64,000 bases of DNA, taken from contig OY987244.1 in NCBI GenBank assembly GCA_963920765.1, positions 13,704,501-13,768,500 of the forward strand, given 5' to 3'. Positions 1-64,000 of this stretch are shown here, in pieces (the first letter of the stretch is position 1; each line of letters begins with the position of its first letter). The position numbers were made by a program, and so were the translations under genes. Below the pieces are notes generated by a model that saw nothing but the letters and a program-made list of their open reading frames with translations, was not told where the DNA came from and made no database searches. This stretch comes from Ulota crispa (Eukaryota > Streptophyta > Bryopsida > Orthotrichales > Orthotrichaceae).

Positions 1-858
1 TTGGTTGAGAGGTTTTGGTGTAGAGGTATTGCATGAAAGGTTGTGAAGTTCTTTACTTGAGAGTGCAACTTTTTTCCATTTGACCAAAATTTGCAAACAA
101 TAGAGCGTATTAGCTATGAAGACCTTAGTTAGACATACAATCTATTGCCCCAATACCTTAGTTATAGCAATGTCAATTGCAAAGTACCAAAACAACTAAA
201 ATTTGTCAACTTAGCTAGCACTTATGAATGACCACAAAGATCAAGGAAAGGAAAAAGAAGTCCAAAGATAAAAATAACAAAACATGATCATGTAAAATGA
301 CAAAAATCTTTAAGGAAGTGATAATAGGACAATTTCAAATTTGTGCTTTGCCTTGACCTTATCTCATTGAAACCTTGATGACTAACACATACTTCACTCA
401 TGTAAAAATTTGGAACTTGATACAAAACCTTGACTTGATTGTCTTTCATACGATACCATAACCATGACATTTGGTGTATTGTAACTTTTGTAATTAATAT
501 CTGAATGAAGACACAGTGATAATAGGGTAAATTGCCTGCACAAAATGTTGGAACAATTTGAAATTCAAAAGCTATCGTCAAGGAGTGATCCCACTATTTT
601 GTCATGTCACCCTAAAACGGGATATTTTACCCCAAGTACTTCATGGAATTTTGTAAATAAATTGCCTTTGGCAGGTCTTGGGCGGTGGTTTGAAGAACTT
701 TCTCAAAAGCCCAGCTTTGATCAACCTTTCCATGATTGCTTTTTGCTAATTCAAGTATTATGTGATAATAATTTACTTTCCTTCAAACTTTAAATGTAAA
801 GAAATATCCACCTAAAAATAGACAACACTTTTCTCCATCTACATTTCATAGACGATCA
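1..858. other. No recognisable feature
   Basis: AT-rich sequence with only short random open frames. I see no domain, RNA gene or clear repeat in it. Confidence 0.5.
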
Positions 859-1004
859 TTAGAGCTTCTCCACTGCAAACCTCAACACGAGCCGGAATAC
901 CAAGCCTAGTTTATTGATAGCCATCAAATCATGATCTGATGGTTATCAATAAACCAAGCTTAGTATTCTGGCTTCGGTTGAGGGATGCAATGGAGAAGCT
1001 CTTG
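859..1004. mobile_element. Hairpin MITE with GAGCTTCTCCA ends
   Basis: Both halves are reverse complements around a centre near 930 (ATCATGAT). The left end reads AGAGCTTCTCCACTGCAA and the right end TGCAATGGAGAAGCTCT. The ends resemble those of the 37.78-kb element, which has TTA flanks like PIF/Harbinger MITEs. There is no coding capacity. Superfamily assignment is inferred from end similarity only. Confidence 0.6.
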
Positions 1005-1164
1005 CACTGAATATTGTATTTTGGGTGCTTTCACAATTAGGTGACCTTAGCTTAGAAAGTTACCTCATGACTCATAACTTGGTCACTTAGAGCTACATAA
1101 CTTGATCACTTAGAGGTGCATGCAATCTCTAGACACTTAGATATTACATGATTTACAATTTAGA

Positions 1165-1346
1165 TGGTGCTAAGGTAAACATACTCAATTCTGACCACCT
1201 ACCCAATACCTTTCATATGTTTCTAAGGTGGTAATTTTAGTACTAATCTAAGGAGATCATAGGTAACTTATTTTTTGTGTCACAAGAAATAAGTACAAAA
1301 ATTATCACCTTGGAAAATTGGGTATGTTTACCTTAGTTTATTTTTC
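1165..1346. mobile_element. Family T hairpin MITE (AGGTAAACATAC ends)
   Basis: The left end TAAGGTAAACATACTCAAT and the right end ATTGGGTATGTTTACCTTA are inverted repeats. The centre contains a smaller inverted pair around CTTATTT...AAATAAG. It matches the layout of the 29.1-kb element, including the GTGTCA centre. TA flanks suggest Tc1/mariner-type target duplication. The right end is duplicated in tandem (next entry). Confidence 0.6.
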
Positions 1347-1392
1347 TTATCACCTTGGAAAATTGGGTATGTTTACCTTAGTTTATTTTTCT
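1299..1392. repeat. Tandem duplication of a MITE end (about 47 bp x 2)
   Basis: Two adjacent, nearly identical copies contain ATCACCTTGGAAAATTGGG followed by TATGTTTACCTTAG. The unit is the right terminus of the family T MITE, so the element has one left end and two right ends. This probably arose by replication slippage after insertion. Confidence 0.8.
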
Positions 1393-1463
1393 GCAGCTTT
1401 TTCCCAGCTTTGTTGTTGTTGCTAGGTTCTTTGAAGATTTGTTTGTTGTAGTTGTAACAGCAG

Positions 1464-1511
1464 TACTGTAGTGCAGAATGTTGAGAATACTGTAGTGCAG
1501 AATGTTGAGAA
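1464..1511. repeat. 24-bp tandem repeat x 2
   Basis: The unit TACTGTAGTGCAGAATGTTG plus GAGAA-type tail occurs twice back to back. It is simple local duplication with no coding role visible. Confidence 0.85.
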
Positions 1512-1730
1512 TTTAGTGTGGGGCAACCTAAACGCAATGTTCAGTGCAGTGCGGTGATCCATTTAAGATATGAAGTTGAAAGAACTTTGCAACGCGTACA
1601 AACGCCGAGTCTTATTTTTGTGAAAAATCTGAATGCTCAAACTGTCCCAACTTCAGCGAACTGCTCAGGTAAAAAAGAGCACAACAAAATTCTGTCACTA
1701 GGATAAATAGAAGAGACAGCAGGTCAACAA

Positions 1731-2270
1731 TCTCGTGTGGAAAACACTGGAATCACTGCATTAAAGATGCTATCCAAGCATGTTATCATCATCCCTACAC
1801 TGCCCCTTCTTGCTCAAAAAATAAAAAATATTAAAACAATTACACCGAGATAGAGACCGTTCTACCAAACCCTAATATCATGGTATATCGATACTGGCGG
1901 TCAGAAATCTCGTGTGAATAACACTGGAATCACTGCATTGTAGATGCTATCCAAGCATGTTATCATCATCCCTACACTGCCCCCTTCTTGCTCAAGACAT
2001 AAAATACCAAAACAATTACAACAAGATAGAGACCGTTCTATCAAACCCTAATCTCATGATATATCGATACTGGCGGTCAGAAATCTCGTGTGGAAAACAC
2101 TGGAATCACCGCATTGTAGATATGCTATCCAAGCATGTGCTCAAGCCATAACATAGCAAAACAATTACAACGAGATAAAGACCGTCCTACCAAGCCCTAA
2201 CTCGTGGTATATCGAAACTGGCGGTCAGAAATCTCGTGTGGAAAACACTGGATTCATTGCATCTCAGACG
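1731..2270. repeat. Tandem array, about 177-bp unit, 3+ copies
   Basis: Units start at 1731, 1908 and 2084 with TCTCGTGTGGAAAACACTGG-like sequence, and a fourth partial copy starts at 2232. Units end in CTGGCGGTCAGAAA. The third unit is about 148 bp because an internal segment is missing. The copies have diverged by substitutions and small indels. I do not recognise the unit. It ends where GC content rises (next entry). Confidence 0.85.
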
Positions 2271-2835
2271 CTCTCCTTCTGTGATTATCATCGTTCCGCC
2301 AGAAATGGAAGAAAGTTTGTCTACTGAGAAAGCGAAGGATAAACCACGTGTGCGACCTTATTCAACCTCCCTTGCGACACTCTCGTCAAGGAAGGGCTGG
2401 TTGGAAAGTCACTTGGCACAATCTGTGCGGCTGATAAACTTGCCGTGTGCTGGGGACCTCTCTGCACACAGTTCGGCCAGCGCACCCTTCGACAACAAAA
2501 CAGAAAGAGAGAACAAGACGCGAGATACATTCAATAAGGCCTGCAAATGTCTCAAACAGGACGACAAAAACAAAGATGAAACACATGCGGTGACACATGA
2601 AGGAGCTGGGACTGGCGTCTGGTTGAAGAAAATATGAACGCTAAGCAGCCATGGTCAGAAACGAGAACGAAATACGGAAAGGCAAAAACAATGTGACGAG
2701 GAAAGCAGAGCAATATGAAAGAAAGAGCTGCAGTGTGAGCCTGGAAGTAACCCTAATTCTAATTTCGCAGTCGAGATTGATACCCTGGGAATACCCGGTC
2801 GACTTCGGCTGACCAAAGAACCCCCCGTTGAGATT
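2271..2835 (+). other. Unrecognised GC-richer segment with a weak open frame
   Basis: This stretch is less AT-rich than its surroundings and is not visibly repeated elsewhere in the window. A plus-strand open frame covers 2236-2637 (133 codons), but it begins inside the tandem array and shows no motif I recognise. It could be part of an uncharacterised transcript or an old transposon fragment. I would not call it a gene. Confidence 0.2.
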
Positions 2836-3108
2836 TAGGGGTGGTCCACACTGTCCCAAGTCCCACTGAAATCTTAGAATCCGATTGGTTGAGAGTTAAA
2901 TTGAGACTTGGTAAATCACACTATGTTTCATGTCTGAGGTCGTTGTGTTTTGCATACATGACAGCGATTTTTGAAAATTCTGGTGCTAAGAAGGTGGGAC
3001 TTTGCTCAAGGTTTGGGTTGATAATTTTGTTAATTCAACTTTTAACCCAGGTATCATCAATTTTTATTGCATAAAATAGACTCCTGGATGTAAAGTTGTA
3101 GTCTTTTT
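2836..3108. mobile_element. Family K MITE, left part
   Basis: It starts AGGGGTGGTCCACACTGTCCC and runs colinearly with the 32.3-34.1-kb family K element, sharing GGTGGGACTTTGCTCAAGG and the TTTTTTTGA tract near 3108. It is cut off at 3109 by an element with piggyBac-like ends, so the right end of K is missing here. Confidence 0.6.
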
Positions 3109-3822
3109 TTGACCCTTGAGCGCCCAAGCTATATTCACCAAAATCAAGGTTTCTGGAGACCAATAACTTTGATGCATTGTCTCTCGGTCAATTAGATGAT
3201 CCACTAAAAGTGACCATTGAAAATAGTGGAACACCTACTTAGAAAATGGCTTGCAAATTTTGGGAACAACTAACCATGGGAGATGGGAGATTATGACATT
3301 TGATCAAACAACATGTGACGATAAAATCTCATTTTTGGGTAGGTAGTTTCTATTTGATGATTTTTGCAAAACTCTATAAGCCCTGGATTCATCTCAAATT
3401 TTATGAGCAGTAAGATTAGATGTGAATGCACACATTTGTAAAATATTGAAGATTGCACTTCTTTTTATGTCAAGTTTTGAGTTTCAAATTGCTATTGTAC
3501 AAAAAACAATGACCGGCACAGTCGGTGACGGTTGCCATAATAAGGGTCTAGAACATGCTTGAACCCTTGCCAACAACTTTCTTGCTACCACAAAGCACAC
3601 ACAATGAAGTTTGCAAGGGATATTGACTGGTTGCAACATGTAAAACATTGCTTGCCACCATGCACCATATGCTTGCCACCACTCCTTGTATGGTGTTTCA
3701 TCCAATCAAATCTCTTGCAACACTTGTACAACATTTGGCTTTCCTTGCCATTACTCCATTGGCATGTATAACTCAAATGCCTTCATAATTGTAGTTTATA
3801 GCAAGATTAAAAGTTAGATCCA
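3109..3822 (-). mobile_element. Family E piggyBac-like element, truncated
   Basis: It begins TTGA then CCCTTGAGCGCCCAAG, the reverse-oriented end of the complete family E copy at 26132-26902. The two align over about 700 bp, including the segments with AAAATGTGTGCATTC-like and TGGCAAGGAAAGCC-like sequence. Similarity stops near 3822, so the other terminus is lost. There is no intact ORF. Confidence 0.65.
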
Positions 3823-4989
3823 ATCTCAGGGAGTGCACTCCTAGTTTTTTTTTTGGGTACACATACAATCAAATGAAGGGTTATTTTAATTACCTTGGTC
3901 CTAAATTTTTGACATGGTTTGGAAATAAATGAGCTTCACTTTAATAGGCTTTGGGTCTTTATAAGTAATGAAGGGTAGTGTTTATTAATCAATATTACAT
4001 ATATTTTTTAGTTCTACAATAGGGTTGTTAAAATCAAAAATCAAAAATCAATACTTTTATTAGCTATAGGTCTAGGTTTTTTTTCATGGTTATTACTCTT
4101 GCAGGTATCCAAAGCAGGAATGCCATGTATTAAGCAACTTCTTCATGGTTATTTATGGGCAATCAAGACACGCCATGTGTTGTTCAAGCATGTGGTTTAA
4201 AGATACAATATTGAGGTAAATGGGACTTAGTTGATGCAAGCTTTATTGTTCAAGGGTTAGTTGACGTTATCTTCTTGTGTGGGCACAATTAGTACGTTTA
4301 GGTTACTTTTTAGTCACATTGCTCAATAGCTAATTGACAAGTGTCTAAATGCATTCATGATGAATCAAGGAAACTCTATGTTTATAAGTGCAAGCCATAA
4401 GCCTGTTGTTGACAATCAACAACTTGCCCTTCATTTCTTGGTTTTGATGCCTGCATGAACCTACAATCACATTGCTCACATGCATAGCACTCTGTTCTTT
4501 GTTGCCACACTTTTCAAACTACTTAGGAACGCTTTACAGAAGTGACCAAGAGCCAATTTATGAGACCAAAAGTCAATTTTTTCATTTGCTGATTTCTTCT
4601 AATAATGTAAAATGAACTTGAACCAGTTAGAAAGTGGATTGATTATTTTGTTGCATTTAAAAAAAGACAAATTTAACAACTACTCTTCACCTATATTTTC
4701 TACCTCTTCTTCTCCTCTCCTCTATCCTTTTTTTACTTTCTTTTAATAGTTTTGCAATCAAGGTTGCAATAGAAGAGAGGAGGAGGAGCCTTGTATTGAC
4801 ATTAGGGTTGTATATGTGCTAGCACATAATAATTAAAAACGTTACAAACATGCAATCTTTGATTTTGCAAAGAGAGTAAGTGAAAGTTTCCTCTCTTAAC
4901 AAATTTTTTGAGAGCTTAAAACAAAGACAAAGCCATGTTTGGAGCCATGGATGTCTAATTGGATTTATAGATTGCTTATGTTGGGTTCT
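3823..4989. other. No recognisable feature
   Basis: AT-rich spacer with short A/T runs. I see no gene, RNA or repeat. Confidence 0.45.
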
Positions 4990-5930
4990 TTAACCCCTAA
5001 AGGACCAAGCCCATTTTTCTGAGAAAATCGTTGAAAACTGTCACTTTTGGGAGAATGAGTACAAAGGTAGGAAAACAAGTTTTTTTGAAGATTCATCCAT
5101 AGGATCTTGCCCTAGACTATGGGAGGTACTTTTGGAAAAAAATTCGGCTCATTCTACATGTAGAGGAGTGAGATATTGACATACAAAGTGCAAAAGAAAG
5201 TTTTTTTCCTTGTTGTCCAAAAATTTCAAAAGCCTTTGATTGCTCCAATATCAAAAAAGTTGCTCTACGCAAAGTTGAGGTTTATTTTTCCCATGTTGAA
5301 GACCAAGTTAGGTATGTGTGGGAGAATTTTCAAATGAATTGGAGGTGTGAATCATACTTTGTAAAATATTGCAATGTTGTAAGGCCATGAAATTTGCATA
5401 TATACTAGGCAAGATTGGAGGTTTTATGTAAAATTGAGAAATATGAGTTACTTTGATCCAAATGGTGAAAACCAAGGAATCTTAGTCTACTACAACTTGG
5501 AAAAAAAAAAAGTCAAAAAAAAAACTAAAGCACCAAATTTTACAAGGGGCAAAAGGAGTGAAGATTTGGGAATTCCATACCTGCCCGCAAACTAAAACTT
5601 CTCACTTGTCAATCAAAATTGAATGATTCAAAGCTTTCCACATATATAAAAATTTAAAGAATCAATTTTAGATTTTTATTTTTTTTAAATGCAAATTTTA
5701 AAGAAGTTTTTTGGGCTGCCCAGATTGGCTGCCCTCCCCCATTTTCAGAAATTTATGCATAACTTCTTCAATAAATGTCATAATGAAGAAAAAATTAGAT
5801 ATGCACGTACATCTTTGAATTCCCCACCAACCTCAAAAGTTTCAAACATTTATAAAAACTGGTTTAGCCATAGGTACATGCCTGAGGTCCATTTATCCCT
5901 CAAGGGGATAGTTGGTCCTTTAGGGGTTAA
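4990..5930 (+). mobile_element. Family A piggyBac-like element (941 bp)
   Basis: TTAA at 4990-4993 is followed by CCCCTAAAGGACCAAGCCC. The far end is GTCCTTTAGGGG followed by TTAA at 5927-5930. TTAA duplication with C-rich termini is characteristic of the piggyBac superfamily. The interior has no long ORF, so it is non-autonomous. The copies at 19206 and 32845 align along the whole length. Confidence 0.85.
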
Positions 5931-6228
5931 CAAAGAGTATATTCAAGCAAAAATTTGAGATTAACCACAAATCGTTTAGATTTCTTTGTGAGAAGGTTGG
6001 TCTTTCTTTGAAAACTAAGATATTAGAATGTGTCATGGATATAAACCAAGTAGCCATAGCTATAGTCCAAGAGGCCTTAAAAAATTCTATAAAAGATTTT
6101 AGAAGGCTGTAAAATAGTATAAAAATTTATGAAAGGTTTCTAAAAAGCCTTTTGGTTGGTATAAAGTGCTCAAATACCTTCTAAATTTGAAATCCTTTTT
6201 AAGCACTTTCCAATTTGGACAATGAAGC
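5931..6228. other. Spacer between two inverted family A copies
   Basis: About 300 bp without visible features. It would form the loop if the two flanking elements paired. Confidence 0.5.
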
Positions 6229-7168
6229 TTAACCCCTAAAGGATTGTTGTCCCTTTGGGGGACAAGTGGGAGTTTGGGCATGTACCTTTGGATAAGCTAT
6301 TTTTTGTGATTTTTTGAAACTTTTATTGAAAGTGAAAAATTCAAAGATCTACGCAGGCATCTAATTTTTTCCTCATTCCGACAATTATTGAAGAAGTTAC
6401 GCAAGAATTTCTAAAAAGTTGGGGAGAACTGCCCGCCCGGGTAGCTCAAAAACTTCTTTAAAAATTATTATTTTTTAAACTAAAATTTGAAATTGGTTCT
6501 TTAGATTTTTTTATGGGTGACAAGTTTTGAATTGTTCAATTTCAATCAATGAGATCAAAGTTATGAGGAGTTTTTGTTTGCGGGCAGTCATGGATTCTCT
6601 ACTCTAAAATAAACTTTGAATTCCTTTATTTTACTCAATTTTCATTATTTTGGGAAAAAATTAAACCAAAGGAAGTAGATTGTTTATCACAACATTTTTG
6701 CCATTAGAATTTGCAATTTTCATTTTAATAATTAAATTCTTAACAATTTAGTGATTTCACTCATTCTCTACTTCTTTTTACTTACTGATTTTCCCCCATG
6801 TGTTGTGTAGTTCCAATTGATTTGAAAATTCTCCCACACATAGCTAACTTGATCTCCTACATGGGAAAAATAAAGCATAAAATTGCGTAGGGCAATTATT
6901 TTCATATAAGAATGGTCAAAGGCTACTGAAATTTTGGGGCAACATGAAAAAAAACTTTTCTTTTCACTTTAGATGTAAATATCTCACTCATGTCCATACG
7001 GAATGACCTGATTTTTTTTCCACAAGTACTTAATCTAGTCTAGGGCAAGATCCTATGATTGGAATTCCCAAATTTTCAAAAAAAACTACCTTCTTACTAA
7101 TCCCTCCAAAAGTGGCAGTTTTGAGTGATTTTCACTAAAAAAAAATGGGTCAATCCTTTAGGGGTTAA
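6229..7168 (-). mobile_element. Family A piggyBac-like element, inverted copy (940 bp)
   Basis: TTAA at 6229-6232, then CCCCTAAAGGATTGTTGTCCC. It ends CAATCCTTTAGGGG plus TTAA at 7165-7168. It is colinear with 4990-5930 in the opposite orientation, so the pair forms a long inverted repeat. No transposase ORF. Confidence 0.85.
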
Positions 7169-7420
7169 AATCCTCAAATATTTATAGGAGTTGAGACCAA
7201 AAGGTTTCTCAATCTTAACAATTCACTTTGACATTCTAGTTTATAGTACTTAGCCTTTAGTTTTTCACCAAAACCTTGTTCTTTATACTTCCACTTCTTT
7301 GAATACATCTTATGTTTGAGCTAAGTTACAACCTCGTGTTTTTGCCAAGTTTTTTTAAAACACTCATGTTCTTGCTTTGAATCATTTGTGACAAAATGAA
7401 AGTTTGTAAAGTATATTTTT

Positions 7421-7563
7421 AGACTAAAAAGTGAAAGGGCCATAAATGAGTGGGTCACAACAATTGCACAACTATAATTGATTTGTTGCATAGTTGTTTT
7501 ACAATTGTGCATTGTTATGCAATTTTGTAACCTAGTTGTTTATGGCCCCTTTTTCTTCTAGTC
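7421..7563. mobile_element. Small MITE with AGACTA.../...TAGTCT ends
   Basis: The left end AGACTAAAAAGTGAAAGGGC and the right end GCCCCTTTTTCTTCTAGTCT are imperfect inverted repeats. The interior shares ACCTAGTTGTTTAT with the CACTA-like element at 55251, so the two are related. There is no coding capacity. Confidence 0.6.
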
Positions 7564-10542
7564 TTTGCATTTAAAAATTTGGTGTGAATAAATTTAGGGA
7601 TGCAAGTTATCTTTGAAATGTAATGCAGTATGAAGGTAATTATCTAAGTATTTAGATAAAAAGCTGTAGACATTTATATAATTCTTGATTGAATAGTTTA
7701 TTAAAGAAATCCATGGTTTGCGGAATATATATGGCAATTGCTTTGTTCATTTGTTTTTAACAAACGGTGTAATCTTACTCATTTTGTGATCTTTTTTGTG
7801 TTTTCAAAACTTATTAGTGCACATTTGCATACAATTGGGTCAATTGAGATTAACTATTTTTATAAGCATTAATGTGTCTAATTTGCAAACAACAAGGCTG
7901 ATGTTTTAATTGAATATACTAATTTACAATTATAGAAGTTATAGCCAGTTTGAGACTGTGGCTAGAGCATTAATTGCTAAGTTTATGTAAGCACCTTGCA
8001 AATAACAAGTCTTCATTGTTAATTTAAGTACAAGTAAAAGGCAACAACTATTGTTTGTATGTGCTTGAAGAGTAAGTGCTTAAAATTGTTGTTAGAGAGT
8101 TTATTGCAAGATTTGTTTTGAAAAATTGCATATGAAAATTGAATGAGTGAAGTTAAATTTAATGAAGCGGATTAGTGTTGATCTTTATAAATGGAATCAA
8201 AATACATGTAAGCAATTTAATGTGATGAAGCAAAATGCTGTTAAAAAAATATAGTGTGTGAATAATATTTGAGTGGTTATGGATTATAACCAATGCGTAT
8301 GAAAATACATGAAAGTCAATAACCTCATAAAAAGTCATATGATTTGAATATACAAGTTTATGATGTATATGAGTTAATGCATTTGTAAGTATAGTAAGAT
8401 GACTATAGCTATGATCAAAGAGGAATCTCCATGTAAAAGCGATGATTATATATTATTAAATTACAAGAGGATTATAGTCAAATGCGAGAAGTTAGAGATT
8501 ATGAACTTTGTTGTTTAAATGAATAGGCAGCAATACTACAAAAAATGAATTAATACATGTAACAAGCACAAATGAATGTTATATTAGAGATGAATTAGTG
8601 AGGTGAAATTTCCATAATATAAAATGTAAATTTATTTGGATTTTGAATCGATAAGTGAGATTCTTAATTTAGTGACAGACAGATTTAAAAATGGCTATGA
8701 TAAATGGAAAAGAAATGTCAATTTAATATAATTTATAGCCTTTCTGAGTAGGCCATAAATATGTTGAATTATAATGAGGTGTGGAATGTGGATTGAAAAC
8801 AAATCAAATTGGTTGATTATGAATATAAAGAAGAAAGTATTATAAATTGAATGCAATTGTAAACATGATTGCAAATTTACAACCAAACCATTGCATTGTT
8901 GTATAAATACAACATTAAGAAATAACAATTAGTGACAAAAGATAATTGCCATGGAATATTACTAAATTATTGTTATTTACATATTATGGGCAGAAGAGTA
9001 TTGCCAAAAGTTATTGTCGATGAGTGATGCACATTGAGTGATCCTTATCGCATTGGCATTTTATTTATTTTTGATAAAAATACAATATTTGCATGGGCTT
9101 GAATACATGATCATACATACGGATTTAATTATGGACTTCATCCAAAAGAGGTATTCATGCACAAATATTTTAATTTGATGAACTTTTATCTTTTGTTTCT
9201 GTTTTTTTTAAACTTAAATATTATTTGTTTGGCATTTAATCTTATTTCATGTATTTATTCAATTTAAACTTTACTTGAACAAATTTGATCTTAGCTAAAA
9301 TTTGTTTTTTACAAACTATTCATATTTTATCTTATTGCAAGATTGCAATTTCTGTTGAAACTAGAGTTACCGACTTTATGTATAAATTGGATATTGGAAA
9401 GAGGTTGTTGTTTGTAATAAAAATGTAAGAGACATGGGTTGTTGTTTGTAGAAGAATTATTTTAAATTGCTAAAAATATGGCTTCATTTTTTTTTTGCAA
9501 AGCAATTACAAATATTTGTATAAAAATATGTTACAAACATTCAATAAATTAATATTTAGGATTTTAGACGCTAAATTTAAAGTTTTACATAAACTATGAT
9601 ATATACTATACAAGAAAATTACATTACCTACTAGTGAGTTAATTATTGATTTTCTCAAAAAATGGATGCTCAATGACATCTTCATGGTAAGAATCATGAT
9701 TGTACTTTGCAGTGATTGAAGTTACAAAAGACTGATTGTTGTGCATATAGGCACGGCACGGTGTATACCAAAATTGAGTTGATGTTGCACAATATTTTGT
9801 TGAACTATTCATGGCCAATTGGTGAAAACATGTTTAGTCTGTTCGAGATGATCCAGAAAATGTTATACCATAGGTGGTACTAAAACACTTTGTACAAGCG
9901 CCAATTCTAAACAACATTACAATCGGTGGCATGTATTCCAAAGATAACTCATCTATGATCTTCATCAAATTAATTGGAGATTTCTTAGTTTGGTTTACAT
10001 ACACTATATATTACTCCATACATAACATTATATTATATTAAATTATGTTGTATTATCAAGTTTATATACTTATGCCTCATTTATGTTTGTTACTTTATTG
10101 TATAAAATACATGAGCAATGAATAAATGGAGTACTCATATTTCAACTCTTATAATTCGAGGAAAAATTTATCATTGCGACAAATCATTTCATTCAACAAT
10201 TTTGTAAGGAAATTGCAAATTTTAAAATTGAGATTGAATAAATTAATCACCTTTACAATTAATATATTTTTAGATTAGAATAGTGGAAAGAAAATTTCTT
10301 TTATATTTTTTTGCCATATAATATAATGAGCAATGCAATGTATTTAATAAGACCATAAATGTATTGTTCATTGGAAGAGCAAAATGATGGATTGTCCTAA
10401 TTTCATGGTAATTTAAGTTGTATTCACTCTTCCACACAAATATGTGTTGCAAAAGCATTTGGCATATCAAAAGAAAAATAGAAATTTATAATGAAGCAAA
10501 TTGATATTTCATTAGGAAATTTTTTATCATATTTTTATATGT
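7564..10542. other. AT-rich region, nothing recognised
   Basis: About 3 kb of very AT-rich sequence with only short spurious frames. I found no conserved protein motif, RNA or clear TIR pair. Confidence 0.45.
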
Positions 10543-10803
<261 letters not shown>

Positions 10804-11053
10804 CAAAAACAATTTGATCAAACATAAACAGATTGATTTAAAAATTAGCAAACAGTAAAACAAAAATTTAGATTAAAATTTTGAAAAACTCAAGTTAAAT
10901 ATAAAAAAAAGATAAATGAAATTTAAAAGCATTTTAGACTTTCAGCACAAAACAAAGAAATCGGTGAAAAAATTAATACTTTATCAATTGTTGAAACAAA
11001 AAAGATCTAAATTTGCTTTTATAAACATGCATGAAATTTTAGCTACAATGACA

Positions 11054-12608
11054 AACAAAAGTGAGTATTCTTTTCAAGAAGTGAACTTCAAGATATAATT
11101 ATAAACAATATACATAACATTTTTCAAAGTTATAAATTGAATTCAAAAGCAAATTGAGTTGTGAACATGTATGCAAAATCACAAATCAAATTAAAAACTA
11201 CATAGTTTCTTACAATTTATAATCAACAACTATATGCAAGTACTTAGTATTCTTCAACTTACTTCTTTGAACTTCAATAATCAGTCCAATAACCTCTAGC
11301 AGCCAACACAACAACAACTCTTCTTGGCATGCTTTCATACAATGCCAAGCAATCTTTTTGACTAAAACCAGAAAAAACTGTAGATACTTGCTCCCACAAT
11401 TTTTCAATTCCTCTTGGAGGCATAGAAAACTTGTTCAATTGCTGTTTCAAAAGAGCCCAAAAACGCTCTATGCGATTCAAGTTTGGTGATTGAGCAGGCC
11501 ATTAGAGAAGTTCAAATGGTTGTGATTTAAGCCATCCATGCACCAACTTGCTTGTTTGTTTTGAATCATTATCCTGCCAAAATACGAAGTTGCTTGGATC
11601 CATACTATAATGCTGGATTGTAGACCACAGAAACTTTTCTAAAATAAATTTGTACTTATGCTAATCTATAATACCTTCAATCCTATACCAAACTCCAGGT
11701 CCAAATGCTATCATACAACCCCAAATCATGACATGCCCGCCACCGTGTTTCACTGTTTGACAAACATGTTGCGGTTGAACATGTTCTCCATCTCTAATCC
11801 AACACCAGGACCTACCATCCAAATTAAACATATTTATCTTTGTCTCATCACTGAAGATAACATTTCCAATCATGAATTATCCAATTTGCATACCTTTGAG
11901 CAAACCTCAACCGTGCCGAAACGTGCCTCCATGCCAAGAAGGGCTTTTTCTGTTGAACATGTGCAGCCAAACCTTCTTCTTTCAAAGCACTCCTCACAGT
12001 AATGTCAAACACAATTTTACCTATCTCATTTCAAAATTCTTTTGATGTCTTTGATGCGGTTCCAAGGCGACCTTCAGTGAGCAAGGTCACGCAACGTCGC
12101 CGCCTTAAGATGTTTTGGACGCTCTCCTCTTTGTTTCTCCACCTCTCCAACAATCTCCTTTTGCAACTTAGCCACCCACGATTGACTCAACCCAACTGAA
12201 AATGCTACTTGTCTTGTTGATTCGCCACTCCTAAGCTGAAACAATGCAACATTCCTCTTCATCTCATTTATAGGAGCCATAAAAAAATAGAGAATTTAAG
12301 AATACTTACAAACTTGAGAGACGTAAACTTGCAACACCTCAAAAACCTCTTCCAAAACAAGCATGGAAGGATGAGGAAATGAATTTCAAACTGCGGCAGA
12401 AGGCAATGAGCAAAACCGAGTACTCAAACCCTAAGCAGTTTAGATTCTCTTCTAAGAAGAGTTATATTGCTTTTTCCCTCTTCATGTTCACTTATGTGAT
12501 TTAAACAAGTTAATTACACCTTCTGAATAAACAATTTCATAGTTCACATTTTCAATTATCAGAAATGGCTAATTGCAGTTGGCAACTCTATTCGAGTACT
12601 CAGTTTTG
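11054..12608 (-). mobile_element. Tc1-like element with candidate degenerate TIRs
   Basis: It encloses the transposase relic at 11274-12280. ACAAAAGTGAGTATTC near 11054 and, on the other strand, ACAAAACTGAGTACTC near 12608 are candidate decayed TIRs, matching at about two thirds of positions over 35 bp. The implied length of about 1.55 kb fits Tc1 elements. The termini are tentative; the transposase is not. Confidence 0.5.
11274..12280 (-). pseudogene. Tc1-like (DD34E) transposase, broken
   Basis: The intact family enzyme cuts and pastes DNA at TA sites. Read on the minus strand from 12280: an N-terminal helix-turn-helix (NVALFQLRSGESTRQVAFS), a middle block KKPFLAWRHVSARLRFAQ, then FSDETKINMF with the first catalytic Asp. 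VFWQDND holds the second Asp and NRIERFWALLK the Glu. I count 34 residues between the second Asp and the Glu, which defines the Tc1 group. The length of about 335 codons is normal for the family. It is inactive: there is a frameshift near 11870, a TAG near 11660 between GIID and HKYKF, a TAA near 11503 just before WPAQSPN, and apparently a frame change after the HTH near 12070. This Asp-Asp-34-Glu arrangement differs from the DD39D of the mariner-like elements common in flowering plants. Confidence 0.88.
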
Positions 12609-13417
12609 TTCCTCACTAAAAGTTTGTTGAATTACAAACTATTATTATTTTCATTTTATTTATTTTAGTAGAAATTTAAATTTAGGTTCAAATTTAGTTT
12701 CTTGTACATTGAGAGTAGATGCAAAATGTTCAACAAAATTATAAATGTTCTATTTATGATTTTTAACAAAACTAATTTCATGTTAAACCTAAAGAATTGA
12801 AGTTATTTAATTAAATTTTGCAATTGTTGTTGGTAACATTTCTTATGTTCATTTGGTTTAAATTTTCAAATTTTTTTTGTAGCATACACAATTTAAAAAC
12901 TTTTCATGACATGCATATTTCAATGTAGTTGTTTTAAGTACCAATTAAATTCATGTTATATCTAAAAATAAGTATTCAATGTGTAGATTATTGATAAAAG
13001 AAAAGTAAAAAATGCATATTATAATTGCTTTGTAGCTTAGAAGAATAAGGTCTTTTCACTTTTGAATCATAATTTAAGTTTCAAAGTATTTCTTTCTATT
13101 TCAAAAATTGAATTCAACATTTTTTGTTTCTACAGCTCCTAATTCTTTGTGACAAATTTTTGCTTCCAAAGTCTTCAAAATGCAAAGATGGTATCATTAA
13201 ATAAAATACATTTCAATAGGAAATAGCACTTTGACCAACCTTGTTAAACAATTTTAACTATTGAGGTTTGGAAGAATTCAAATGAAACTTTGTAAACACA
13301 ATAAAATATTATAAAAAATGTAGTGCTATTATATCACCAACTTGCTTGATATAATAATGCTTCAATGTGGTCATTTACAAAGCTGCACTTCTAATGATGT
13401 TGCATAAAAACTTGTAC
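12609..13417. other. AT-rich spacer, nothing recognised
   Basis: No gene, RNA or clear repeat seen between the Tc1 relic and the fold-back element. Confidence 0.45.
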
Positions 13418-14284
13418 TATGGCCTCCAAGCAAGTTTCATTCACCCTATTTTACCCTTCAAAAAAATTGGTATTTTATAAAATAAAATTAGCATTTTAGA
13501 ATTTTGTACCATTATTTTAATTCTTATTCAATCCCAATCAACCAAACCAAATTTTGAGTTTCAAAAACCCAAAATCATATTTTTGGTGAATTGTTTTACA
13601 TAATATTCACGGTTTTACATGATAAATGATTAAAAAAAATTGGTAACAAATTTTTGAGATTTGATTGCATGGATGCATAGGAAACATCCACACACACATC
13701 TTTTTTTCTAACAAGCATCTCCAAGAAAAAAAATTCCTTCTAAATAGATTTTAACGTTGAAGTGATCATTATCATATTTTGTAAAATAGAGATTTATGTA
13801 TTTTTAACTAGTTTCTGCCAAAATAACCATATCATTATGCCCAAAGATTCAAACCCAACTATATTGTATAAGGTCAAACAAAAAAATCTGATTACCAAGA
13901 AAAAATATCTAATTTATAAGATTTGATTGTAATCACTTCATCAATAAAATCTACATAGAAGGAGTTATAATTTTTTTTGGAAATGCTTGTTAGAAGAAAA
14001 GATGTGTGTGTGGATGTTTCCTATGCATCCATGCAATGAAATCTCAAAAATTCATTACCAATTTTTTTTAATCATTTATCATGTAAAACCATAAATATTA
14101 TGTAAAACAATTCACCAAAAATATGATTTTGATTTTTTGAAACTCAAAATTTGGTATGCTTGGTTGGAATTGAGTAAGAATTAAAAAATAGTGGTACAAG
14201 ATTTTAATATGCAAATTTTACTTTATAAATTACCAAATTTTTTGGAAGGTAAAATAGGGTGAACAAAACTAGCTTGGAGGCCAC
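13418..14284. mobile_element. Large fold-back element, family H
   Basis: A left arm of about 320 bp (13418-13737) is inverted at 13967-14284. Marker strings are GGATGCATAGGAAACATCC on the left and GGATGTTTCCTATGCATCC on the right. Weaker pairing continues inward to about 13765 and 13935. There is no ORF. A related half-copy lies at 53930-54205. Superfamily unknown. Confidence 0.8.
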
Positions 14285-14374
14285 ATTACATACAATATTA
14301 CAAGTGTGTTTTTTTTGAAATTTTTTGTCATTTTTCTAAGAAGTACATGAAAGATTGCTTGATTTTTCTTAACA

Positions 14375-15166
14375 TTAACCCCTGAGCCCCCCAACGACCA
14401 CCATATGGTCGCTCAAAATCAAAATTTTCACAAAACCAGGTCCATATCAAAAGTGTACTTCTTGGAAATTGTACTTGGTCTATGGTACGGTACTACTCTC
14501 ACGTCACATAGAGGGTGATGGGGGTTTCACCACTTGTACAAGCACGGATTGTGCAAGTCAAGTATAGCAATAGTACGCAATAACTTCATTTCATGCGGTT
14601 TAGGGTTTAGGTGCTAGGATAGAGACCATTGGCTATGGTCAGTTCCATAGGGGTGTTTTGGCACGTATACCTCATACTAGAGAAGGTTTTTGCATATGTA
14701 CCACCGGGATCCATGCCCTTGTGGAGGTCAAAGCCGTACCTATACCCCATCTATTGTCCACCATGTTGCGGGAGCTTTGCAACTTTGGGCTTCTAAAAAA
14801 GCACCTTGTAATTATTAAAACATCACCAAATTTGGCAGTAAGCAAGATACTTGTAAGTTACACCTCTTGCCTAAATTTCATCAAAAGGAGCCTCCTCTAA
14901 AGCATGAATTTTTGCATCCATAGCCACAGACCCCCCTAAATTGGCCAATTGCCACATAGTCAATTGTACGTTGACTATTATAATCTACAAAATGATGCAG
15001 TCAAAAGTTCTGCAAATTTTTGGTTGGATGCATCAAGCACCATTTTTGCTATTTCAACGATGAATCCTCCCGGATCTAAATTCCCAACTTGGGACATACA
15101 ATGTTTTTGAGCATGGTCCCTCTTGGCCTCATATTCTTGATTTTGCTGTGGATGCTCAGGGGTTAT
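14375..15166. mobile_element. piggyBac-like element (792 bp), distinct interior
   Basis: TTAA at 14375-14378 then CCCCTGAGCCCCCCAACGAC. The far end is GATGCTCAGGGG followed by TTAT (TTAA variant) at 15163-15166. The ends resemble family E, but the interior has no other copy in the window. Short ORFs of 80 and 68 codons inside have no recognisable domain. Confidence 0.6.
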
Positions 15167-16683
<1,517 letters not shown>

Positions 16684-17440
16684 TTAACCCCTAAAGGACC
16701 ATGGCCTTTATTTTGTCAAAAGACATGCAAAACTGTCACCTTTATGGCAAAGAGGAAAAAAGCTTGAAACTTAGTCTTTTTGCATATCTAACCGTAGGAT
16801 CTTGTACTAAACTACTATAAGAATGTGTCATACAAAACTCACAAACTTTGACCGTATAGGTTGGAAGATATTTGCATTTAAAAAGTAAAAAACATCTTTT
16901 TTTGCACCTTGCATGATTAGGTTATTTAACTTTGAACTTTTTTAACTTAAAATTTTTGCACCGCAAAGTTTGGAATTCTATTTTTTGCATGGTGGGAAGT
17001 TGAGTTGGGAATCTTGGGAAAAAAATTAAAACAAAAAATGCTTGATTTTCATTCTTTAAAAAAACATTAGGCAGAAGAAGGTATGAGATTGAAGAAAAAC
17101 TTAAATTGCTAATAAACCTGCAATGGAATTGATATACAACGATCCCAATGGCAAGATTGTTCTAGAAAGCAAACTTCACCCTCTCCAACAATTTTTTTTT
17201 TTTAAATGTTAAAATTGCATTCAAAAATGAAGTTTATAAGTTATGTTTTCAAGAAGATGCTTGAATTGCCCAAAAAACAAGATTGTCCATAACTTTCTCA
17301 TAACTAGTCCAAATGGAATGAATCAAAGCTTCAGATGTAGACAAAGATATAATCTATGAGAACAAAAACCAAATTTTTTATTCAAGTTTTTATAAGAATT
17401 TTTTTTGCTGCCAGGAGTCCCCAAATTTGTGCTAATTAAG
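16684..17440 (+). mobile_element. piggyBac-like element, diverged, one clear end
   Basis: TTAA at 16684-16687 then CCCCTAAAGGACCATGGCC. The interior keeps a block shared with families A, B and C (CGTAGGATCTTGTACTAAAC) and the ATGGAATGAATCAAAGCTT block further in. The right end has decayed. I place it near 17440, where similarity stops. Confidence 0.6.
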
Positions 17441-17487
17441 AAGTTAAAAGATAATTACATAATTAACCGTGACAAACAAGTCCTCCA

Positions 17488-17910
17488 TGTTGTACCAATG
17501 GGGTCATGCCTTCCATGGCCCTCATGCTATTCCCCCATGTCATCTCCTCATGCTACCCATGGTTAAACTTGTACTTTATTTTGGTGCACTTTTCTATTTT
17601 TAAGTGGACATCCAAATTTTACTTTAGTTAAACTTGTACTCTACTATGTTTTTACACAAAACCTATCTTTAGCCAATCAGATGAAGGACTACATCTTTGG
17701 ACAAAATCCTACCGCATTTAATCTCATCTCATCTCATATATATAATGAATCCCATATTGGATGAAAAGTAAAATAGAGTAAAGTACAAGTTTAACTAAAC
17801 TTATAAATGGAATAAAATAAATTTTGGGGGCACGAGGATAAGGGGCACATGGATAGGGGGTGATGTGGCATAGAGTTAATACATCACCGTATCAACCCAT
17901 TGATACAACA
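17488..17910. mobile_element. MITE with TGTTGTACCAATGGG ends
   Basis: The left end TGTTGTACCAATGGGGT and the right end CCCATTGATACAACA are inverted. Inner segments also pair: AGTTAAACTTGTACTCTAC near 17630 pairs with GAGTAAAGTACAAGTTTAAC near 17775. It is non-coding, and the superfamily is unclear. Confidence 0.55.
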
Positions 17911-19205
17911 GATGCGTAAACTAGTTATACATATAGGTAGATAACAAAAAAAAATCATTTTAAAAATCAACTAATACATTTTATTATTAAATTCGCATTT
18001 TTTAATTTATTTTTATATTACAATTTATAACGATTACAAACATCTTTTTATTTGAAAGTTGGTTGATTGTTTAGATTTGTGAGCATGTGAAAAATTTATT
18101 TAATATTTTCTTCTTACATTGTCATGATAAACTACTAAAATGTTGTAAAATGTGCGAATTGCTAAAACAAAATTAATTGTGCATTTGAATGCTTAATACA
18201 AGCATGATATTTTTAAGTGTTTCATTGCTATACTACGATTTCGAATGAATTTTGAATTATTGAAGGTAGATCTAAGTAATTATATTTACAATTTGGAATT
18301 AAAAAACATATAAATTTCATGTTAAAGAAACTTAACAAAAATCTAATTGTGAGATTTTTTTTCAAACAATCTCAAGAAAGTTTAAAATGTGTAAAACAAA
18401 TTATTGAAAAAATAATATAAAATGATGTTTTCAACCATTACATAGGTGTTTTATTCCATATTATAACCGCTTTATTTATCGTTATGTTTTCAATCATTTC
18501 TACTTTAACTTCACAAATAAATTACACCAGTACCATTTTTTTGATTTCAAACAGATAGAGGTGAATTATTAAAACTCTTGTATATTGAAAGTTTGCTCTA
18601 TAAAATATTACATTTACAGTTTTTGTTATAATATTTATGTATATTTGTACTTTTAAAATCATAAAAAAAACTACTTCATGTGATTTATCATTTTTTACAA
18701 AAACAATATGTGGTTTGATCAACACATATTATGTCTAAAGCGTAGACCCCATCTACCAAATATTTAATGCATCTATGTATAAAAACATTTTGATCTATAT
18801 GTATTTGCCCAGTTATTATAATTATCATATAGATTATATTTTTCTTATCTAAATTTTATAGTCTAAAATGTTCTGATAACAAAAGTATGATTTTTTTTCA
18901 AAGAAAATTGAAAATGGTTTTAAGAATTATTAATAACATAACTAAGCTATTTTTTGAGAACACTAAATTTAAAACAAAATCAAAATTACTCAAAAAACAA
19001 AAATACATATAACGCTTTAACATTTCGAAAATAGTCACTTTATGTTTATAACAAGATACTATTATTTGTAAACTGATGTATATCAATACGTGTCTACAGT
19101 ATACACAAATTTGACTGTTTTATATCATTATATATTGAATATAGTTTAGACATTCCATAAAATATATTTTATGAAAATATTAAATAAGATTTAAAACATT
19201 GATAT
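17911..19205. other. AT-rich region, nothing recognised
   Basis: About 1.3 kb, very AT-rich, with no convincing coding or structural signal. Confidence 0.45.
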
Positions 19206-20157
19206 TTAACCCCTAAAGGTCCAAGCCCGTTTTTTTGTGAAAATCACTCAAAACTGCCACTTTTGGGGGATTGAGGAGAAATATTATTATTATTATTTTT
19301 TGGAAATCCAACCAAAAAATCTTGCTTTAGATTATGGGAGGTACTTACGGGAAAAACATCAACTCATTCTAGTAGTAAAGGAGTGAGATATTCACATGCA
19401 TTTGAAGTGAAAACAAATACTTTTTTCCCTACTGCCCAAAAATTTCAAAAGCCTTTAACGGCTTTTATATTAAAAAATTGCTCTATGCAAAGTTGAGGTT
19501 TATTTTTCCCATGTAGAAGACCAAGTTAGGTAAATGTGCAAGAATTTTCAAATGAAACAGAGGTGTGGATCATACTTTGTAAAATCCTGCAATGCCGTAA
19601 GGTCATGAATTTTGCATATACACTAGGCAAAATTGGAGGATTTATGTAAAATTGTGAAATGTGAATTACTTTGATCCAAATGCTGAAAACCAAGGAATCT
19701 TAATCTACTACAACTTGTAGAAGAAAAAAAGTCAAAAACAAATACACAAAGAGCTCAAAAAAGTAAAGCAATAAATTTTACAAGGGGGAAAAGGAATGGA
19801 GGTTTGGGAGTCCCATACCTACCCGCAAACTAAACATTCTCATAACTTCCATCTCATTTATCAAAATTGAATGATTCAAAGCTTCCCAAATACATAAAAT
19901 TTTAAAAACTAATTTCAAAATTTTATTTAAAAAAGTTGCATTTTTTTTTGCTACCTGATTCTCCCTTGTTTTTCAGTTATTCATGCATAACTTCTTCAAT
20001 AAATGTCAAAATGAAAAAAAAATTAGATTTCCACGCAGATTTTATAATTCCCCATTTTCAATAAAAATTTCAGAAAATGATGCAAAATAGTTTGGCCATA
20101 GGTACCTGCCCAAAATCCCATTTGTCCCCTAGGGGACAATGGGCCTTTAGGGGTTAA
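19206..20157 (+). mobile_element. Family A piggyBac-like element (952 bp)
   Basis: TTAA at 19206-19209 then CCCCTAAAGGTCCAAGCCC. It ends GGGCCTTTAGGGG plus TTAA at 20154-20157. Both TSD copies and both TIRs are intact, and it aligns throughout with 4990-5930. No coding capacity. Confidence 0.87.
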
Positions 20158-21817
20158 TATGTATGAATAGTGATCAGATTGTAATTGAGATTGATGAATG
20201 ATAGAGGATAAATTGAGAGGCATTCCGCTTGACATTTACTTTTTATTTGTATTATATGTACAATTTTTTTTGTAATTATATGTTGAAACATTTGAATTTT
20301 TTAATATTATTTTTTATCAAATGCATACGATTCAATTCATTGAACAAAAGTAGTTAAATGAAGAGCATTAAGTTCGAGAGTTTGTTTTTATTTTTGTTAA
20401 GCTTTAGTTTAATTTTTTTTTCGTATTTAAGAAATTCAATTTTTTTTTCAAATTATTTGCAAAGAACTATTGAACACAACCGAGAACACAACAAAAAATG
20501 TAAAGTAGAAAAACTAACATAAAGCGCTCCATCGTTGGAAGTCACTCTACTTTAGCCAAACTTTAGTTTAAATTGAATATAGATATATTATTGGTTGTAA
20601 TGGGAAAAATATATATAACTTAAAATAGAAAAGAATTCGTTTAGATTATAAACCTCTGAAAGACCAAACTTTTTTTTTGTTGTTGTTGTTGTTGTTGGTA
20701 ACGTAGCAATTTTGAGCAAGTTAGTACTTATAAAATAATAGTTCTCTAATACAACAATTTTCAAACGACTTAAATTTGGAAAAAAGAAGTAATGATGGAA
20801 AATACAACCTTGTTTGCTCATTATGCAAGACAAGCATAATTTCTTACATTGCATCTGACATTTTGGGATCTTGCCCAAATACTGAGGAGTAGAGATATTT
20901 CTTTGTCAAACCTCGACCCAACCCCACTCCATGAAGGCAATTCTTTTTGCTTATTGCCCTTCACTTCCCTTTTGTTGAAAGTGGCTCTATGTTGACCAAG
21001 CTTGTTAGAGCCACAACTTTTGGCCAATTTCCTTATTTTTTTCCCTTTGAAGCTAGTTAAAATTAAAGCTCTATTATTCACATATTGAGAAGATTATTGT
21101 ATGTGGAAGTCAAAAATTGTTGAAAAAACAACCTTATATGAGAATTTCTTGAAGATAGTTTCTTATTCTAAATTTTTTGTACATGTTCTCCAATTCAAAA
21201 TATTATGATTTTTTTGAAGTATGACCAGCTCTATCACAAGCATCACTTTTTTTTCTTTAACTACTTTGAGTTGAAGTTAGGTAGTAGCTTGGTAGTAGAA
21301 AAGTCTCTTTGAATTAGACCTGCCTAGAATTTGAATGCCCAACAAAATTCATTTCTCACTTCAAACCCCATAATCTCACAATTTGTACAATAGAGATCTC
21401 TCATCTTTTATCACATCACAATGAAGTACTCTGCTGCTAAATCCTACAATACATTTCACCAAGACTTCATTTCAATTTACTGCTATCAAAACAACTCATT
21501 TTTGGTGTTTTTTGGTGAAACATAGTCAAAAAAGCTTCAAGGGATAAGCAAAATAAAAACCAAATTACAAGCATTGACTTTTTTATTAGTACAAAAATTG
21601 CATATGATTATTTGTTTTTATTTTATAATATTACAAGGATATATATATATATATATATATAACTTTTATAAAAATTTAAAAATCTCATATGATGTATTGA
21701 AAATGGTAATATAAACAATTTCTAAAGCTAAAATAGCAATATTGATTCAAAAAAATATATGGAATAAAATAAAATCATATGATGCTGAAAAAAATGTAAC
21801 TTGATAAAACACAAATT
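20158..21817. other. AT-rich region, nothing recognised
   Basis: It contains a short TTG-repeat tract near 20680 (reverse strand ACA/Thr codons) and a small TA run near 21640. Frames at 20588-20878 and 20821-21081 (minus) show no motif I recognise. Confidence 0.4.
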
Positions 21818-21982
21818 GGCATAAAGTCTAAAGAAAATGTATGTTTCAATCAAACAATGCAATAGAGATTATGGCATAAAGTCTAAAGAAAATATATGTT
21901 TCAATCAAACAATGCAATAGAGATTATGGCATAAAGCCTAAAGAAAATGTATGTTTCAATCAAACAATGCAATAGAGATTAT
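21818..21982. repeat. 55-bp tandem repeat x 3
   Basis: Three copies of a 55-bp unit beginning GGCATAAAGTCTAAAG and ending GCAATAGAGATTAT lie head to tail. They differ at only about three positions (for example AATGTATG versus AATATATG). The high identity points to recent amplification. Confidence 0.97.
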
Positions 21983-22614
21983 CAATACAACTAAAGGTAG
22001 TATTGATAAATTGAATTAAAATTTTATTTTAGTGGTGTGAAAGGATTATTTACTTCTTCGTCCTATAATTTTGTTGCACTTGCTAAAATTGCATTCTAAC
22101 ACTTACACAAGTGCTATTTTACATGTCCATTTCATTATATCATTTACAATCTTGTTTTTTATTTGTTCTTAAGATTTTTTTAGCTCTTTGTTCATCTCTA
22201 TAGTTTTTCAAAATGGCATAGTACTTCTTTCTCTAAGAAAGGCACATGCAATTAAACCCTTGGATTTTAGTTACTATTTTAAATTCTAATTTAATTCACG
22301 CTTTCATTTCTCCTGTAAAAGACAAAATTCACTAAGAAAAAGTAAAAAAAAAACTGCTCTAAAGTCACAACATTAGCTATCAAAAGAATCGAACCGAACG
22401 ACGAACAATGCATTTATGATGTAACTTGGAAATAAAAGAAAAAAAGAAAAAAATTGTTGTAACGCGGAACTTGCTTAGGAACAGAACCTAACATATCTTC
22501 AAAATCATGGTTTTTGGATGGAGAAGGTAAAATTGTGATTGTTTTGTATCTATGGTCATTTTTAAGGAAGAATTTACATGTTTTTACATCTAATAAAACG
22601 AAGTTCACTTTTGT
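21983..22614. other. No recognisable feature
   Basis: AT-rich spacer upstream of a family B element. Confidence 0.4.
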
Positions 22615-23724
22615 TTAACCCCTATAGGCTTCTGACTAAGTTTTCACTAATACCGCTCCAAAATTGTCATTTCTAATACCAATACCAAATTATATAAAAA
22701 AAAATCATCTTTGGACACATTTAATCATAAAATCTTGTAGTACTATAGTATCAAAAGGTGTGAAAAAAAATTCATAAATTTTCACCATGTAGATTGTTAG
22801 ATATTTGAGTTTGAATTAATATAAAGCCATTTTTTGTCCTTGCAAAATCCGGGCAGTTGCACTTCACAAGGCCATATTTGTATTAAAAAATTTCCAAAAT
22901 GGTTGTAATTATTGAAATTTATTCTCCAAGGCAAGCTGGGTACACACTTGAGAATCTTCAAATCATTGAGAATTGTACAACACATGGCAAATAGTAAGGA
23001 AGTAAAAAGAAGTAGCTAGAGAATGACTCAAAACACTAAATTGTAAAGAATTTAATTATTAAAATGAAAAATGCCAGTCCCAATGGCTAAAATATTGTAA
23101 TAAAAGATCTACATACTTTGGCTTTATTTTTTTCCAAAATATTGAAAATTGAGTAAAAAAAGGACTTCAAAGTTTATTTGAGAGTAGGTCTACAAGGAAA
23201 ACAGTCCAAAATGACAAAAATATGTCCAAATCAACATGGCCAAATCTACATGGCCAAATCTATAGACATTGTCCAATTTGACAAAAAAATTTGATGTTTT
23301 GGACACATTTAGTCAATTTGGACATATCAATTAAGACACAATTTCTTGTAGTGTGCTAGAGAATCCATAATATCCACAAACAAAATCTCCTCATAACTTT
23401 CATCTCATTGATCAAAATGGAGTGATTCAAAGCTTTCCACGTATAAATAAGTCTAAAGAACCATTTTTTATTTCTTTGAATGTAATTTTTAAAAACAGTG
23501 TTTTGAGCTCCTTGGGCTATCTAGCAAACAAAGAAAACTACATATCATGCAATAACTTTTTAACCATGTAGTCAAAAGCTATGAAGTTTTTTGGACCTTA
23601 AAGCTACTCCTTGAACACATCATGTGTGAAAATTTCAAAGAAATAAAATGAGAAGTTCATTTTTAGTGAGTTGCCCAAAATCTCTATGTTGCTAGAAAAC
23701 GTTGTTAGCGCCTTTAGGGTTTAA
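22615..23724 (+). mobile_element. Family B piggyBac-like element (1110 bp)
   Basis: TTAA at 22615-22618 then CCCCTATAGGCTTCTGAC. It ends GCGCCTTTAGGG plus TTTAA, with TTAA at 23721-23724. It is colinear with the copies at 60993-61942 and (inverted) 56791-58357. Its extra length is explained by the 170-bp insertion at 23187. There is no transposase ORF. Confidence 0.82.
23187..23356. mobile_element. CACTA-like mini-element nested in family B
   Basis: The left end GTCTACAAGGAAAAC and the right end TTTCTTGTAGTG are imperfect inverted repeats. CACTACAAGAAA is the usual end of plant CACTA elements. Other family B copies read straight through this point (near 57797 and 61560). The flanks are TAG and TAG, a 3-bp duplication expected for CACTA, although the left CACTA motif is decayed. 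A TA duplication is an alternative reading. Confidence 0.6.
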
Positions 23725-24357
23725 TTACAAACAATTTGCCTTTGTTTACTCAATAATTACTTGCCATCATGATTATTGATTATGCAAGTTCAACTAAATT
23801 TAGTAACCTAAGTCAATTTGTCTTACTAATGCAAAGTATGAGGTTACTATTTGTCATTTGTGCAATAATTTGCTCCAATCAAATTTACATAGATTCTTTC
23901 TTTTTCTTGACCCTACAGTAATATTTAGAACTCAATTTGGCCATAATCACAATGTGTTAGATTTAATCATCATGAACTACTTCACATTTTGTCAAATTGT
24001 CATGTCACATTTCATCATTAATTAATTATAATTTTCCAATTCTTGACTTCTAAATATCATGTATTCAGAGCAATGAGACATTGCCAAATAAAACAACTAG
24101 GTATCAATCAGTCTATCCTCAACATTTTGACATGCTCTTAAATAATCTGCTCACTGAATGATCTATTACAAATTCTTTGATCAAATCACATGCACAACAA
24201 GTAAGACGGTCCAATTGCTCACAATAGTAACAAGCTTTATTTGGTCAATTTGTCCATTTCAAACAATAAGGTAATAAAACAAAAAAAACCCTTTTGACCA
24301 TTTATTGAAAATGTTTCTTTAAGCTTCCTCGTTCAGATTCTTTTTTCATTGCTATAT
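23725..24357. other. No recognisable feature
   Basis: AT-rich spacer between piggyBac-like elements. Confidence 0.4.
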
Positions 24358-26135
24358 TTAACCCATTAGGAACCATACATATTTTTACAAAATCCACTAA
24401 AAGTATGAGCAATAAACTTAGATGCGCAACTGAATCAAACTATGGACCCAATTTAAATAATCTAATTGTAAAAATGGGAAGAACACCTTGTTTATTGTAA
24501 AGTATCAAGATTTCAACCATGTTTATGACTAGAGGTGAAATTTTATAATGATTGAGTGAGCCGTTGGTGGAAAATCTCTAGTTTTTCATGCTTGTGGTTG
24601 AATGTTAACACTTCATGCAAGATATGCTTGAAAAGAGCCTTGTATTTCTAGAAAGCAGGGTTTCTCACCTTTCCAATAAGACTAGTTCCACACAAAATGG
24701 ATAAAAATAGCAAACACAAGGTGTAGCTAAGTTGGCAAAAAGGATAAAAAATCTGACTTTACTTGCTACCCTAAAACAGTTCTACAAGGAATTTGATAAA
24801 TGCCATAGAAAATTTGATTGGTGGAAAAATCAAGAACTAGCCTTAAATATAGGAGCACAAATTTAACCCCTAAAGGACCAAAGAGCCCACTTTGGGCTTT
24901 TGGGATATTTGGGCAAGCATTTCCGAAGTAAATACAAAAAACAAACTGTGAAAATAAGGGCATATGTGCTCATATTGAAAAGCTTGCATACCTCCCCAAA
25001 AAAAGTGGAATTGAATAATTTTTGAGTGAGATATGGTACCATGCGTGATTAGATGTCAACACGGGTATCCTAAAAAAAAAAACAAAAACAAAGGAATTTA
25101 GGAAGGGTATTGCCCAAATAGTGTTCAAAAGCACTTTACAATGGCTTGGTCAATGGGCAAAATTTGCAGTCAACTCTCCTTAACTATGCAATAACTTCTA
25201 TTTTACTATTTATTTTTAGATTTTTTTTACTTTGGCAAGTACTCCACATGATGTTCTAGGTTCACACCGTACGGATTTTGTAATTGAGATTTGTATCTAT
25301 ATGAATCTCTTTGGTGAAGTTTTCTTAGTGTAATGACAATTTCAACAAAGCAATTCCCGCTTCCAAAAAAAATCTACTATGTTTTAAGCATTACATGATC
25401 ATGAAATTTGTGAAGCATATAGCCAACTTCATGCTCTACAAGAAAGTTAAATTGCACAAGAAATTCATAAAGTGGAAAATATCATTTTGAATGACCCAAA
25501 GAAAATTGACACCTAAAAGAAGCTTCAAAAAAAGTTTTGACCCTATTTTGAGTGTTATAATCTAATGAAGTATGCCCTCACAAAGTTTGAATTTTTGAGA
25601 GGATGTACATAAGTAAGTGACATTATAAATCTTATAATTAAATAATTGAAAAAAATTCAAAATTTTAATTTACCAATAATTTTATTGATAGAGGTCAATT
25701 TTGAGCCATTAGATCATGTAAACACAAAAGAACTTTAGGGTTTTAAAAATGGAATGACAACACCATTTCAATAGATTTTCAAAGACTACAAATATTGCCA
25801 TATAGTACAACAATACAAACCTATTTTTGGAGCAATTTGATTTTTTTAGGACCGCACAATTGTGATGTGGCATTCTTCTTGAATTTTGATGTATCAATTA
25901 TGTTGTTGCTTTTATCCATCTTTGAACAAAAATAGACATGTATTTTGAGGCCATGTTGTATAAAAACCTTTATTTGTCAACTCACATTCCCGATTCCATT
26001 GTTGTTTTTTAGTTGGATGCAAAATTCTTGTTATCACAAGCATTCTTCAGGACCAATTTCCAAATTGTCGAGCATTTTTACTATATAGACCAAAAAACAC
26101 TCTTTGCAACCAAAATATGGTTGTGTGGTCCTCAA
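24358..26135 (-). mobile_element. Family G piggyBac-like element, split by family F
   Basis: TTAA at 24358-24361 then CCCATTAGGAACCATAC. The other end is TATGGTTGTGTGGTCC plus TCAA at 26132-26135. It is colinear in reverse with the uninterrupted copy at 62133-63045. The family F element at 24863-25746 interrupts it. TCAA at its right end also serves as the left flank of the adjoining family E element. Confidence 0.8.
24863..25746 (+). mobile_element. Family F piggyBac-like element inside G
   Basis: TTAA at 24863-24866 then CCCCTAAAGGACCAAAGAGCC. It ends AACTTTAGGG followed by TTTTAA near 25746. Flanks AGGAGCACAAATT and AAAATGGAATGACAAC are contiguous in the other G copy near 62530, so both ends are fixed by an empty site. 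It is non-coding. The second copy is at 56539-58975. Confidence 0.85.
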
Positions 26136-26902
26136 CCCCTAAGCACCCAGTGACTAGATTTTGGTCGCTCCAGATTTCAAAGGCATGTTTGTGGCATTGG
26201 ATATGAGTTTTTGGTCTTGCTATAAACTACAATTTTGAAGGCATTCAAGTTGTCTTTGTCAATGGAGTAATGGCAAGGAAAGCCAAATTGTTGTACAAGC
26301 ATTGCCAGAGATTTGATTTGGTGAAACACCATATGGGGCAACGGGGGCGTGGTGGCAAGGAGTGTTTTAAAGGCTGCAACTGGTCGATATCCCTTGCAAG
26401 GTTCCTTGTGTAAGTTTTATGGTGGCGGGAAAGTTGTTGGCAAGGGCTCAAGCATGTTTTAGACCCTTATTATGGCAATTGTCACCGATTGTGTTGGTCA
26501 TTGTTTTCCATACATTAACAACTTGAAGCCCTAAAACTTGACATAAAAAGAAATGCAATCTTCAATATTTTACAAATGTGTGCATTCACATCTAATCTTG
26601 CTGCTCACAAAATTTGCAATGAATCCGGGGCTTATAGAATTTTGTAAAAATCATCAAATAGCTACTACCTACCAAAAAATGAGATTTTGTCATCACAAGT
26701 TGTTTGATCAAATGTTATAATCTCCCATCTCCCTCGATGGATTGTTCCCAAAATTTACAAGCCATTTTCTAAGTAGATGTTCCACTATTTTCAATGGTCA
26801 CTTTTTGTGAATCATCCAATTGACCGAGATACGATGAATCAAAGTTGTCGGTCTCCAAAAACCCTGATTTTGGTGAATACGACCTGGGCGCTCAGGGGTT
26901 AA
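26132..26902 (+). mobile_element. Family E piggyBac-like element (771 bp)
   Basis: TCAA at 26132-26135 then CCCCTAAGCACCCAGTGAC. It ends GGGCGCTCAGGGG plus TTAA at 26899-26902. It abuts family G with no spacer, so the shared tetranucleotide was reused as a target. Related copies are at 3109-3822 and 59352-59636. A 68-codon minus frame resembles one in the 3.1-kb copy, but no domain is evident. Confidence 0.8.
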
Positions 26903-27339
26903 AGAACTGAATTGCTCATCGACTTATGAATTTTGCACTAAAATTGCCACTACATCAATATATATTTTTGCATTGAAATCCATCTCAAATTTTAGAGTTT
27001 TCGCTCAATAGAAAATGGTCTTAACAATTCATATTTGCCGATCTTTTGCTTTCACTGAAACACACTGACACACATGTCAATCTGCCAATCATCAGCCTCA
27101 CTTACATGCATACAAAACACTCTGCCAATCTCTCGCAATTTTATTCAAACAAAAAAACAACAATGACAATTAGTGACAAAAGCTAAGACATTAAGATAAA
27201 TTATCCAATTGAATTTTATTATTTAGTGGAAAATGTAAGTACAGATTTACAAGGAAACAAGTGATTTTATAAGCTTTAAGAGAGACGAAAACAAAAAACA
27301 ACTATAGAAGTTGTCTTGCATTTCAGATTATAACCATCA
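26903..27339. other. No recognisable feature
   Basis: AT-rich spacer. Confidence 0.4.
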
Positions 27340-27418
27340 TTAACCCCTAAATGCGTACGGCACCAAATTTTGGTGGATTTTACATTAGAAATCGGAACCT
27401 CAGGCATTGAGGGGTTAA
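27340..27418. mobile_element. 79-bp micro-element with piggyBac-like ends
   Basis: TTAA at 27340-27343, CCCCTAAATGCGTACGGCACC, then the palindrome CCAAATTTTGG. It ends GGCATTGAGGGG and TTAA at 27415-27418. It is an internal-deletion relative of the 641-bp element at 54396-55036, which shares CGGCACCAAATTTTGGTG. It is the shortest element in the window that retains both ends. Confidence 0.85.
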
Positions 27419-27653
27419 TTAATTCCTTATATTTCTAGTCAGGTTATCATATTCCAAATTATATTAGCAATAGTGGTGTAATTATTTAATTTCTCCTTTC
27501 ACACTACATTACAAGTTGACCTAATATTAACATAGCAACTACAAATATTGTTTTATCATAATCTAAGCTTACGTGTTTTTTACAAAGCAATTCATCAAAA
27601 AATGAGAAAAAATGCTTCTACAGATGTAGACACCAAAAATGGAGGAGACATTG

Positions 27654-28023
27654 TTAACCTTTGAAGGTCGGATGGGTGGCCATGCCTGCCCTCTACAGTG
27701 GTTTCTATAGTGGTGTGGCAGGTGCCCACCCATTAAAATTTTGTTCTATAAAGTTGCAAAAGTCAACAGTGCATGGTGCCCTCATGAAAGTTGCAAGAAG
27801 GGAAACTTGGGGCCTAACACCGTGTGTCTAAATATTATCACAATTTGCGTTACAAAAAAATATGTGCATTTCATGAGGTAAATTTTTGCCTTACATGATG
27901 GACCATGTGTTTATGGTCACTTCTGAAAAAAAAGAAGATGAAAAACAACTTTTTTCTAAATCACATGAATCTTTTTTCAAAGCTAGAGGACGTTTTTTGT
28001 CCTCCTTGACGTTTAGTGGTTAA
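27654..28023. mobile_element. piggyBac-like short element (370 bp)
   Basis: TTAA at 27654-27657 then CCTTTGAAGGTCGG. It ends CTTGACGTTTAGTGG plus TTAA at 28020-28023. It shares the internal block CATGTGTTTATGGTCACTTC with the element at 31709-32230. Confidence 0.65.
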
Positions 28024-28153
28024 GGGTCGGCCAAGGGGAGGGGTCGGTTTTGGGTGTGTCTACCTTATGGAAAATTTGGCAATACCAGAGTGTTGGGGGA
28101 CCTAATCGAGCCAGCCCCACGGCGGGGCTCCAGTTATCGAAATTGCTTATAAA

Positions 28154-28404
28154 TTAACCCCTAAGTGCCCAAGGGGCCAAAATATGGCCTCTCGGTTTTG
28201 AAAAATTTCCTTGTGTGACCGTTATAATCTTTTCAATGGTATGGCAAAAGGACGTGTCCTTTTCCCTATAGCTCCTCCGGGCCTATGTTCCTTATCAATA
28301 GATACGGTCAATTTTTGTGAATCTCTTTTAGATGATAGTTTGATTGGAATGAGTTCCAAAAGGTTTGAATTTTAGTGAACTTGTGCTGGGCGCTCAGGTG
28401 TTAA
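28154..28404. mobile_element. piggyBac-like short element (251 bp)
   Basis: TTAA at 28154-28157 then CCCCTAAGTGCCCAAGG. It ends GGGCGCTCAGGTG plus TTAA at 28401-28404. The ends are family E-like, with a shortened and diverged interior. Confidence 0.8.
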
Positions 28405-28863
28405 GAAAAGTTCGCCTCCTATTTCTCTGGACCAATCAAGCATTCCTGAGCCGCAGAAGTACGGATTCTCAATTTGATTAGCTGGGCTTTTTTGGCTTGA
28501 ATTATTAACACATGAAAACAATTGATTGCCCCCCGGCCCCCACAGTCGGCCACTAGGCCATCTTTAGCCCTAACAAAGTGGAGCAAGCACCTTGATATAA
28601 ATATATACTTATTTTAAACCTTCCATCAAATAAATTCTTATTTATATAAATTTGAAGCCAGCCATTATTACAGGGAGCATAATGTTCCAAAGGGACATGA
28701 GGCAGGCGACACTCGTCACAAAAGTACACCTGGTTTGACTCAATATACCATCTACCCGGGTTGGGGGAGAACCGGCATTTAGTGTGTTGTCAGCTGGTTG
28801 AAGTTGCAAAAAATTAGTTGAAGCTTGACAGATGAAAAATCTGCCATTTTCTTGAAAAAAACA
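28405..28863. other. No recognisable feature
   Basis: Slightly richer in GC than average, including a run of C and G near 28540. I see nothing I can name. Confidence 0.35.
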
Positions 28864-29097
28864 TTAACCCTTAAACGTTCGTAGAGCATAGTATATATGC
28901 TGATATAAAATTGTTATTTGCTGCCAATAAGAAATTTTAATTTGGGATCTTAAGTAGCTCACTAGAACAACATTGATCTATTCTCCAATTTCTTTGTTGG
29001 TCTTAACTATAATAGAGGTGTGGATCCATTCCAAATACAAGAAAAATATCTCGTATTGTACTAGTCGGACCAAGACGCTAAGATATTTAGGGGTTAA
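28864..29097. mobile_element. piggyBac-like short element (234 bp)
   Basis: TTAA at 28864-28867 then CCCTTAAACGTTCG. It ends AGATATTTAGGGG plus TTAA at 29094-29097. A half-copy in reverse lies at 36548-36658. Confidence 0.8.
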
Positions 29098-29100
29098 TTA

Positions 29101-29323
29101 AGGTAGACATACCCAATCTCGCTCACTAACCTAATGTTGCTCATATGTATGCGGGTTGTACATGTTAGAACTCAAATCTAGCCCAACTGTAGATACCTTA
29201 TTTTATGTGTCAGAGAAAATAAGATATCTACAGTTGGGCTAGATTTGAGTTCTAACATGTACAGCCCACGTCCATATGAGCGGCATTAGGTTAGTGAGTG
29301 GAATTGGGTATGTCTACCTTATA
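29101..29323. mobile_element. Family T hairpin MITE, nearly perfect palindrome (223 bp)
   Basis: The left arm AGGTAGACATACCCAATC mirrors the right arm GATTGGGTATGTCTACCT. The arms are about 95 bp, almost identical (both carry CTAGATTTGAGTTCTAACATG or its complement), with a short loop around GTGTCAGAG. TA flanks fit a Tc1/mariner-type target. The RNA from either strand would form a long hairpin. Confidence 0.85.
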
Positions 29324-30196
29324 GCAAACTACAATATAAACATAGTAAACTGTTAGGAACTAATTGATGCTTGTGAAAAATTGGTTGAAAATGAGAAACG
29401 CCAATTTTGGATGATGAAGATAAGATTATTTCATGAATACTGCCACGTACAATTTAGTAAATCCCATTGAAACATTATGATTGGTAGAGAGCTGAAAATT
29501 GGGAGTTGTACAACTAGGTTTACTCCACATATGTGTATGTATGACCACAACGAAAAATCTTGATTTTTCATCTGTCAAAAATGTAAGAGTTTGGATATCT
29601 ACCTTCAAGAGATTGTATTTTGAAACTTTGAATTCATATTTGGATTTGGAGAACCATTTGGACAAGAATAAAACTGATCAACTTCAACAGACGAGGCAGA
29701 TTATCATTTTTATCCTTGTTAGTAAATTTTTTTTGAGATTTTCCACCTTGGCCTTGCAAACATATAAGTTATGTGCGATACATTGAGCCGTTGAGCCAAG
29801 TTGTACACCTTCATGCTAGGGCTGTAGGCCAAAGTAGCCGATTTGAGCCACGCGCTAAAAGTACTTCAAAATTAAATTTTTGGTAAGTGCGAGGCTGGCC
29901 TTTATATTTCCCAAATTTCTTCTCTTCCTTCCAGTGGTCTCGCGGTGAAAAAAATTAGAGTTTTTACTTAGGAGAAAATGCTAAAGTCTATAAATTTACC
30001 ATGGGAAGTTGAATTTGGAAAATTTGAATTCATATTTGAATTCAAAAACCCTCAACTAGTCTATTTTGGTTAAGTTTGGTAAAAATGAATAACTACAAAA
30101 CATGGACAATTTTTTGTTTTTTTATTGTTAGCAGAAAAATTGAGCCTTTTCCATGCTAGGGTCCACGTTTAGAGAAAGAGGGATTTGAAGAAATAC
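29324..30196. other. No recognisable feature
   Basis: A 95-codon plus frame (29499-29786) is open, but I recognise no motif and it overlaps an opposite-strand frame. Confidence 0.35.
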
Positions 30197-30692
30197 ATTA
30201 TAGGATGTTTGAGCTCAAGAGAAGGCCCTTATGGGAAGCGGTTGGAGGGGTCAAACGTATTAAAATTTAGTGTCCTTTTTCATATCATATAAGACTAATT
30301 CCCTATATTTGCTTGCAACTTGTACTTTGTAAGGACAATAAGGAGGGATGGGAGTAGGTGAGTTCCAATCATGCATGAGTAAATTAGCCATATTGTACCC
30401 ACTTGAGCTTACCATGCATACCATTTAAGTTTGTTAAAAATAAAAAAACAACTTCTTTAATTACCAATGACCAAAATGGTACACACTAGAGGTCCTTGCA
30501 TTTATCATTGTCATGTTGTAATATTGTTTTGCATCATCAAATCCTTTTGTCATGTAGCATGGTACATTTGAGTACTTCACACAAGGTAGAGACCCTTGTG
30601 TAGGTACCTTACCTATGCTTCTCCTACCTAAACATATTTGGAAGTGTGTCAAGATTGGAAGGCCTTCTCTTGAGCTCAAATATCCTCTAATG
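30197..30692. mobile_element. MITE with CATTATAGGAT ends (about 496 bp)
   Basis: The left terminus CATTATAGGATGTTTGAGC, followed by TCAAGAGAAGGCC, is inverted at the right as GGCCTTCTCTTGA and GCTCAAATATCCTCTAATG. The TIRs are at least 30 bp. The interior has no ORF of note. Superfamily unclear. Confidence 0.7.
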
Positions 30693-30806
30693 TGGAGGTG
30701 AGCCTTGCGCTCTTACTCAAGAACTCAACTTCAAATTGTTTCTAATGCTCAACTTGGTCTTAATCAAATGAAGAAGTAAATGAAGAAGTAGATTAAGTTT
30801 TTAGAG

Positions 30807-31122
30807 TAAGGTGGGAGCACCCATAAGCTTCCGTGTCCCCATAACTGTCACCTCTGAAATCTTGGAAAATCTGTGGAAATGAATAGATGTAATTACAAAG
30901 ATGTACAACATGTGAACATGAAATCTTGGAAGCAGTTATGGGTACAATGGCAGTTTACTCTTTAAAAATTCACAACTTATTCTCAGAGTATCCAAATAAT
31001 ACATTCAAAAGTACAAACTTATTTTTTTTCTGTTCCTAATAGGATCCTATAATTTGCTAGTTGTTTATTAATAGTTGTCATGTTCAAAACCCTTAGTTTG
31101 ACGTTTATGGGTGCTCCTACCT
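30807..31122. mobile_element. Family T MITE (about 316 bp)
   Basis: TA, AGGTGGGAGCACCCATAAGC, then at the right GTTTATGGGTGCTCCTACCT and TA. The termini match those of the 39261-39894 element. An internal inverted pair, CATAACTG/CAGTTATG, is also present. TA flanks suggest a Tc1/mariner-type target. Confidence 0.8.
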
Positions 31123-31136
31123 TATTGGGAGACAAC

Positions 31137-31247
31137 CATTGTGCTATAGGTTCCATGCATTGAGCTATAGGTTCCATGCATTGTGCTATAGGTTCCATGC
31201 ATTGAGCTATAGGTTCCATGCATTGTGCTATAGGTTCCATGCATTGT
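31137..31247. repeat. 21-bp tandem repeat x 5
   Basis: The unit is GCTATAGGTTCCATGCATTG plus one base. The variable position alternates T, A, T, A, T (TTGTG versus TTGAG), giving a 42-bp higher-order unit. Because the period is a multiple of 3, both strands show repetitive open frames that are not genes. Confidence 0.97.
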
Positions 31248-31708
31248 TCTACTCAGAATATCCTCTCCACCATTCAAGAGTAGCAGTATGCAGTCAACCA
31301 TATGTAGAGGGCTTAGAATTGCCAATTCAAAACAAAACAACAAGATAAGTGCTTAATTTGAATTCATGTAATTTTACATAAAGAAGTAAGTGCTTCTACT
31401 TGTCTTTTACAAAAAAGCTATTTTGGAACGCCCTTTTGTTGGTGTGGCACTATGGCCCAACCTTCATCCAATAACATGAATTTCAATAAAATGAATTGTT
31501 CTATGGAAAATGGAATATAAAATTTTGACTTTGAGAAAAAAAGAATTCTGTATTTTGTAAATACTATAGTAAAATATTCTTTGCATATAATCTAGAGAAT
31601 TGAGAAAACGCAATATTCACAAATAATTGAAAAAAGAAACTATGGTTTCATTTTCAATCAAATTTTCTTTGCCTCCATTTTTCATGGGTTTTCTATTTTT
31701 GACAAAGG

Positions 31709-32230
31709 TTAACATTCTAAGTCCGCAAGTCCCAAATCTGTATTCACTTTGACTCTAGATATGCCTCTCAGGTACTACTGGTAGCACTATTTGGAAAATT
31801 TGTCCAAAAAAAGGGAGACTTTGTTTCAAGAATTGAATTTATGTAGCAAGAACAAACTCACAACTTGGTACTTAATCCTTAAACATCGGTCTCATTCCTG
31901 TGGTCAACTTGCTACAGTAACTTCTACAGTGTTTTTCAAGAATTTTAGAATTATGATTGATGTAACAAGTGTCCCACTAGCTGCAAAAGTGAATAATGAA
32001 AGCTGACCTCACAAAAAATGTAGGAAAGGCAATTTGGACCTTCTCACAATTTGGATTGTCTAAAAATATGAGTGTATTTGATGAAATTATATTTTGCCTT
32101 CCATGATGGAGCATGTGTTTATGATCACTTCTGGGAAAAAATCAGATGAAAATCTGCTTTCTTCTACCATACATAATGAATTTTCCGAGGCAATAGACAA
32201 AAAGTGTCCTTCTAGATGTTTAGGGGTTAA
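31709..32230. mobile_element. piggyBac-like short element (522 bp)
   Basis: TTAA at 31709-31712 then CATTCTAAGTCCG. It ends TAGATGTTTAGGGG plus TTAA at 32227-32230. The right half resembles the 27654-28023 element around CATGTGTTTATGATCACTTC. The left end is only weakly CCC-like. Confidence 0.5.
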
Positions 32231-32327
32231 GAGCCAAGTTCCATCAATTGTTATGCATAAGATTTTCATAACTTGTTTTCCCCTTTAGTAAAGCCAAATA
32301 AAATTTGGAAATTGGTGTGTTGAATTA

Positions 32328-34108
32328 AGGGGCAATTTACACTGTCCCACGTTCCATGGAAATCTCAAAATTTCAGTAGTGTGGAGCTAGAAGTTGGGCC
32401 TTTACGCTTCACACTACATCTTGGGTCCCAAGCAGGGTTTTCTTTTTGGTATTCTGTCCAATGGCTGTGTGGCATTTTTTGAAAATGGTTTGTAGCTTGC
32501 GGGTTTCATCTCTATTTTGGTTGGAGTTGAAGTGGCACCTATGCATGAGTTTTTGCAGCATCATGGAATTTTTTTTGCAAGAAAAAAGCATTCATTGGTC
32601 TTTTAAAAAAATAATCCAAATAACCATTGACATTACCTAATTATTTGCATGGAATTGGAGTAGGCAACACCTCAAATAATTTTAAAATGATGGCATCAAT
32701 CTTCAATTTGATAATAATTTAATGAAAGACTAGGATGCAATGCAATTTTCATTATTACCGTCTTGCATTTTTTGATAATTTTCCCCTTTTTTTTCTTCTT
32801 CTATAGGCTTGAAGCTCACTTTTTTTTTTTGAGGCAATTGGGCCTTAACCCCTAAAGAACTGAGCTCTTTTTTTTTGCAAAAGTCAACAAAAACTGCTAC
32901 TTCTAGGGCAAAGAGTAGAAAGGTAGAAAAAATGTTTTTTTCAAAAATTCAACCTAAGGATTTTGCCCTAAATTACAAGAGGTACTTGTTGGAAAAAAAC
33001 CAGCTCTTTTTAGATGGAGAGGAGTGAGATATTGACATTTAAAGTGAAAAAAAAAGTGTTTTCCTTCTTGCCCAAAAATTTCAAAAGCCTTTGGCAATTT
33101 GACCGCTTCTAAACTAAAAAAATTGCTCTACCCAAAGTTGAGCTTTATACATTTTCCAGGTAGAAGACCAAGTTAGGTAAGTGTGGGAGAATTTTCAAAT
33201 GAATAAGAGGTGTGAATCATATTTTGTAAAATCTTGCAATGCCATAAGGTCATGAAATTTGCATATACATGTACTAGGAAAAATTGGAGAATTTATGTAA
33301 AATTCAAAAATCTGAGTTACTTTGATCCAAATGGTGAAAACCAAGTAATCTTAATCTACTCCAACTTGGAAAAATAAATAAAAAAACAAATACACAAAGA
33401 ACTCAAAAAATTAAAGCACCAAATTTTACAAGGGGCAAAAGGAATGGAGGTTTGGGGGTCCATACCTACCCGCAAACTAAAACTTCTCATAACTCTCATC
33501 TCATTAATCAATATTGAATGATTAAAAGCTTCCCACATATATGTAGGTGTAAAGAACCAATTTTAGAAATTTATTTCAAACAAACACATTGTTTAAAAAA
33601 GTTTTAGGATTCCGTGCCCTCCCCCATTTTCCAAATATTCATGCATAAATTCTTCAATAAATGTTGGAATGAAGAAAAAAATTAGATGCCCACATAGATC
33701 TTTGAATTCTCAACCTTCAATAAAAGTTTCAAAAATCACACAAGGTAGTTTAGCCATAGGTACATGCCCAAATGGCTAAGTTCCTACTTATCCCCCAAGG
33801 GAACAATAGTCCTTTAGGAGTTAAATTGCCCAAAAAAAACCCTGGTCCCAAGTCTTGGTTACTTACATGGTAACATTTTTTGAAAATTTTGTTGCCATAG
33901 AAGGTGGGACTTTACTCAAGGTTTGGGTCAACCATTTTGCTAGACCCAACTTATAGTCAAAGTCCCACCAATATTTTTGCATAAAATATTCAAGACTTTT
34001 TTTGATACTCATTTTTGACATTTAACCCTTAATAACCCAACAAAGCTAGAATCTCACTTTGTAGTGGGACTTGTTATGATGGGACGTGGGACAGTGTGAA
34101 TTGATCCT
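32328..34108. mobile_element. Family K MITE, split by family A
   Basis: The left end AGGGGCAATTTACACTGTCC is the inverse of the right end GGACAGTGTGAATTGATCCT. Without the 980-bp family A insertion it is about 800 bp. The 2836-3108 fragment shares its left part and the segment just right of the insertion. Confidence 0.7.
32845..33824 (+). mobile_element. Family A piggyBac-like element inside K (980 bp)
   Basis: TTAA at 32845-32848 then CCCCTAAAGAACTGAGC. It ends AGTCCTTTAGGAG plus TTAA at 33821-33824. It is full-length, colinear with the other A copies, and has no coding capacity. TTAA flanks lie inside the host K element. Confidence 0.87.
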
Positions 34109-36547
34109 AGGACTTGGAGAGTTAGTCACTAAGTTAAGCATAGTGTGAACTCGAGTGTGAACTATGAATTGCCTCCCTAAAACTTTCTTATCTACTAGCA
34201 ACATATCCAATAGTCATATTCATTTTGTATTCAAAAATTGGTGCCATCAAGTTATGTATTGTAACAAAGACGCTACATTTAACTAATATGGACTATTTAT
34301 GCAAACATGAACTTTGTGTGTTTTTGACCATGGAGGATTTCTCAATATAAGTTACTGCGTGTTTTTTGAATTTGACATATCTCTATGTAATTTGCAAGTA
34401 TCTCCAACACTCTGGTGGTACCATGTAGTGTTTTACAAATCAAAACAATTTTAAGGTTGTTACTTATGGACTTTGAAAAGTTAGTTTTAATTAAATGTGG
34501 CATTAAGTCATTGTCTTAACAAAGATACTCCCAGAGTACTGAAGACTACATTATTTTAAACCACAACATGATAGTGCTAAGTGCTACCTTATGGCGGTAG
34601 ATACCAGTTGGTGCAATCAACATCAATTTCAATGTATACTACAGTAGTACTTTAGCATGATTTAAGTCAAGCAACGTAAATGTTAGATCTATGCCTTTCC
34701 TAAATTTGAAATAAAACTAAACAAGTGTGAAGATTATGTTATTACTTTTGACATATGATTATTGTCAATTCAACAAATTTGAAGTCAATTTTTCTTTATA
34801 ATCTCTGACCATGCAAACGTCTATGACATAACATTGGTTGTTATCTAGTACGTTGTTTACACACCTACGATAAATAGAGTGAAAAGTGGAGTTATACTAA
34901 ATGTGATTGATGCTCTAAGGCTGAAGTACTTGCAATACTTCTAATTTCACTATCCATTTCAATTGTAAAATCTTGATGCCATCATGTAATGTGTTGTAGG
35001 TAAATCACAGTCAAAATATAGATACTCCCAAAGCTGGGTACATTAGTTTAACCACAACAGTAGTGGTAATTGAGATGCAACTTTGTGATGGTGCAGTAGC
35101 AATTGGTGCACTGCAATCTTTCTGTATAATAGATAATCATGCAAAAGTTTACAACACAATATTCAGTAATTTGAAAAATAATCAAAGTTTGGGATTTTTG
35201 AATTTTATACCCTTGAAACAATGTTCAATGTGGTTGTTACTTTGGACGAAACCTCGCTATTGGACAATACAAGTGGATGCACAAAATGGATGGCACACAT
35301 GGACACATCTGTCCACTTTTGTTTTTAAGGGCGTTTTTAAAAAATTTGACCTAAAAAAGAATAATCAAATTACTTTTTTTCATATTTAGTATGTAATATG
35401 GCTTTAAATCCACACTTGACTTCATATTAGCAACAATCATCGTCAACAACATGTACGACGTAATTTTTATTTTTATTTTTCATCATTTCTTGAAAACCAT
35501 GGTATTCAATACCTTTGAACAAATATGAGCTCAATTGGGCACCAGGCGGATGGGCAAGCGAACAGTCAATCAATCCAATGTGACAACCATGGTATTCAAT
35601 ATTCCATTAAGGATGTAAAAAATCAAAAGTCCCAAAATTAGGATTTTTCCAAATTAATGAGTATCTTTTAGTATGACAAAGTATTGGTTCCTACTTCCCA
35701 TTATCCCATGTATCAATTTAGGGACAATATTGTTGAAAAGCCCAAAATAAACAGAATGAAGAGTGTGGAAACACCAATAGTCCAGTACAGTAAATATGAA
35801 TGAAGCTGCAGGTACTGATCAGCAGGGAAGGACAAGGAAAGTGGGGGGATACTAGGAACAAGTCATGACAAACCATTTATGTAATTAGGTGATTGGTACT
35901 TCTTGTACATCTTTTACAGCGCTGATCAGTATAATTTTTTTTTTTTGCTGTTCTCTCGTCCGGCACCCCCAGCACCGGCTACGGCCTGAAATTCAGCCGG
36001 TTGAGTCCCTGACGTACTCGGCAACGCAGGAGACACATCCCTGGAGCTGCGGAAGGCGTGCTTGTCATGTCATGCTCATGGCCTCTTACCCATACATGAT
36101 ACATTGCACTAGTGGCACAGCGAAACTCTCCGCAGTCGTAGCACCAATAATAAAAACTACAATAATAATACTAAAGAGAATTTAGTAATAATAGCATCAC
36201 AACAATAGTAGTGATAACAGCAATAATAACAGTAAATAATAAGAACAATTCTGACCCTGGTCAATCCAAGTTTCCGTCTCATGAAAGGGACTCAGTAAAT
36301 GTACGCTAAGCATCTTCAAGGGTACATACAGTAATGAAAAGTGCGCAATCCTGTTCTTAGAAATTCCAGACGTACTGTCACCAACTGCCAGGCCCTTCTG
36401 TGCATTGACGGAATTTCTAGAAGGGAGACCAGTTCTCACTTCTCATCAAGGTAGCGTTGTAATCGTGCTCAATGGTTGTTTGCACTTTGCAATGACTCAC
36501 TGGTGCAAGTGGGTCTAGGAATTTATACCATTTTTTTTACCTTTCGG
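34109..36547. other. No recognisable gene; low-copy sequence
   Basis: The phrase ACCATGGTATTCAATA occurs twice (about 35498 and 35587). A GC-richer patch at 35930-36140 is followed by AAT/ATA-rich low complexity to 36240. The 108-codon (35063-35389) and 98-codon (35889-36185) plus frames show no motif I recognise. Confidence 0.35.
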
Positions 36548-36658
36548 TTCTAGTGAGCTAGTCAAGATCCCATATTAAAATTTTTTATTGGTAGCAAATG
36601 TTGGTTATATGGCAGCTTATTTACTATGTAATATGTAGAGTGGTCTTTTAAGGGTTAA
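36548..36658 (-). mobile_element. Half-copy of the 28.86-kb piggyBac-like element
   Basis: The sequence TCTAGTGAGCTAGTCAAGATC through CTTTTAAGGG and TTAA (36655-36658) is the inverse of the left half of 28864-29097. The other terminus is absent. Confidence 0.65.
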
Positions 36659-37781
36659 CCCCAAAGAGTACTTGACCGGTAAGTGCACGGTCGAGGTGAA
36701 CTGACCTCCCACTACCCCCGCCTGGATGAGTGGGGCCTCAAACCTTGTCTACTGCTCATCCATGTTTTTGGACTTGGCCACCTAGGTGGAATAGCTCCGC
36801 AATTTTCTTCATAGACAAGGGTAAAATAATTTAACCCTTGTTTTGGTCTTGTTCTATGGTATCCTCTTTTGCAGTTCTATACTAACAAACCAATCTGAAC
36901 CAAGACGTCCACAGCTACTAGACAAAATGATAAGCATTCTCATTGGTCAATCCCAAGGTTTTGTCAATAGAGCATTCATACTAGAGGGGACGCCCAACTT
37001 GAGAATGAGACCATGTCATCAACCACTCCGGCCAAAATTGAAGAAAAGTTCACTTGGAATGGACAAGATTTGACCTCAATTCTTGTCCACTGGACAAAAC
37101 ACTCCTCCTCACTTTATGTGAGGTAAAGACAAAATCATGTCAAGTGAGAATAGAAGGAATAAAAGTACACCTCCATTGAACGTCTGGTGCCCAGTGTGAA
37201 ACCATTCATCAAACAGACAAGTTCATGATAACATGATGGCAATTATCTCTCCAAATTCCATTGGATGAAACATTGGACTAGGGCTTTTGTACAATGACTC
37301 TAGATGTCCTAGTCTGAACAAGATTTAAGAGCCTTCTTCCATCCATTTTTAGGTCAAAAACCCTAAAAATGCCCTAAACCCACAAAGCACATACATGCTC
37401 ATTTGTGCTGTCCTTTTTGTGCATTTGCATGTGCTATGTGACAGCCAAAACTTGCATGCAATAACAACCATGATTGTAGAATTTGTAGGTGAAGTATCTT
37501 CAAATCAAAAATGTTAATTTTTGCATTCCACACTTCCATGTGGATTGTAGAAGAAGGTGGAACATGTTTAGAGGTCATGCGCCCTTCTCCCACCCTTTCA
37601 CGTGTCACAAAGCTTACACGTCCCTAATTGGTAATAAGAGGTTCTAGGCTTCACAAATCACAAGTCAAGCCATTACAAGTAAACAAGTGAATAACGTCAC
37701 CAATCATTGGTTGAAACAAGAATGAAAAATATAGGAGCTCAAAAACAACCAATGCATTGGCCAGAAGTCCTTGAGCCACAT
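36659..37781. other. No recognisable feature
   Basis: Mixed-composition sequence. The short frames at 36843-37073 (plus) and 37399-37608 (minus) have no evident domain. Confidence 0.35.
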
Positions 37782-38075
37782 TAGAGCATCTCCACTGGTC
37801 TGGGCTCTCTTAAAGTTTTCCATTTGTTTTGGCTGGTCCTCAAGTCCCTTAATCTCCATCTAGGCTTTTTAAAAAGGTGACCTTGCACTCCAACACACCC
37901 CATAAATAATTGGTTGATCACTTATTAAGGAAAGTAGAGAATAAAGTTCACTAACTTAGGATGAATAGTGTCTTGAAGGGCTTGTAGGACAAAGTGTCTT
38001 GAGAGGGTTTTGAGAGGGGCTTCAACACTTTTCATCCACTTTGAACGTGTTTGAACTACCGGTAGAGATGCCCTT
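37782..38075. mobile_element. PIF/Harbinger-like (Tourist-type) MITE
   Basis: TTA, GAGCATCTCCACTGGT, then at the right ACCGGTAGAGATGCCC and TTA. A TTA target duplication with G-rich TIRs is typical of PIF/Harbinger MITEs. Size is about 290 bp, with no ORF of its own. The element at 859-1004 has related ends. Confidence 0.75.
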
Positions 38076-38124
38076 AACTGTGTAGGTCTGTAGCTGCTTC
38101 TATACGCATCAATCATAGATAACG

Positions 38125-38376
38125 TCATATTAGATAAATTGGGAAAAAAAGGGTACCATTTTGTACTCCACTTTAAATCCAAAAAGTTACTTCAAACTAG
38201 ATTCAAGAGTATCGGATTTAGTTTGAGCCAGAAAGATTTTTTCCCTCACAAATTCCTCCTCTCAAGTAAGGGCATGTGTACCAAAAAAAAACCAGTAGAG
38301 CTCGGTTTGGGATGATCACCCCAAACCTTCAGAAGTCCCAAAATGAACGTGTTGACCCAATTTAACGAATATGGTC
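38125..38376. mobile_element. Family D MITE, diverged
   Basis: Starts CATATTAGATAAATTGGG and ends CCCAATTTAACGAATATGG, with an inner GATGATCACC block. It matches the better-preserved family D copy at 39911-40156 in inverted orientation. Confidence 0.65.
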
Positions 38377-39258
38377 ATTATGGTGTTAAATCTTTATTTC
38401 TTCTATCGCTCATGCCAATCACCTACCTCACATGGAAACACCAAAATAGGCTCTAAGTTAAAATCTCTGAATCCAATGAGAATTCAAAATTTTCAAATTC
38501 AATGTCCTAATGGTAAATTTCCAAATTCTCACAAATCACAATTTTTGAAATGTGAAAAGATGGAGTTTTTTTTCATCTTGGCCCCACAGACTCAGACATC
38601 ACTTGACCAATGTCCTTGCCGGCTAGCCATTCATCCAGACAGGGACAATGAGGGGGTCAGTTGACTCAGTTCACCTTGGCCGTAAGATAACTAATAAGAG
38701 TGCCAGCGTCCATAATGTGGTGGATGAATGATTTCAAACGCTTCGTGGGAGTTGCCAGAAACAAATGAAGTACATTCAAGTAATGGCAAGTAACTATGCT
38801 TAGAAAGCAGCTTTTGTATATTTTCCAAGCATGTGACGATTTTTTATCATTGGGTGCTTCATGGTTTTTTTGTGCAAGATTCTGGTCAGTTGATGACTTG
38901 ATGTAGAGATGGAATGAAGAAATCAATGTGCAAAATGAAGACCTTGTTTCTGGAATCCTTTTATTAGTTTGCCTTGAAAGCTCCAGATGTATACGGCACC
39001 CCTTCCCCTGCCCCCCGCACACTTAGCGGTTAACAACATTGTTAACAGTAGCCAGAAATGGCCGCACTTGCGTTACTCAACAGTGAGTGTAAACAACTCG
39101 TCAGTTACCAGCTGGTTCTCTGATTTTGTCAAATTCCGGGGTGCGGGTACAGCACTACAGTGTGTCCATCCAATGAAGCGATATATCCGGTGGCTACAGA
39201 TAAAAATTAAAAACCTAGCAACAAGGGTGTGGGTACTGCTTGGGAAGAGGCTTTGCTA
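38377..39258. other. No recognisable gene
   Basis: A 118-codon minus frame (38666-39022) and a 102-codon plus frame (38987-39295) are open. Neither shows a motif I recognise, and the second runs into a MITE. Confidence 0.3.
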
Positions 39259-39260
39259 TA

Positions 39261-39894
39261 AGGTAGAAGCACCCATAAGCGACACTCGCTGTTGATATCC
39301 ATTAATTTGGGAATTCCAGCACATTTTGAGATTTCTGGTCACATTTTCATTTCATGTCACACCCATTTTATTTACACTTTTTCGTGACTAATTTGGATCT
39401 AAACATCTGTCATCTGTAAAGTATCAATTGTTTTCTCACAGGTGTGAGTTTCAGATTAAGGAGACATACAAATTGGGAACTGCCGTTTCCCAAATTAATG
39501 AATATCATGTTTTTAGCGACATCTAAAATTAAACCAAAAAATAAACACTCATGAATCCAAATAAGATACGCGTGCACCCAAATCACACTCAAGTTGACAT
39601 ATAGGAATAGAAATTATGTAGGTGACAATTTATGATTGGGGTGTAATATGGTCTTTTTGTTGCCATGACATGGTCTTTTTGTTGTTGTTTTTTTTCAAGG
39701 GTCCACAATAGGTCAATCTAGGGAGTTACCTTCAACATTTCATACTTTATTCATACAGTCTCAAAAAATTCCAAAAACAATTTTCCTTGAATCTATACCC
39801 ACCCATTTCCTAACAAGCACATGCCATTACATTCTCAAAAGATCTTCCAAATTACCACATCTAAGGTAAGTGTCGCTTTTGGGTGCTTCTACCT
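39261..39894. mobile_element. Family T MITE, long copy (634 bp)
   Basis: TA, AGGTAGAAGCACCCATAAGC and GACACT at the left. At the right, AGTGTCGCTTTTGGGTGCTTC, TACCT and TA. The TIR is about 28 bp. The interior is longer than in the other T copies and has no significant ORF. TA flanks (39259-39260, 39895-39896) are intact. Confidence 0.82.
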
Positions 39895-39910
39895 TAATAG
39901 ACTGGAATAC

Positions 39911-40156
39911 CATATTAGGTAATTTGGGCAAAAGGGTACTTTTTGAGACTTTTAGATTCTAGGTGATCACCTTAAACCAAGCTTAAGGTTTTTGTTGGGT
40001 ACACGTGCCCTCACCTGAGAGGAAAAATTTGTGAGGAAAAAAATCTTAGTGGCTCACACTAAATCTGATACCTTCGAATCTGGTTTAAGGTAACTTTTTG
40101 GGTTTAAGGTGGAATACAAAATGGTACCTCCCTTTTGCCCAGATTACCTAATATGG
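39911..40156. mobile_element. Family D hairpin MITE (246 bp)
   Basis: The left end CCATATTAGGTAATTTGGGC mirrors the right end GCCCAGATTACCTAATATGG. Inner arms also pair (GGTACTTTTTG with CAAAATGGTACC). A further copy starts at 63903 and runs off the window. Target duplication not resolved. Confidence 0.8.
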
Positions 40157-42093
40157 TGTTCTGGGTTGTAAATACTGTGATGAGTTCGACGAATACTTGG
40201 AAACGACGTCGTTAGTGCTCAAGTGAGTGGGTGCTATCATACTTTTCTACTACAACCGGTACCCGATCTAGAACCCTGACTGCAAGATTCGGGCGTGTCT
40301 GTTTTCTAAGACCCAGGCGGTCTACAGTGATGGCGGCAACAACCGAATATCATGTACAAACACTAAGATCTCTTGAAGACTAAGCGTCGTCGTGTGCCTG
40401 TCCAGAAAACTTGATTTGTTGATTTGTGAGAGAGGCATAATGAATTTGTCCGTGCACCACGAGCCATCTGATCATCATGCATGCGAGCCTGAAGTAATCA
40501 TTATTCTAGATTAATTAAGCCCGTGAAAGGCGCTATCTCAAGTAGATTTGATTAGGTTTTCCGGCCCCATCCGAGAGCAGGCTGGAGCGGTATCTGCAAA
40601 GTAGCCAAGTTCACCAAAAATTAGTGTCAAAGAGCCTACCGTTACATCAACATGCGACAGATCTGAATAATAGTATTAGAATCCGTCCTCTGAGTGACTT
40701 CGAAACATCAGCTCCATCGATCTCATAATCCGATCAGCTGTACTGACTACCACCGTGGCACCATGTGTACAGTACATTATTCTCGTGGGACTTTGTAAGC
40801 GCCGTTCATTATTGCAAACTGGTACTTATGCCAAAATCAATGCAAAGCGGTAAAGATAGTAGTGTACGCCACTAAAAATCATACTTATTCACGGGCCACG
40901 GTCCGGATACAACGAATTGAACTGATTGCCCGAAACCTGGGAACCAGCTAACTTTAGATGACGGAATGTATACCACCACGTATGTTCGAAAGGCTGAATC
41001 TAGGAGACCGTTACAGTACAGAGAATGTGCGCTCAAAAAAAGGTGGATAGCATAGTTGCCTCGTTTCCAGAACTTCTGATGCATAACTGCCACTCATGCA
41101 GTAGTAGTAGCAGTACCCAACTGAGCGTCCATATGAAGCAAACTCAATATAGCAGTATAATTCTAAATTTCTATGAGCAGACCCTAAGTACGAGGATATC
41201 CAATGTAGTACTACTATACACTTCACGCGGAATGAAACATGAAATCTAAGTTAATGTCATTGATTAAACAGTTTACACATCGTTTGTTCTACGCTACCTT
41301 AGTGTAACTTCCACATGGGAAAAAGAACCTTCCAGAAACTACCTCTGAGTGGATTATACAATCCAAACTGCTGGTATCAGTATCACATAGTATCACATCT
41401 GGGGGAAGCAGTATTGAAAATACTGGCCAGGTGTGTATAACAACTAGTATTGGATCATGATCATCTTCTGATAATTAATTTCTTTTACCTCTATTGGATT
41501 CACTCACCCTTACTACCTCGTGGCATGCAACTAGACATTGCTACTACGTGACTATGTGTGACTTTACCCCTTCTATTGAACATGGCTGCTATCAGATCGT
41601 GGCTGTTACTGTTACCACCTGGCTATCAGACGAAGACTGCCGTTTTTTTTAAAAATCTGATCTGACGTGGCTGAACTATCTGGTCGTTTCGGTAACCTGA
41701 CGACGTGTCATTTCTCTCACTGATCATTTTCTAGCTAGCACCAGTACCTGAATAATCATATAAAATTCTTCCTATAGAACTCACACCGTGGATTCACCGA
41801 ATGACCAGTTCCAGTGCGTCGTTGCATTCAGCGTTGTTGTTTCTGCAGTTTCGGTCTGTTCGGTTGCCGCTTGCAAAGGTTGCGCATTGTTCAGTCTCTC
41901 CAGCGGTGAAAATCTTTTCGAATCCATGTTCGGTAGTAAAACTCCACCAGGTGAACGTCGCTAATCTTCTCATCTAATCGATGCTGTATGAAATGAACAG
42001 TAATCCTTTTGCTGACGAGTAAGCTGCTGCTGGACTGGGTGGCAAATTGGAGGTTTCTTCTGACTTGGCAAGGATCCACTAAACTTGGAACCA
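40157..42093. other. Low-copy 3' flank of the LBD gene
   Basis: GC content rises and repeats vanish. This lies downstream of the LBD stop codon, so its upper part probably holds the 3' UTR. I could not identify a polyadenylation signal with confidence. Short frames here have no recognisable motifs. Confidence 0.45.
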
Positions 42094-45000
42094 TTATTTT
42101 CGTCGAAGGAGGGACGCCAGGGCTTGAAGCTCGCCGTCTTGGTCCGAGCCATGGTCCATGTGCTCGCCGCCACGAGGCTTGTGAAGAGTGTCCAAAAGGC
42201 TGTGTTGGTTGCCGGACAGAGGCTCCAGGCCTCCACTGCTGGAGCCCATCCCCAGGTCACCGTAGTGCTGCATGCCGAGGTAGCTGTTGCCTTCTTCCTT
42301 GACGCGGGGGTAGCCGGAGCCCGAGCCTGATCCGCTGGGCATCGACATGGAGATGTCGGAGGGTGAGAGCTGTGAGTGCTCGTGTTGCTGCTGCTGCTGC
42401 TGCTGCATGTAGGCGGAGGACGGCACCACGGAGCCTGGCGACATACTGCCAATCTGCTCGTGTTGTTGCTGGAGGTGGTGATGGTGAGCCGGATGGTGTT
42501 GTTGGTGCTGGTGCTGGTGCTGATGGATCTGGTGCGCTGCCGTTTGCCTGTTCACCAGCTGGGCTTGCACCATAGCTAGCTCCGCTTGCAAGCTCGCCAC
42601 CTGCATGGTCACTCGATCCAACCAGACAAACCATTCAGTCCTTGCAAGATAAAAAGAAATTCTAGCCAAAATACCAGGCTAGGGCCTCAACAGTGCATCT
42701 CAACATTTTCTACCTGTTAAAACAAGGGAAAATTTCATGGATACCCCTGAAGTATGCAATATTTTCATAGATACCCTTGCTTTTCCAGAAATATCACAAA
42801 TACCCTTGGACCAAAAAAATTAGGCGTTTGTTTTGTTGTGTATGCCACTTCCAAAATTAGGCGTTTGTTTTGTTGTATATGCCACTTCCCTTCTTCCTTT
42901 GTGCGCAAAGGGAGAAGGAAGTGACATGCATAACAAAACAAACTCCTAAATTTTTTGGTCCCAGGATATTTGTGATATTTCTGAAAAAGCAGGGGTATCT
43001 ATGAAGGGGTATCCATGAAATTAATTCTCCTGTGCGGGTGATATAAACAGATGTCGGATTTCGAAGATTAGTGGAAAACTGAGACTCACACATGGAATTA
43101 CAAATGAGACCCCAGTGAATTAGCAGATTCAACGAGCAGAAGCGTCGCTAATGGAAGTAAATTTAACATGGCACTATAATTATGTAAAGTTGGGATAGAA
43201 TGACAACCCAAGGAATGCCACCAAACGAATGACACTTCGGTGTTGCTTTGCAAAACAGAACCACACCGTAAGGCTTATTAAATGTGATTCGAGCTTGATG
43301 GTTTAAATATAACTTGGGGGTGTCATTCCACTCCCACTAATCTACTAATGTGGGAAAAAGCCTTCAGTCTACAGTTTTGGAAAGTAGCTAGCTTCCATTA
43401 GAACTACAAATAGAGCACTGAGTTGGGATCAAAAAGCCAAGTTAGAATGCTGAGAACAGGCTGGGAACTTCAAGTTGTATTACGACTCATACTTAAATCT
43501 TCCTTAAACCTTGCTTAAACCCAATAATCAAAGTCAAAGTTTGAACAATTATCAAATGAAATTATTACCAGCTCCGCAAGCACTAAGCAAAGCCAAGGAC
43601 TTAAAAACTTTAACAGCGATCAAATATCACCAGCAGAAAGAGCTGTCACGCCGAGCTTATTGATCGGGATCCTCGATCAGATCGATTCAAAATGCCAGTT
43701 GTCAGTAGCAGATTGCTATTTTCTCGGCGGAGTTCCAGGCAGTGACTCCATTTTATTATACTAATTTGAAAGACCAGATTATAATTATAAGCACAGTTTG
43801 ATGGTGGGACTAACCGTAACATCGCCGAGAAAAGAGCCATCGGGGAACGGGCAACAACAGCAAACTACCAGCATTACGAGCACTCCAACATCTTCTCACA
43901 TTATGAGTACGATTCTACCTAGACTATGATAGTGCTGGCCAATTATTATTATTGTCTAGAGGTGAGTTTTTAGTAAGTGCAAATGATGACTACCTGTGCA
44001 CCGAATGCTTCGGTGAGATCGTGATAGTTCTACCAAAACGGGTCCACCGAAGATTTGGCACGGTAAACCTACCACTTCCACAGCACCCCGAAATTCTTCG
44101 AGATAGTTTCACAGGACTATTCTATCGTACACACAATGGGGAAGAAAAACAATAAATCAGATAACCTGTACGACAGAAATCAGATTCAAGATCAGAATCT
44201 CGTAGATCTAGACCATATCTTGCTGAGGGTCTAGAAGTGCTAGCTGTGGGCATCATGAAGAGCAAATCTAAACCCCCTGGAGCTAGTATCAAGGATACGA
44301 TTATTGCACCTCGGGGCGATTGAGCAGGCTACTGAAAAAAAATTCAGTACGTGGGAACGCTCGTTCAAAAGCTAAAAAAGTGATAATGCCAGATTGTAAA
44401 AGAAACACGTAAGCAGAGAAACAGCTCACGCTCCCTCTGCGTCGATCTTTCCTGATCTCTCCATATTCGCACAAGTGACGTGCCTAAACGGCTCTCATTG
44501 GTAAAAAGCAACGGTGAACATTGTTTTTACAGGTCGCCATCTCCACCGTGCGCATCATACGGCCCTCGGTAGCATCGACGATCGTGGAGAGCCCAGCTAA
44601 GAGTATGTTCACACTTAGTGTTAGTTAGAAGGGTATTAGCAATATGATTGCAGTCTAAAGGTGTGTCCAAATGCATCTAATTTTCCTTTGCTACTACCCC
44701 TCTCCAAGTGTGAACATACCCTTAGAGTTGCTTCAAGGAAAACGATGGTCACATTCGTTAAAATAGCATGCGCATCAAAACTGTAATTGTAACGTTCCAG
44801 TGTCCAGAACTTTAAAAACTAAATTAGGATTGGTAAACACGTGCCCTTGCATTAACGAGACACAGCTTTCATCTGCCCTCCAGCTACCCTTGAGCGAGAA
44901 TCTCGAACGGCGGACTGTACCCTACTGATCCTCGAACTAAGAAGGAACTCATGTGTCTAACGTCGATTTCGTTAAATTCGGGTAAAAGCACGACCTTCAC

Positions 45001-47179
45001 TTTGCAAGATGCGCACCCATCTGCAAAGTCCTAGTTTTTAGGGCTTTGTGCGCTCTGAGTCGTGCCAATATAACGAAAATGCCAGGGTGTGGAGTAGACC
45101 TCTACGCAACACGGCACTGATTCAGACGTGTGTCCTACACTTGTCCAGCGATCGGTGTATTTTATTTCAACACTATTGCGTTGACTTCTAAATACTGATT
45201 TTAAAAAGCCCATTCATGCGGACTTACGAGGACTGGTGGAGCTGTTTTCCTTTAATAACCATCTCCTGCCAAATTGACAGTGAGACAACTCAATGATTCA
45301 CCTATTTGTGCAGAATCATGCATAGGTGGAGGCGAAGACGGAGCATTAGCCAACCTAAGAATTTCTGAATTGAGACCCCAAAATCAATAACTGCAAACAC
45401 AGCACTTTCCAGATGCAACTTTAGTCATGAAAGTGCATAACGGACGACCTCAAACGAGCTCTTATTCGTTGAAATGAAGGATTCAGTGAGACTGGCGCCC
45501 AACTTAAACCTTCGATATAGAGCAGTCCTAGTTCTTCCGAGCTCTGAACACTTGAACGACACAATTTTGAGTTTTTGACGCTCTGAAACAGGCCGTTTAA
45601 CGAGTACAAATATCAAACTTTTTAATTATTCAGTATGAATCCTACGCGAAAAATGCTCCACAGTCTCTATTTGCACCATTCATAGTGGCTATCGATCTGA
45701 CAGTTATGTATTCAGATAATCTCACAGAACTGAAGCACAGCAACAGCATTTAACCTGGACGAGCTCTGGCAACGTTGCCACTTTCTAGATACATTTAAGG
45801 CTCGTTCTGGCGGGTACCTCCAAAGACAGACTCTAAGCGGATCTGTCTCGAGATCAGGATATGTACAATTCGATCTCTTGCAAACCTTCGTAGCCACAAA
45901 TAAATCTAGATTTTTGGTCGTTCTCTGATCGATTCATAACTAAGAGAAGAAGCACAGGAGAACTTTAGCTGTACAGACTAGTCACTACTTCTATGTCCAG
46001 AAAACCTTCTCGGTTTCGAGGAAAATTAATAGTTCTGATAGGGGAAATGGGAGCTTGAATATTCCCTCGGCGTTTCAGATGTCTTACTCGAAGCTACTGA
46101 ATTCAAAAATGCCGTTTTTTTTTCTCAGAGCGACCTGGATTGACGTTAACGAATATCTTGACAGTGAGACTGTTAAACTTCAAAATAAACTACAGCAGCT
46201 CCCAGTCCCATCCTGAAGAAGAGCACTCAAAAGGAAAACACACGAACTCTAAACCTGATATTAATGGCTTCGACAACTAAAGAGGAACCGAGATTAAGGA
46301 ATGGAGTTCCTTGGTGTTTCCTAAGATTGGTATATAAAATGTAAACTAGAAACTGATAAACTCTGGTTCCTAATCTCGAGGAGGGCCATTGCAACTGCAC
46401 TTGTCATAGGGAGCCAGGGCGTCAAGGACAAGTAGCTAGTAGGCATCGCAAGGCTCGAAGTAGGCATGTACGCCACCAAAAAGCAGGAATTTTGGTAGGG
46501 AGGCAGGTACACTCCTGAACCACCGAACTATGAACAACTTGAACTGGTCTAGTAACATTTTTGCAAGCCAGGTCTCTAACGCCTGAGTAAGCGGACACAA
46601 TCTCAACAACCGATTTCAGCATGTCTAGGTCGGATTCCGAAAAAATTGGCAACATGTCTCGTATCATGCTGAAGTAACTGGAGCGTTGAAGGGTTGGAAT
46701 GAGAACCAATTCCAAGTTAATCGTTGAAGCAAGTTTTCATAACTTGCCGAGTGACTGAAACTGGGAATCGATCGTAACCAGCCTGTGACAAGCCATTCTG
46801 ACGTCCTAATGGCAGTAGTTAATCGAGACCAGTTGGAAAGAGCTAGAAAAGTTGGAGGGAGAGATGGGATGACTGTTGAGAGCGGGTTGTGATGAAGACG
46901 AACCTGTTGCTGGAGAGCAAAGATGGTGGCGACGCAACCGTAGACCGGATCGGACAAGCGGGCCTGGGCTTCGTAACTGATGGTGAGGACGGCATCACAG
47001 CGACGGGGCACGGGAATGTGCAGCAAGAGCTTGGCCACATTGCTGGCGCCGAAGATTTTATGCACGGCGGCGAACCGGGCGGCGCCTTGCTCGGCTCCAA
47101 AGTAGGGGGCGAAGATGCAGCCCCTCACACACTTGCGTCGCAGAAATTTGCAGGCCCCGCATGGGGCTCCACTGCTCAT
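42094..47179 (-). CDS. LBD: LOB-domain (LBD/AS2-like) transcription factor, two exons
   Basis: Plant-specific nuclear DNA-binding regulator. CDS is join(47179-46904, 42600-42094) on the minus strand: 260 residues plus TAA. Residues 7-21 form CX2CX6CX3C ([15 protein letters not shown]). [11 protein letters not shown] at 36-46 is the GAS block, and DPVYG is at 77-81. Leu 89, 96, 100 and 107 make the LX6LX3LX6L coiled coil used for dimerisation. The C-terminal half is His/Gln-rich (about 112-140), has a poly-Gln run (158-164), Gly/Ser patches, and ends [22 protein letters not shown] and IFALQQQV resemble Arabidopsis LBD16/18/29/30, known for roles in lateral root and vascular development; function here is inference. 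The intron has a GT donor (CAG|GTTCGT) and AG acceptor (TGCAG|GTGG), phase 0, at the position usual for the family. The start is the only in-frame ATG, though its context (T at -3) is weak. Confidence 0.93.
42726..43030. mobile_element. Hairpin MITE in the LBD intron
   Basis: The left arm starts GGGAAAATTTCATGGATACC and the right arm ends GGTATCCATGAAATTAATTC. The arms match over about 120 bp, and a 40-bp block containing AAATTAGGCGTTTGTTTTG is duplicated on the left side. A single end of the same family lies at 50397-50450. It begins only 126 bp from the exon 2 splice site. Confidence 0.8.
44603..44720. mobile_element. Short MITE in the LBD intron (TATGTTCACACTT ends)
   Basis: The left end GTATGTTCACACTTAG is inverted at the right as AAGTGTGAACATAC. 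Length is about 118 bp. A second copy at 49684-50046 carries a nested insertion. Target duplication not clear. Confidence 0.8.
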
Positions 47180-47794
47180 GGAGGTGGTCGCGTATGCTCC
47201 CCCGGGAGGCTGATCCCTTCCCTGCTGCTGCTGTTGCGAAGACGACGATGAGCCTTCCCCCCACGAGGATCGCGGCCGCGCTGAGTTTCTTGCAGCGGAT
47301 TCCAACGCACTCAAACCTCGCTCCTGCGACGACGACGACGGATTCTCGTCTGATGCTGATTCTTGTCTTGCCTCCTGTTGTTGTTGCTGTTGCTGCTGCT
47401 GTGGTGGCTTCCCGATCCAGTTATTCTCCACCTGATCACTGTCACGCAACCAAGTACTGCCGGCTTGATGTTGATCTCGCTCCTGCTGCTGTTGTTGCTG
47501 CAACTGCAATTCTATCCGTCCTGGTGCATGAGGTGACCCCCAGGCCTCGGCCACCTCGCGCTGATCCCTGCTGGAGCCCCCCCACGTGTCCAATTCTATA
47601 TTAACCCCAGCCCCTGGTGTTGTTGTGTCCCCTCCTCCTACGTCCCTACCTGTGGTGTGTGGATTCTCCGGCCGACTACGACTCCTGTCAACATGCTCGA
47701 TGTTCAAGCTCCACGCTCTCCCTACCCCCTCCTCCCCTGGACCCGCCAGCGTGACCCCCGGCGCTTCGCTTTCGACCCTGTAATTCCCCACCGA
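47180..47794 (-). promoter_or_regulatory. 5' leader or undetected N-terminal extension of LBD
   Basis: The frame of exon 1 stays open for 205 codons upstream of the ATG, back to a TAG at 47797-47795, without any ATG. Read through, it would encode Gln runs (up to nine in a row), Ser runs and Gly/Asp-rich sequence. Possible readings are a CAG/CAA-rich 5' UTR, or coding sequence attached to an unseen upstream exon. TTACAG near 47780 could act as an acceptor. Most LBD proteins begin close to the Cys motif, which favours the UTR reading. Confidence 0.55.
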
Positions 47795-47797
47795 CTA

Positions 47798-49683
47798 CAC
47801 CACTTGCGCGCTGGGGGGGTCAACCTTCAATTTCAATGGCCTCCGCACAAAGCGGCGCAGAAAACCATCCTCGGAAGAGAGCAATATCGATGCCTGCTAG
47901 GGTGGGCTGGGAAGGCAGAGAGACGTATCTGGGCCATTGGCCGCTACTATCCAGTTTGCTTGCTGATCGGCAGTGATCATGAGGACGTCGAGCACTCTGG
48001 ATTACAACTCGAATGACAGGCTAGCCAGCCAAGCCAATGCAATTATTGGTATCGCAAGTTCCTCTCAGCCGACCCACCTGCGAAAGCTGCCCACGAGCTT
48101 ATCGTCAGCAACTAACTAGCTCATCACCAAACCCAAGGTCCAGTCTTTGGCTCCACAACACTGAATCGGTCTGTTAGTTGGCTGTTACTGGAAACCCTGA
48201 CTCACACACTACAACATGCGACCCCCGGTAGAAATTGGTGGCGTATAAAAATCGCTGGTCCCTAAGCACACTTGTCAATTGTAGAGCACGCTAAGCACAT
48301 CATGCGCGCCCTTGTCACTGGTAGGACTTCTCCCCGTGATCATGTGATGTCTGGAGGGCCTTGGAAACGCTAGTATGCAAATAGTTCTCGAGAGTTCGAA
48401 GTACCTCGTACTACAGGTTATATTATATTGCCTGGCAACCTGTCCATATTAGCTACTAACACTGACTGCTCTTTAGGGTGCTCCCACGCCCCTCATTGCC
48501 GAAGCTCGCTAAGCATAAGAGATGATGATTTCACACTACTTTTGTACTCGTAGCACTAGAAAAAAAGAAAAAGGAAAAACCCCAGTGCTAAATTCACACA
48601 CATGCGTACATAAATGTACATAAATATAGATTTAGAAAGGGGGACGGTATTTCAAAGCAGGTTTTTTTCTTGCACATAGAATGATTAAACGTGGTGTTCA
48701 TAACGTATGGGATTGTTGCCAAAGTGTCGGAGCTCATGACGGCACTCACGTCGACGAGCTAGCTAGCTTTCCATGAAACTATATTCTACCAGGGACAATT
48801 GGATACAAAAATCTCAACCGACTCACTCTCGAGCAACTATCCTCCATGTTCCCGAACTCGTCATCGTCATCACTCTCTCGTTACACTCACCCCACGGCCC
48901 TTCGAACTAACCCGATCCACAACGCCCGCATTTATCGATGAATTAGCAACTTCGAACTACGGAGCAGCAAACACGGACTCCGGAGAACGTGACACCGCCA
49001 AAAGGGGCACCACAGAGCAAATAACCGCTTCGGGTTGACTAGCGAGCTACAAGGTGAGCGTACTTTGTGATGAAGGTGCTGGAGCAAGACGCGGCCAGGC
49101 GACGACGACGATGATAATCCTCATAGTCATTTCCACAAAGCACCCTCTTGCAGCGGCAGTACTCTGGAGAGCATGAGATCGACCCGAATTGCTAGTCGTG
49201 AAGGTGTTGACAGGCATCACGAGCATCACGAGCAAGCCAAGCAAAGCCACAGACAAAGCGGAGCGTGCTGGCGAAGGGAGGGAGGGGAGTGCGGAGGTGA
49301 GGAGAGAGGAGTGCTGGAAGAAGCGGCGGTGGACCCCGCGGGCTTTGTGGGAGCTGTCTCTCTGGCCTTCGCTTCGCTTCCCCCCGCCCTGCCTGCCTGC
49401 TTGCGCTGGCTCGCCGCGCTCGCCGCGAGTTGGTCGTGACGACCCGGCGCACTGGATTACTGGAGGACACGACCGACGGCGATGACAACGGCAGGCGGCG
49501 CAGTCGGAGCGAGGCTACTACCGCCGTTCGTCGCGGGCGACGGGGGAGGTTATTGTACGAATACGGAATCGTATCGCGTAGTCGACTGACGTCAGCCTTT
49601 CCTTTCTCCCTGCGGGTAGGTTTGAGGTTGGGTTGGTTGTCTCTAACGCCCCCAAATCTACAATTTCTACTACTGCCTAATGG
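47798..49683 (-). promoter_or_regulatory. GC-rich upstream region of LBD
   Basis: Low-copy, GC-rich and rich in CpG, most strongly at 49070-49560. On the minus strand 49270-49330 reads as a C/T-rich patch, of the kind seen near plant transcription starts. Overlapping open frames on both strands there reflect base composition and lack recognisable domains. I infer promoter or leader sequence. No start site can be fixed. Confidence 0.4.
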
Positions 49684-50046
49684 TATGTTCACACTTGGTG
49701 AAGTTTTAGGAGGGGTATTAGCAATATAAATGCAATCTAAAGGTGTGTCTAAATGTATCTAATTTTTCTTTGCTATTACTCCTTTTAATCCCTAAACGGC
49801 TCGAAAGCCCTTCGCGGCCGTATGTACGGTCATAGGTACAAACGTACTTGAGCTACTCTGAGGATTTTTCAAATTATTTTATGCACCCACCATCATACAA
49901 TCTTTCAATATGTATGATTGTAACACTTCAATTCCAGTTAATTCAAACTTCTACATAGTGGTTGCGACCATATTTGGTACCGTATCTCTCGAGTCCAAGG
50001 GGCAAGGGCCCTTCAGGGGTTAAGATCAATTGTGAACACACTTTAA
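49684..50046. mobile_element. TATGTTCACACTT-end MITE interrupted by a piggyBac-like element
   Basis: The left part GTATGTTCACACTTGGTG up to TTGCTATTACTCC matches the intron copy at 44603-44720. The right end AATTGTGAACACACTT resumes after the insertion at 49795-50023. Confidence 0.75.
49795..50023. mobile_element. piggyBac-like short element (229 bp), nested
   Basis: TTAA at 49795-49798 then TCCCTAAACGGCTCG. It ends GGGCCCTTCAGGGG plus TTAA at 50020-50023. It lies inside the MITE above. The interior, with CGGCCGTATGTACGGTC, has no other copy in the window. Confidence 0.8.
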
Positions 50047-50220
50047 GGTATGAGATTTATGAATGGAACTAGGCTAAAACTAAATTTTGGGGAGGTGAAA
50101 CTTTTTGAAATATCTATTTAGTAAATTTTCCTTGAAAGACAAGAGGAACTGGCATCTAACCCAAGTTGTTTCATAATTTTTGGAGCTTTGTGGAATTAGT
50201 TGTGAAATTTTGAAGTGGAA

Positions 50221-50373
50221 AGGCAGTAAGGCTCTAAAATGGTGCACCTCCTCAAACGTAGATTGCCTGTACATTGTTGGAGGGTTTTGAAAAACATGGA
50301 GAAACAAAGTACATTGGAGGAGGTGCACCATTTTAGAGCCTGTGCGCTTTTAGAACCTCCTACCTTACTGCCT
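50221..50373. mobile_element. Family N hairpin MITE (153 bp)
   Basis: AGGCAGTAAGG at the left and CCTTACTGCCT at the right. Inner arms also pair (GCTCTAAAATGGTGCACC with its complement). Related in sequence to 53394-53622. Confidence 0.75.
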
Positions 50374-50396
50374 CATTCTTGTTATTGTTACTAGTA

Positions 50397-50450
50397 AGGA
50401 AGATTTCATGGATACCCTTGAAATTTGCCATATTTACATTGCCACATGGG
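50397..50450. mobile_element. Single end of the intron-MITE family
   Basis: GGAAGATTTCATGGATACCC plus TTGAAATTTGCCATATTT matches the left end of 42726-43030. No second end is seen nearby. Confidence 0.55.
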
Positions 50451-50984
50451 TCCGTCTAGCCTCCTTTCCAATCAGTCATCCAGACTCTAGCATGTGCATT
50501 TCAACTTTGCAAGGTTAAAAGGCCTAGACCCTAACCTAAATGGGGCCTCACAATGCCACCTAGCAAGGTCAAAATAAAATAAAATGCTTAAAACAAAAAA
50601 AAATTGCAAATTTGCTTAAATAAAAACATTGTTTTAAGAAAATGGCATTCAATATTTGTTATGAACTAATTGGTTATTTATATTTCAATAATATTACTAA
50701 CTTTTTTATTAATAATTTTAATAACATTAGTAAAATTTGCACCAGTTTTTTTTAATAAATTTTCTTTCTCACCAATTTGGCAAAAGGAAAAATATGCATT
50801 TTAACTTTTATATGAATATTTAGCAAAACGTTTTATTAAATTTCAAATTTTTGAAGCTAATACATCAGAGAAAACTAAACTCTTTATGTAATTTGAGTCC
50901 TAAAACACTATACTTAAACAAATATAATAAAATAACACATACACAATTAATAAAAATAATAATTACAAGTATACTTACTTACAT

Positions 50985-51006
50985 ATACATATATATATAC
51001 ATATAC

Positions 51007-51068
<62 letters not shown>
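50985..51068. repeat. TA/TACA microsatellite
   Basis: Alternating TACATA blocks change to a pure TA run, directly abutting a MITE. Confidence 0.95.
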
Positions 51069-51072
<4 letters not shown>

Positions 51073-51475
51073 AATTACTACAGTGACACCCTAAATTGCT
51101 GACAAGACACCCCCTCTAAGCATGAAATTTGATAATTTAGTGCTATTTTTTATTTATTAAATGGTCCATCATTCATTCAGTCACAACATTTATCACCTCT
51201 TTGAAAGAAAATATGACAAATACAAAAAAAATTGAAATATTATTGCACCAGTACTATTTTTTGATATATTTTTGCTTTAAGTAACTCAAAAGCTGTGTAT
51301 TTTAGTTTGAAATTTAAGCACATCTATTTTTTTAGTTTAGTCTTAGAATGATAAAGGTGAAACAAATCTTTTGATCCAAATAAAAAAATCAGCAAAATCA
51401 ACTTTAAAAATCATATTTTCATGTTTAGAGGGGGTGTCCCATTAGCAATTTAGGGTGTTGCTATAGTACTTCCCT
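51069..51475. mobile_element. MITE with AGGGAATTACTACAG ends between TA repeats
   Basis: The left end AGGGAATTACTACAGTGACA (then CCCTAAATTGCT) is inverted at the right as AGCAATTTAGGGTGTTGC and TAGTACTTCCCT. The inner pair CACCCCCTCTAAGCATGAAA/TTTCATGTTTAGAGGGGGTG extends the stem. TA microsatellites on both sides suggest insertion into a TA repeat, or repeat growth from a TA target duplication. Confidence 0.82.
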
Positions 51476-51482
51476 CTATATC

Positions 51483-51521
<39 letters not shown>
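51476..51521. repeat. TA microsatellite
   Basis: TATATA run flanking the right end of the preceding MITE. Confidence 0.9.
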
Positions 51522-51526
<5 letters not shown>

Positions 51527-52411
51527 TAATATCTAATAGTAAATTACTCAGTTAACTATTTTCCATAAAAAAAGTTAAGATTTCAAATATATAATACTTG
51601 TTCATCAACTACAAAAAATCAGTATTTTGTATAACTTTCACTTGAGTAACTTATTCACTTCAATCATTAGTTAAGTTTAATCCATTTTTAATGAAATAAC
51701 AAGGACTTAAAAAATTTAAAATTAGTAAATCAATCCTTCCTCATGTATCTCAATGAAAAGCTTTTGAAGGATCCAAGCCTACTTGGAGCCTCTAGCCTCT
51801 CTCCAATCAGGGTTTTTTATGAGTGACAACTGGCCTCCTCACATTGGAAACTTCTTAGAGGGAAATAATTACATTTGCAAAAACCTGTCAGAGGTGGTGA
51901 AATTTTGCCAGCAAAAAAAACTCTGCCTCCAAGCCCCTCCAACTCCTAGCCCTTCAAGAGCACTAATAAAACTGATTGTAAAGGCCACTTTACAAGAGGA
52001 GTGTAGGGGACCATGAAATTATGGAGCCATTTGAACCAAAACATCAGCCCCAATTGTCTCAAGAGCCACCCCTCAAGCATTCATTATAATACAAATATAA
52101 TTAGGGTCAATTCTTTTATGTCTAGAGGCTTAGAAGTTGAGGTCATTGGTGTAAGCTTTTGAAAATTTTAGTAAAGAAGGAAGGAAGGAGACCAAATAGA
52201 ACCATTGAGATTTGTATTCCATCCTATGGTGTTGATTGTTCAAAATCAATGTTTCTTATTCAAATATTTGTAGTTTAATGAAAAATTTGATAATAAATCT
52301 AAGGTCATGATATGGCCTTTCATTTTGGGTGGACACAATTTTTGGAATTGGAGGCTTGAAAAATCTTGTCTTCAAAGTATTAAATATGTCCTAAAAATTT
52401 GGTTTTGACAT
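51522..52411. other. No recognisable feature
   Basis: AT-rich. The 77-codon plus frame at 51783-52016 shows no motif I recognise. Confidence 0.4.
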
Positions 52412-53301
52412 TTAACCCCTAAAGGCCCAGGCCTAGTTCTTTTGAAAAAGCATAGAAAATAATTGTCATTTTCAGTGTTTTGATCCTAAGAAGATTTTTT
52501 TCAAATATTTACCAGTCTAATTGTAGGATCTTACATAGGACTTAAGCAAGGAGCCATAATAAAATTTTCATAAGGTTTGATTGTACCGATTGAGAGGTAT
52601 GAGCACTTGAAGTTGGTGTAAGAAGTTTTTTTTACCTTCGTCCAAAATTTTCAGGTCTCTTTGACCACATGTGGTGGACATTTTGTGCAACAAGGATATT
52701 GTAGAGAGTTGACTAAAATGCTCCAAATCATGTCAAGCATATCCCCACCATTTCAAGGTCATTGAAGACATGGAACACACCCTATATGGCCTTGCATTGC
52801 AAGCATGTGATTGAAATTTCCATAACACTAGGGTTTTTTGCAAACTAAATTTTTGATCGACAATTTGAAAATACAAAAATCCAAATGGTGAATTGAAAGA
52901 GTTTAATTTTATTGACAACCACAAAAAAACTTTGAAAAAAAAGCAAATCTCCAGTAGCTATTGGAATTCAAAAGTTAGTGTATTTATCAAATAAAAAAAA
53001 GAATTTATTTAGTACACTATTATTTTTGGTATATTCTAGTGAGGGGTCATGCCTTCATTGGTGGCCCTTGAGAGAAGTCAACAAAATTTGACATGCTTAG
53101 CTTGCTCCTTGAACAAAAATAACACATAAAATACCCATATCTTTTGAAATGTGAATTCATTTTAATAAAAACTATACTCCCACATAGTCCTTGCAATACT
53201 CTATTTCAGAAATAAATTTTAAATAATTTGATAAAATTTCCAATCAAAAAAGCCTGCCCAAAATTCATTTTTTCCCAAGACAATGGGCTTTTAGGAGTTA
53301 A
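52412..53301 (+). mobile_element. Family C piggyBac-like element (890 bp)
   Basis: TTAA at 52412-52415 then CCCCTAAAGGCCCAGGCC. It ends GGGCTTTTAGGAG plus TTAA at 53298-53301. The second copy starts at 63042. It shares the internal GTAGGATCTT block with family A. No coding capacity. Confidence 0.83.
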
Positions 53302-53393
53302 TGTAAATAGCCTTGGAGCTCTTAATTGAGGATCAACCAATGAAAAGCTAGGACTAGAATGTGCAAGGGCCTCAAAATGGCCATGACTTCTAA

Positions 53394-53622
53394 GGGCTTT
53401 AAAATGGAGTTGGTTCTAAAGTGGTGCACTTTTAGGAATGGTTGACATGTTCTCCTCAAATATCTATTGCTGTCATTGATGAGCGAGTTGATGAGTTAGC
53501 TGGGCTTAGCGATATAGCTAAGCCCAGCTAACTCATCAATGACAATAATAGATATTTGAAAGGAACATGTCAACCATTCCTAGAAGTGCACCGCTTTAGA
53601 ACCTGCTCCATTTTAAAGCCCT
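53394..53622. mobile_element. Family N hairpin MITE (229 bp)
   Basis: AGGGCTTTAAAATGGAG at the left is mirrored by CTCCATTTTAAAGCCCT at the right. The central arms are nearly perfect (GAGTTAGCTGGGCTTAGC and its complement) with a tiny loop at about 53513. The flanks share TACCTTCCTGC-like sequence with 50221-50373. Confidence 0.82.
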
Positions 53623-53929
53623 CTACCTTCCTGCAAAGCAGCCACATGGTCGTCCTTGTGCTTGCTAGGTATATTGAAGAGCTCAAGAAAAATACAATAT
53701 GGTGTATATCTTTATTTTCTAACTAACTTTTGACTAAGTAAACATATTTCATACTAAAAGGTACAATTATAATCATGGTTTATTAGTCAAATAGCAAAAT
53801 ATAATTTTCATAAAGAAATATGTATTTTACAAACTTTGGTCCTTTCACTCTTCCACTTTGATTTTGCATTGATTTCTTTGCAAATCATGTTATTGTTACT
53901 TAATGCTATTTGTTTTAACATGAAAGGTG

Positions 53930-54205
53930 CGTATGGATGTTCCTTACATTTCCATGCAATCAAATCTCAAAAAATTTGTCACCAATTTTCTTCAATAGAT
54001 TTTCATCTAAAACCATGAATTGTGATATAAAACAATTCACCAAAAATGCATTTTTGATTTTTTGGAACAAAAATTTGATTTGCTTGATTGGGACTATATA
54101 AGAATTACAAAACCGTGATGCAGAGCAAAAAAATTCAAACTATACTTTATCTTTTGCAAGGTTCTTTAAATGGTAAAATGGGCCTCTAAGTAAACTTATT
54201 GAGGG
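53930..54205. mobile_element. Half-copy of fold-back family H
   Basis: GGATGTTCCTTACATTTCC through ATTCACCAAAAATGC to TAAAATGGGCCTC matches the right arm of the element at 13418-14284. No opposite arm is present. Confidence 0.65.
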
Positions 54206-54337
54206 GTCATCGTACTACAAGATCTCACGGCTACATGTGTCCAAAATTGATGTTTTCATAAATTTGATACTTGTACTAGAAATGACAGTTTTGGAGTGGT
54301 TTTGGTGAAAAAATAGTCAAAAACCTTTAGGGGTAAA
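54206..54337 (-). mobile_element. Terminal fragment of family B
   Basis: GTACTACAAGATCTCAC to CCTTTAGGGGTAA matches the left end of family B in reverse. It joins directly to the family H half-copy. Confidence 0.65.
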
Positions 54338-54395
54338 GATTGGATTGAGATGTGCCAATTTTGTAATTAGTAATAAACAATTGTAGCAAATGATT

Positions 54396-55036
54396 TTAAC
54401 CCTTGAATGCCTGCGGCACCAAATTTTGGTGTCTGCAATACTCTGAAGTTCAATAAACCTAGCTAACTTGCTATTTTTAGCAGTTTACATTTTGGATTTA
54501 TTCTTTGTGAAGTATAGTTTGAGGATCAACAATCTGATTTTAAAAATGATTAATTATGAGTTTTCTATTCAAGCTTTTGTGCAAGGGTCTTGACTTTCTC
54601 TAGTGTTGAGAGCTCTTGGAAATGAGCCTCAAATACACTAGATCTTGGAGAAAAATTTATACTAAAAATTCATTTGAAATTTTTTTAGAAGAGATTTTGA
54701 AAAGCTATAAAGTGATTGGAGTTATGTATGTTATTTCCTTTAACCTTGTATTTTTTGGTGACCATTTGTTTAGATCCAACTTGTGAAAAGAGGATTCAAA
54801 GGCTCCAAGTCATTTTTGTAGTTTTGACACCCTCATGATCAAACATCATAATCTTTCAATCCATAAGTTATATTATTTTATTTTATTTTCTTATGTGACC
54901 TCTAACATATCTTGTTTAAATTTGTATGGTTACATTTTAGAAGAACTTGATACAACTTATTGAAATATTGCATTTTTGTTAATTTTGATGTAGATTCGTA
55001 GAAGCTCCAAAAAGGCCTCGGGCATTTAGGGGTTAA
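54396..55036. mobile_element. piggyBac-like element (641 bp)
   Basis: TTAA at 54396-54399 then CCCTTGAATGCCTGCGGC. It ends CTCGGGCATTTAGGGG plus TTAA at 55033-55036. Long parent of the 79-bp derivative at 27340. No ORF of note. Confidence 0.82.
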
Positions 55037-55250
55037 CTAAAGCCAAATGTTGATGAAGTAGACAAAGTGATCAATAAGGAACTGTGACACAACAATTTGA
55101 AAATAAGTGAGGTAAGTTAGGATGATTAAACTAACACATTGTGGTATAGCCAAATTGAATGGTGAGTATTGTTTTGCACCAAGAGAAAGAAAGAACTTGT
55201 AACTATTTGACTAGAGCAAATTGCTGCTCTAATTTTGCATCACCTAGATA

Positions 55251-55444
55251 CACTAGAAGAAAAACAAGAATAAACAATTCCACAAATCACAACGATTAGG
55301 TTATCAAAACTGTCTTGCAACTCCACAAACAATTACACAACAATTGCATGACTAAATTGTAGTTGTACAAATGTTGTGAAGTTGTTGTGCAGTTGCAAGG
55401 CAGCTATGGTGACCTAGTTGTTTATCCTTGATTTTTTTCTAGTG
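55251..55444. mobile_element. CACTA-like mini-element (194 bp)
   Basis: It begins CACTAGAAGAAAAAC and ends TTTTTTTCTAGTG, with ATA on both sides (55248-55250, 55445-55447). CACTA termini and a 3-bp target duplication are the diagnostic pair for CACTA (En/Spm) transposons. The interior contains imperfect hairpins. No transposase. Confidence 0.82.
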
Positions 55445-56538
55445 ATACATTGACTTAAATTACTACATTTGTTTGAGCATGCATAACTAGCAAATAGGGT
55501 AGTAAATAGTTAATGTGTAAACAAAAACAAATTGCTTGTAATTAAAATAATAAAACAAAGAGGATATATATGATGATGATTGTATGGCAAAACATGCACA
55601 AGCACTTCACAAATTGACTAGACAATTAAATTGATTTTTGGGACCCTACACTCTAAAATAAATCAAGGTCCGTATTCACACAAAATGTATTCATTTGGGA
55701 TGGACTGACTACCAGTCTAGGACAAACAGCTGATTTCACATTTTCTATAAAATTAATAAAAGTAAATTTTATTTCCTTATATGTTTAAATATACGACTTT
55801 TTTACTTTAAAAGCAACATTAGATACAAAATAATATACAATTTAATGTTCCCCACCTAAGGAACCCCTTTGAGAGAATTCCTTGGATTTTTGTTCCTCAA
55901 TAATTTCCACACTACAAGTAATATGGCTCCTACCTCCCTTAAATTTTGGGGCTCAAGTTTGACCATTCTAGTTTCCAAAATTACTAGGTTTCTAATGGGT
56001 CTACTCTACTTACACAAGGAGTTGAGACTATCAAAACTTAGGGTTTTGAACCCATTTCATTCCTTACAGCTCAAAAAATGATTTCAATCATTCATTATAA
56101 CAATAATATAACGAGATATTTTTTCTCATGTGTGGTGGCTTACTACCCAAAAATAAAAGTATATTGTGCCGGCCTTCTTTTTTCATGTGTGGTGACTTGT
56201 TAGCCAAGAATTGAGGCCTCAATCACAAACCTTGCATAGTTTTTCACTAGGAGTTGAGGTTGTTATGGAGCCTTTGTGACTCCCAATCTTGGCTTCTCAT
56301 TGGGTAGTCTTTTGAAAATGAGCCAAAGGTGAAAGTCAAGGCCAAACTTTTGAAACATGTCTTAATAAATACACAACAAGATCTTACCCAAATGTTTAGA
56401 AATTAAGTTGTGAAATAGAAGGCCAAATCTTGTCCTAGTGGCTACTGTCCAATCACAATTATTGTCCAATCATCATTAAAATATGGTTATTTAGTTTGAA
56501 TTGTTTTTAGTTGAGATAGTCAACGTTGTAGGATCTAA
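55445..56538. other. No recognisable feature
   Basis: AT-rich. The 70-codon plus frame at 55869-56081 has no evident motif. Confidence 0.4.
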
Positions 56539-56790
56539 TTAACCCCTAAAATTCTTTTGTATTTACATGCTTAAATGGCTCAAAATTGACCTCTCTCAAT
56601 AAAATGATTAGAGGATTAAATTTGGAAACTCCTTCAATAGTTTAACAGTAAGCTCTATTTTTTCACTTATTTACACACACCTTGTTAAAATTTCAAACTT
56701 TACAAGGGTTACACTTTATTAGATTATGATACTAAAAATAGGGTCAAATTTTTTGAAGCTTGTCTAAGGTGTCAAAAAAATTTGGTCACC

Positions 56791-58357
56791 TCAACCCCTA
56801 GTCTTGACACCCTTTTTTTGGCAATATATCTATTTTAGGCAGCTCACTACCTATAGATTTTTCTTTTTTTTTTCTTTGAAATTTTCACACATGGTGTGTT
56901 CAAGGAGTAGCTTTAAGGCCCAACAACTTCCATACCTTTTGACTTCATGGTTCAAAAGCTATTGCATGATATTTAGTTTTCTTTTGCTTGTCAAAGTAAA
57001 CAAAAAATTCTTTAAAAATTGTGTTTTGAATTTTCTTTCTTTTTTAACCCCTCAAGGACCATTGTCCCTTTTGGGGACAAATGGGATTATGGGCATGTAC
57101 CTATGGCTAAACTACTTTGTGTGATTTTTTGAAATTTTTATTGAAGGTGAGGAATTCAAAGATCTAGGTGAGAATATAATTTTTTCTTCATTCCAACATT
57201 TATTGAAGAAGTTAAAAATGAATTTCTAGAAAATGATGCTTCCCAGGTAGCCCAAAACTTCTTTAAAACTTATATTTTTTTCAAATAAAAATATGAAATA
57301 GGTTCTTTAGACTTATATAGACGTGGGGAGCTTCTTGAAATGAAACCTTCCCGCAAACTAAAACTTCTCATAACTTTCATCTCATCCATCAAAATTGAAT
57401 GATTCAAAGCTCCCCACGTCTATATAAGTCTAAAGAACCTATTTTGTATTTTTATTTGAAAAAAATGAAAATTTTAAAGAAGTCTTTGGCTGCCCAAAGA
57501 GCATCATTTTCCAGAAATTCATTTTTAACTTCTTCAATAAATGTTGGAATGAAGAAAAAATTACATTCCCATGTAGATCTTTGAATTCTCACCTCCAATT
57601 AAAGTTTCGAAAAATCACACAAAGTAGTTTAGCCATAAGTACATGCCCAATATCCCATTTGTTCCCCAAAGGGACAATGGTCCTTTAGGGGTTAAATTGG
57701 TTCTTTAGATTTATATATACATGGGAAGCTTTGAAACATTCCATTTTGATCAAACAAATCAAAATTACAAGGAGTTTTTGTTTGCACGCAGTTTTGGATT
57801 CTCTACTCTAAAATAAACTTTGAAGTCCTTTGTTTTACTTAATTCTCAGGATTTTGGAAAAAAAAAAAAAAAAAACCTAAAGATGCAAATTGTTCATTTC
57901 AACATTACAATGATTGGAATTTTTCATTTCCACAATTAAGTTCTTGACAAATTAGTGTTTTGAATCATTCTCTACTTCTTTTTACTTACTATTTTTTTCC
58001 TTGTGAGTTGCAAATGATTTGAAAATTTTCCAAGTGTGTACTTGACTTGCTTTGAAGAACAAATCCAAAAAATTGCAACCATTTTGGAGATTTTTTCATA
58101 AAAATATGACCTTGTAAATACAGTTGCCCTTGTAGGGACAAAAAATGACTTTTGTCAATTCAAACTTATATATCTTACAATCTACAAAGTGAAAATTTCT
58201 GATTTTTTTCTCACATCTTTCAATACTAGTGTACTACAAGATCTCACAACTACATATGCCCAAAAACAATTTTTTTCTCAAATTTGGTACTTGTACTAGA
58301 AATGACAGTTTTGGAGCACTTTTGGTGAAAAACTTAGCTTAGGACTTTAGGGGTTAT
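56791..58357 (-). mobile_element. Family B piggyBac-like element inside F
   Basis: TCAA at 56791-56794 then CCCCTAGTCTTGAC. The far end is GGACTTTAGGGG plus TTAT at 58354-58357. It is the inverse of 22615-23724. Both flanks are one mutation from TTAA. It is itself split by the fold-back element below. Confidence 0.8.
57044..57695. mobile_element. Fold-back derivative of family A inside B (652 bp)
   Basis: TTAA at 57044-57047 then CCCCTCAAGGACCATTGTCC. It ends GGACAATGGTCCTTTAGGGG plus TTAA at 57692-57695. Both halves are the same end-half of family A facing outward: arms 57044-57331 and 57409-57695, roughly 90% identical, with a 77-bp loop. No ORF spans it. Confidence 0.88.
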
Positions 58358-58975
58358 AAATTGATATCTTCCACTTTATAAATACTTTGTGCAATCTGAA
58401 TTCTTCTATAGCATGACATTGGCTATATGCCTCACAAGTTTCATGATCACCCAATACTTAAAGTATAGTTGAAATTTTTTGGAAGTGGGAAGTGCTTTGT
58501 TGAAATTGTCATTACACTAAGAGAATTTCACAAATGAGATTCTTATAGTAATAAGTCTCAATTACAAAACCCATATGGTGTAAACCTAGAACATCATTTG
58601 GAGTACATACCAAAATTTAAAAAATTCAAAATGTAAAAAGTAAAGAAGAAGTTATTACCTAGTAGGAGAGATGATTGCAAATTTTGCCCATTGACCATAC
58701 CATTGTAAAGGGCTTTTGAACAATTTGTGGGCACACCCTTCCTCAATCCGTTTTATTTTGATTTTTTTAAGGATGCGTATGTTACCACCTAAATTACATT
58801 TAATACCATACCTCACTCAAAAATGATTCAATTTCAAAAAAAAATTGGGAAGAATGCAAGCTTTTCCATATGAACACATATAACCTAATTTTCACAAAAT
58901 TATCTCAATTATTTACACTAGAAATGCTTGCCCAAATAAAATAGCCCAAAGTGGCTTCTTGAGTTTGCAGGTTAG

Positions 58976-59351
58976 AATCTCAATGAATTTAATTGTTCTC
59001 ATTTTTATTCTCTCTCTTTTGAAAATGTCAAGTTCTGGAGTAGTGGCGTACTGGCCTTGACTCTTTGACCTCAAGGCCTTTACACATGAGGAAGTTGGTT
59101 ATATTATATTTTTATTATAACAAATGCTTGGGGCCATTCTTGAGGCCATTTGAGCAAAATAATACGATTGGTGGAAATAGTGTCGAGGTTTTATGGAACA
59201 AGGGAATAGTGTCAATTTAAATGTTTCTTTTTTTTTTCTTTTTTTCTTTTTTTTTGTCAATTATGGCACCTTGATTAGAACACTTTTTTGTTGATTTGGA
59301 CATGTTTTTATTAATTTTTGTCAATTTGGACATTTTAGTCAATTTAGATGT
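58976..59351. other. No recognisable feature
   Basis: It includes a T-rich tract near 59230 and repeated phrases such as CAATTTGGACATTTT that resemble the interior of the CACTA-like element at 23187. Confidence 0.4.
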
Positions 59352-59636
59352 GTCATTGCAATGGATAAATCAAAGGCTTGTAGAATTTTGTAAAAATCAT
59401 TAAATAGCAACTACCTACAAAAAAATGATTTTTTGCCATCACATGTTGTTTGATCAAATGTTATAATCTCCTATCTCCCACAGTTAATTGTTCCCAAAAT
59501 TTGCAAGTCTTTTTATAAGTAGGTTTTCCACTATTTTCAATGGTCACTTTTTGTGGTTCATCCAATTGACCCAGATACAAGCTGGTCTTCTAAAACCCTG
59601 ATTTTGGTGAAAATGGCATGGGCACTTAGGGGTTAA
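59352..59636 (+). mobile_element. Family E terminal fragment
   Basis: Matches the right third of 26132-26902, from TAGAATTTTGTAAAAATCAT to GGGCACTTAGGGG and TTAA at 59633-59636. The left end is missing. Confidence 0.7.
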
Positions 59637-60992
59637 AGATTATTGTACCTTACTAGCAACTTTGGCAAAAATTAATTTTTTGAAATATTTGTCTAATTTT
59701 TTTCATAATTATGGACATTCATTGCCTAAAATTTGAAAAAAGATTTTTAAATAGTGCAGAAAAAAAATTAAACATAAAGGTGCTAAAATAAGAATCAAAA
59801 CCTACCAAATAATTTTTGTAATTATATTGACTTATACATAGATCACAATATAAAATTTGAGCTCAAAGTTGCAAAATCAAGCAACACACATCATTACAAC
59901 TCATTTTTGTCAACTTCTCTAAATATTGACTGTAGAATTATTTGCTAGATAAATTTCAATTTATTGAGACATAATCTCATTTAAAAAAGAGAACATTCAT
60001 GCAAAAACACAAGCAAAAAGTTAGTTTATGAATACAATAAGCATTAAAGGAGCATGACAAATTAGCAACTACTATTTTTTCATGAATGCCATCTTATCAA
60101 TGAATACTACAATGAAGACCATCTCAAGTTGTTGATCATGTCAATTAGATACAATAGCTAACTTCTTCATTTATAGTATTCAACTTGAATGAATGCCTAA
60201 ATAGTGTTTTTTTTTTTTTTTTTGAAAATGATTAAATTTTTTAAAACTATTTTTTAAGTTGCATAATCTTGATTTTGCACTTTAATTCATTATTAGGCAC
60301 TTGCCTCCCAAACCTACTAATAAGGTAAGGTACTGAATATTCTAATAGATTCTCAAAGATTCTAAAGAATCTAAAGGATTCTAAAATTTTGTTAATTTAG
60401 CCAATGGTGTCTAAAACAACAAAATGTATGCCATTTTTTCAAAATTTTGTTAAATTAGTCAAACAGTGTGTGCAAGTGCCCAAGACAACAAGAAGCTGTT
60501 GATTTTCTATTGTTTAGACAAAAATTTATACTAGTGGGGTTTCATGATGACCCTGCTACATTTGTTGAATAATGTTTATATACTCAAATATCATTTCTAA
60601 AAATAATTTAGACTTGTGCATTACTAAAAGTTTCTACTTTTCAAACTTACTACATGAAACTATCTCTTAACATAACATTCAGTAGCACTAGTAAAGGCTG
60701 CCCTCCCTCCAAGAGAATGGTGTGGAATATTCCACACCATTCCATCCACTTAGATGAAATCATGTGGAATATTCCACACCCTTCTTTAGCTATGGGGACA
60801 CTTGGCTGAATTTGTCAAAGTTTATGAAAGGAAGGCTTAATTCATTGCACACACGTCGAGGGGGCCAAACGTGTCAAAAATTTAATTAAAAAATAAAAAA
60901 ATAAAAAAATAAAATAAAATAGTCATGACGAAGTTTGTGGATGATACTTGAAGAGAGGGAAAGGCAACCTCTCTTCAGACTACTGAATGTTA
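59637..60992. other. AT-rich region, no gene recognised
   Basis: Apart from the double palindrome at 60719-60779 and A/T homopolymers near 60220, I see nothing to annotate. Confidence 0.4.
60719..60779. promoter_or_regulatory. Two palindromes GTGGAATATTCCAC
   Basis: GGTGTGGAATATTCCACACC (60719-60738) is a perfect 20-bp palindrome. TGTGGAATATTCCACA recurs near 60763. Each contains GAA-NN-TTC, the inverted core of a heat-shock element, but no gene lies nearby and they may be a small MITE's arms. Confidence 0.4.
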
Positions 60993-61942
60993 TGAACCCC
61001 TAAAAGTTTTTGACTGAGTTTTCACCAAAATTGCTCCAAATTTGTTATTTCTAGTATTAGAATCAAATTTTAGGAAAAAATCAATTTTGGGCACATGTAG
61101 TCATGAGATCTTGTAGTACACTAGTATTGAAAGATGTGGGAAAAAAATCAGAAATTTTCACTTTGTAGATTATTAGATATATAAGTTTGAATTGACAAAG
61201 AGCCATTTTTGTCCTTGCAAAAATACGTGCAGATGCACTTCACAAGGTCATATTTATATGAAAAAGTTCCAAAATGGTTGTAAATTTTTGGATTCATTCT
61301 TCAAGGTAAGTTGGGGTACACACTTAAAAACTTTCAAATCTTTTGGAATTGTACAACACAAGGAAAAAAAATAGTAAGTAAAATAAAAGTAGAGATCAAA
61401 TGATTCAAAACACTAATTTGTTAAGAACTTAATTGTGGAAATGAAAAATTCCAATCCCAATGGTTGTAATGTTGTAATAAACAATCCATATCCTTTGGCT
61501 TTGTTTAGTTTCCAAAATACATATTGAAAAGCTAGTAAAATAAAGGACTTAGAAATCTGTTTTAGACTAGTGTATCCATGCCTACCCGCAAACAAAATCT
61601 CCTTATAACTTTCATCTCATTGATCAAGATGGAATGATTCAAACCTCCAAGTCTATATAAGTCTAAAGAACCAGTGTCATTCTTTGTATAGTAAAAAAAA
61701 ACTTTAAAAAAACTTTTTTGAGATGCTTGGGCTACCCAACAAACAAAGAAAACTACATTTCATGCAATAACTTTTGAACCACACAGTCAAAATTTATGAA
61801 AGTTATTGGACCTTATAACTACTCCTTAGACACATCATGTGTGAAAATTTCAAAGAAAAAAATTTGAAAAAACCATTTGTAGTGAGCTACCCAAAATTGC
61901 TATGTAACCAAAAAAAACATTGTTTGAGCCTTTAGGGGTTTA
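60993..61942 (+). mobile_element. Family B piggyBac-like element (about 950 bp)
   Basis: TGAA (decayed TTAA) then CCCCTAAAAGTTTTTGACTG. It ends GAGCCTTTAGGGG plus TTTA at 61939-61942. Colinear with 22615-23724 but without the CACTA-like insertion, so it serves as an empty site for that event. Confidence 0.8.
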
Positions 61943-62132
61943 TTCATTAGTGTGAAAATTCTCACGGAGTTTTAGAAATGTGTATTTGTTATAGATTTTG
62001 TATTTAAAGTAACAATAAATTGGCATTTAAACATCCAATTAATAAAAAAAAAAACCTTTGGGTACAAATGGTAGTGGACAATAACGGTAAAAATTCTGAC
62101 ACAATACTTGGTTTTTCATAACCCAAAGGTCC

Positions 62133-63045
62133 TTAACCTTTTAAAGACCACAAAACCATATTTTGGTTTGAGAGAGCAATTTTTGGCCTATAGAGGAAAA
62201 CTGCTCAATACTGTTTGGAAATTGGTCTTGTAAAATTCTTATGATCACAAGAGTTTTACATCTACTTGAAAAACCAACAATGGAATTGGGAATGTGAGCT
62301 GACATATAGTGGTGTTTATACAGCATGGCCTCAAAATATGTTTTCATTTTTTGTCAAAGATGGATTAAAGCAAGAACATAATACATCAAATATCAAAGAA
62401 GAATGTCACATTTCAATTGTGCAATCCTAGAAAAATTCAAATTGCTAAGAAACATGCTTGTATTGCTTCCCTATATGGTAGAATATAATTGTAGTATTGG
62501 AAAACCTATTGAATTGGTGTTGTCATTTCATTTTAAAATTTGTGCTCCTACATTTAAGGCCAATTTTTAATAGTATTCATTGAGCAAATTTTTCATGGCA
62601 TTTATCAAATTTCTTGTAGAACCATTTTAGGGTAGCAAATAAAGTGGGATTTTTGACCCGTTTTGTCCACTTAGCTACACCTTGCTACACCTTGTGATTG
62701 CTGTTTTTATCCATTTTGTGTGAAACTAGTCTTATTGGAAAGGTGAAAAACCCTACTTTCTAGAAATACAAGGCTCTTTTCAAGCATAGCTTGCATGAAG
62801 TGTTAACATTCAAAACCACACAAGCTTGAAAAACTAGAGATTTTCCACCAACAGCTTACTCAAACATGATAAACTTCACCTCCAATGATAGATTTGCTTG
62901 ATATTTTGATACAACGTGTTCTTCCCATTTTTACAATTAGTTTATTTAAATTGGGTCCATACTTGATTCAATTACACATTTAAATTTACCGCATTGGTTT
63001 CTAATGGATTTTGTGAAAATGTGTGTGGTTTTATAAAAGGGTCAA
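62133..63045 (+). mobile_element. Family G piggyBac-like element, uninterrupted
   Basis: TTAA at 62133-62136 then CCTTTTAAAGACCAC. It ends GTGGTTTTATAAAAGGG plus TCAA at 63042-63045. It is the reverse of 24358-26135 and is continuous at the point where F sits in that copy (ATTTTAAAATTTGTGCTCC near 62530). Confidence 0.8.
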
Positions 63046-63902
63046 CCCCTAAATGCCCAAGCCCATTTTTTCTAAAAAGACAATGAAAATTGTCATTTTT
63101 TAGTCATTTGATCTCAAGAACAATATTTTTACTTTCTCAAAAAATTTAATTGTAGGATCTTGCATCAAACTTGTGCAAGGAGCCATAATAAAAGCTTCAT
63201 GAGGTTTGACTACATAAATTGAGAGATATGAGCATTTGAAGATAGTAAAAAAAGTTTTTTTACCTGCATCCCAAATTTTCATGTCCTTTCAATTGCATGT
63301 TGTGAACATTTTTTGCACTATGGATGCAAGAGAGATTTGTCCAACATGCTCTGAAACATGTTAAGCATCTTTCCACAAGTTTTTATGACCAACAAAAACT
63401 TGGAACATTCCCATCATGGGCTTGCATTGTAAACATGTGTTTGGGATTCACACTACACCAAGGTTCTTGCAAACCAAATTTTCAATCAGGTAGTTTTTGA
63501 AAAATAAAAATTCCAATAGTGAATTGGAAGATTTTATCTTTGTTGATAACTGCAAAAAAAGTTGAAAAAAATAATCAAATCTCTAATAGCTATGGCAATT
63601 CAAAGGCTAATGTATTTGTCAAATACAATAAATTATTTATCTAATACCCTATTGCTTTGGATATACTTCATTGAAAGGTCGTGCCTTCATTGGTTGTTAT
63701 TGGAAGAAGTTAATGATAAATGGCATGCTTGAAGTACCCTTAATTCAAAAGACACCCATAAAATACTCATAACTTTTGAACCATAAAATTGATTTCTATA
63801 AAAATTATATCCCCATACAACCCTAGCAATTTTCTATTTTAGAAATAAACTCCAAAATAATAGATCAAAAATCTCAACAAAACAAGCTTGCCCAAAGTAA
63901 CC
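63042..63902 (+). mobile_element. Family C piggyBac-like element, right end lost
   Basis: TCAA at 63042-63045 then CCCCTAAATGCCCAAGCCC. It follows family C (52412-53301) to about 63902, where a family D MITE begins. It shares its left flank with family G, with no spacer. Confidence 0.75.
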
Positions 63903-64000
63903 TCATATTAGGTAAATTGGGCAAAAGTGGACATTTTGGGACTTTTGGGTTTGGGGTGATCACCCCAAACCAAGCTCCAGCTTTTCTTTTTTGCACACGT
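63903..64000. mobile_element. Family D MITE, left part at the window edge
   Basis: CATATTAGGTAAATTGGGC and the inner GGGGTGATCACCCC match family D at 39911. The rest lies beyond the window. It is inserted within family C. Confidence 0.75.

Follow-up and report, generated by a model that had tools for sequence, protein, structure and literature searches.

Short TTAA-bounded elements of Ulota crispa are very probably non-autonomous transposons of the piggyBac superfamily

A 64,000-nucleotide stretch of the Ulota crispa genome (contig OY987244.1, positions 13,704,501 to 13,768,500; hereafter the window) contains many short segments that are very probably non-autonomous DNA transposons of the piggyBac superfamily, that is, MITE-like deletion derivatives that reside in the nuclear genome of a plant. 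Direct support comes from TTAA as the site that is targeted and duplicated, from termini of the form CC..GG, from empty sites and many copies, and from transposase genes in the same genome, including one 5.0-kb lineage with TIRs of the same series. The elements are of a known kind, their host group is little documented and their scale is unusual.

Left ends were listed first (n = 22), and 17 had a right partner at that stage. Partners were assigned later for 24863-25746 and 56539-58357, while the left ends at 14375, 16684 and 63042 were left out of the segment set for want of a right end. TTAA is intact at both termini in 16 of the 19 segments checked, which bears out a sequence-only reading that had counted more than fifteen TTAA-CCC/GGG-TTAA segments; the remaining three end in TCAA/TTAA, TTAA/TTAT and TGAA/TTTA. 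The termini are CC..GG with short TIRs, identical at 6/14 to 14/14 positions. Lengths match the range given in that reading, 79 bp at the low end (27340-27418) and 1110 bp at the high end (22615-23724), except for the interrupted family B copy at 56539-58357 and a possibly composite segment at 34022-36658. The features are as follows.

4990-5930, plus strand: non-autonomous TTAA element, family A, TIR 14/14, 941 bp
6229-7168, unstranded: TTAA element, mosaic of family-A-like ends, TIR 14/14, 940 bp
19206-20157, plus strand: family A, TIR 13/14, 952 bp
22615-23724, plus strand: family B, one-base variant at right end, 1110 bp
24863-25746, unstranded: TTAA element inside an older TTAA element (24358-26131), right TIR decayed (6/14)
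26132-26902, plus strand: family C, TCAA now in place of left TTAA, 771 bp
27340-27418, unstranded: mini element, 79 bp
27654-28023, plus strand: family E, weak TIR (8/14), 370 bp
28154-28404, plus strand: 251-bp element
28864-29097, plus strand: family F, weak TIR (8/14), 234 bp
31872-32230, plus strand: family E, 359 bp
32845-33824, plus strand: family A, 980 bp
34022-36658, unstranded: TTAA-bounded segment, possibly composite, 2637 bp
46664-47794, minus strand: frame with LOB domain (plant marker), outside the elements, PF03195 E 9.8e-33
49785-50023, unstranded: 239-bp element bordering another repeat (49677-49783, with a paralogue at 44597-44701)
52412-53301, plus strand: family G, 890 bp
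54396-55036, plus strand: 641-bp element, ends CCCTTGAATGCC
56539-58357, minus strand: family B copy, interrupted by 57044-57695, TTAT now in place of right TTAA
57044-57695, unstranded: palindromic element nested within the family B copy, TIR 13/14, 652 bp
60993-61942, plus strand: family B, TTAA decayed to TGAA/TTTA, 950 bp

Self-BLAST of the window gave at least seven groups with common internal sequence, and several have alignment edges at TTAA. By left coordinate or span, the groups are 4990/19206/32845; 22615/60993/56539-58357; 26132/3105/59356; 27654/31872; 28864/36547; 52412/63042; and 24358-26131/62146-63030. In the last, the reverse-complement paralogue at 62146-63030 is without the 24863-25746 insertion. 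A genome search with 4990-5930 found best other copies at 91% (40 scored of 8683 first-look candidates), and facing pairs of an end related to that of the mini element also occur, at 79 bp, at C1:24635159 and C2:20950426. The frame at 35000-35389, the one scanned within 34022-36658, matched no Pfam family, and Rfam at gathering scores gave no match in the window.

The ends are far more numerous than in simulated sequence. A strict motif (TTAAYCCYT..ARGGRTTAA) matches 19 left and 12 right ends in the window, and 11 of the left ends have a partner 60-1300 bp away. In 100 first-order Markov sequences the corresponding means were 1.98, 1.93 and 0.10, with maxima of 6, 5 and 1. When up to three mismatches to the 14-mer are allowed, the window yields 22 left ends and 24 right ends, compared to 1-6 in ten Markov sequences.

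The assembly itself (274.8 Mb) contains 15,411 exact copies of the end TTAACCCCTAAAGG (7719+7692) and one of its reversed control (1+0). At up to two mismatches, TTAACCCTTCATTGCC is found at 1300+1277 places against 69+56 for the control; among 100 places listed, facing pairs of these ends include five at 966-980 bp and two at 79 bp. TTAA is the target site and is duplicated as four bases, and the prospect of other duplications genome-wide, which the sequence-only reading had named as its own refutation, did not materialize. Some paralogous empty sites carry a single TTAA, although an exact TTAA is present in only 14 of the 61 empty-site rows that were aligned. Since TA lies within TTAA, single empty sites alone cannot separate the two, and Tc1/mariner-like elements with a TA duplication and a preference for TTAA could leave the same trace. 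Such elements would have free outer bases, whereas VTAACCCCTAAAGG (VTAA) occurs only 654 times (307+347) against the 15,411 ends of TTAACCCCTAAAGG. Because the outermost T is thus kept in 15,411 of 16,065 ends (95.9%), a TA duplication is excluded, and Tc1/mariner was rejected with a negligible probability. A duplication of 8 bp or more was likewise rejected, the flanks beyond TTAA being without repeat by eye and without strong base preference.

Kolobok elements also duplicate TTAA and have been recorded from chlorophytes and rhodophytes (PMC9587614, as far as its accessible text goes). Their termini are described there as 5'-RR..YY-3', as opposed to CC..GG in the window and genome-wide, and ends of the same series flank a piggyBac transposase lineage. 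Kolobok was rejected on the terminal bases and is exceedingly improbable as the source of the segments.

For the piggyBac reading, an outside transposase is needed, and one had been predicted to lie elsewhere in the genome. DDE_Tnp_1_7 genes are indeed present: the piggyBac transposase domain PF13843 gave at least 120 matches (best E 1.3e-73) with 116 of 528 first-look candidates scored. Stop codons are present in 110 of the 120 rows, and the matched stretch is stop-free in ten, at eight loci. As anticipated, no transposase was found in the window; fragments of two of this genome's transposases, used as tblastn queries, gave no hit there below E 1.

The best PF13843 match falls within a 5,027-bp element (C3:13130262-13135288) that shares its 34-Mb contig with the window and lies 0.57 Mb away from it. 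Its left end is TTAACCCCTCATCGCC and its right end the complement of TTAACCCTTCATTGCC; 14 of 16 bases are alike between the two, the common TTAA counted. Two homologous copies, on C10 and C8, have both of its boundaries at TTAA. On the left, homology begins at TTAA, at query 63 in both; on the right it stops at query 491 and 490, where TTAA ends at 490. A fourth copy, on C11 and more distant, starts two bases inside the left TTAA and stops 17 bases before the right one. One transposase lineage, comprising the C3, C10 and C8 copies, is bounded by TTAA-CCC TIRs.

A second transposase (L051, on C4) has an open frame of 476 amino acids and matches the solved piggyBac 6x67 (E 4.1e-20) and piggyBat 9c0f (E 5.8e-17). 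The 4.4 kb read around it holds no recognisable TIRs. Its alignment covers what we take to be the first two catalytic Asp residues, and it reads GGVN at a site where T. ni piggyBac presumably has GGVD; the C3 copy reads EVDLIDQ there. A Cys-rich stretch, a candidate for the C-terminal Cys-rich domain, follows one stop codon in L052. A 5,091-bp span between two exact ends (L032:279-5369) was rejected as an autonomous element; its frames show no transposase by eye, tblastn gave none below E 1, and the ends probably belong to different, nested elements.

How the window families relate to a particular transposase is less direct. CCCCTAAAGG, CCCCTAAATGCC, CCCCTCATTGCC and CCCTTCATTGCC are TIRs of one graded series, to which the ends of the C3 element belong. 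Beyond the TIR, ten of 175 ends exceed the 99% shuffle level in similarity to the left end of that element, three of them above all 8750 shuffles, and none of 175 does so for the right end; among window ends the figures are 2 of 37 and 0 of 37, and the left end of 28154-28404 resembles that of the transposase element. The stretches read include no transposase between CCCCTAAAGG ends, nor a boundary that these dominant families share with one. The expectation of a transposase within the same TIRs held for one lineage; for the CCCCTAAAGG families, a tie to a particular transposase may be supposed. Sola3 is another superfamily that uses TTAA, and some CCCCTAAAGG families could derive from it or a similar group and be merely piggyBac-like, as the lack of a transposase between their ends would allow. 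The graded series, which takes in the ends of the transposase element, makes this highly unlikely.

The piggyBac superfamily is best known from animals, and contamination of the assembly by an animal or protist genome could account for its presence outside its usual hosts. Such an origin is scarcely conceivable here: the LOB gene and the elements share the window, LOB domains occur at 16 loci, and nine large contigs carry both LOB and PF13843 matches, which confirms the contig as plant. Sixteen is a low number for this gene family and would weakly suggest a plant without flowers. CpG observed/expected is 0.273 within elements and 0.515 outside, a depletion such as methylated resident repeats would have.

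Under the piggyBac reading, elements at other genomic sites would supply a DDD transposase that binds the TTAA-CCC ends of the segments, cuts the segments out and inserts them at TTAA, whereby the four bases would be duplicated. Transposases of this genome's own set may have moved the window families, presumably by cut-and-paste, and amplification appears to have largely stopped.

The TIR here differs from what we take to be that of T. ni. Shared with piggyBac of Trichoplusia ni (PDB 6x67) and with piggyBat (PDB 9c0f) are the TTAA target and duplication, the CC..GG termini, a DDE_Tnp_1_7 transposase and, in the C3 copy, a C-terminal Cys-rich stretch; the host, in contrast, is a plant, and the transposase element measures 5.0 kb against 2472 bp in T. 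ni (PMC10803768, in its accessible part). TTAA MITEs of two coral genomes (PMC2872659, whose available text has 'piggyBac' 57 times and 'TTAA' 13 times) are likewise short, non-coding and in need of an outside transposase. By description, the elements here are set apart by their plant host, their many families, a length range of 79 to about 1100 bp and a count of exact ends above 15,000. Bacterial IS1380, prokaryotic and distantly related, is alike by description in its 4-bp duplication and CC..GG termini (PMC10045372, accessible text).

That such elements are little described in land plants held for the accessible part of the open-access literature, save for a row in each of two repeat tables and for two reviews with PiggyBac in their list of plant superfamilies. 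The rows, for Ceratopteris richardii (1230 copies, 122 kb; PMC6890710) and Stipa capillata (1 copy, 75 bp; PMC8319324), concern plant hosts too and are given in those tables without TSD, TIR or transposase description. A survey of MITEs in 207 plant genomes sets up five superfamilies and a further special group; neither 'TTAA' nor 'piggy' occurs in the main text of that survey (PMC12550479).

A broader possibility, less likely than not, is that this plant's main DNA transposon is piggyBac. Diverse resident transposase lineages (the 528 first-look candidates) may have spread short elements, tens of thousands in number, over several per cent of the genome, and a few transposase genes that are intact and split (C1:1180709-1181995, C8:19570986-19572215) are possibly domesticated, a fate that piggyBac transposase has met in animals and ciliates. 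If a plant genome can hold more than 15,000 exact piggyBac ends, plant annotation pipelines without this class may overlook them or give them a wrong label. The genome would then offer a natural plant system for the entry of piggyBac into the green lineage, whether vertical or horizontal, and the same system would bear on how plants silence piggyBac and on whether they have domesticated its transposase.

By the sequence-only reading, many segments of the window open with TTAA-CCC and close with GGG-TTAA, and this holds on closer analysis, as 16 of 19 segments keep TTAA at both ends while the motif is mutated in one or both copies at 3. The window contains 22 left ends; a right end was assigned to 19 and three lacking one were discarded. 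With a strict end motif, 11 left ends in the window pair with a right end 60-1300 bp away; in 100 Markov control sequences such paired left ends average 0.10 and never exceed 1 per sequence. TTAA precedes the core CCCCTAAAGG in 10 of its 12 exact occurrences, in 8 of 13 with one mismatch and in 11 of 39 with two, and the eight bases outside the TTAA at these cores carry no strong base preference. Self-BLAST of the window revealed at least seven groups with internal similarity among the segments, with edges at TTAA in several. One element (24863-25746) is nested inside an older element and another (57044-57695) inside a copy of family B, one of the groups with shared internal sequence. Within 17 listed element spans, the CpG observed/expected ratio is 0.273 vs 0.515 in the rest of the window; low CpG in the elements is in keeping with methylated resident repeats.

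A target-site duplication of TA was considered and rejected. VTAACCCCTAAAGG occurs at 654 places vs 15,411 with T, and because the outer T is thus kept in 95.9% of ends, not near base composition as a TA duplication would have it, this alternative is very unlikely. For an empty-site test, the flanks of 81 candidate end pairs from the window and fetched loci (overlapping loci kept, pairs too near a locus end excluded) were put together around one TTAA, and the joined sequences served as queries against all the sequence fetched. With overlapping loci merged, nine different filled sites had paralogues whose alignment reached well into the flank on either side. The junction is TTAA in at least one paralogue at four of the nine; at L026:1501-2435, in a locus fetched from the same assembly, it is TTAA in all five printed rows (four places). 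Paralogue junctions at the other five sites are TGAA, CTAA, CCAA, TTGAA, GGTA or a one- or two-base gap. Over 61 aligned rows, TTAA accounts for 14 junctions, AAAA for 19 and other sequences for 28, with gaps beside the junction in several, and no duplication longer than TTAA was seen in the printed empty-site rows. A single TTAA is common to two abutting elements at 21 places.

The sequence-only reading saw no transposase in the window and suggested a genome-wide search; this found PF13843 (DDE_Tnp_1_7) matches in the same genome. The profile gave 120 matches from the 116 of 528 first-look candidates that were scored, on contigs C1 to C11, with a best match of E 1.3e-73 and all rows shown above the curated cut-off; there was no match in 14 control genomes. 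The matched stretch holds at least one stop codon in 110 rows and none in 10 rows (8 loci). The best match lies in a 5,027-bp element on the window's contig, C3, in a region read in pieces on either side of its middle (13132801-13133799). The element starts TTAACCCCTCATCGCC at C3:13130262 and ends GAAGGGTTAA at C3:13135288, with 14 of 16 end bases alike, TTAA counted. A DNA search with its right end (702-bp query) found copies on C10 (95%) and C8 (93%), each adjoined by a PF13843 match, whose homology stops at query 491 and 490, the right TTAA ending at 490; a C11 copy (70%) ends at 473, and a further six short matches all lie outside the element. In the left-end search (1,000-bp query), the TTAA at query 63 is the exact starting point of the C10 and C8 copies; the C11 copy (75%) begins at 65, and three short matches, 36-52 bases long, begin at 61-63. 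Since the homology edges of the C3, C10 and C8 copies fall at both TTAAs, both boundaries are common to three transposase-bearing copies.

Other candidate transposase genes in the assembly (G000)
G000:C4:3590300-3594700 (locus L051), 1428-2855: open 476-aa piggyBac transposase frame, GC 46%
G000:C1:1180709-1181995: PF13843 in two stop-free pieces, frame 563 aa
C8:19570986-19572215: PF13843 in two stop-free pieces, frame 472 aa

L051 matches PF13843 at E 8e-60 and the sequences of solved piggyBac (E 4.1e-20) and piggyBat (E 5.8e-17). It reads GGVN where T. ni piggyBac has GGVD, and no TIRs were found around it within the 4.4 kb read. L051 may be a dead or domesticated copy. The C1 and C8 candidates are possible intron-bearing or domesticated transposase genes.

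The right end of the 5,027-bp element, with up to two mismatches, occurs at 1300+1277 places vs 69+56 for the control. Most of the 100 such places listed are the variant TTAACCCCTCATTGCC. Some of the 100 form facing pairs, five with a spacing of 966-980 bp and two with a spacing of 79 bp, the latter as long as the window's smallest element. Beyond the TIR, left-end similarity exceeds the 99% shuffle level at 10 of 175 ends (2 of 37 in the window), and right-end similarity at none of 175.

Across the 274.8 Mb and 157 contigs searched, the exact end TTAACCCCTAAAGG occurs at 7719+7692 places, against 1+0 for the backward-read pattern. The window, C3:13704501-13768500, has 10 exact ends (about 156 per Mb vs 56 per Mb genome-wide) and is richer than the genome average. 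It holds 34 ends with up to two mismatches; applying its ratio of 3.4 throughout would give some 50,000 ends, equal to about 25,000 elements, a figure extrapolated from this window alone and not counted. At the first 30 exact-end loci, which include two pairs representing both ends of one element, 26 have a right end (up to three mismatches) in the 1.5 kb read and four do not. A genome search with family A (941 bp) scored 40 of its 8683 first-look candidates; among the full-length copies listed, identity to the window copy is mostly 87-91%, with one at 81%.

Other features of the window and fetched loci
42094-47794, minus strand: LOB gene, likely second exon at about 42.6 kb, separated from the LOB exon by some 4 kb
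13413-14290, 29099-29321, 53393-53622, 42764-43005 and 861-1002: fold-back repeats lacking TTAA-CCC ends, 74-89% self-inverted
44597-44701 and 49677-49783: separate repeat family starting near GTATGTTCACACTTGG
38126-38375, 39909-40155 and 63904-64000: dispersed repeat family starting near CATATTAGGTAAATTGGGCAAAAG
L050:9085-9735: Pogo-like DDE_1 transposase fragment, E 2.1e-21
L050:3892-6288: Copia-type RVT_2 frame, E 1.9e-76
L043:1323-1991 and L043:6044-6712: 223-aa frame at inverted places in the same 10-kb locus, first 90 residues printed identical

The host is a plant by its genes. The LOB-domain frame inside the window (E 9.8e-33) belongs to a domain not known outside land plants and related algae, and LOB matches (22 rows merged to 16 loci) fall on nine contigs, the window's included. 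An intron of about 4 kb is long for the LOB family. The five fold-back repeats are probably other MITE types; that at 29099-29321 adjoins a TTAA element. One copy of the GTATGTTCACACTTGG family carries a TTAA element at its edge. The first copy of the 223-aa frame (L043:1323-1991) has no Pfam family.

Termini of the CC..GG form are common to piggyBac and IS1380 (PMC10045372). Kolobok combines TTAA with RR..YY termini (PMC9587614). None of the open-access titles listed deals with native piggyBac elements of a land plant; earlier records may exist in subscription papers or Repbase. A survey of 207 plant genomes assigns MITEs to five superfamilies and one special group, and its main text contains neither 'TTAA' nor 'piggy' (PMC12550479); in a moss genome paper, 'piggybac' occurs just within 'piggybacking' (PMC10619864). 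Single table rows give PiggyBac 1230 copies (PMC6890710) and 1 copy (PMC8319324). Passages elsewhere name PiggyBac as one of seven angiosperm MITE superfamilies (PMC10004981) and among plant superfamilies (PMC10794571), or describe insect piggyBac as a tool in plants (PMC10905368). The analysis supports the sequence-only reading of the window segments as piggyBac-like: they are non-autonomous transposons of the piggyBac superfamily in a plant whose genome also harbours the source superfamily. The kind of element is already known; what is unusual is the host and the scale.
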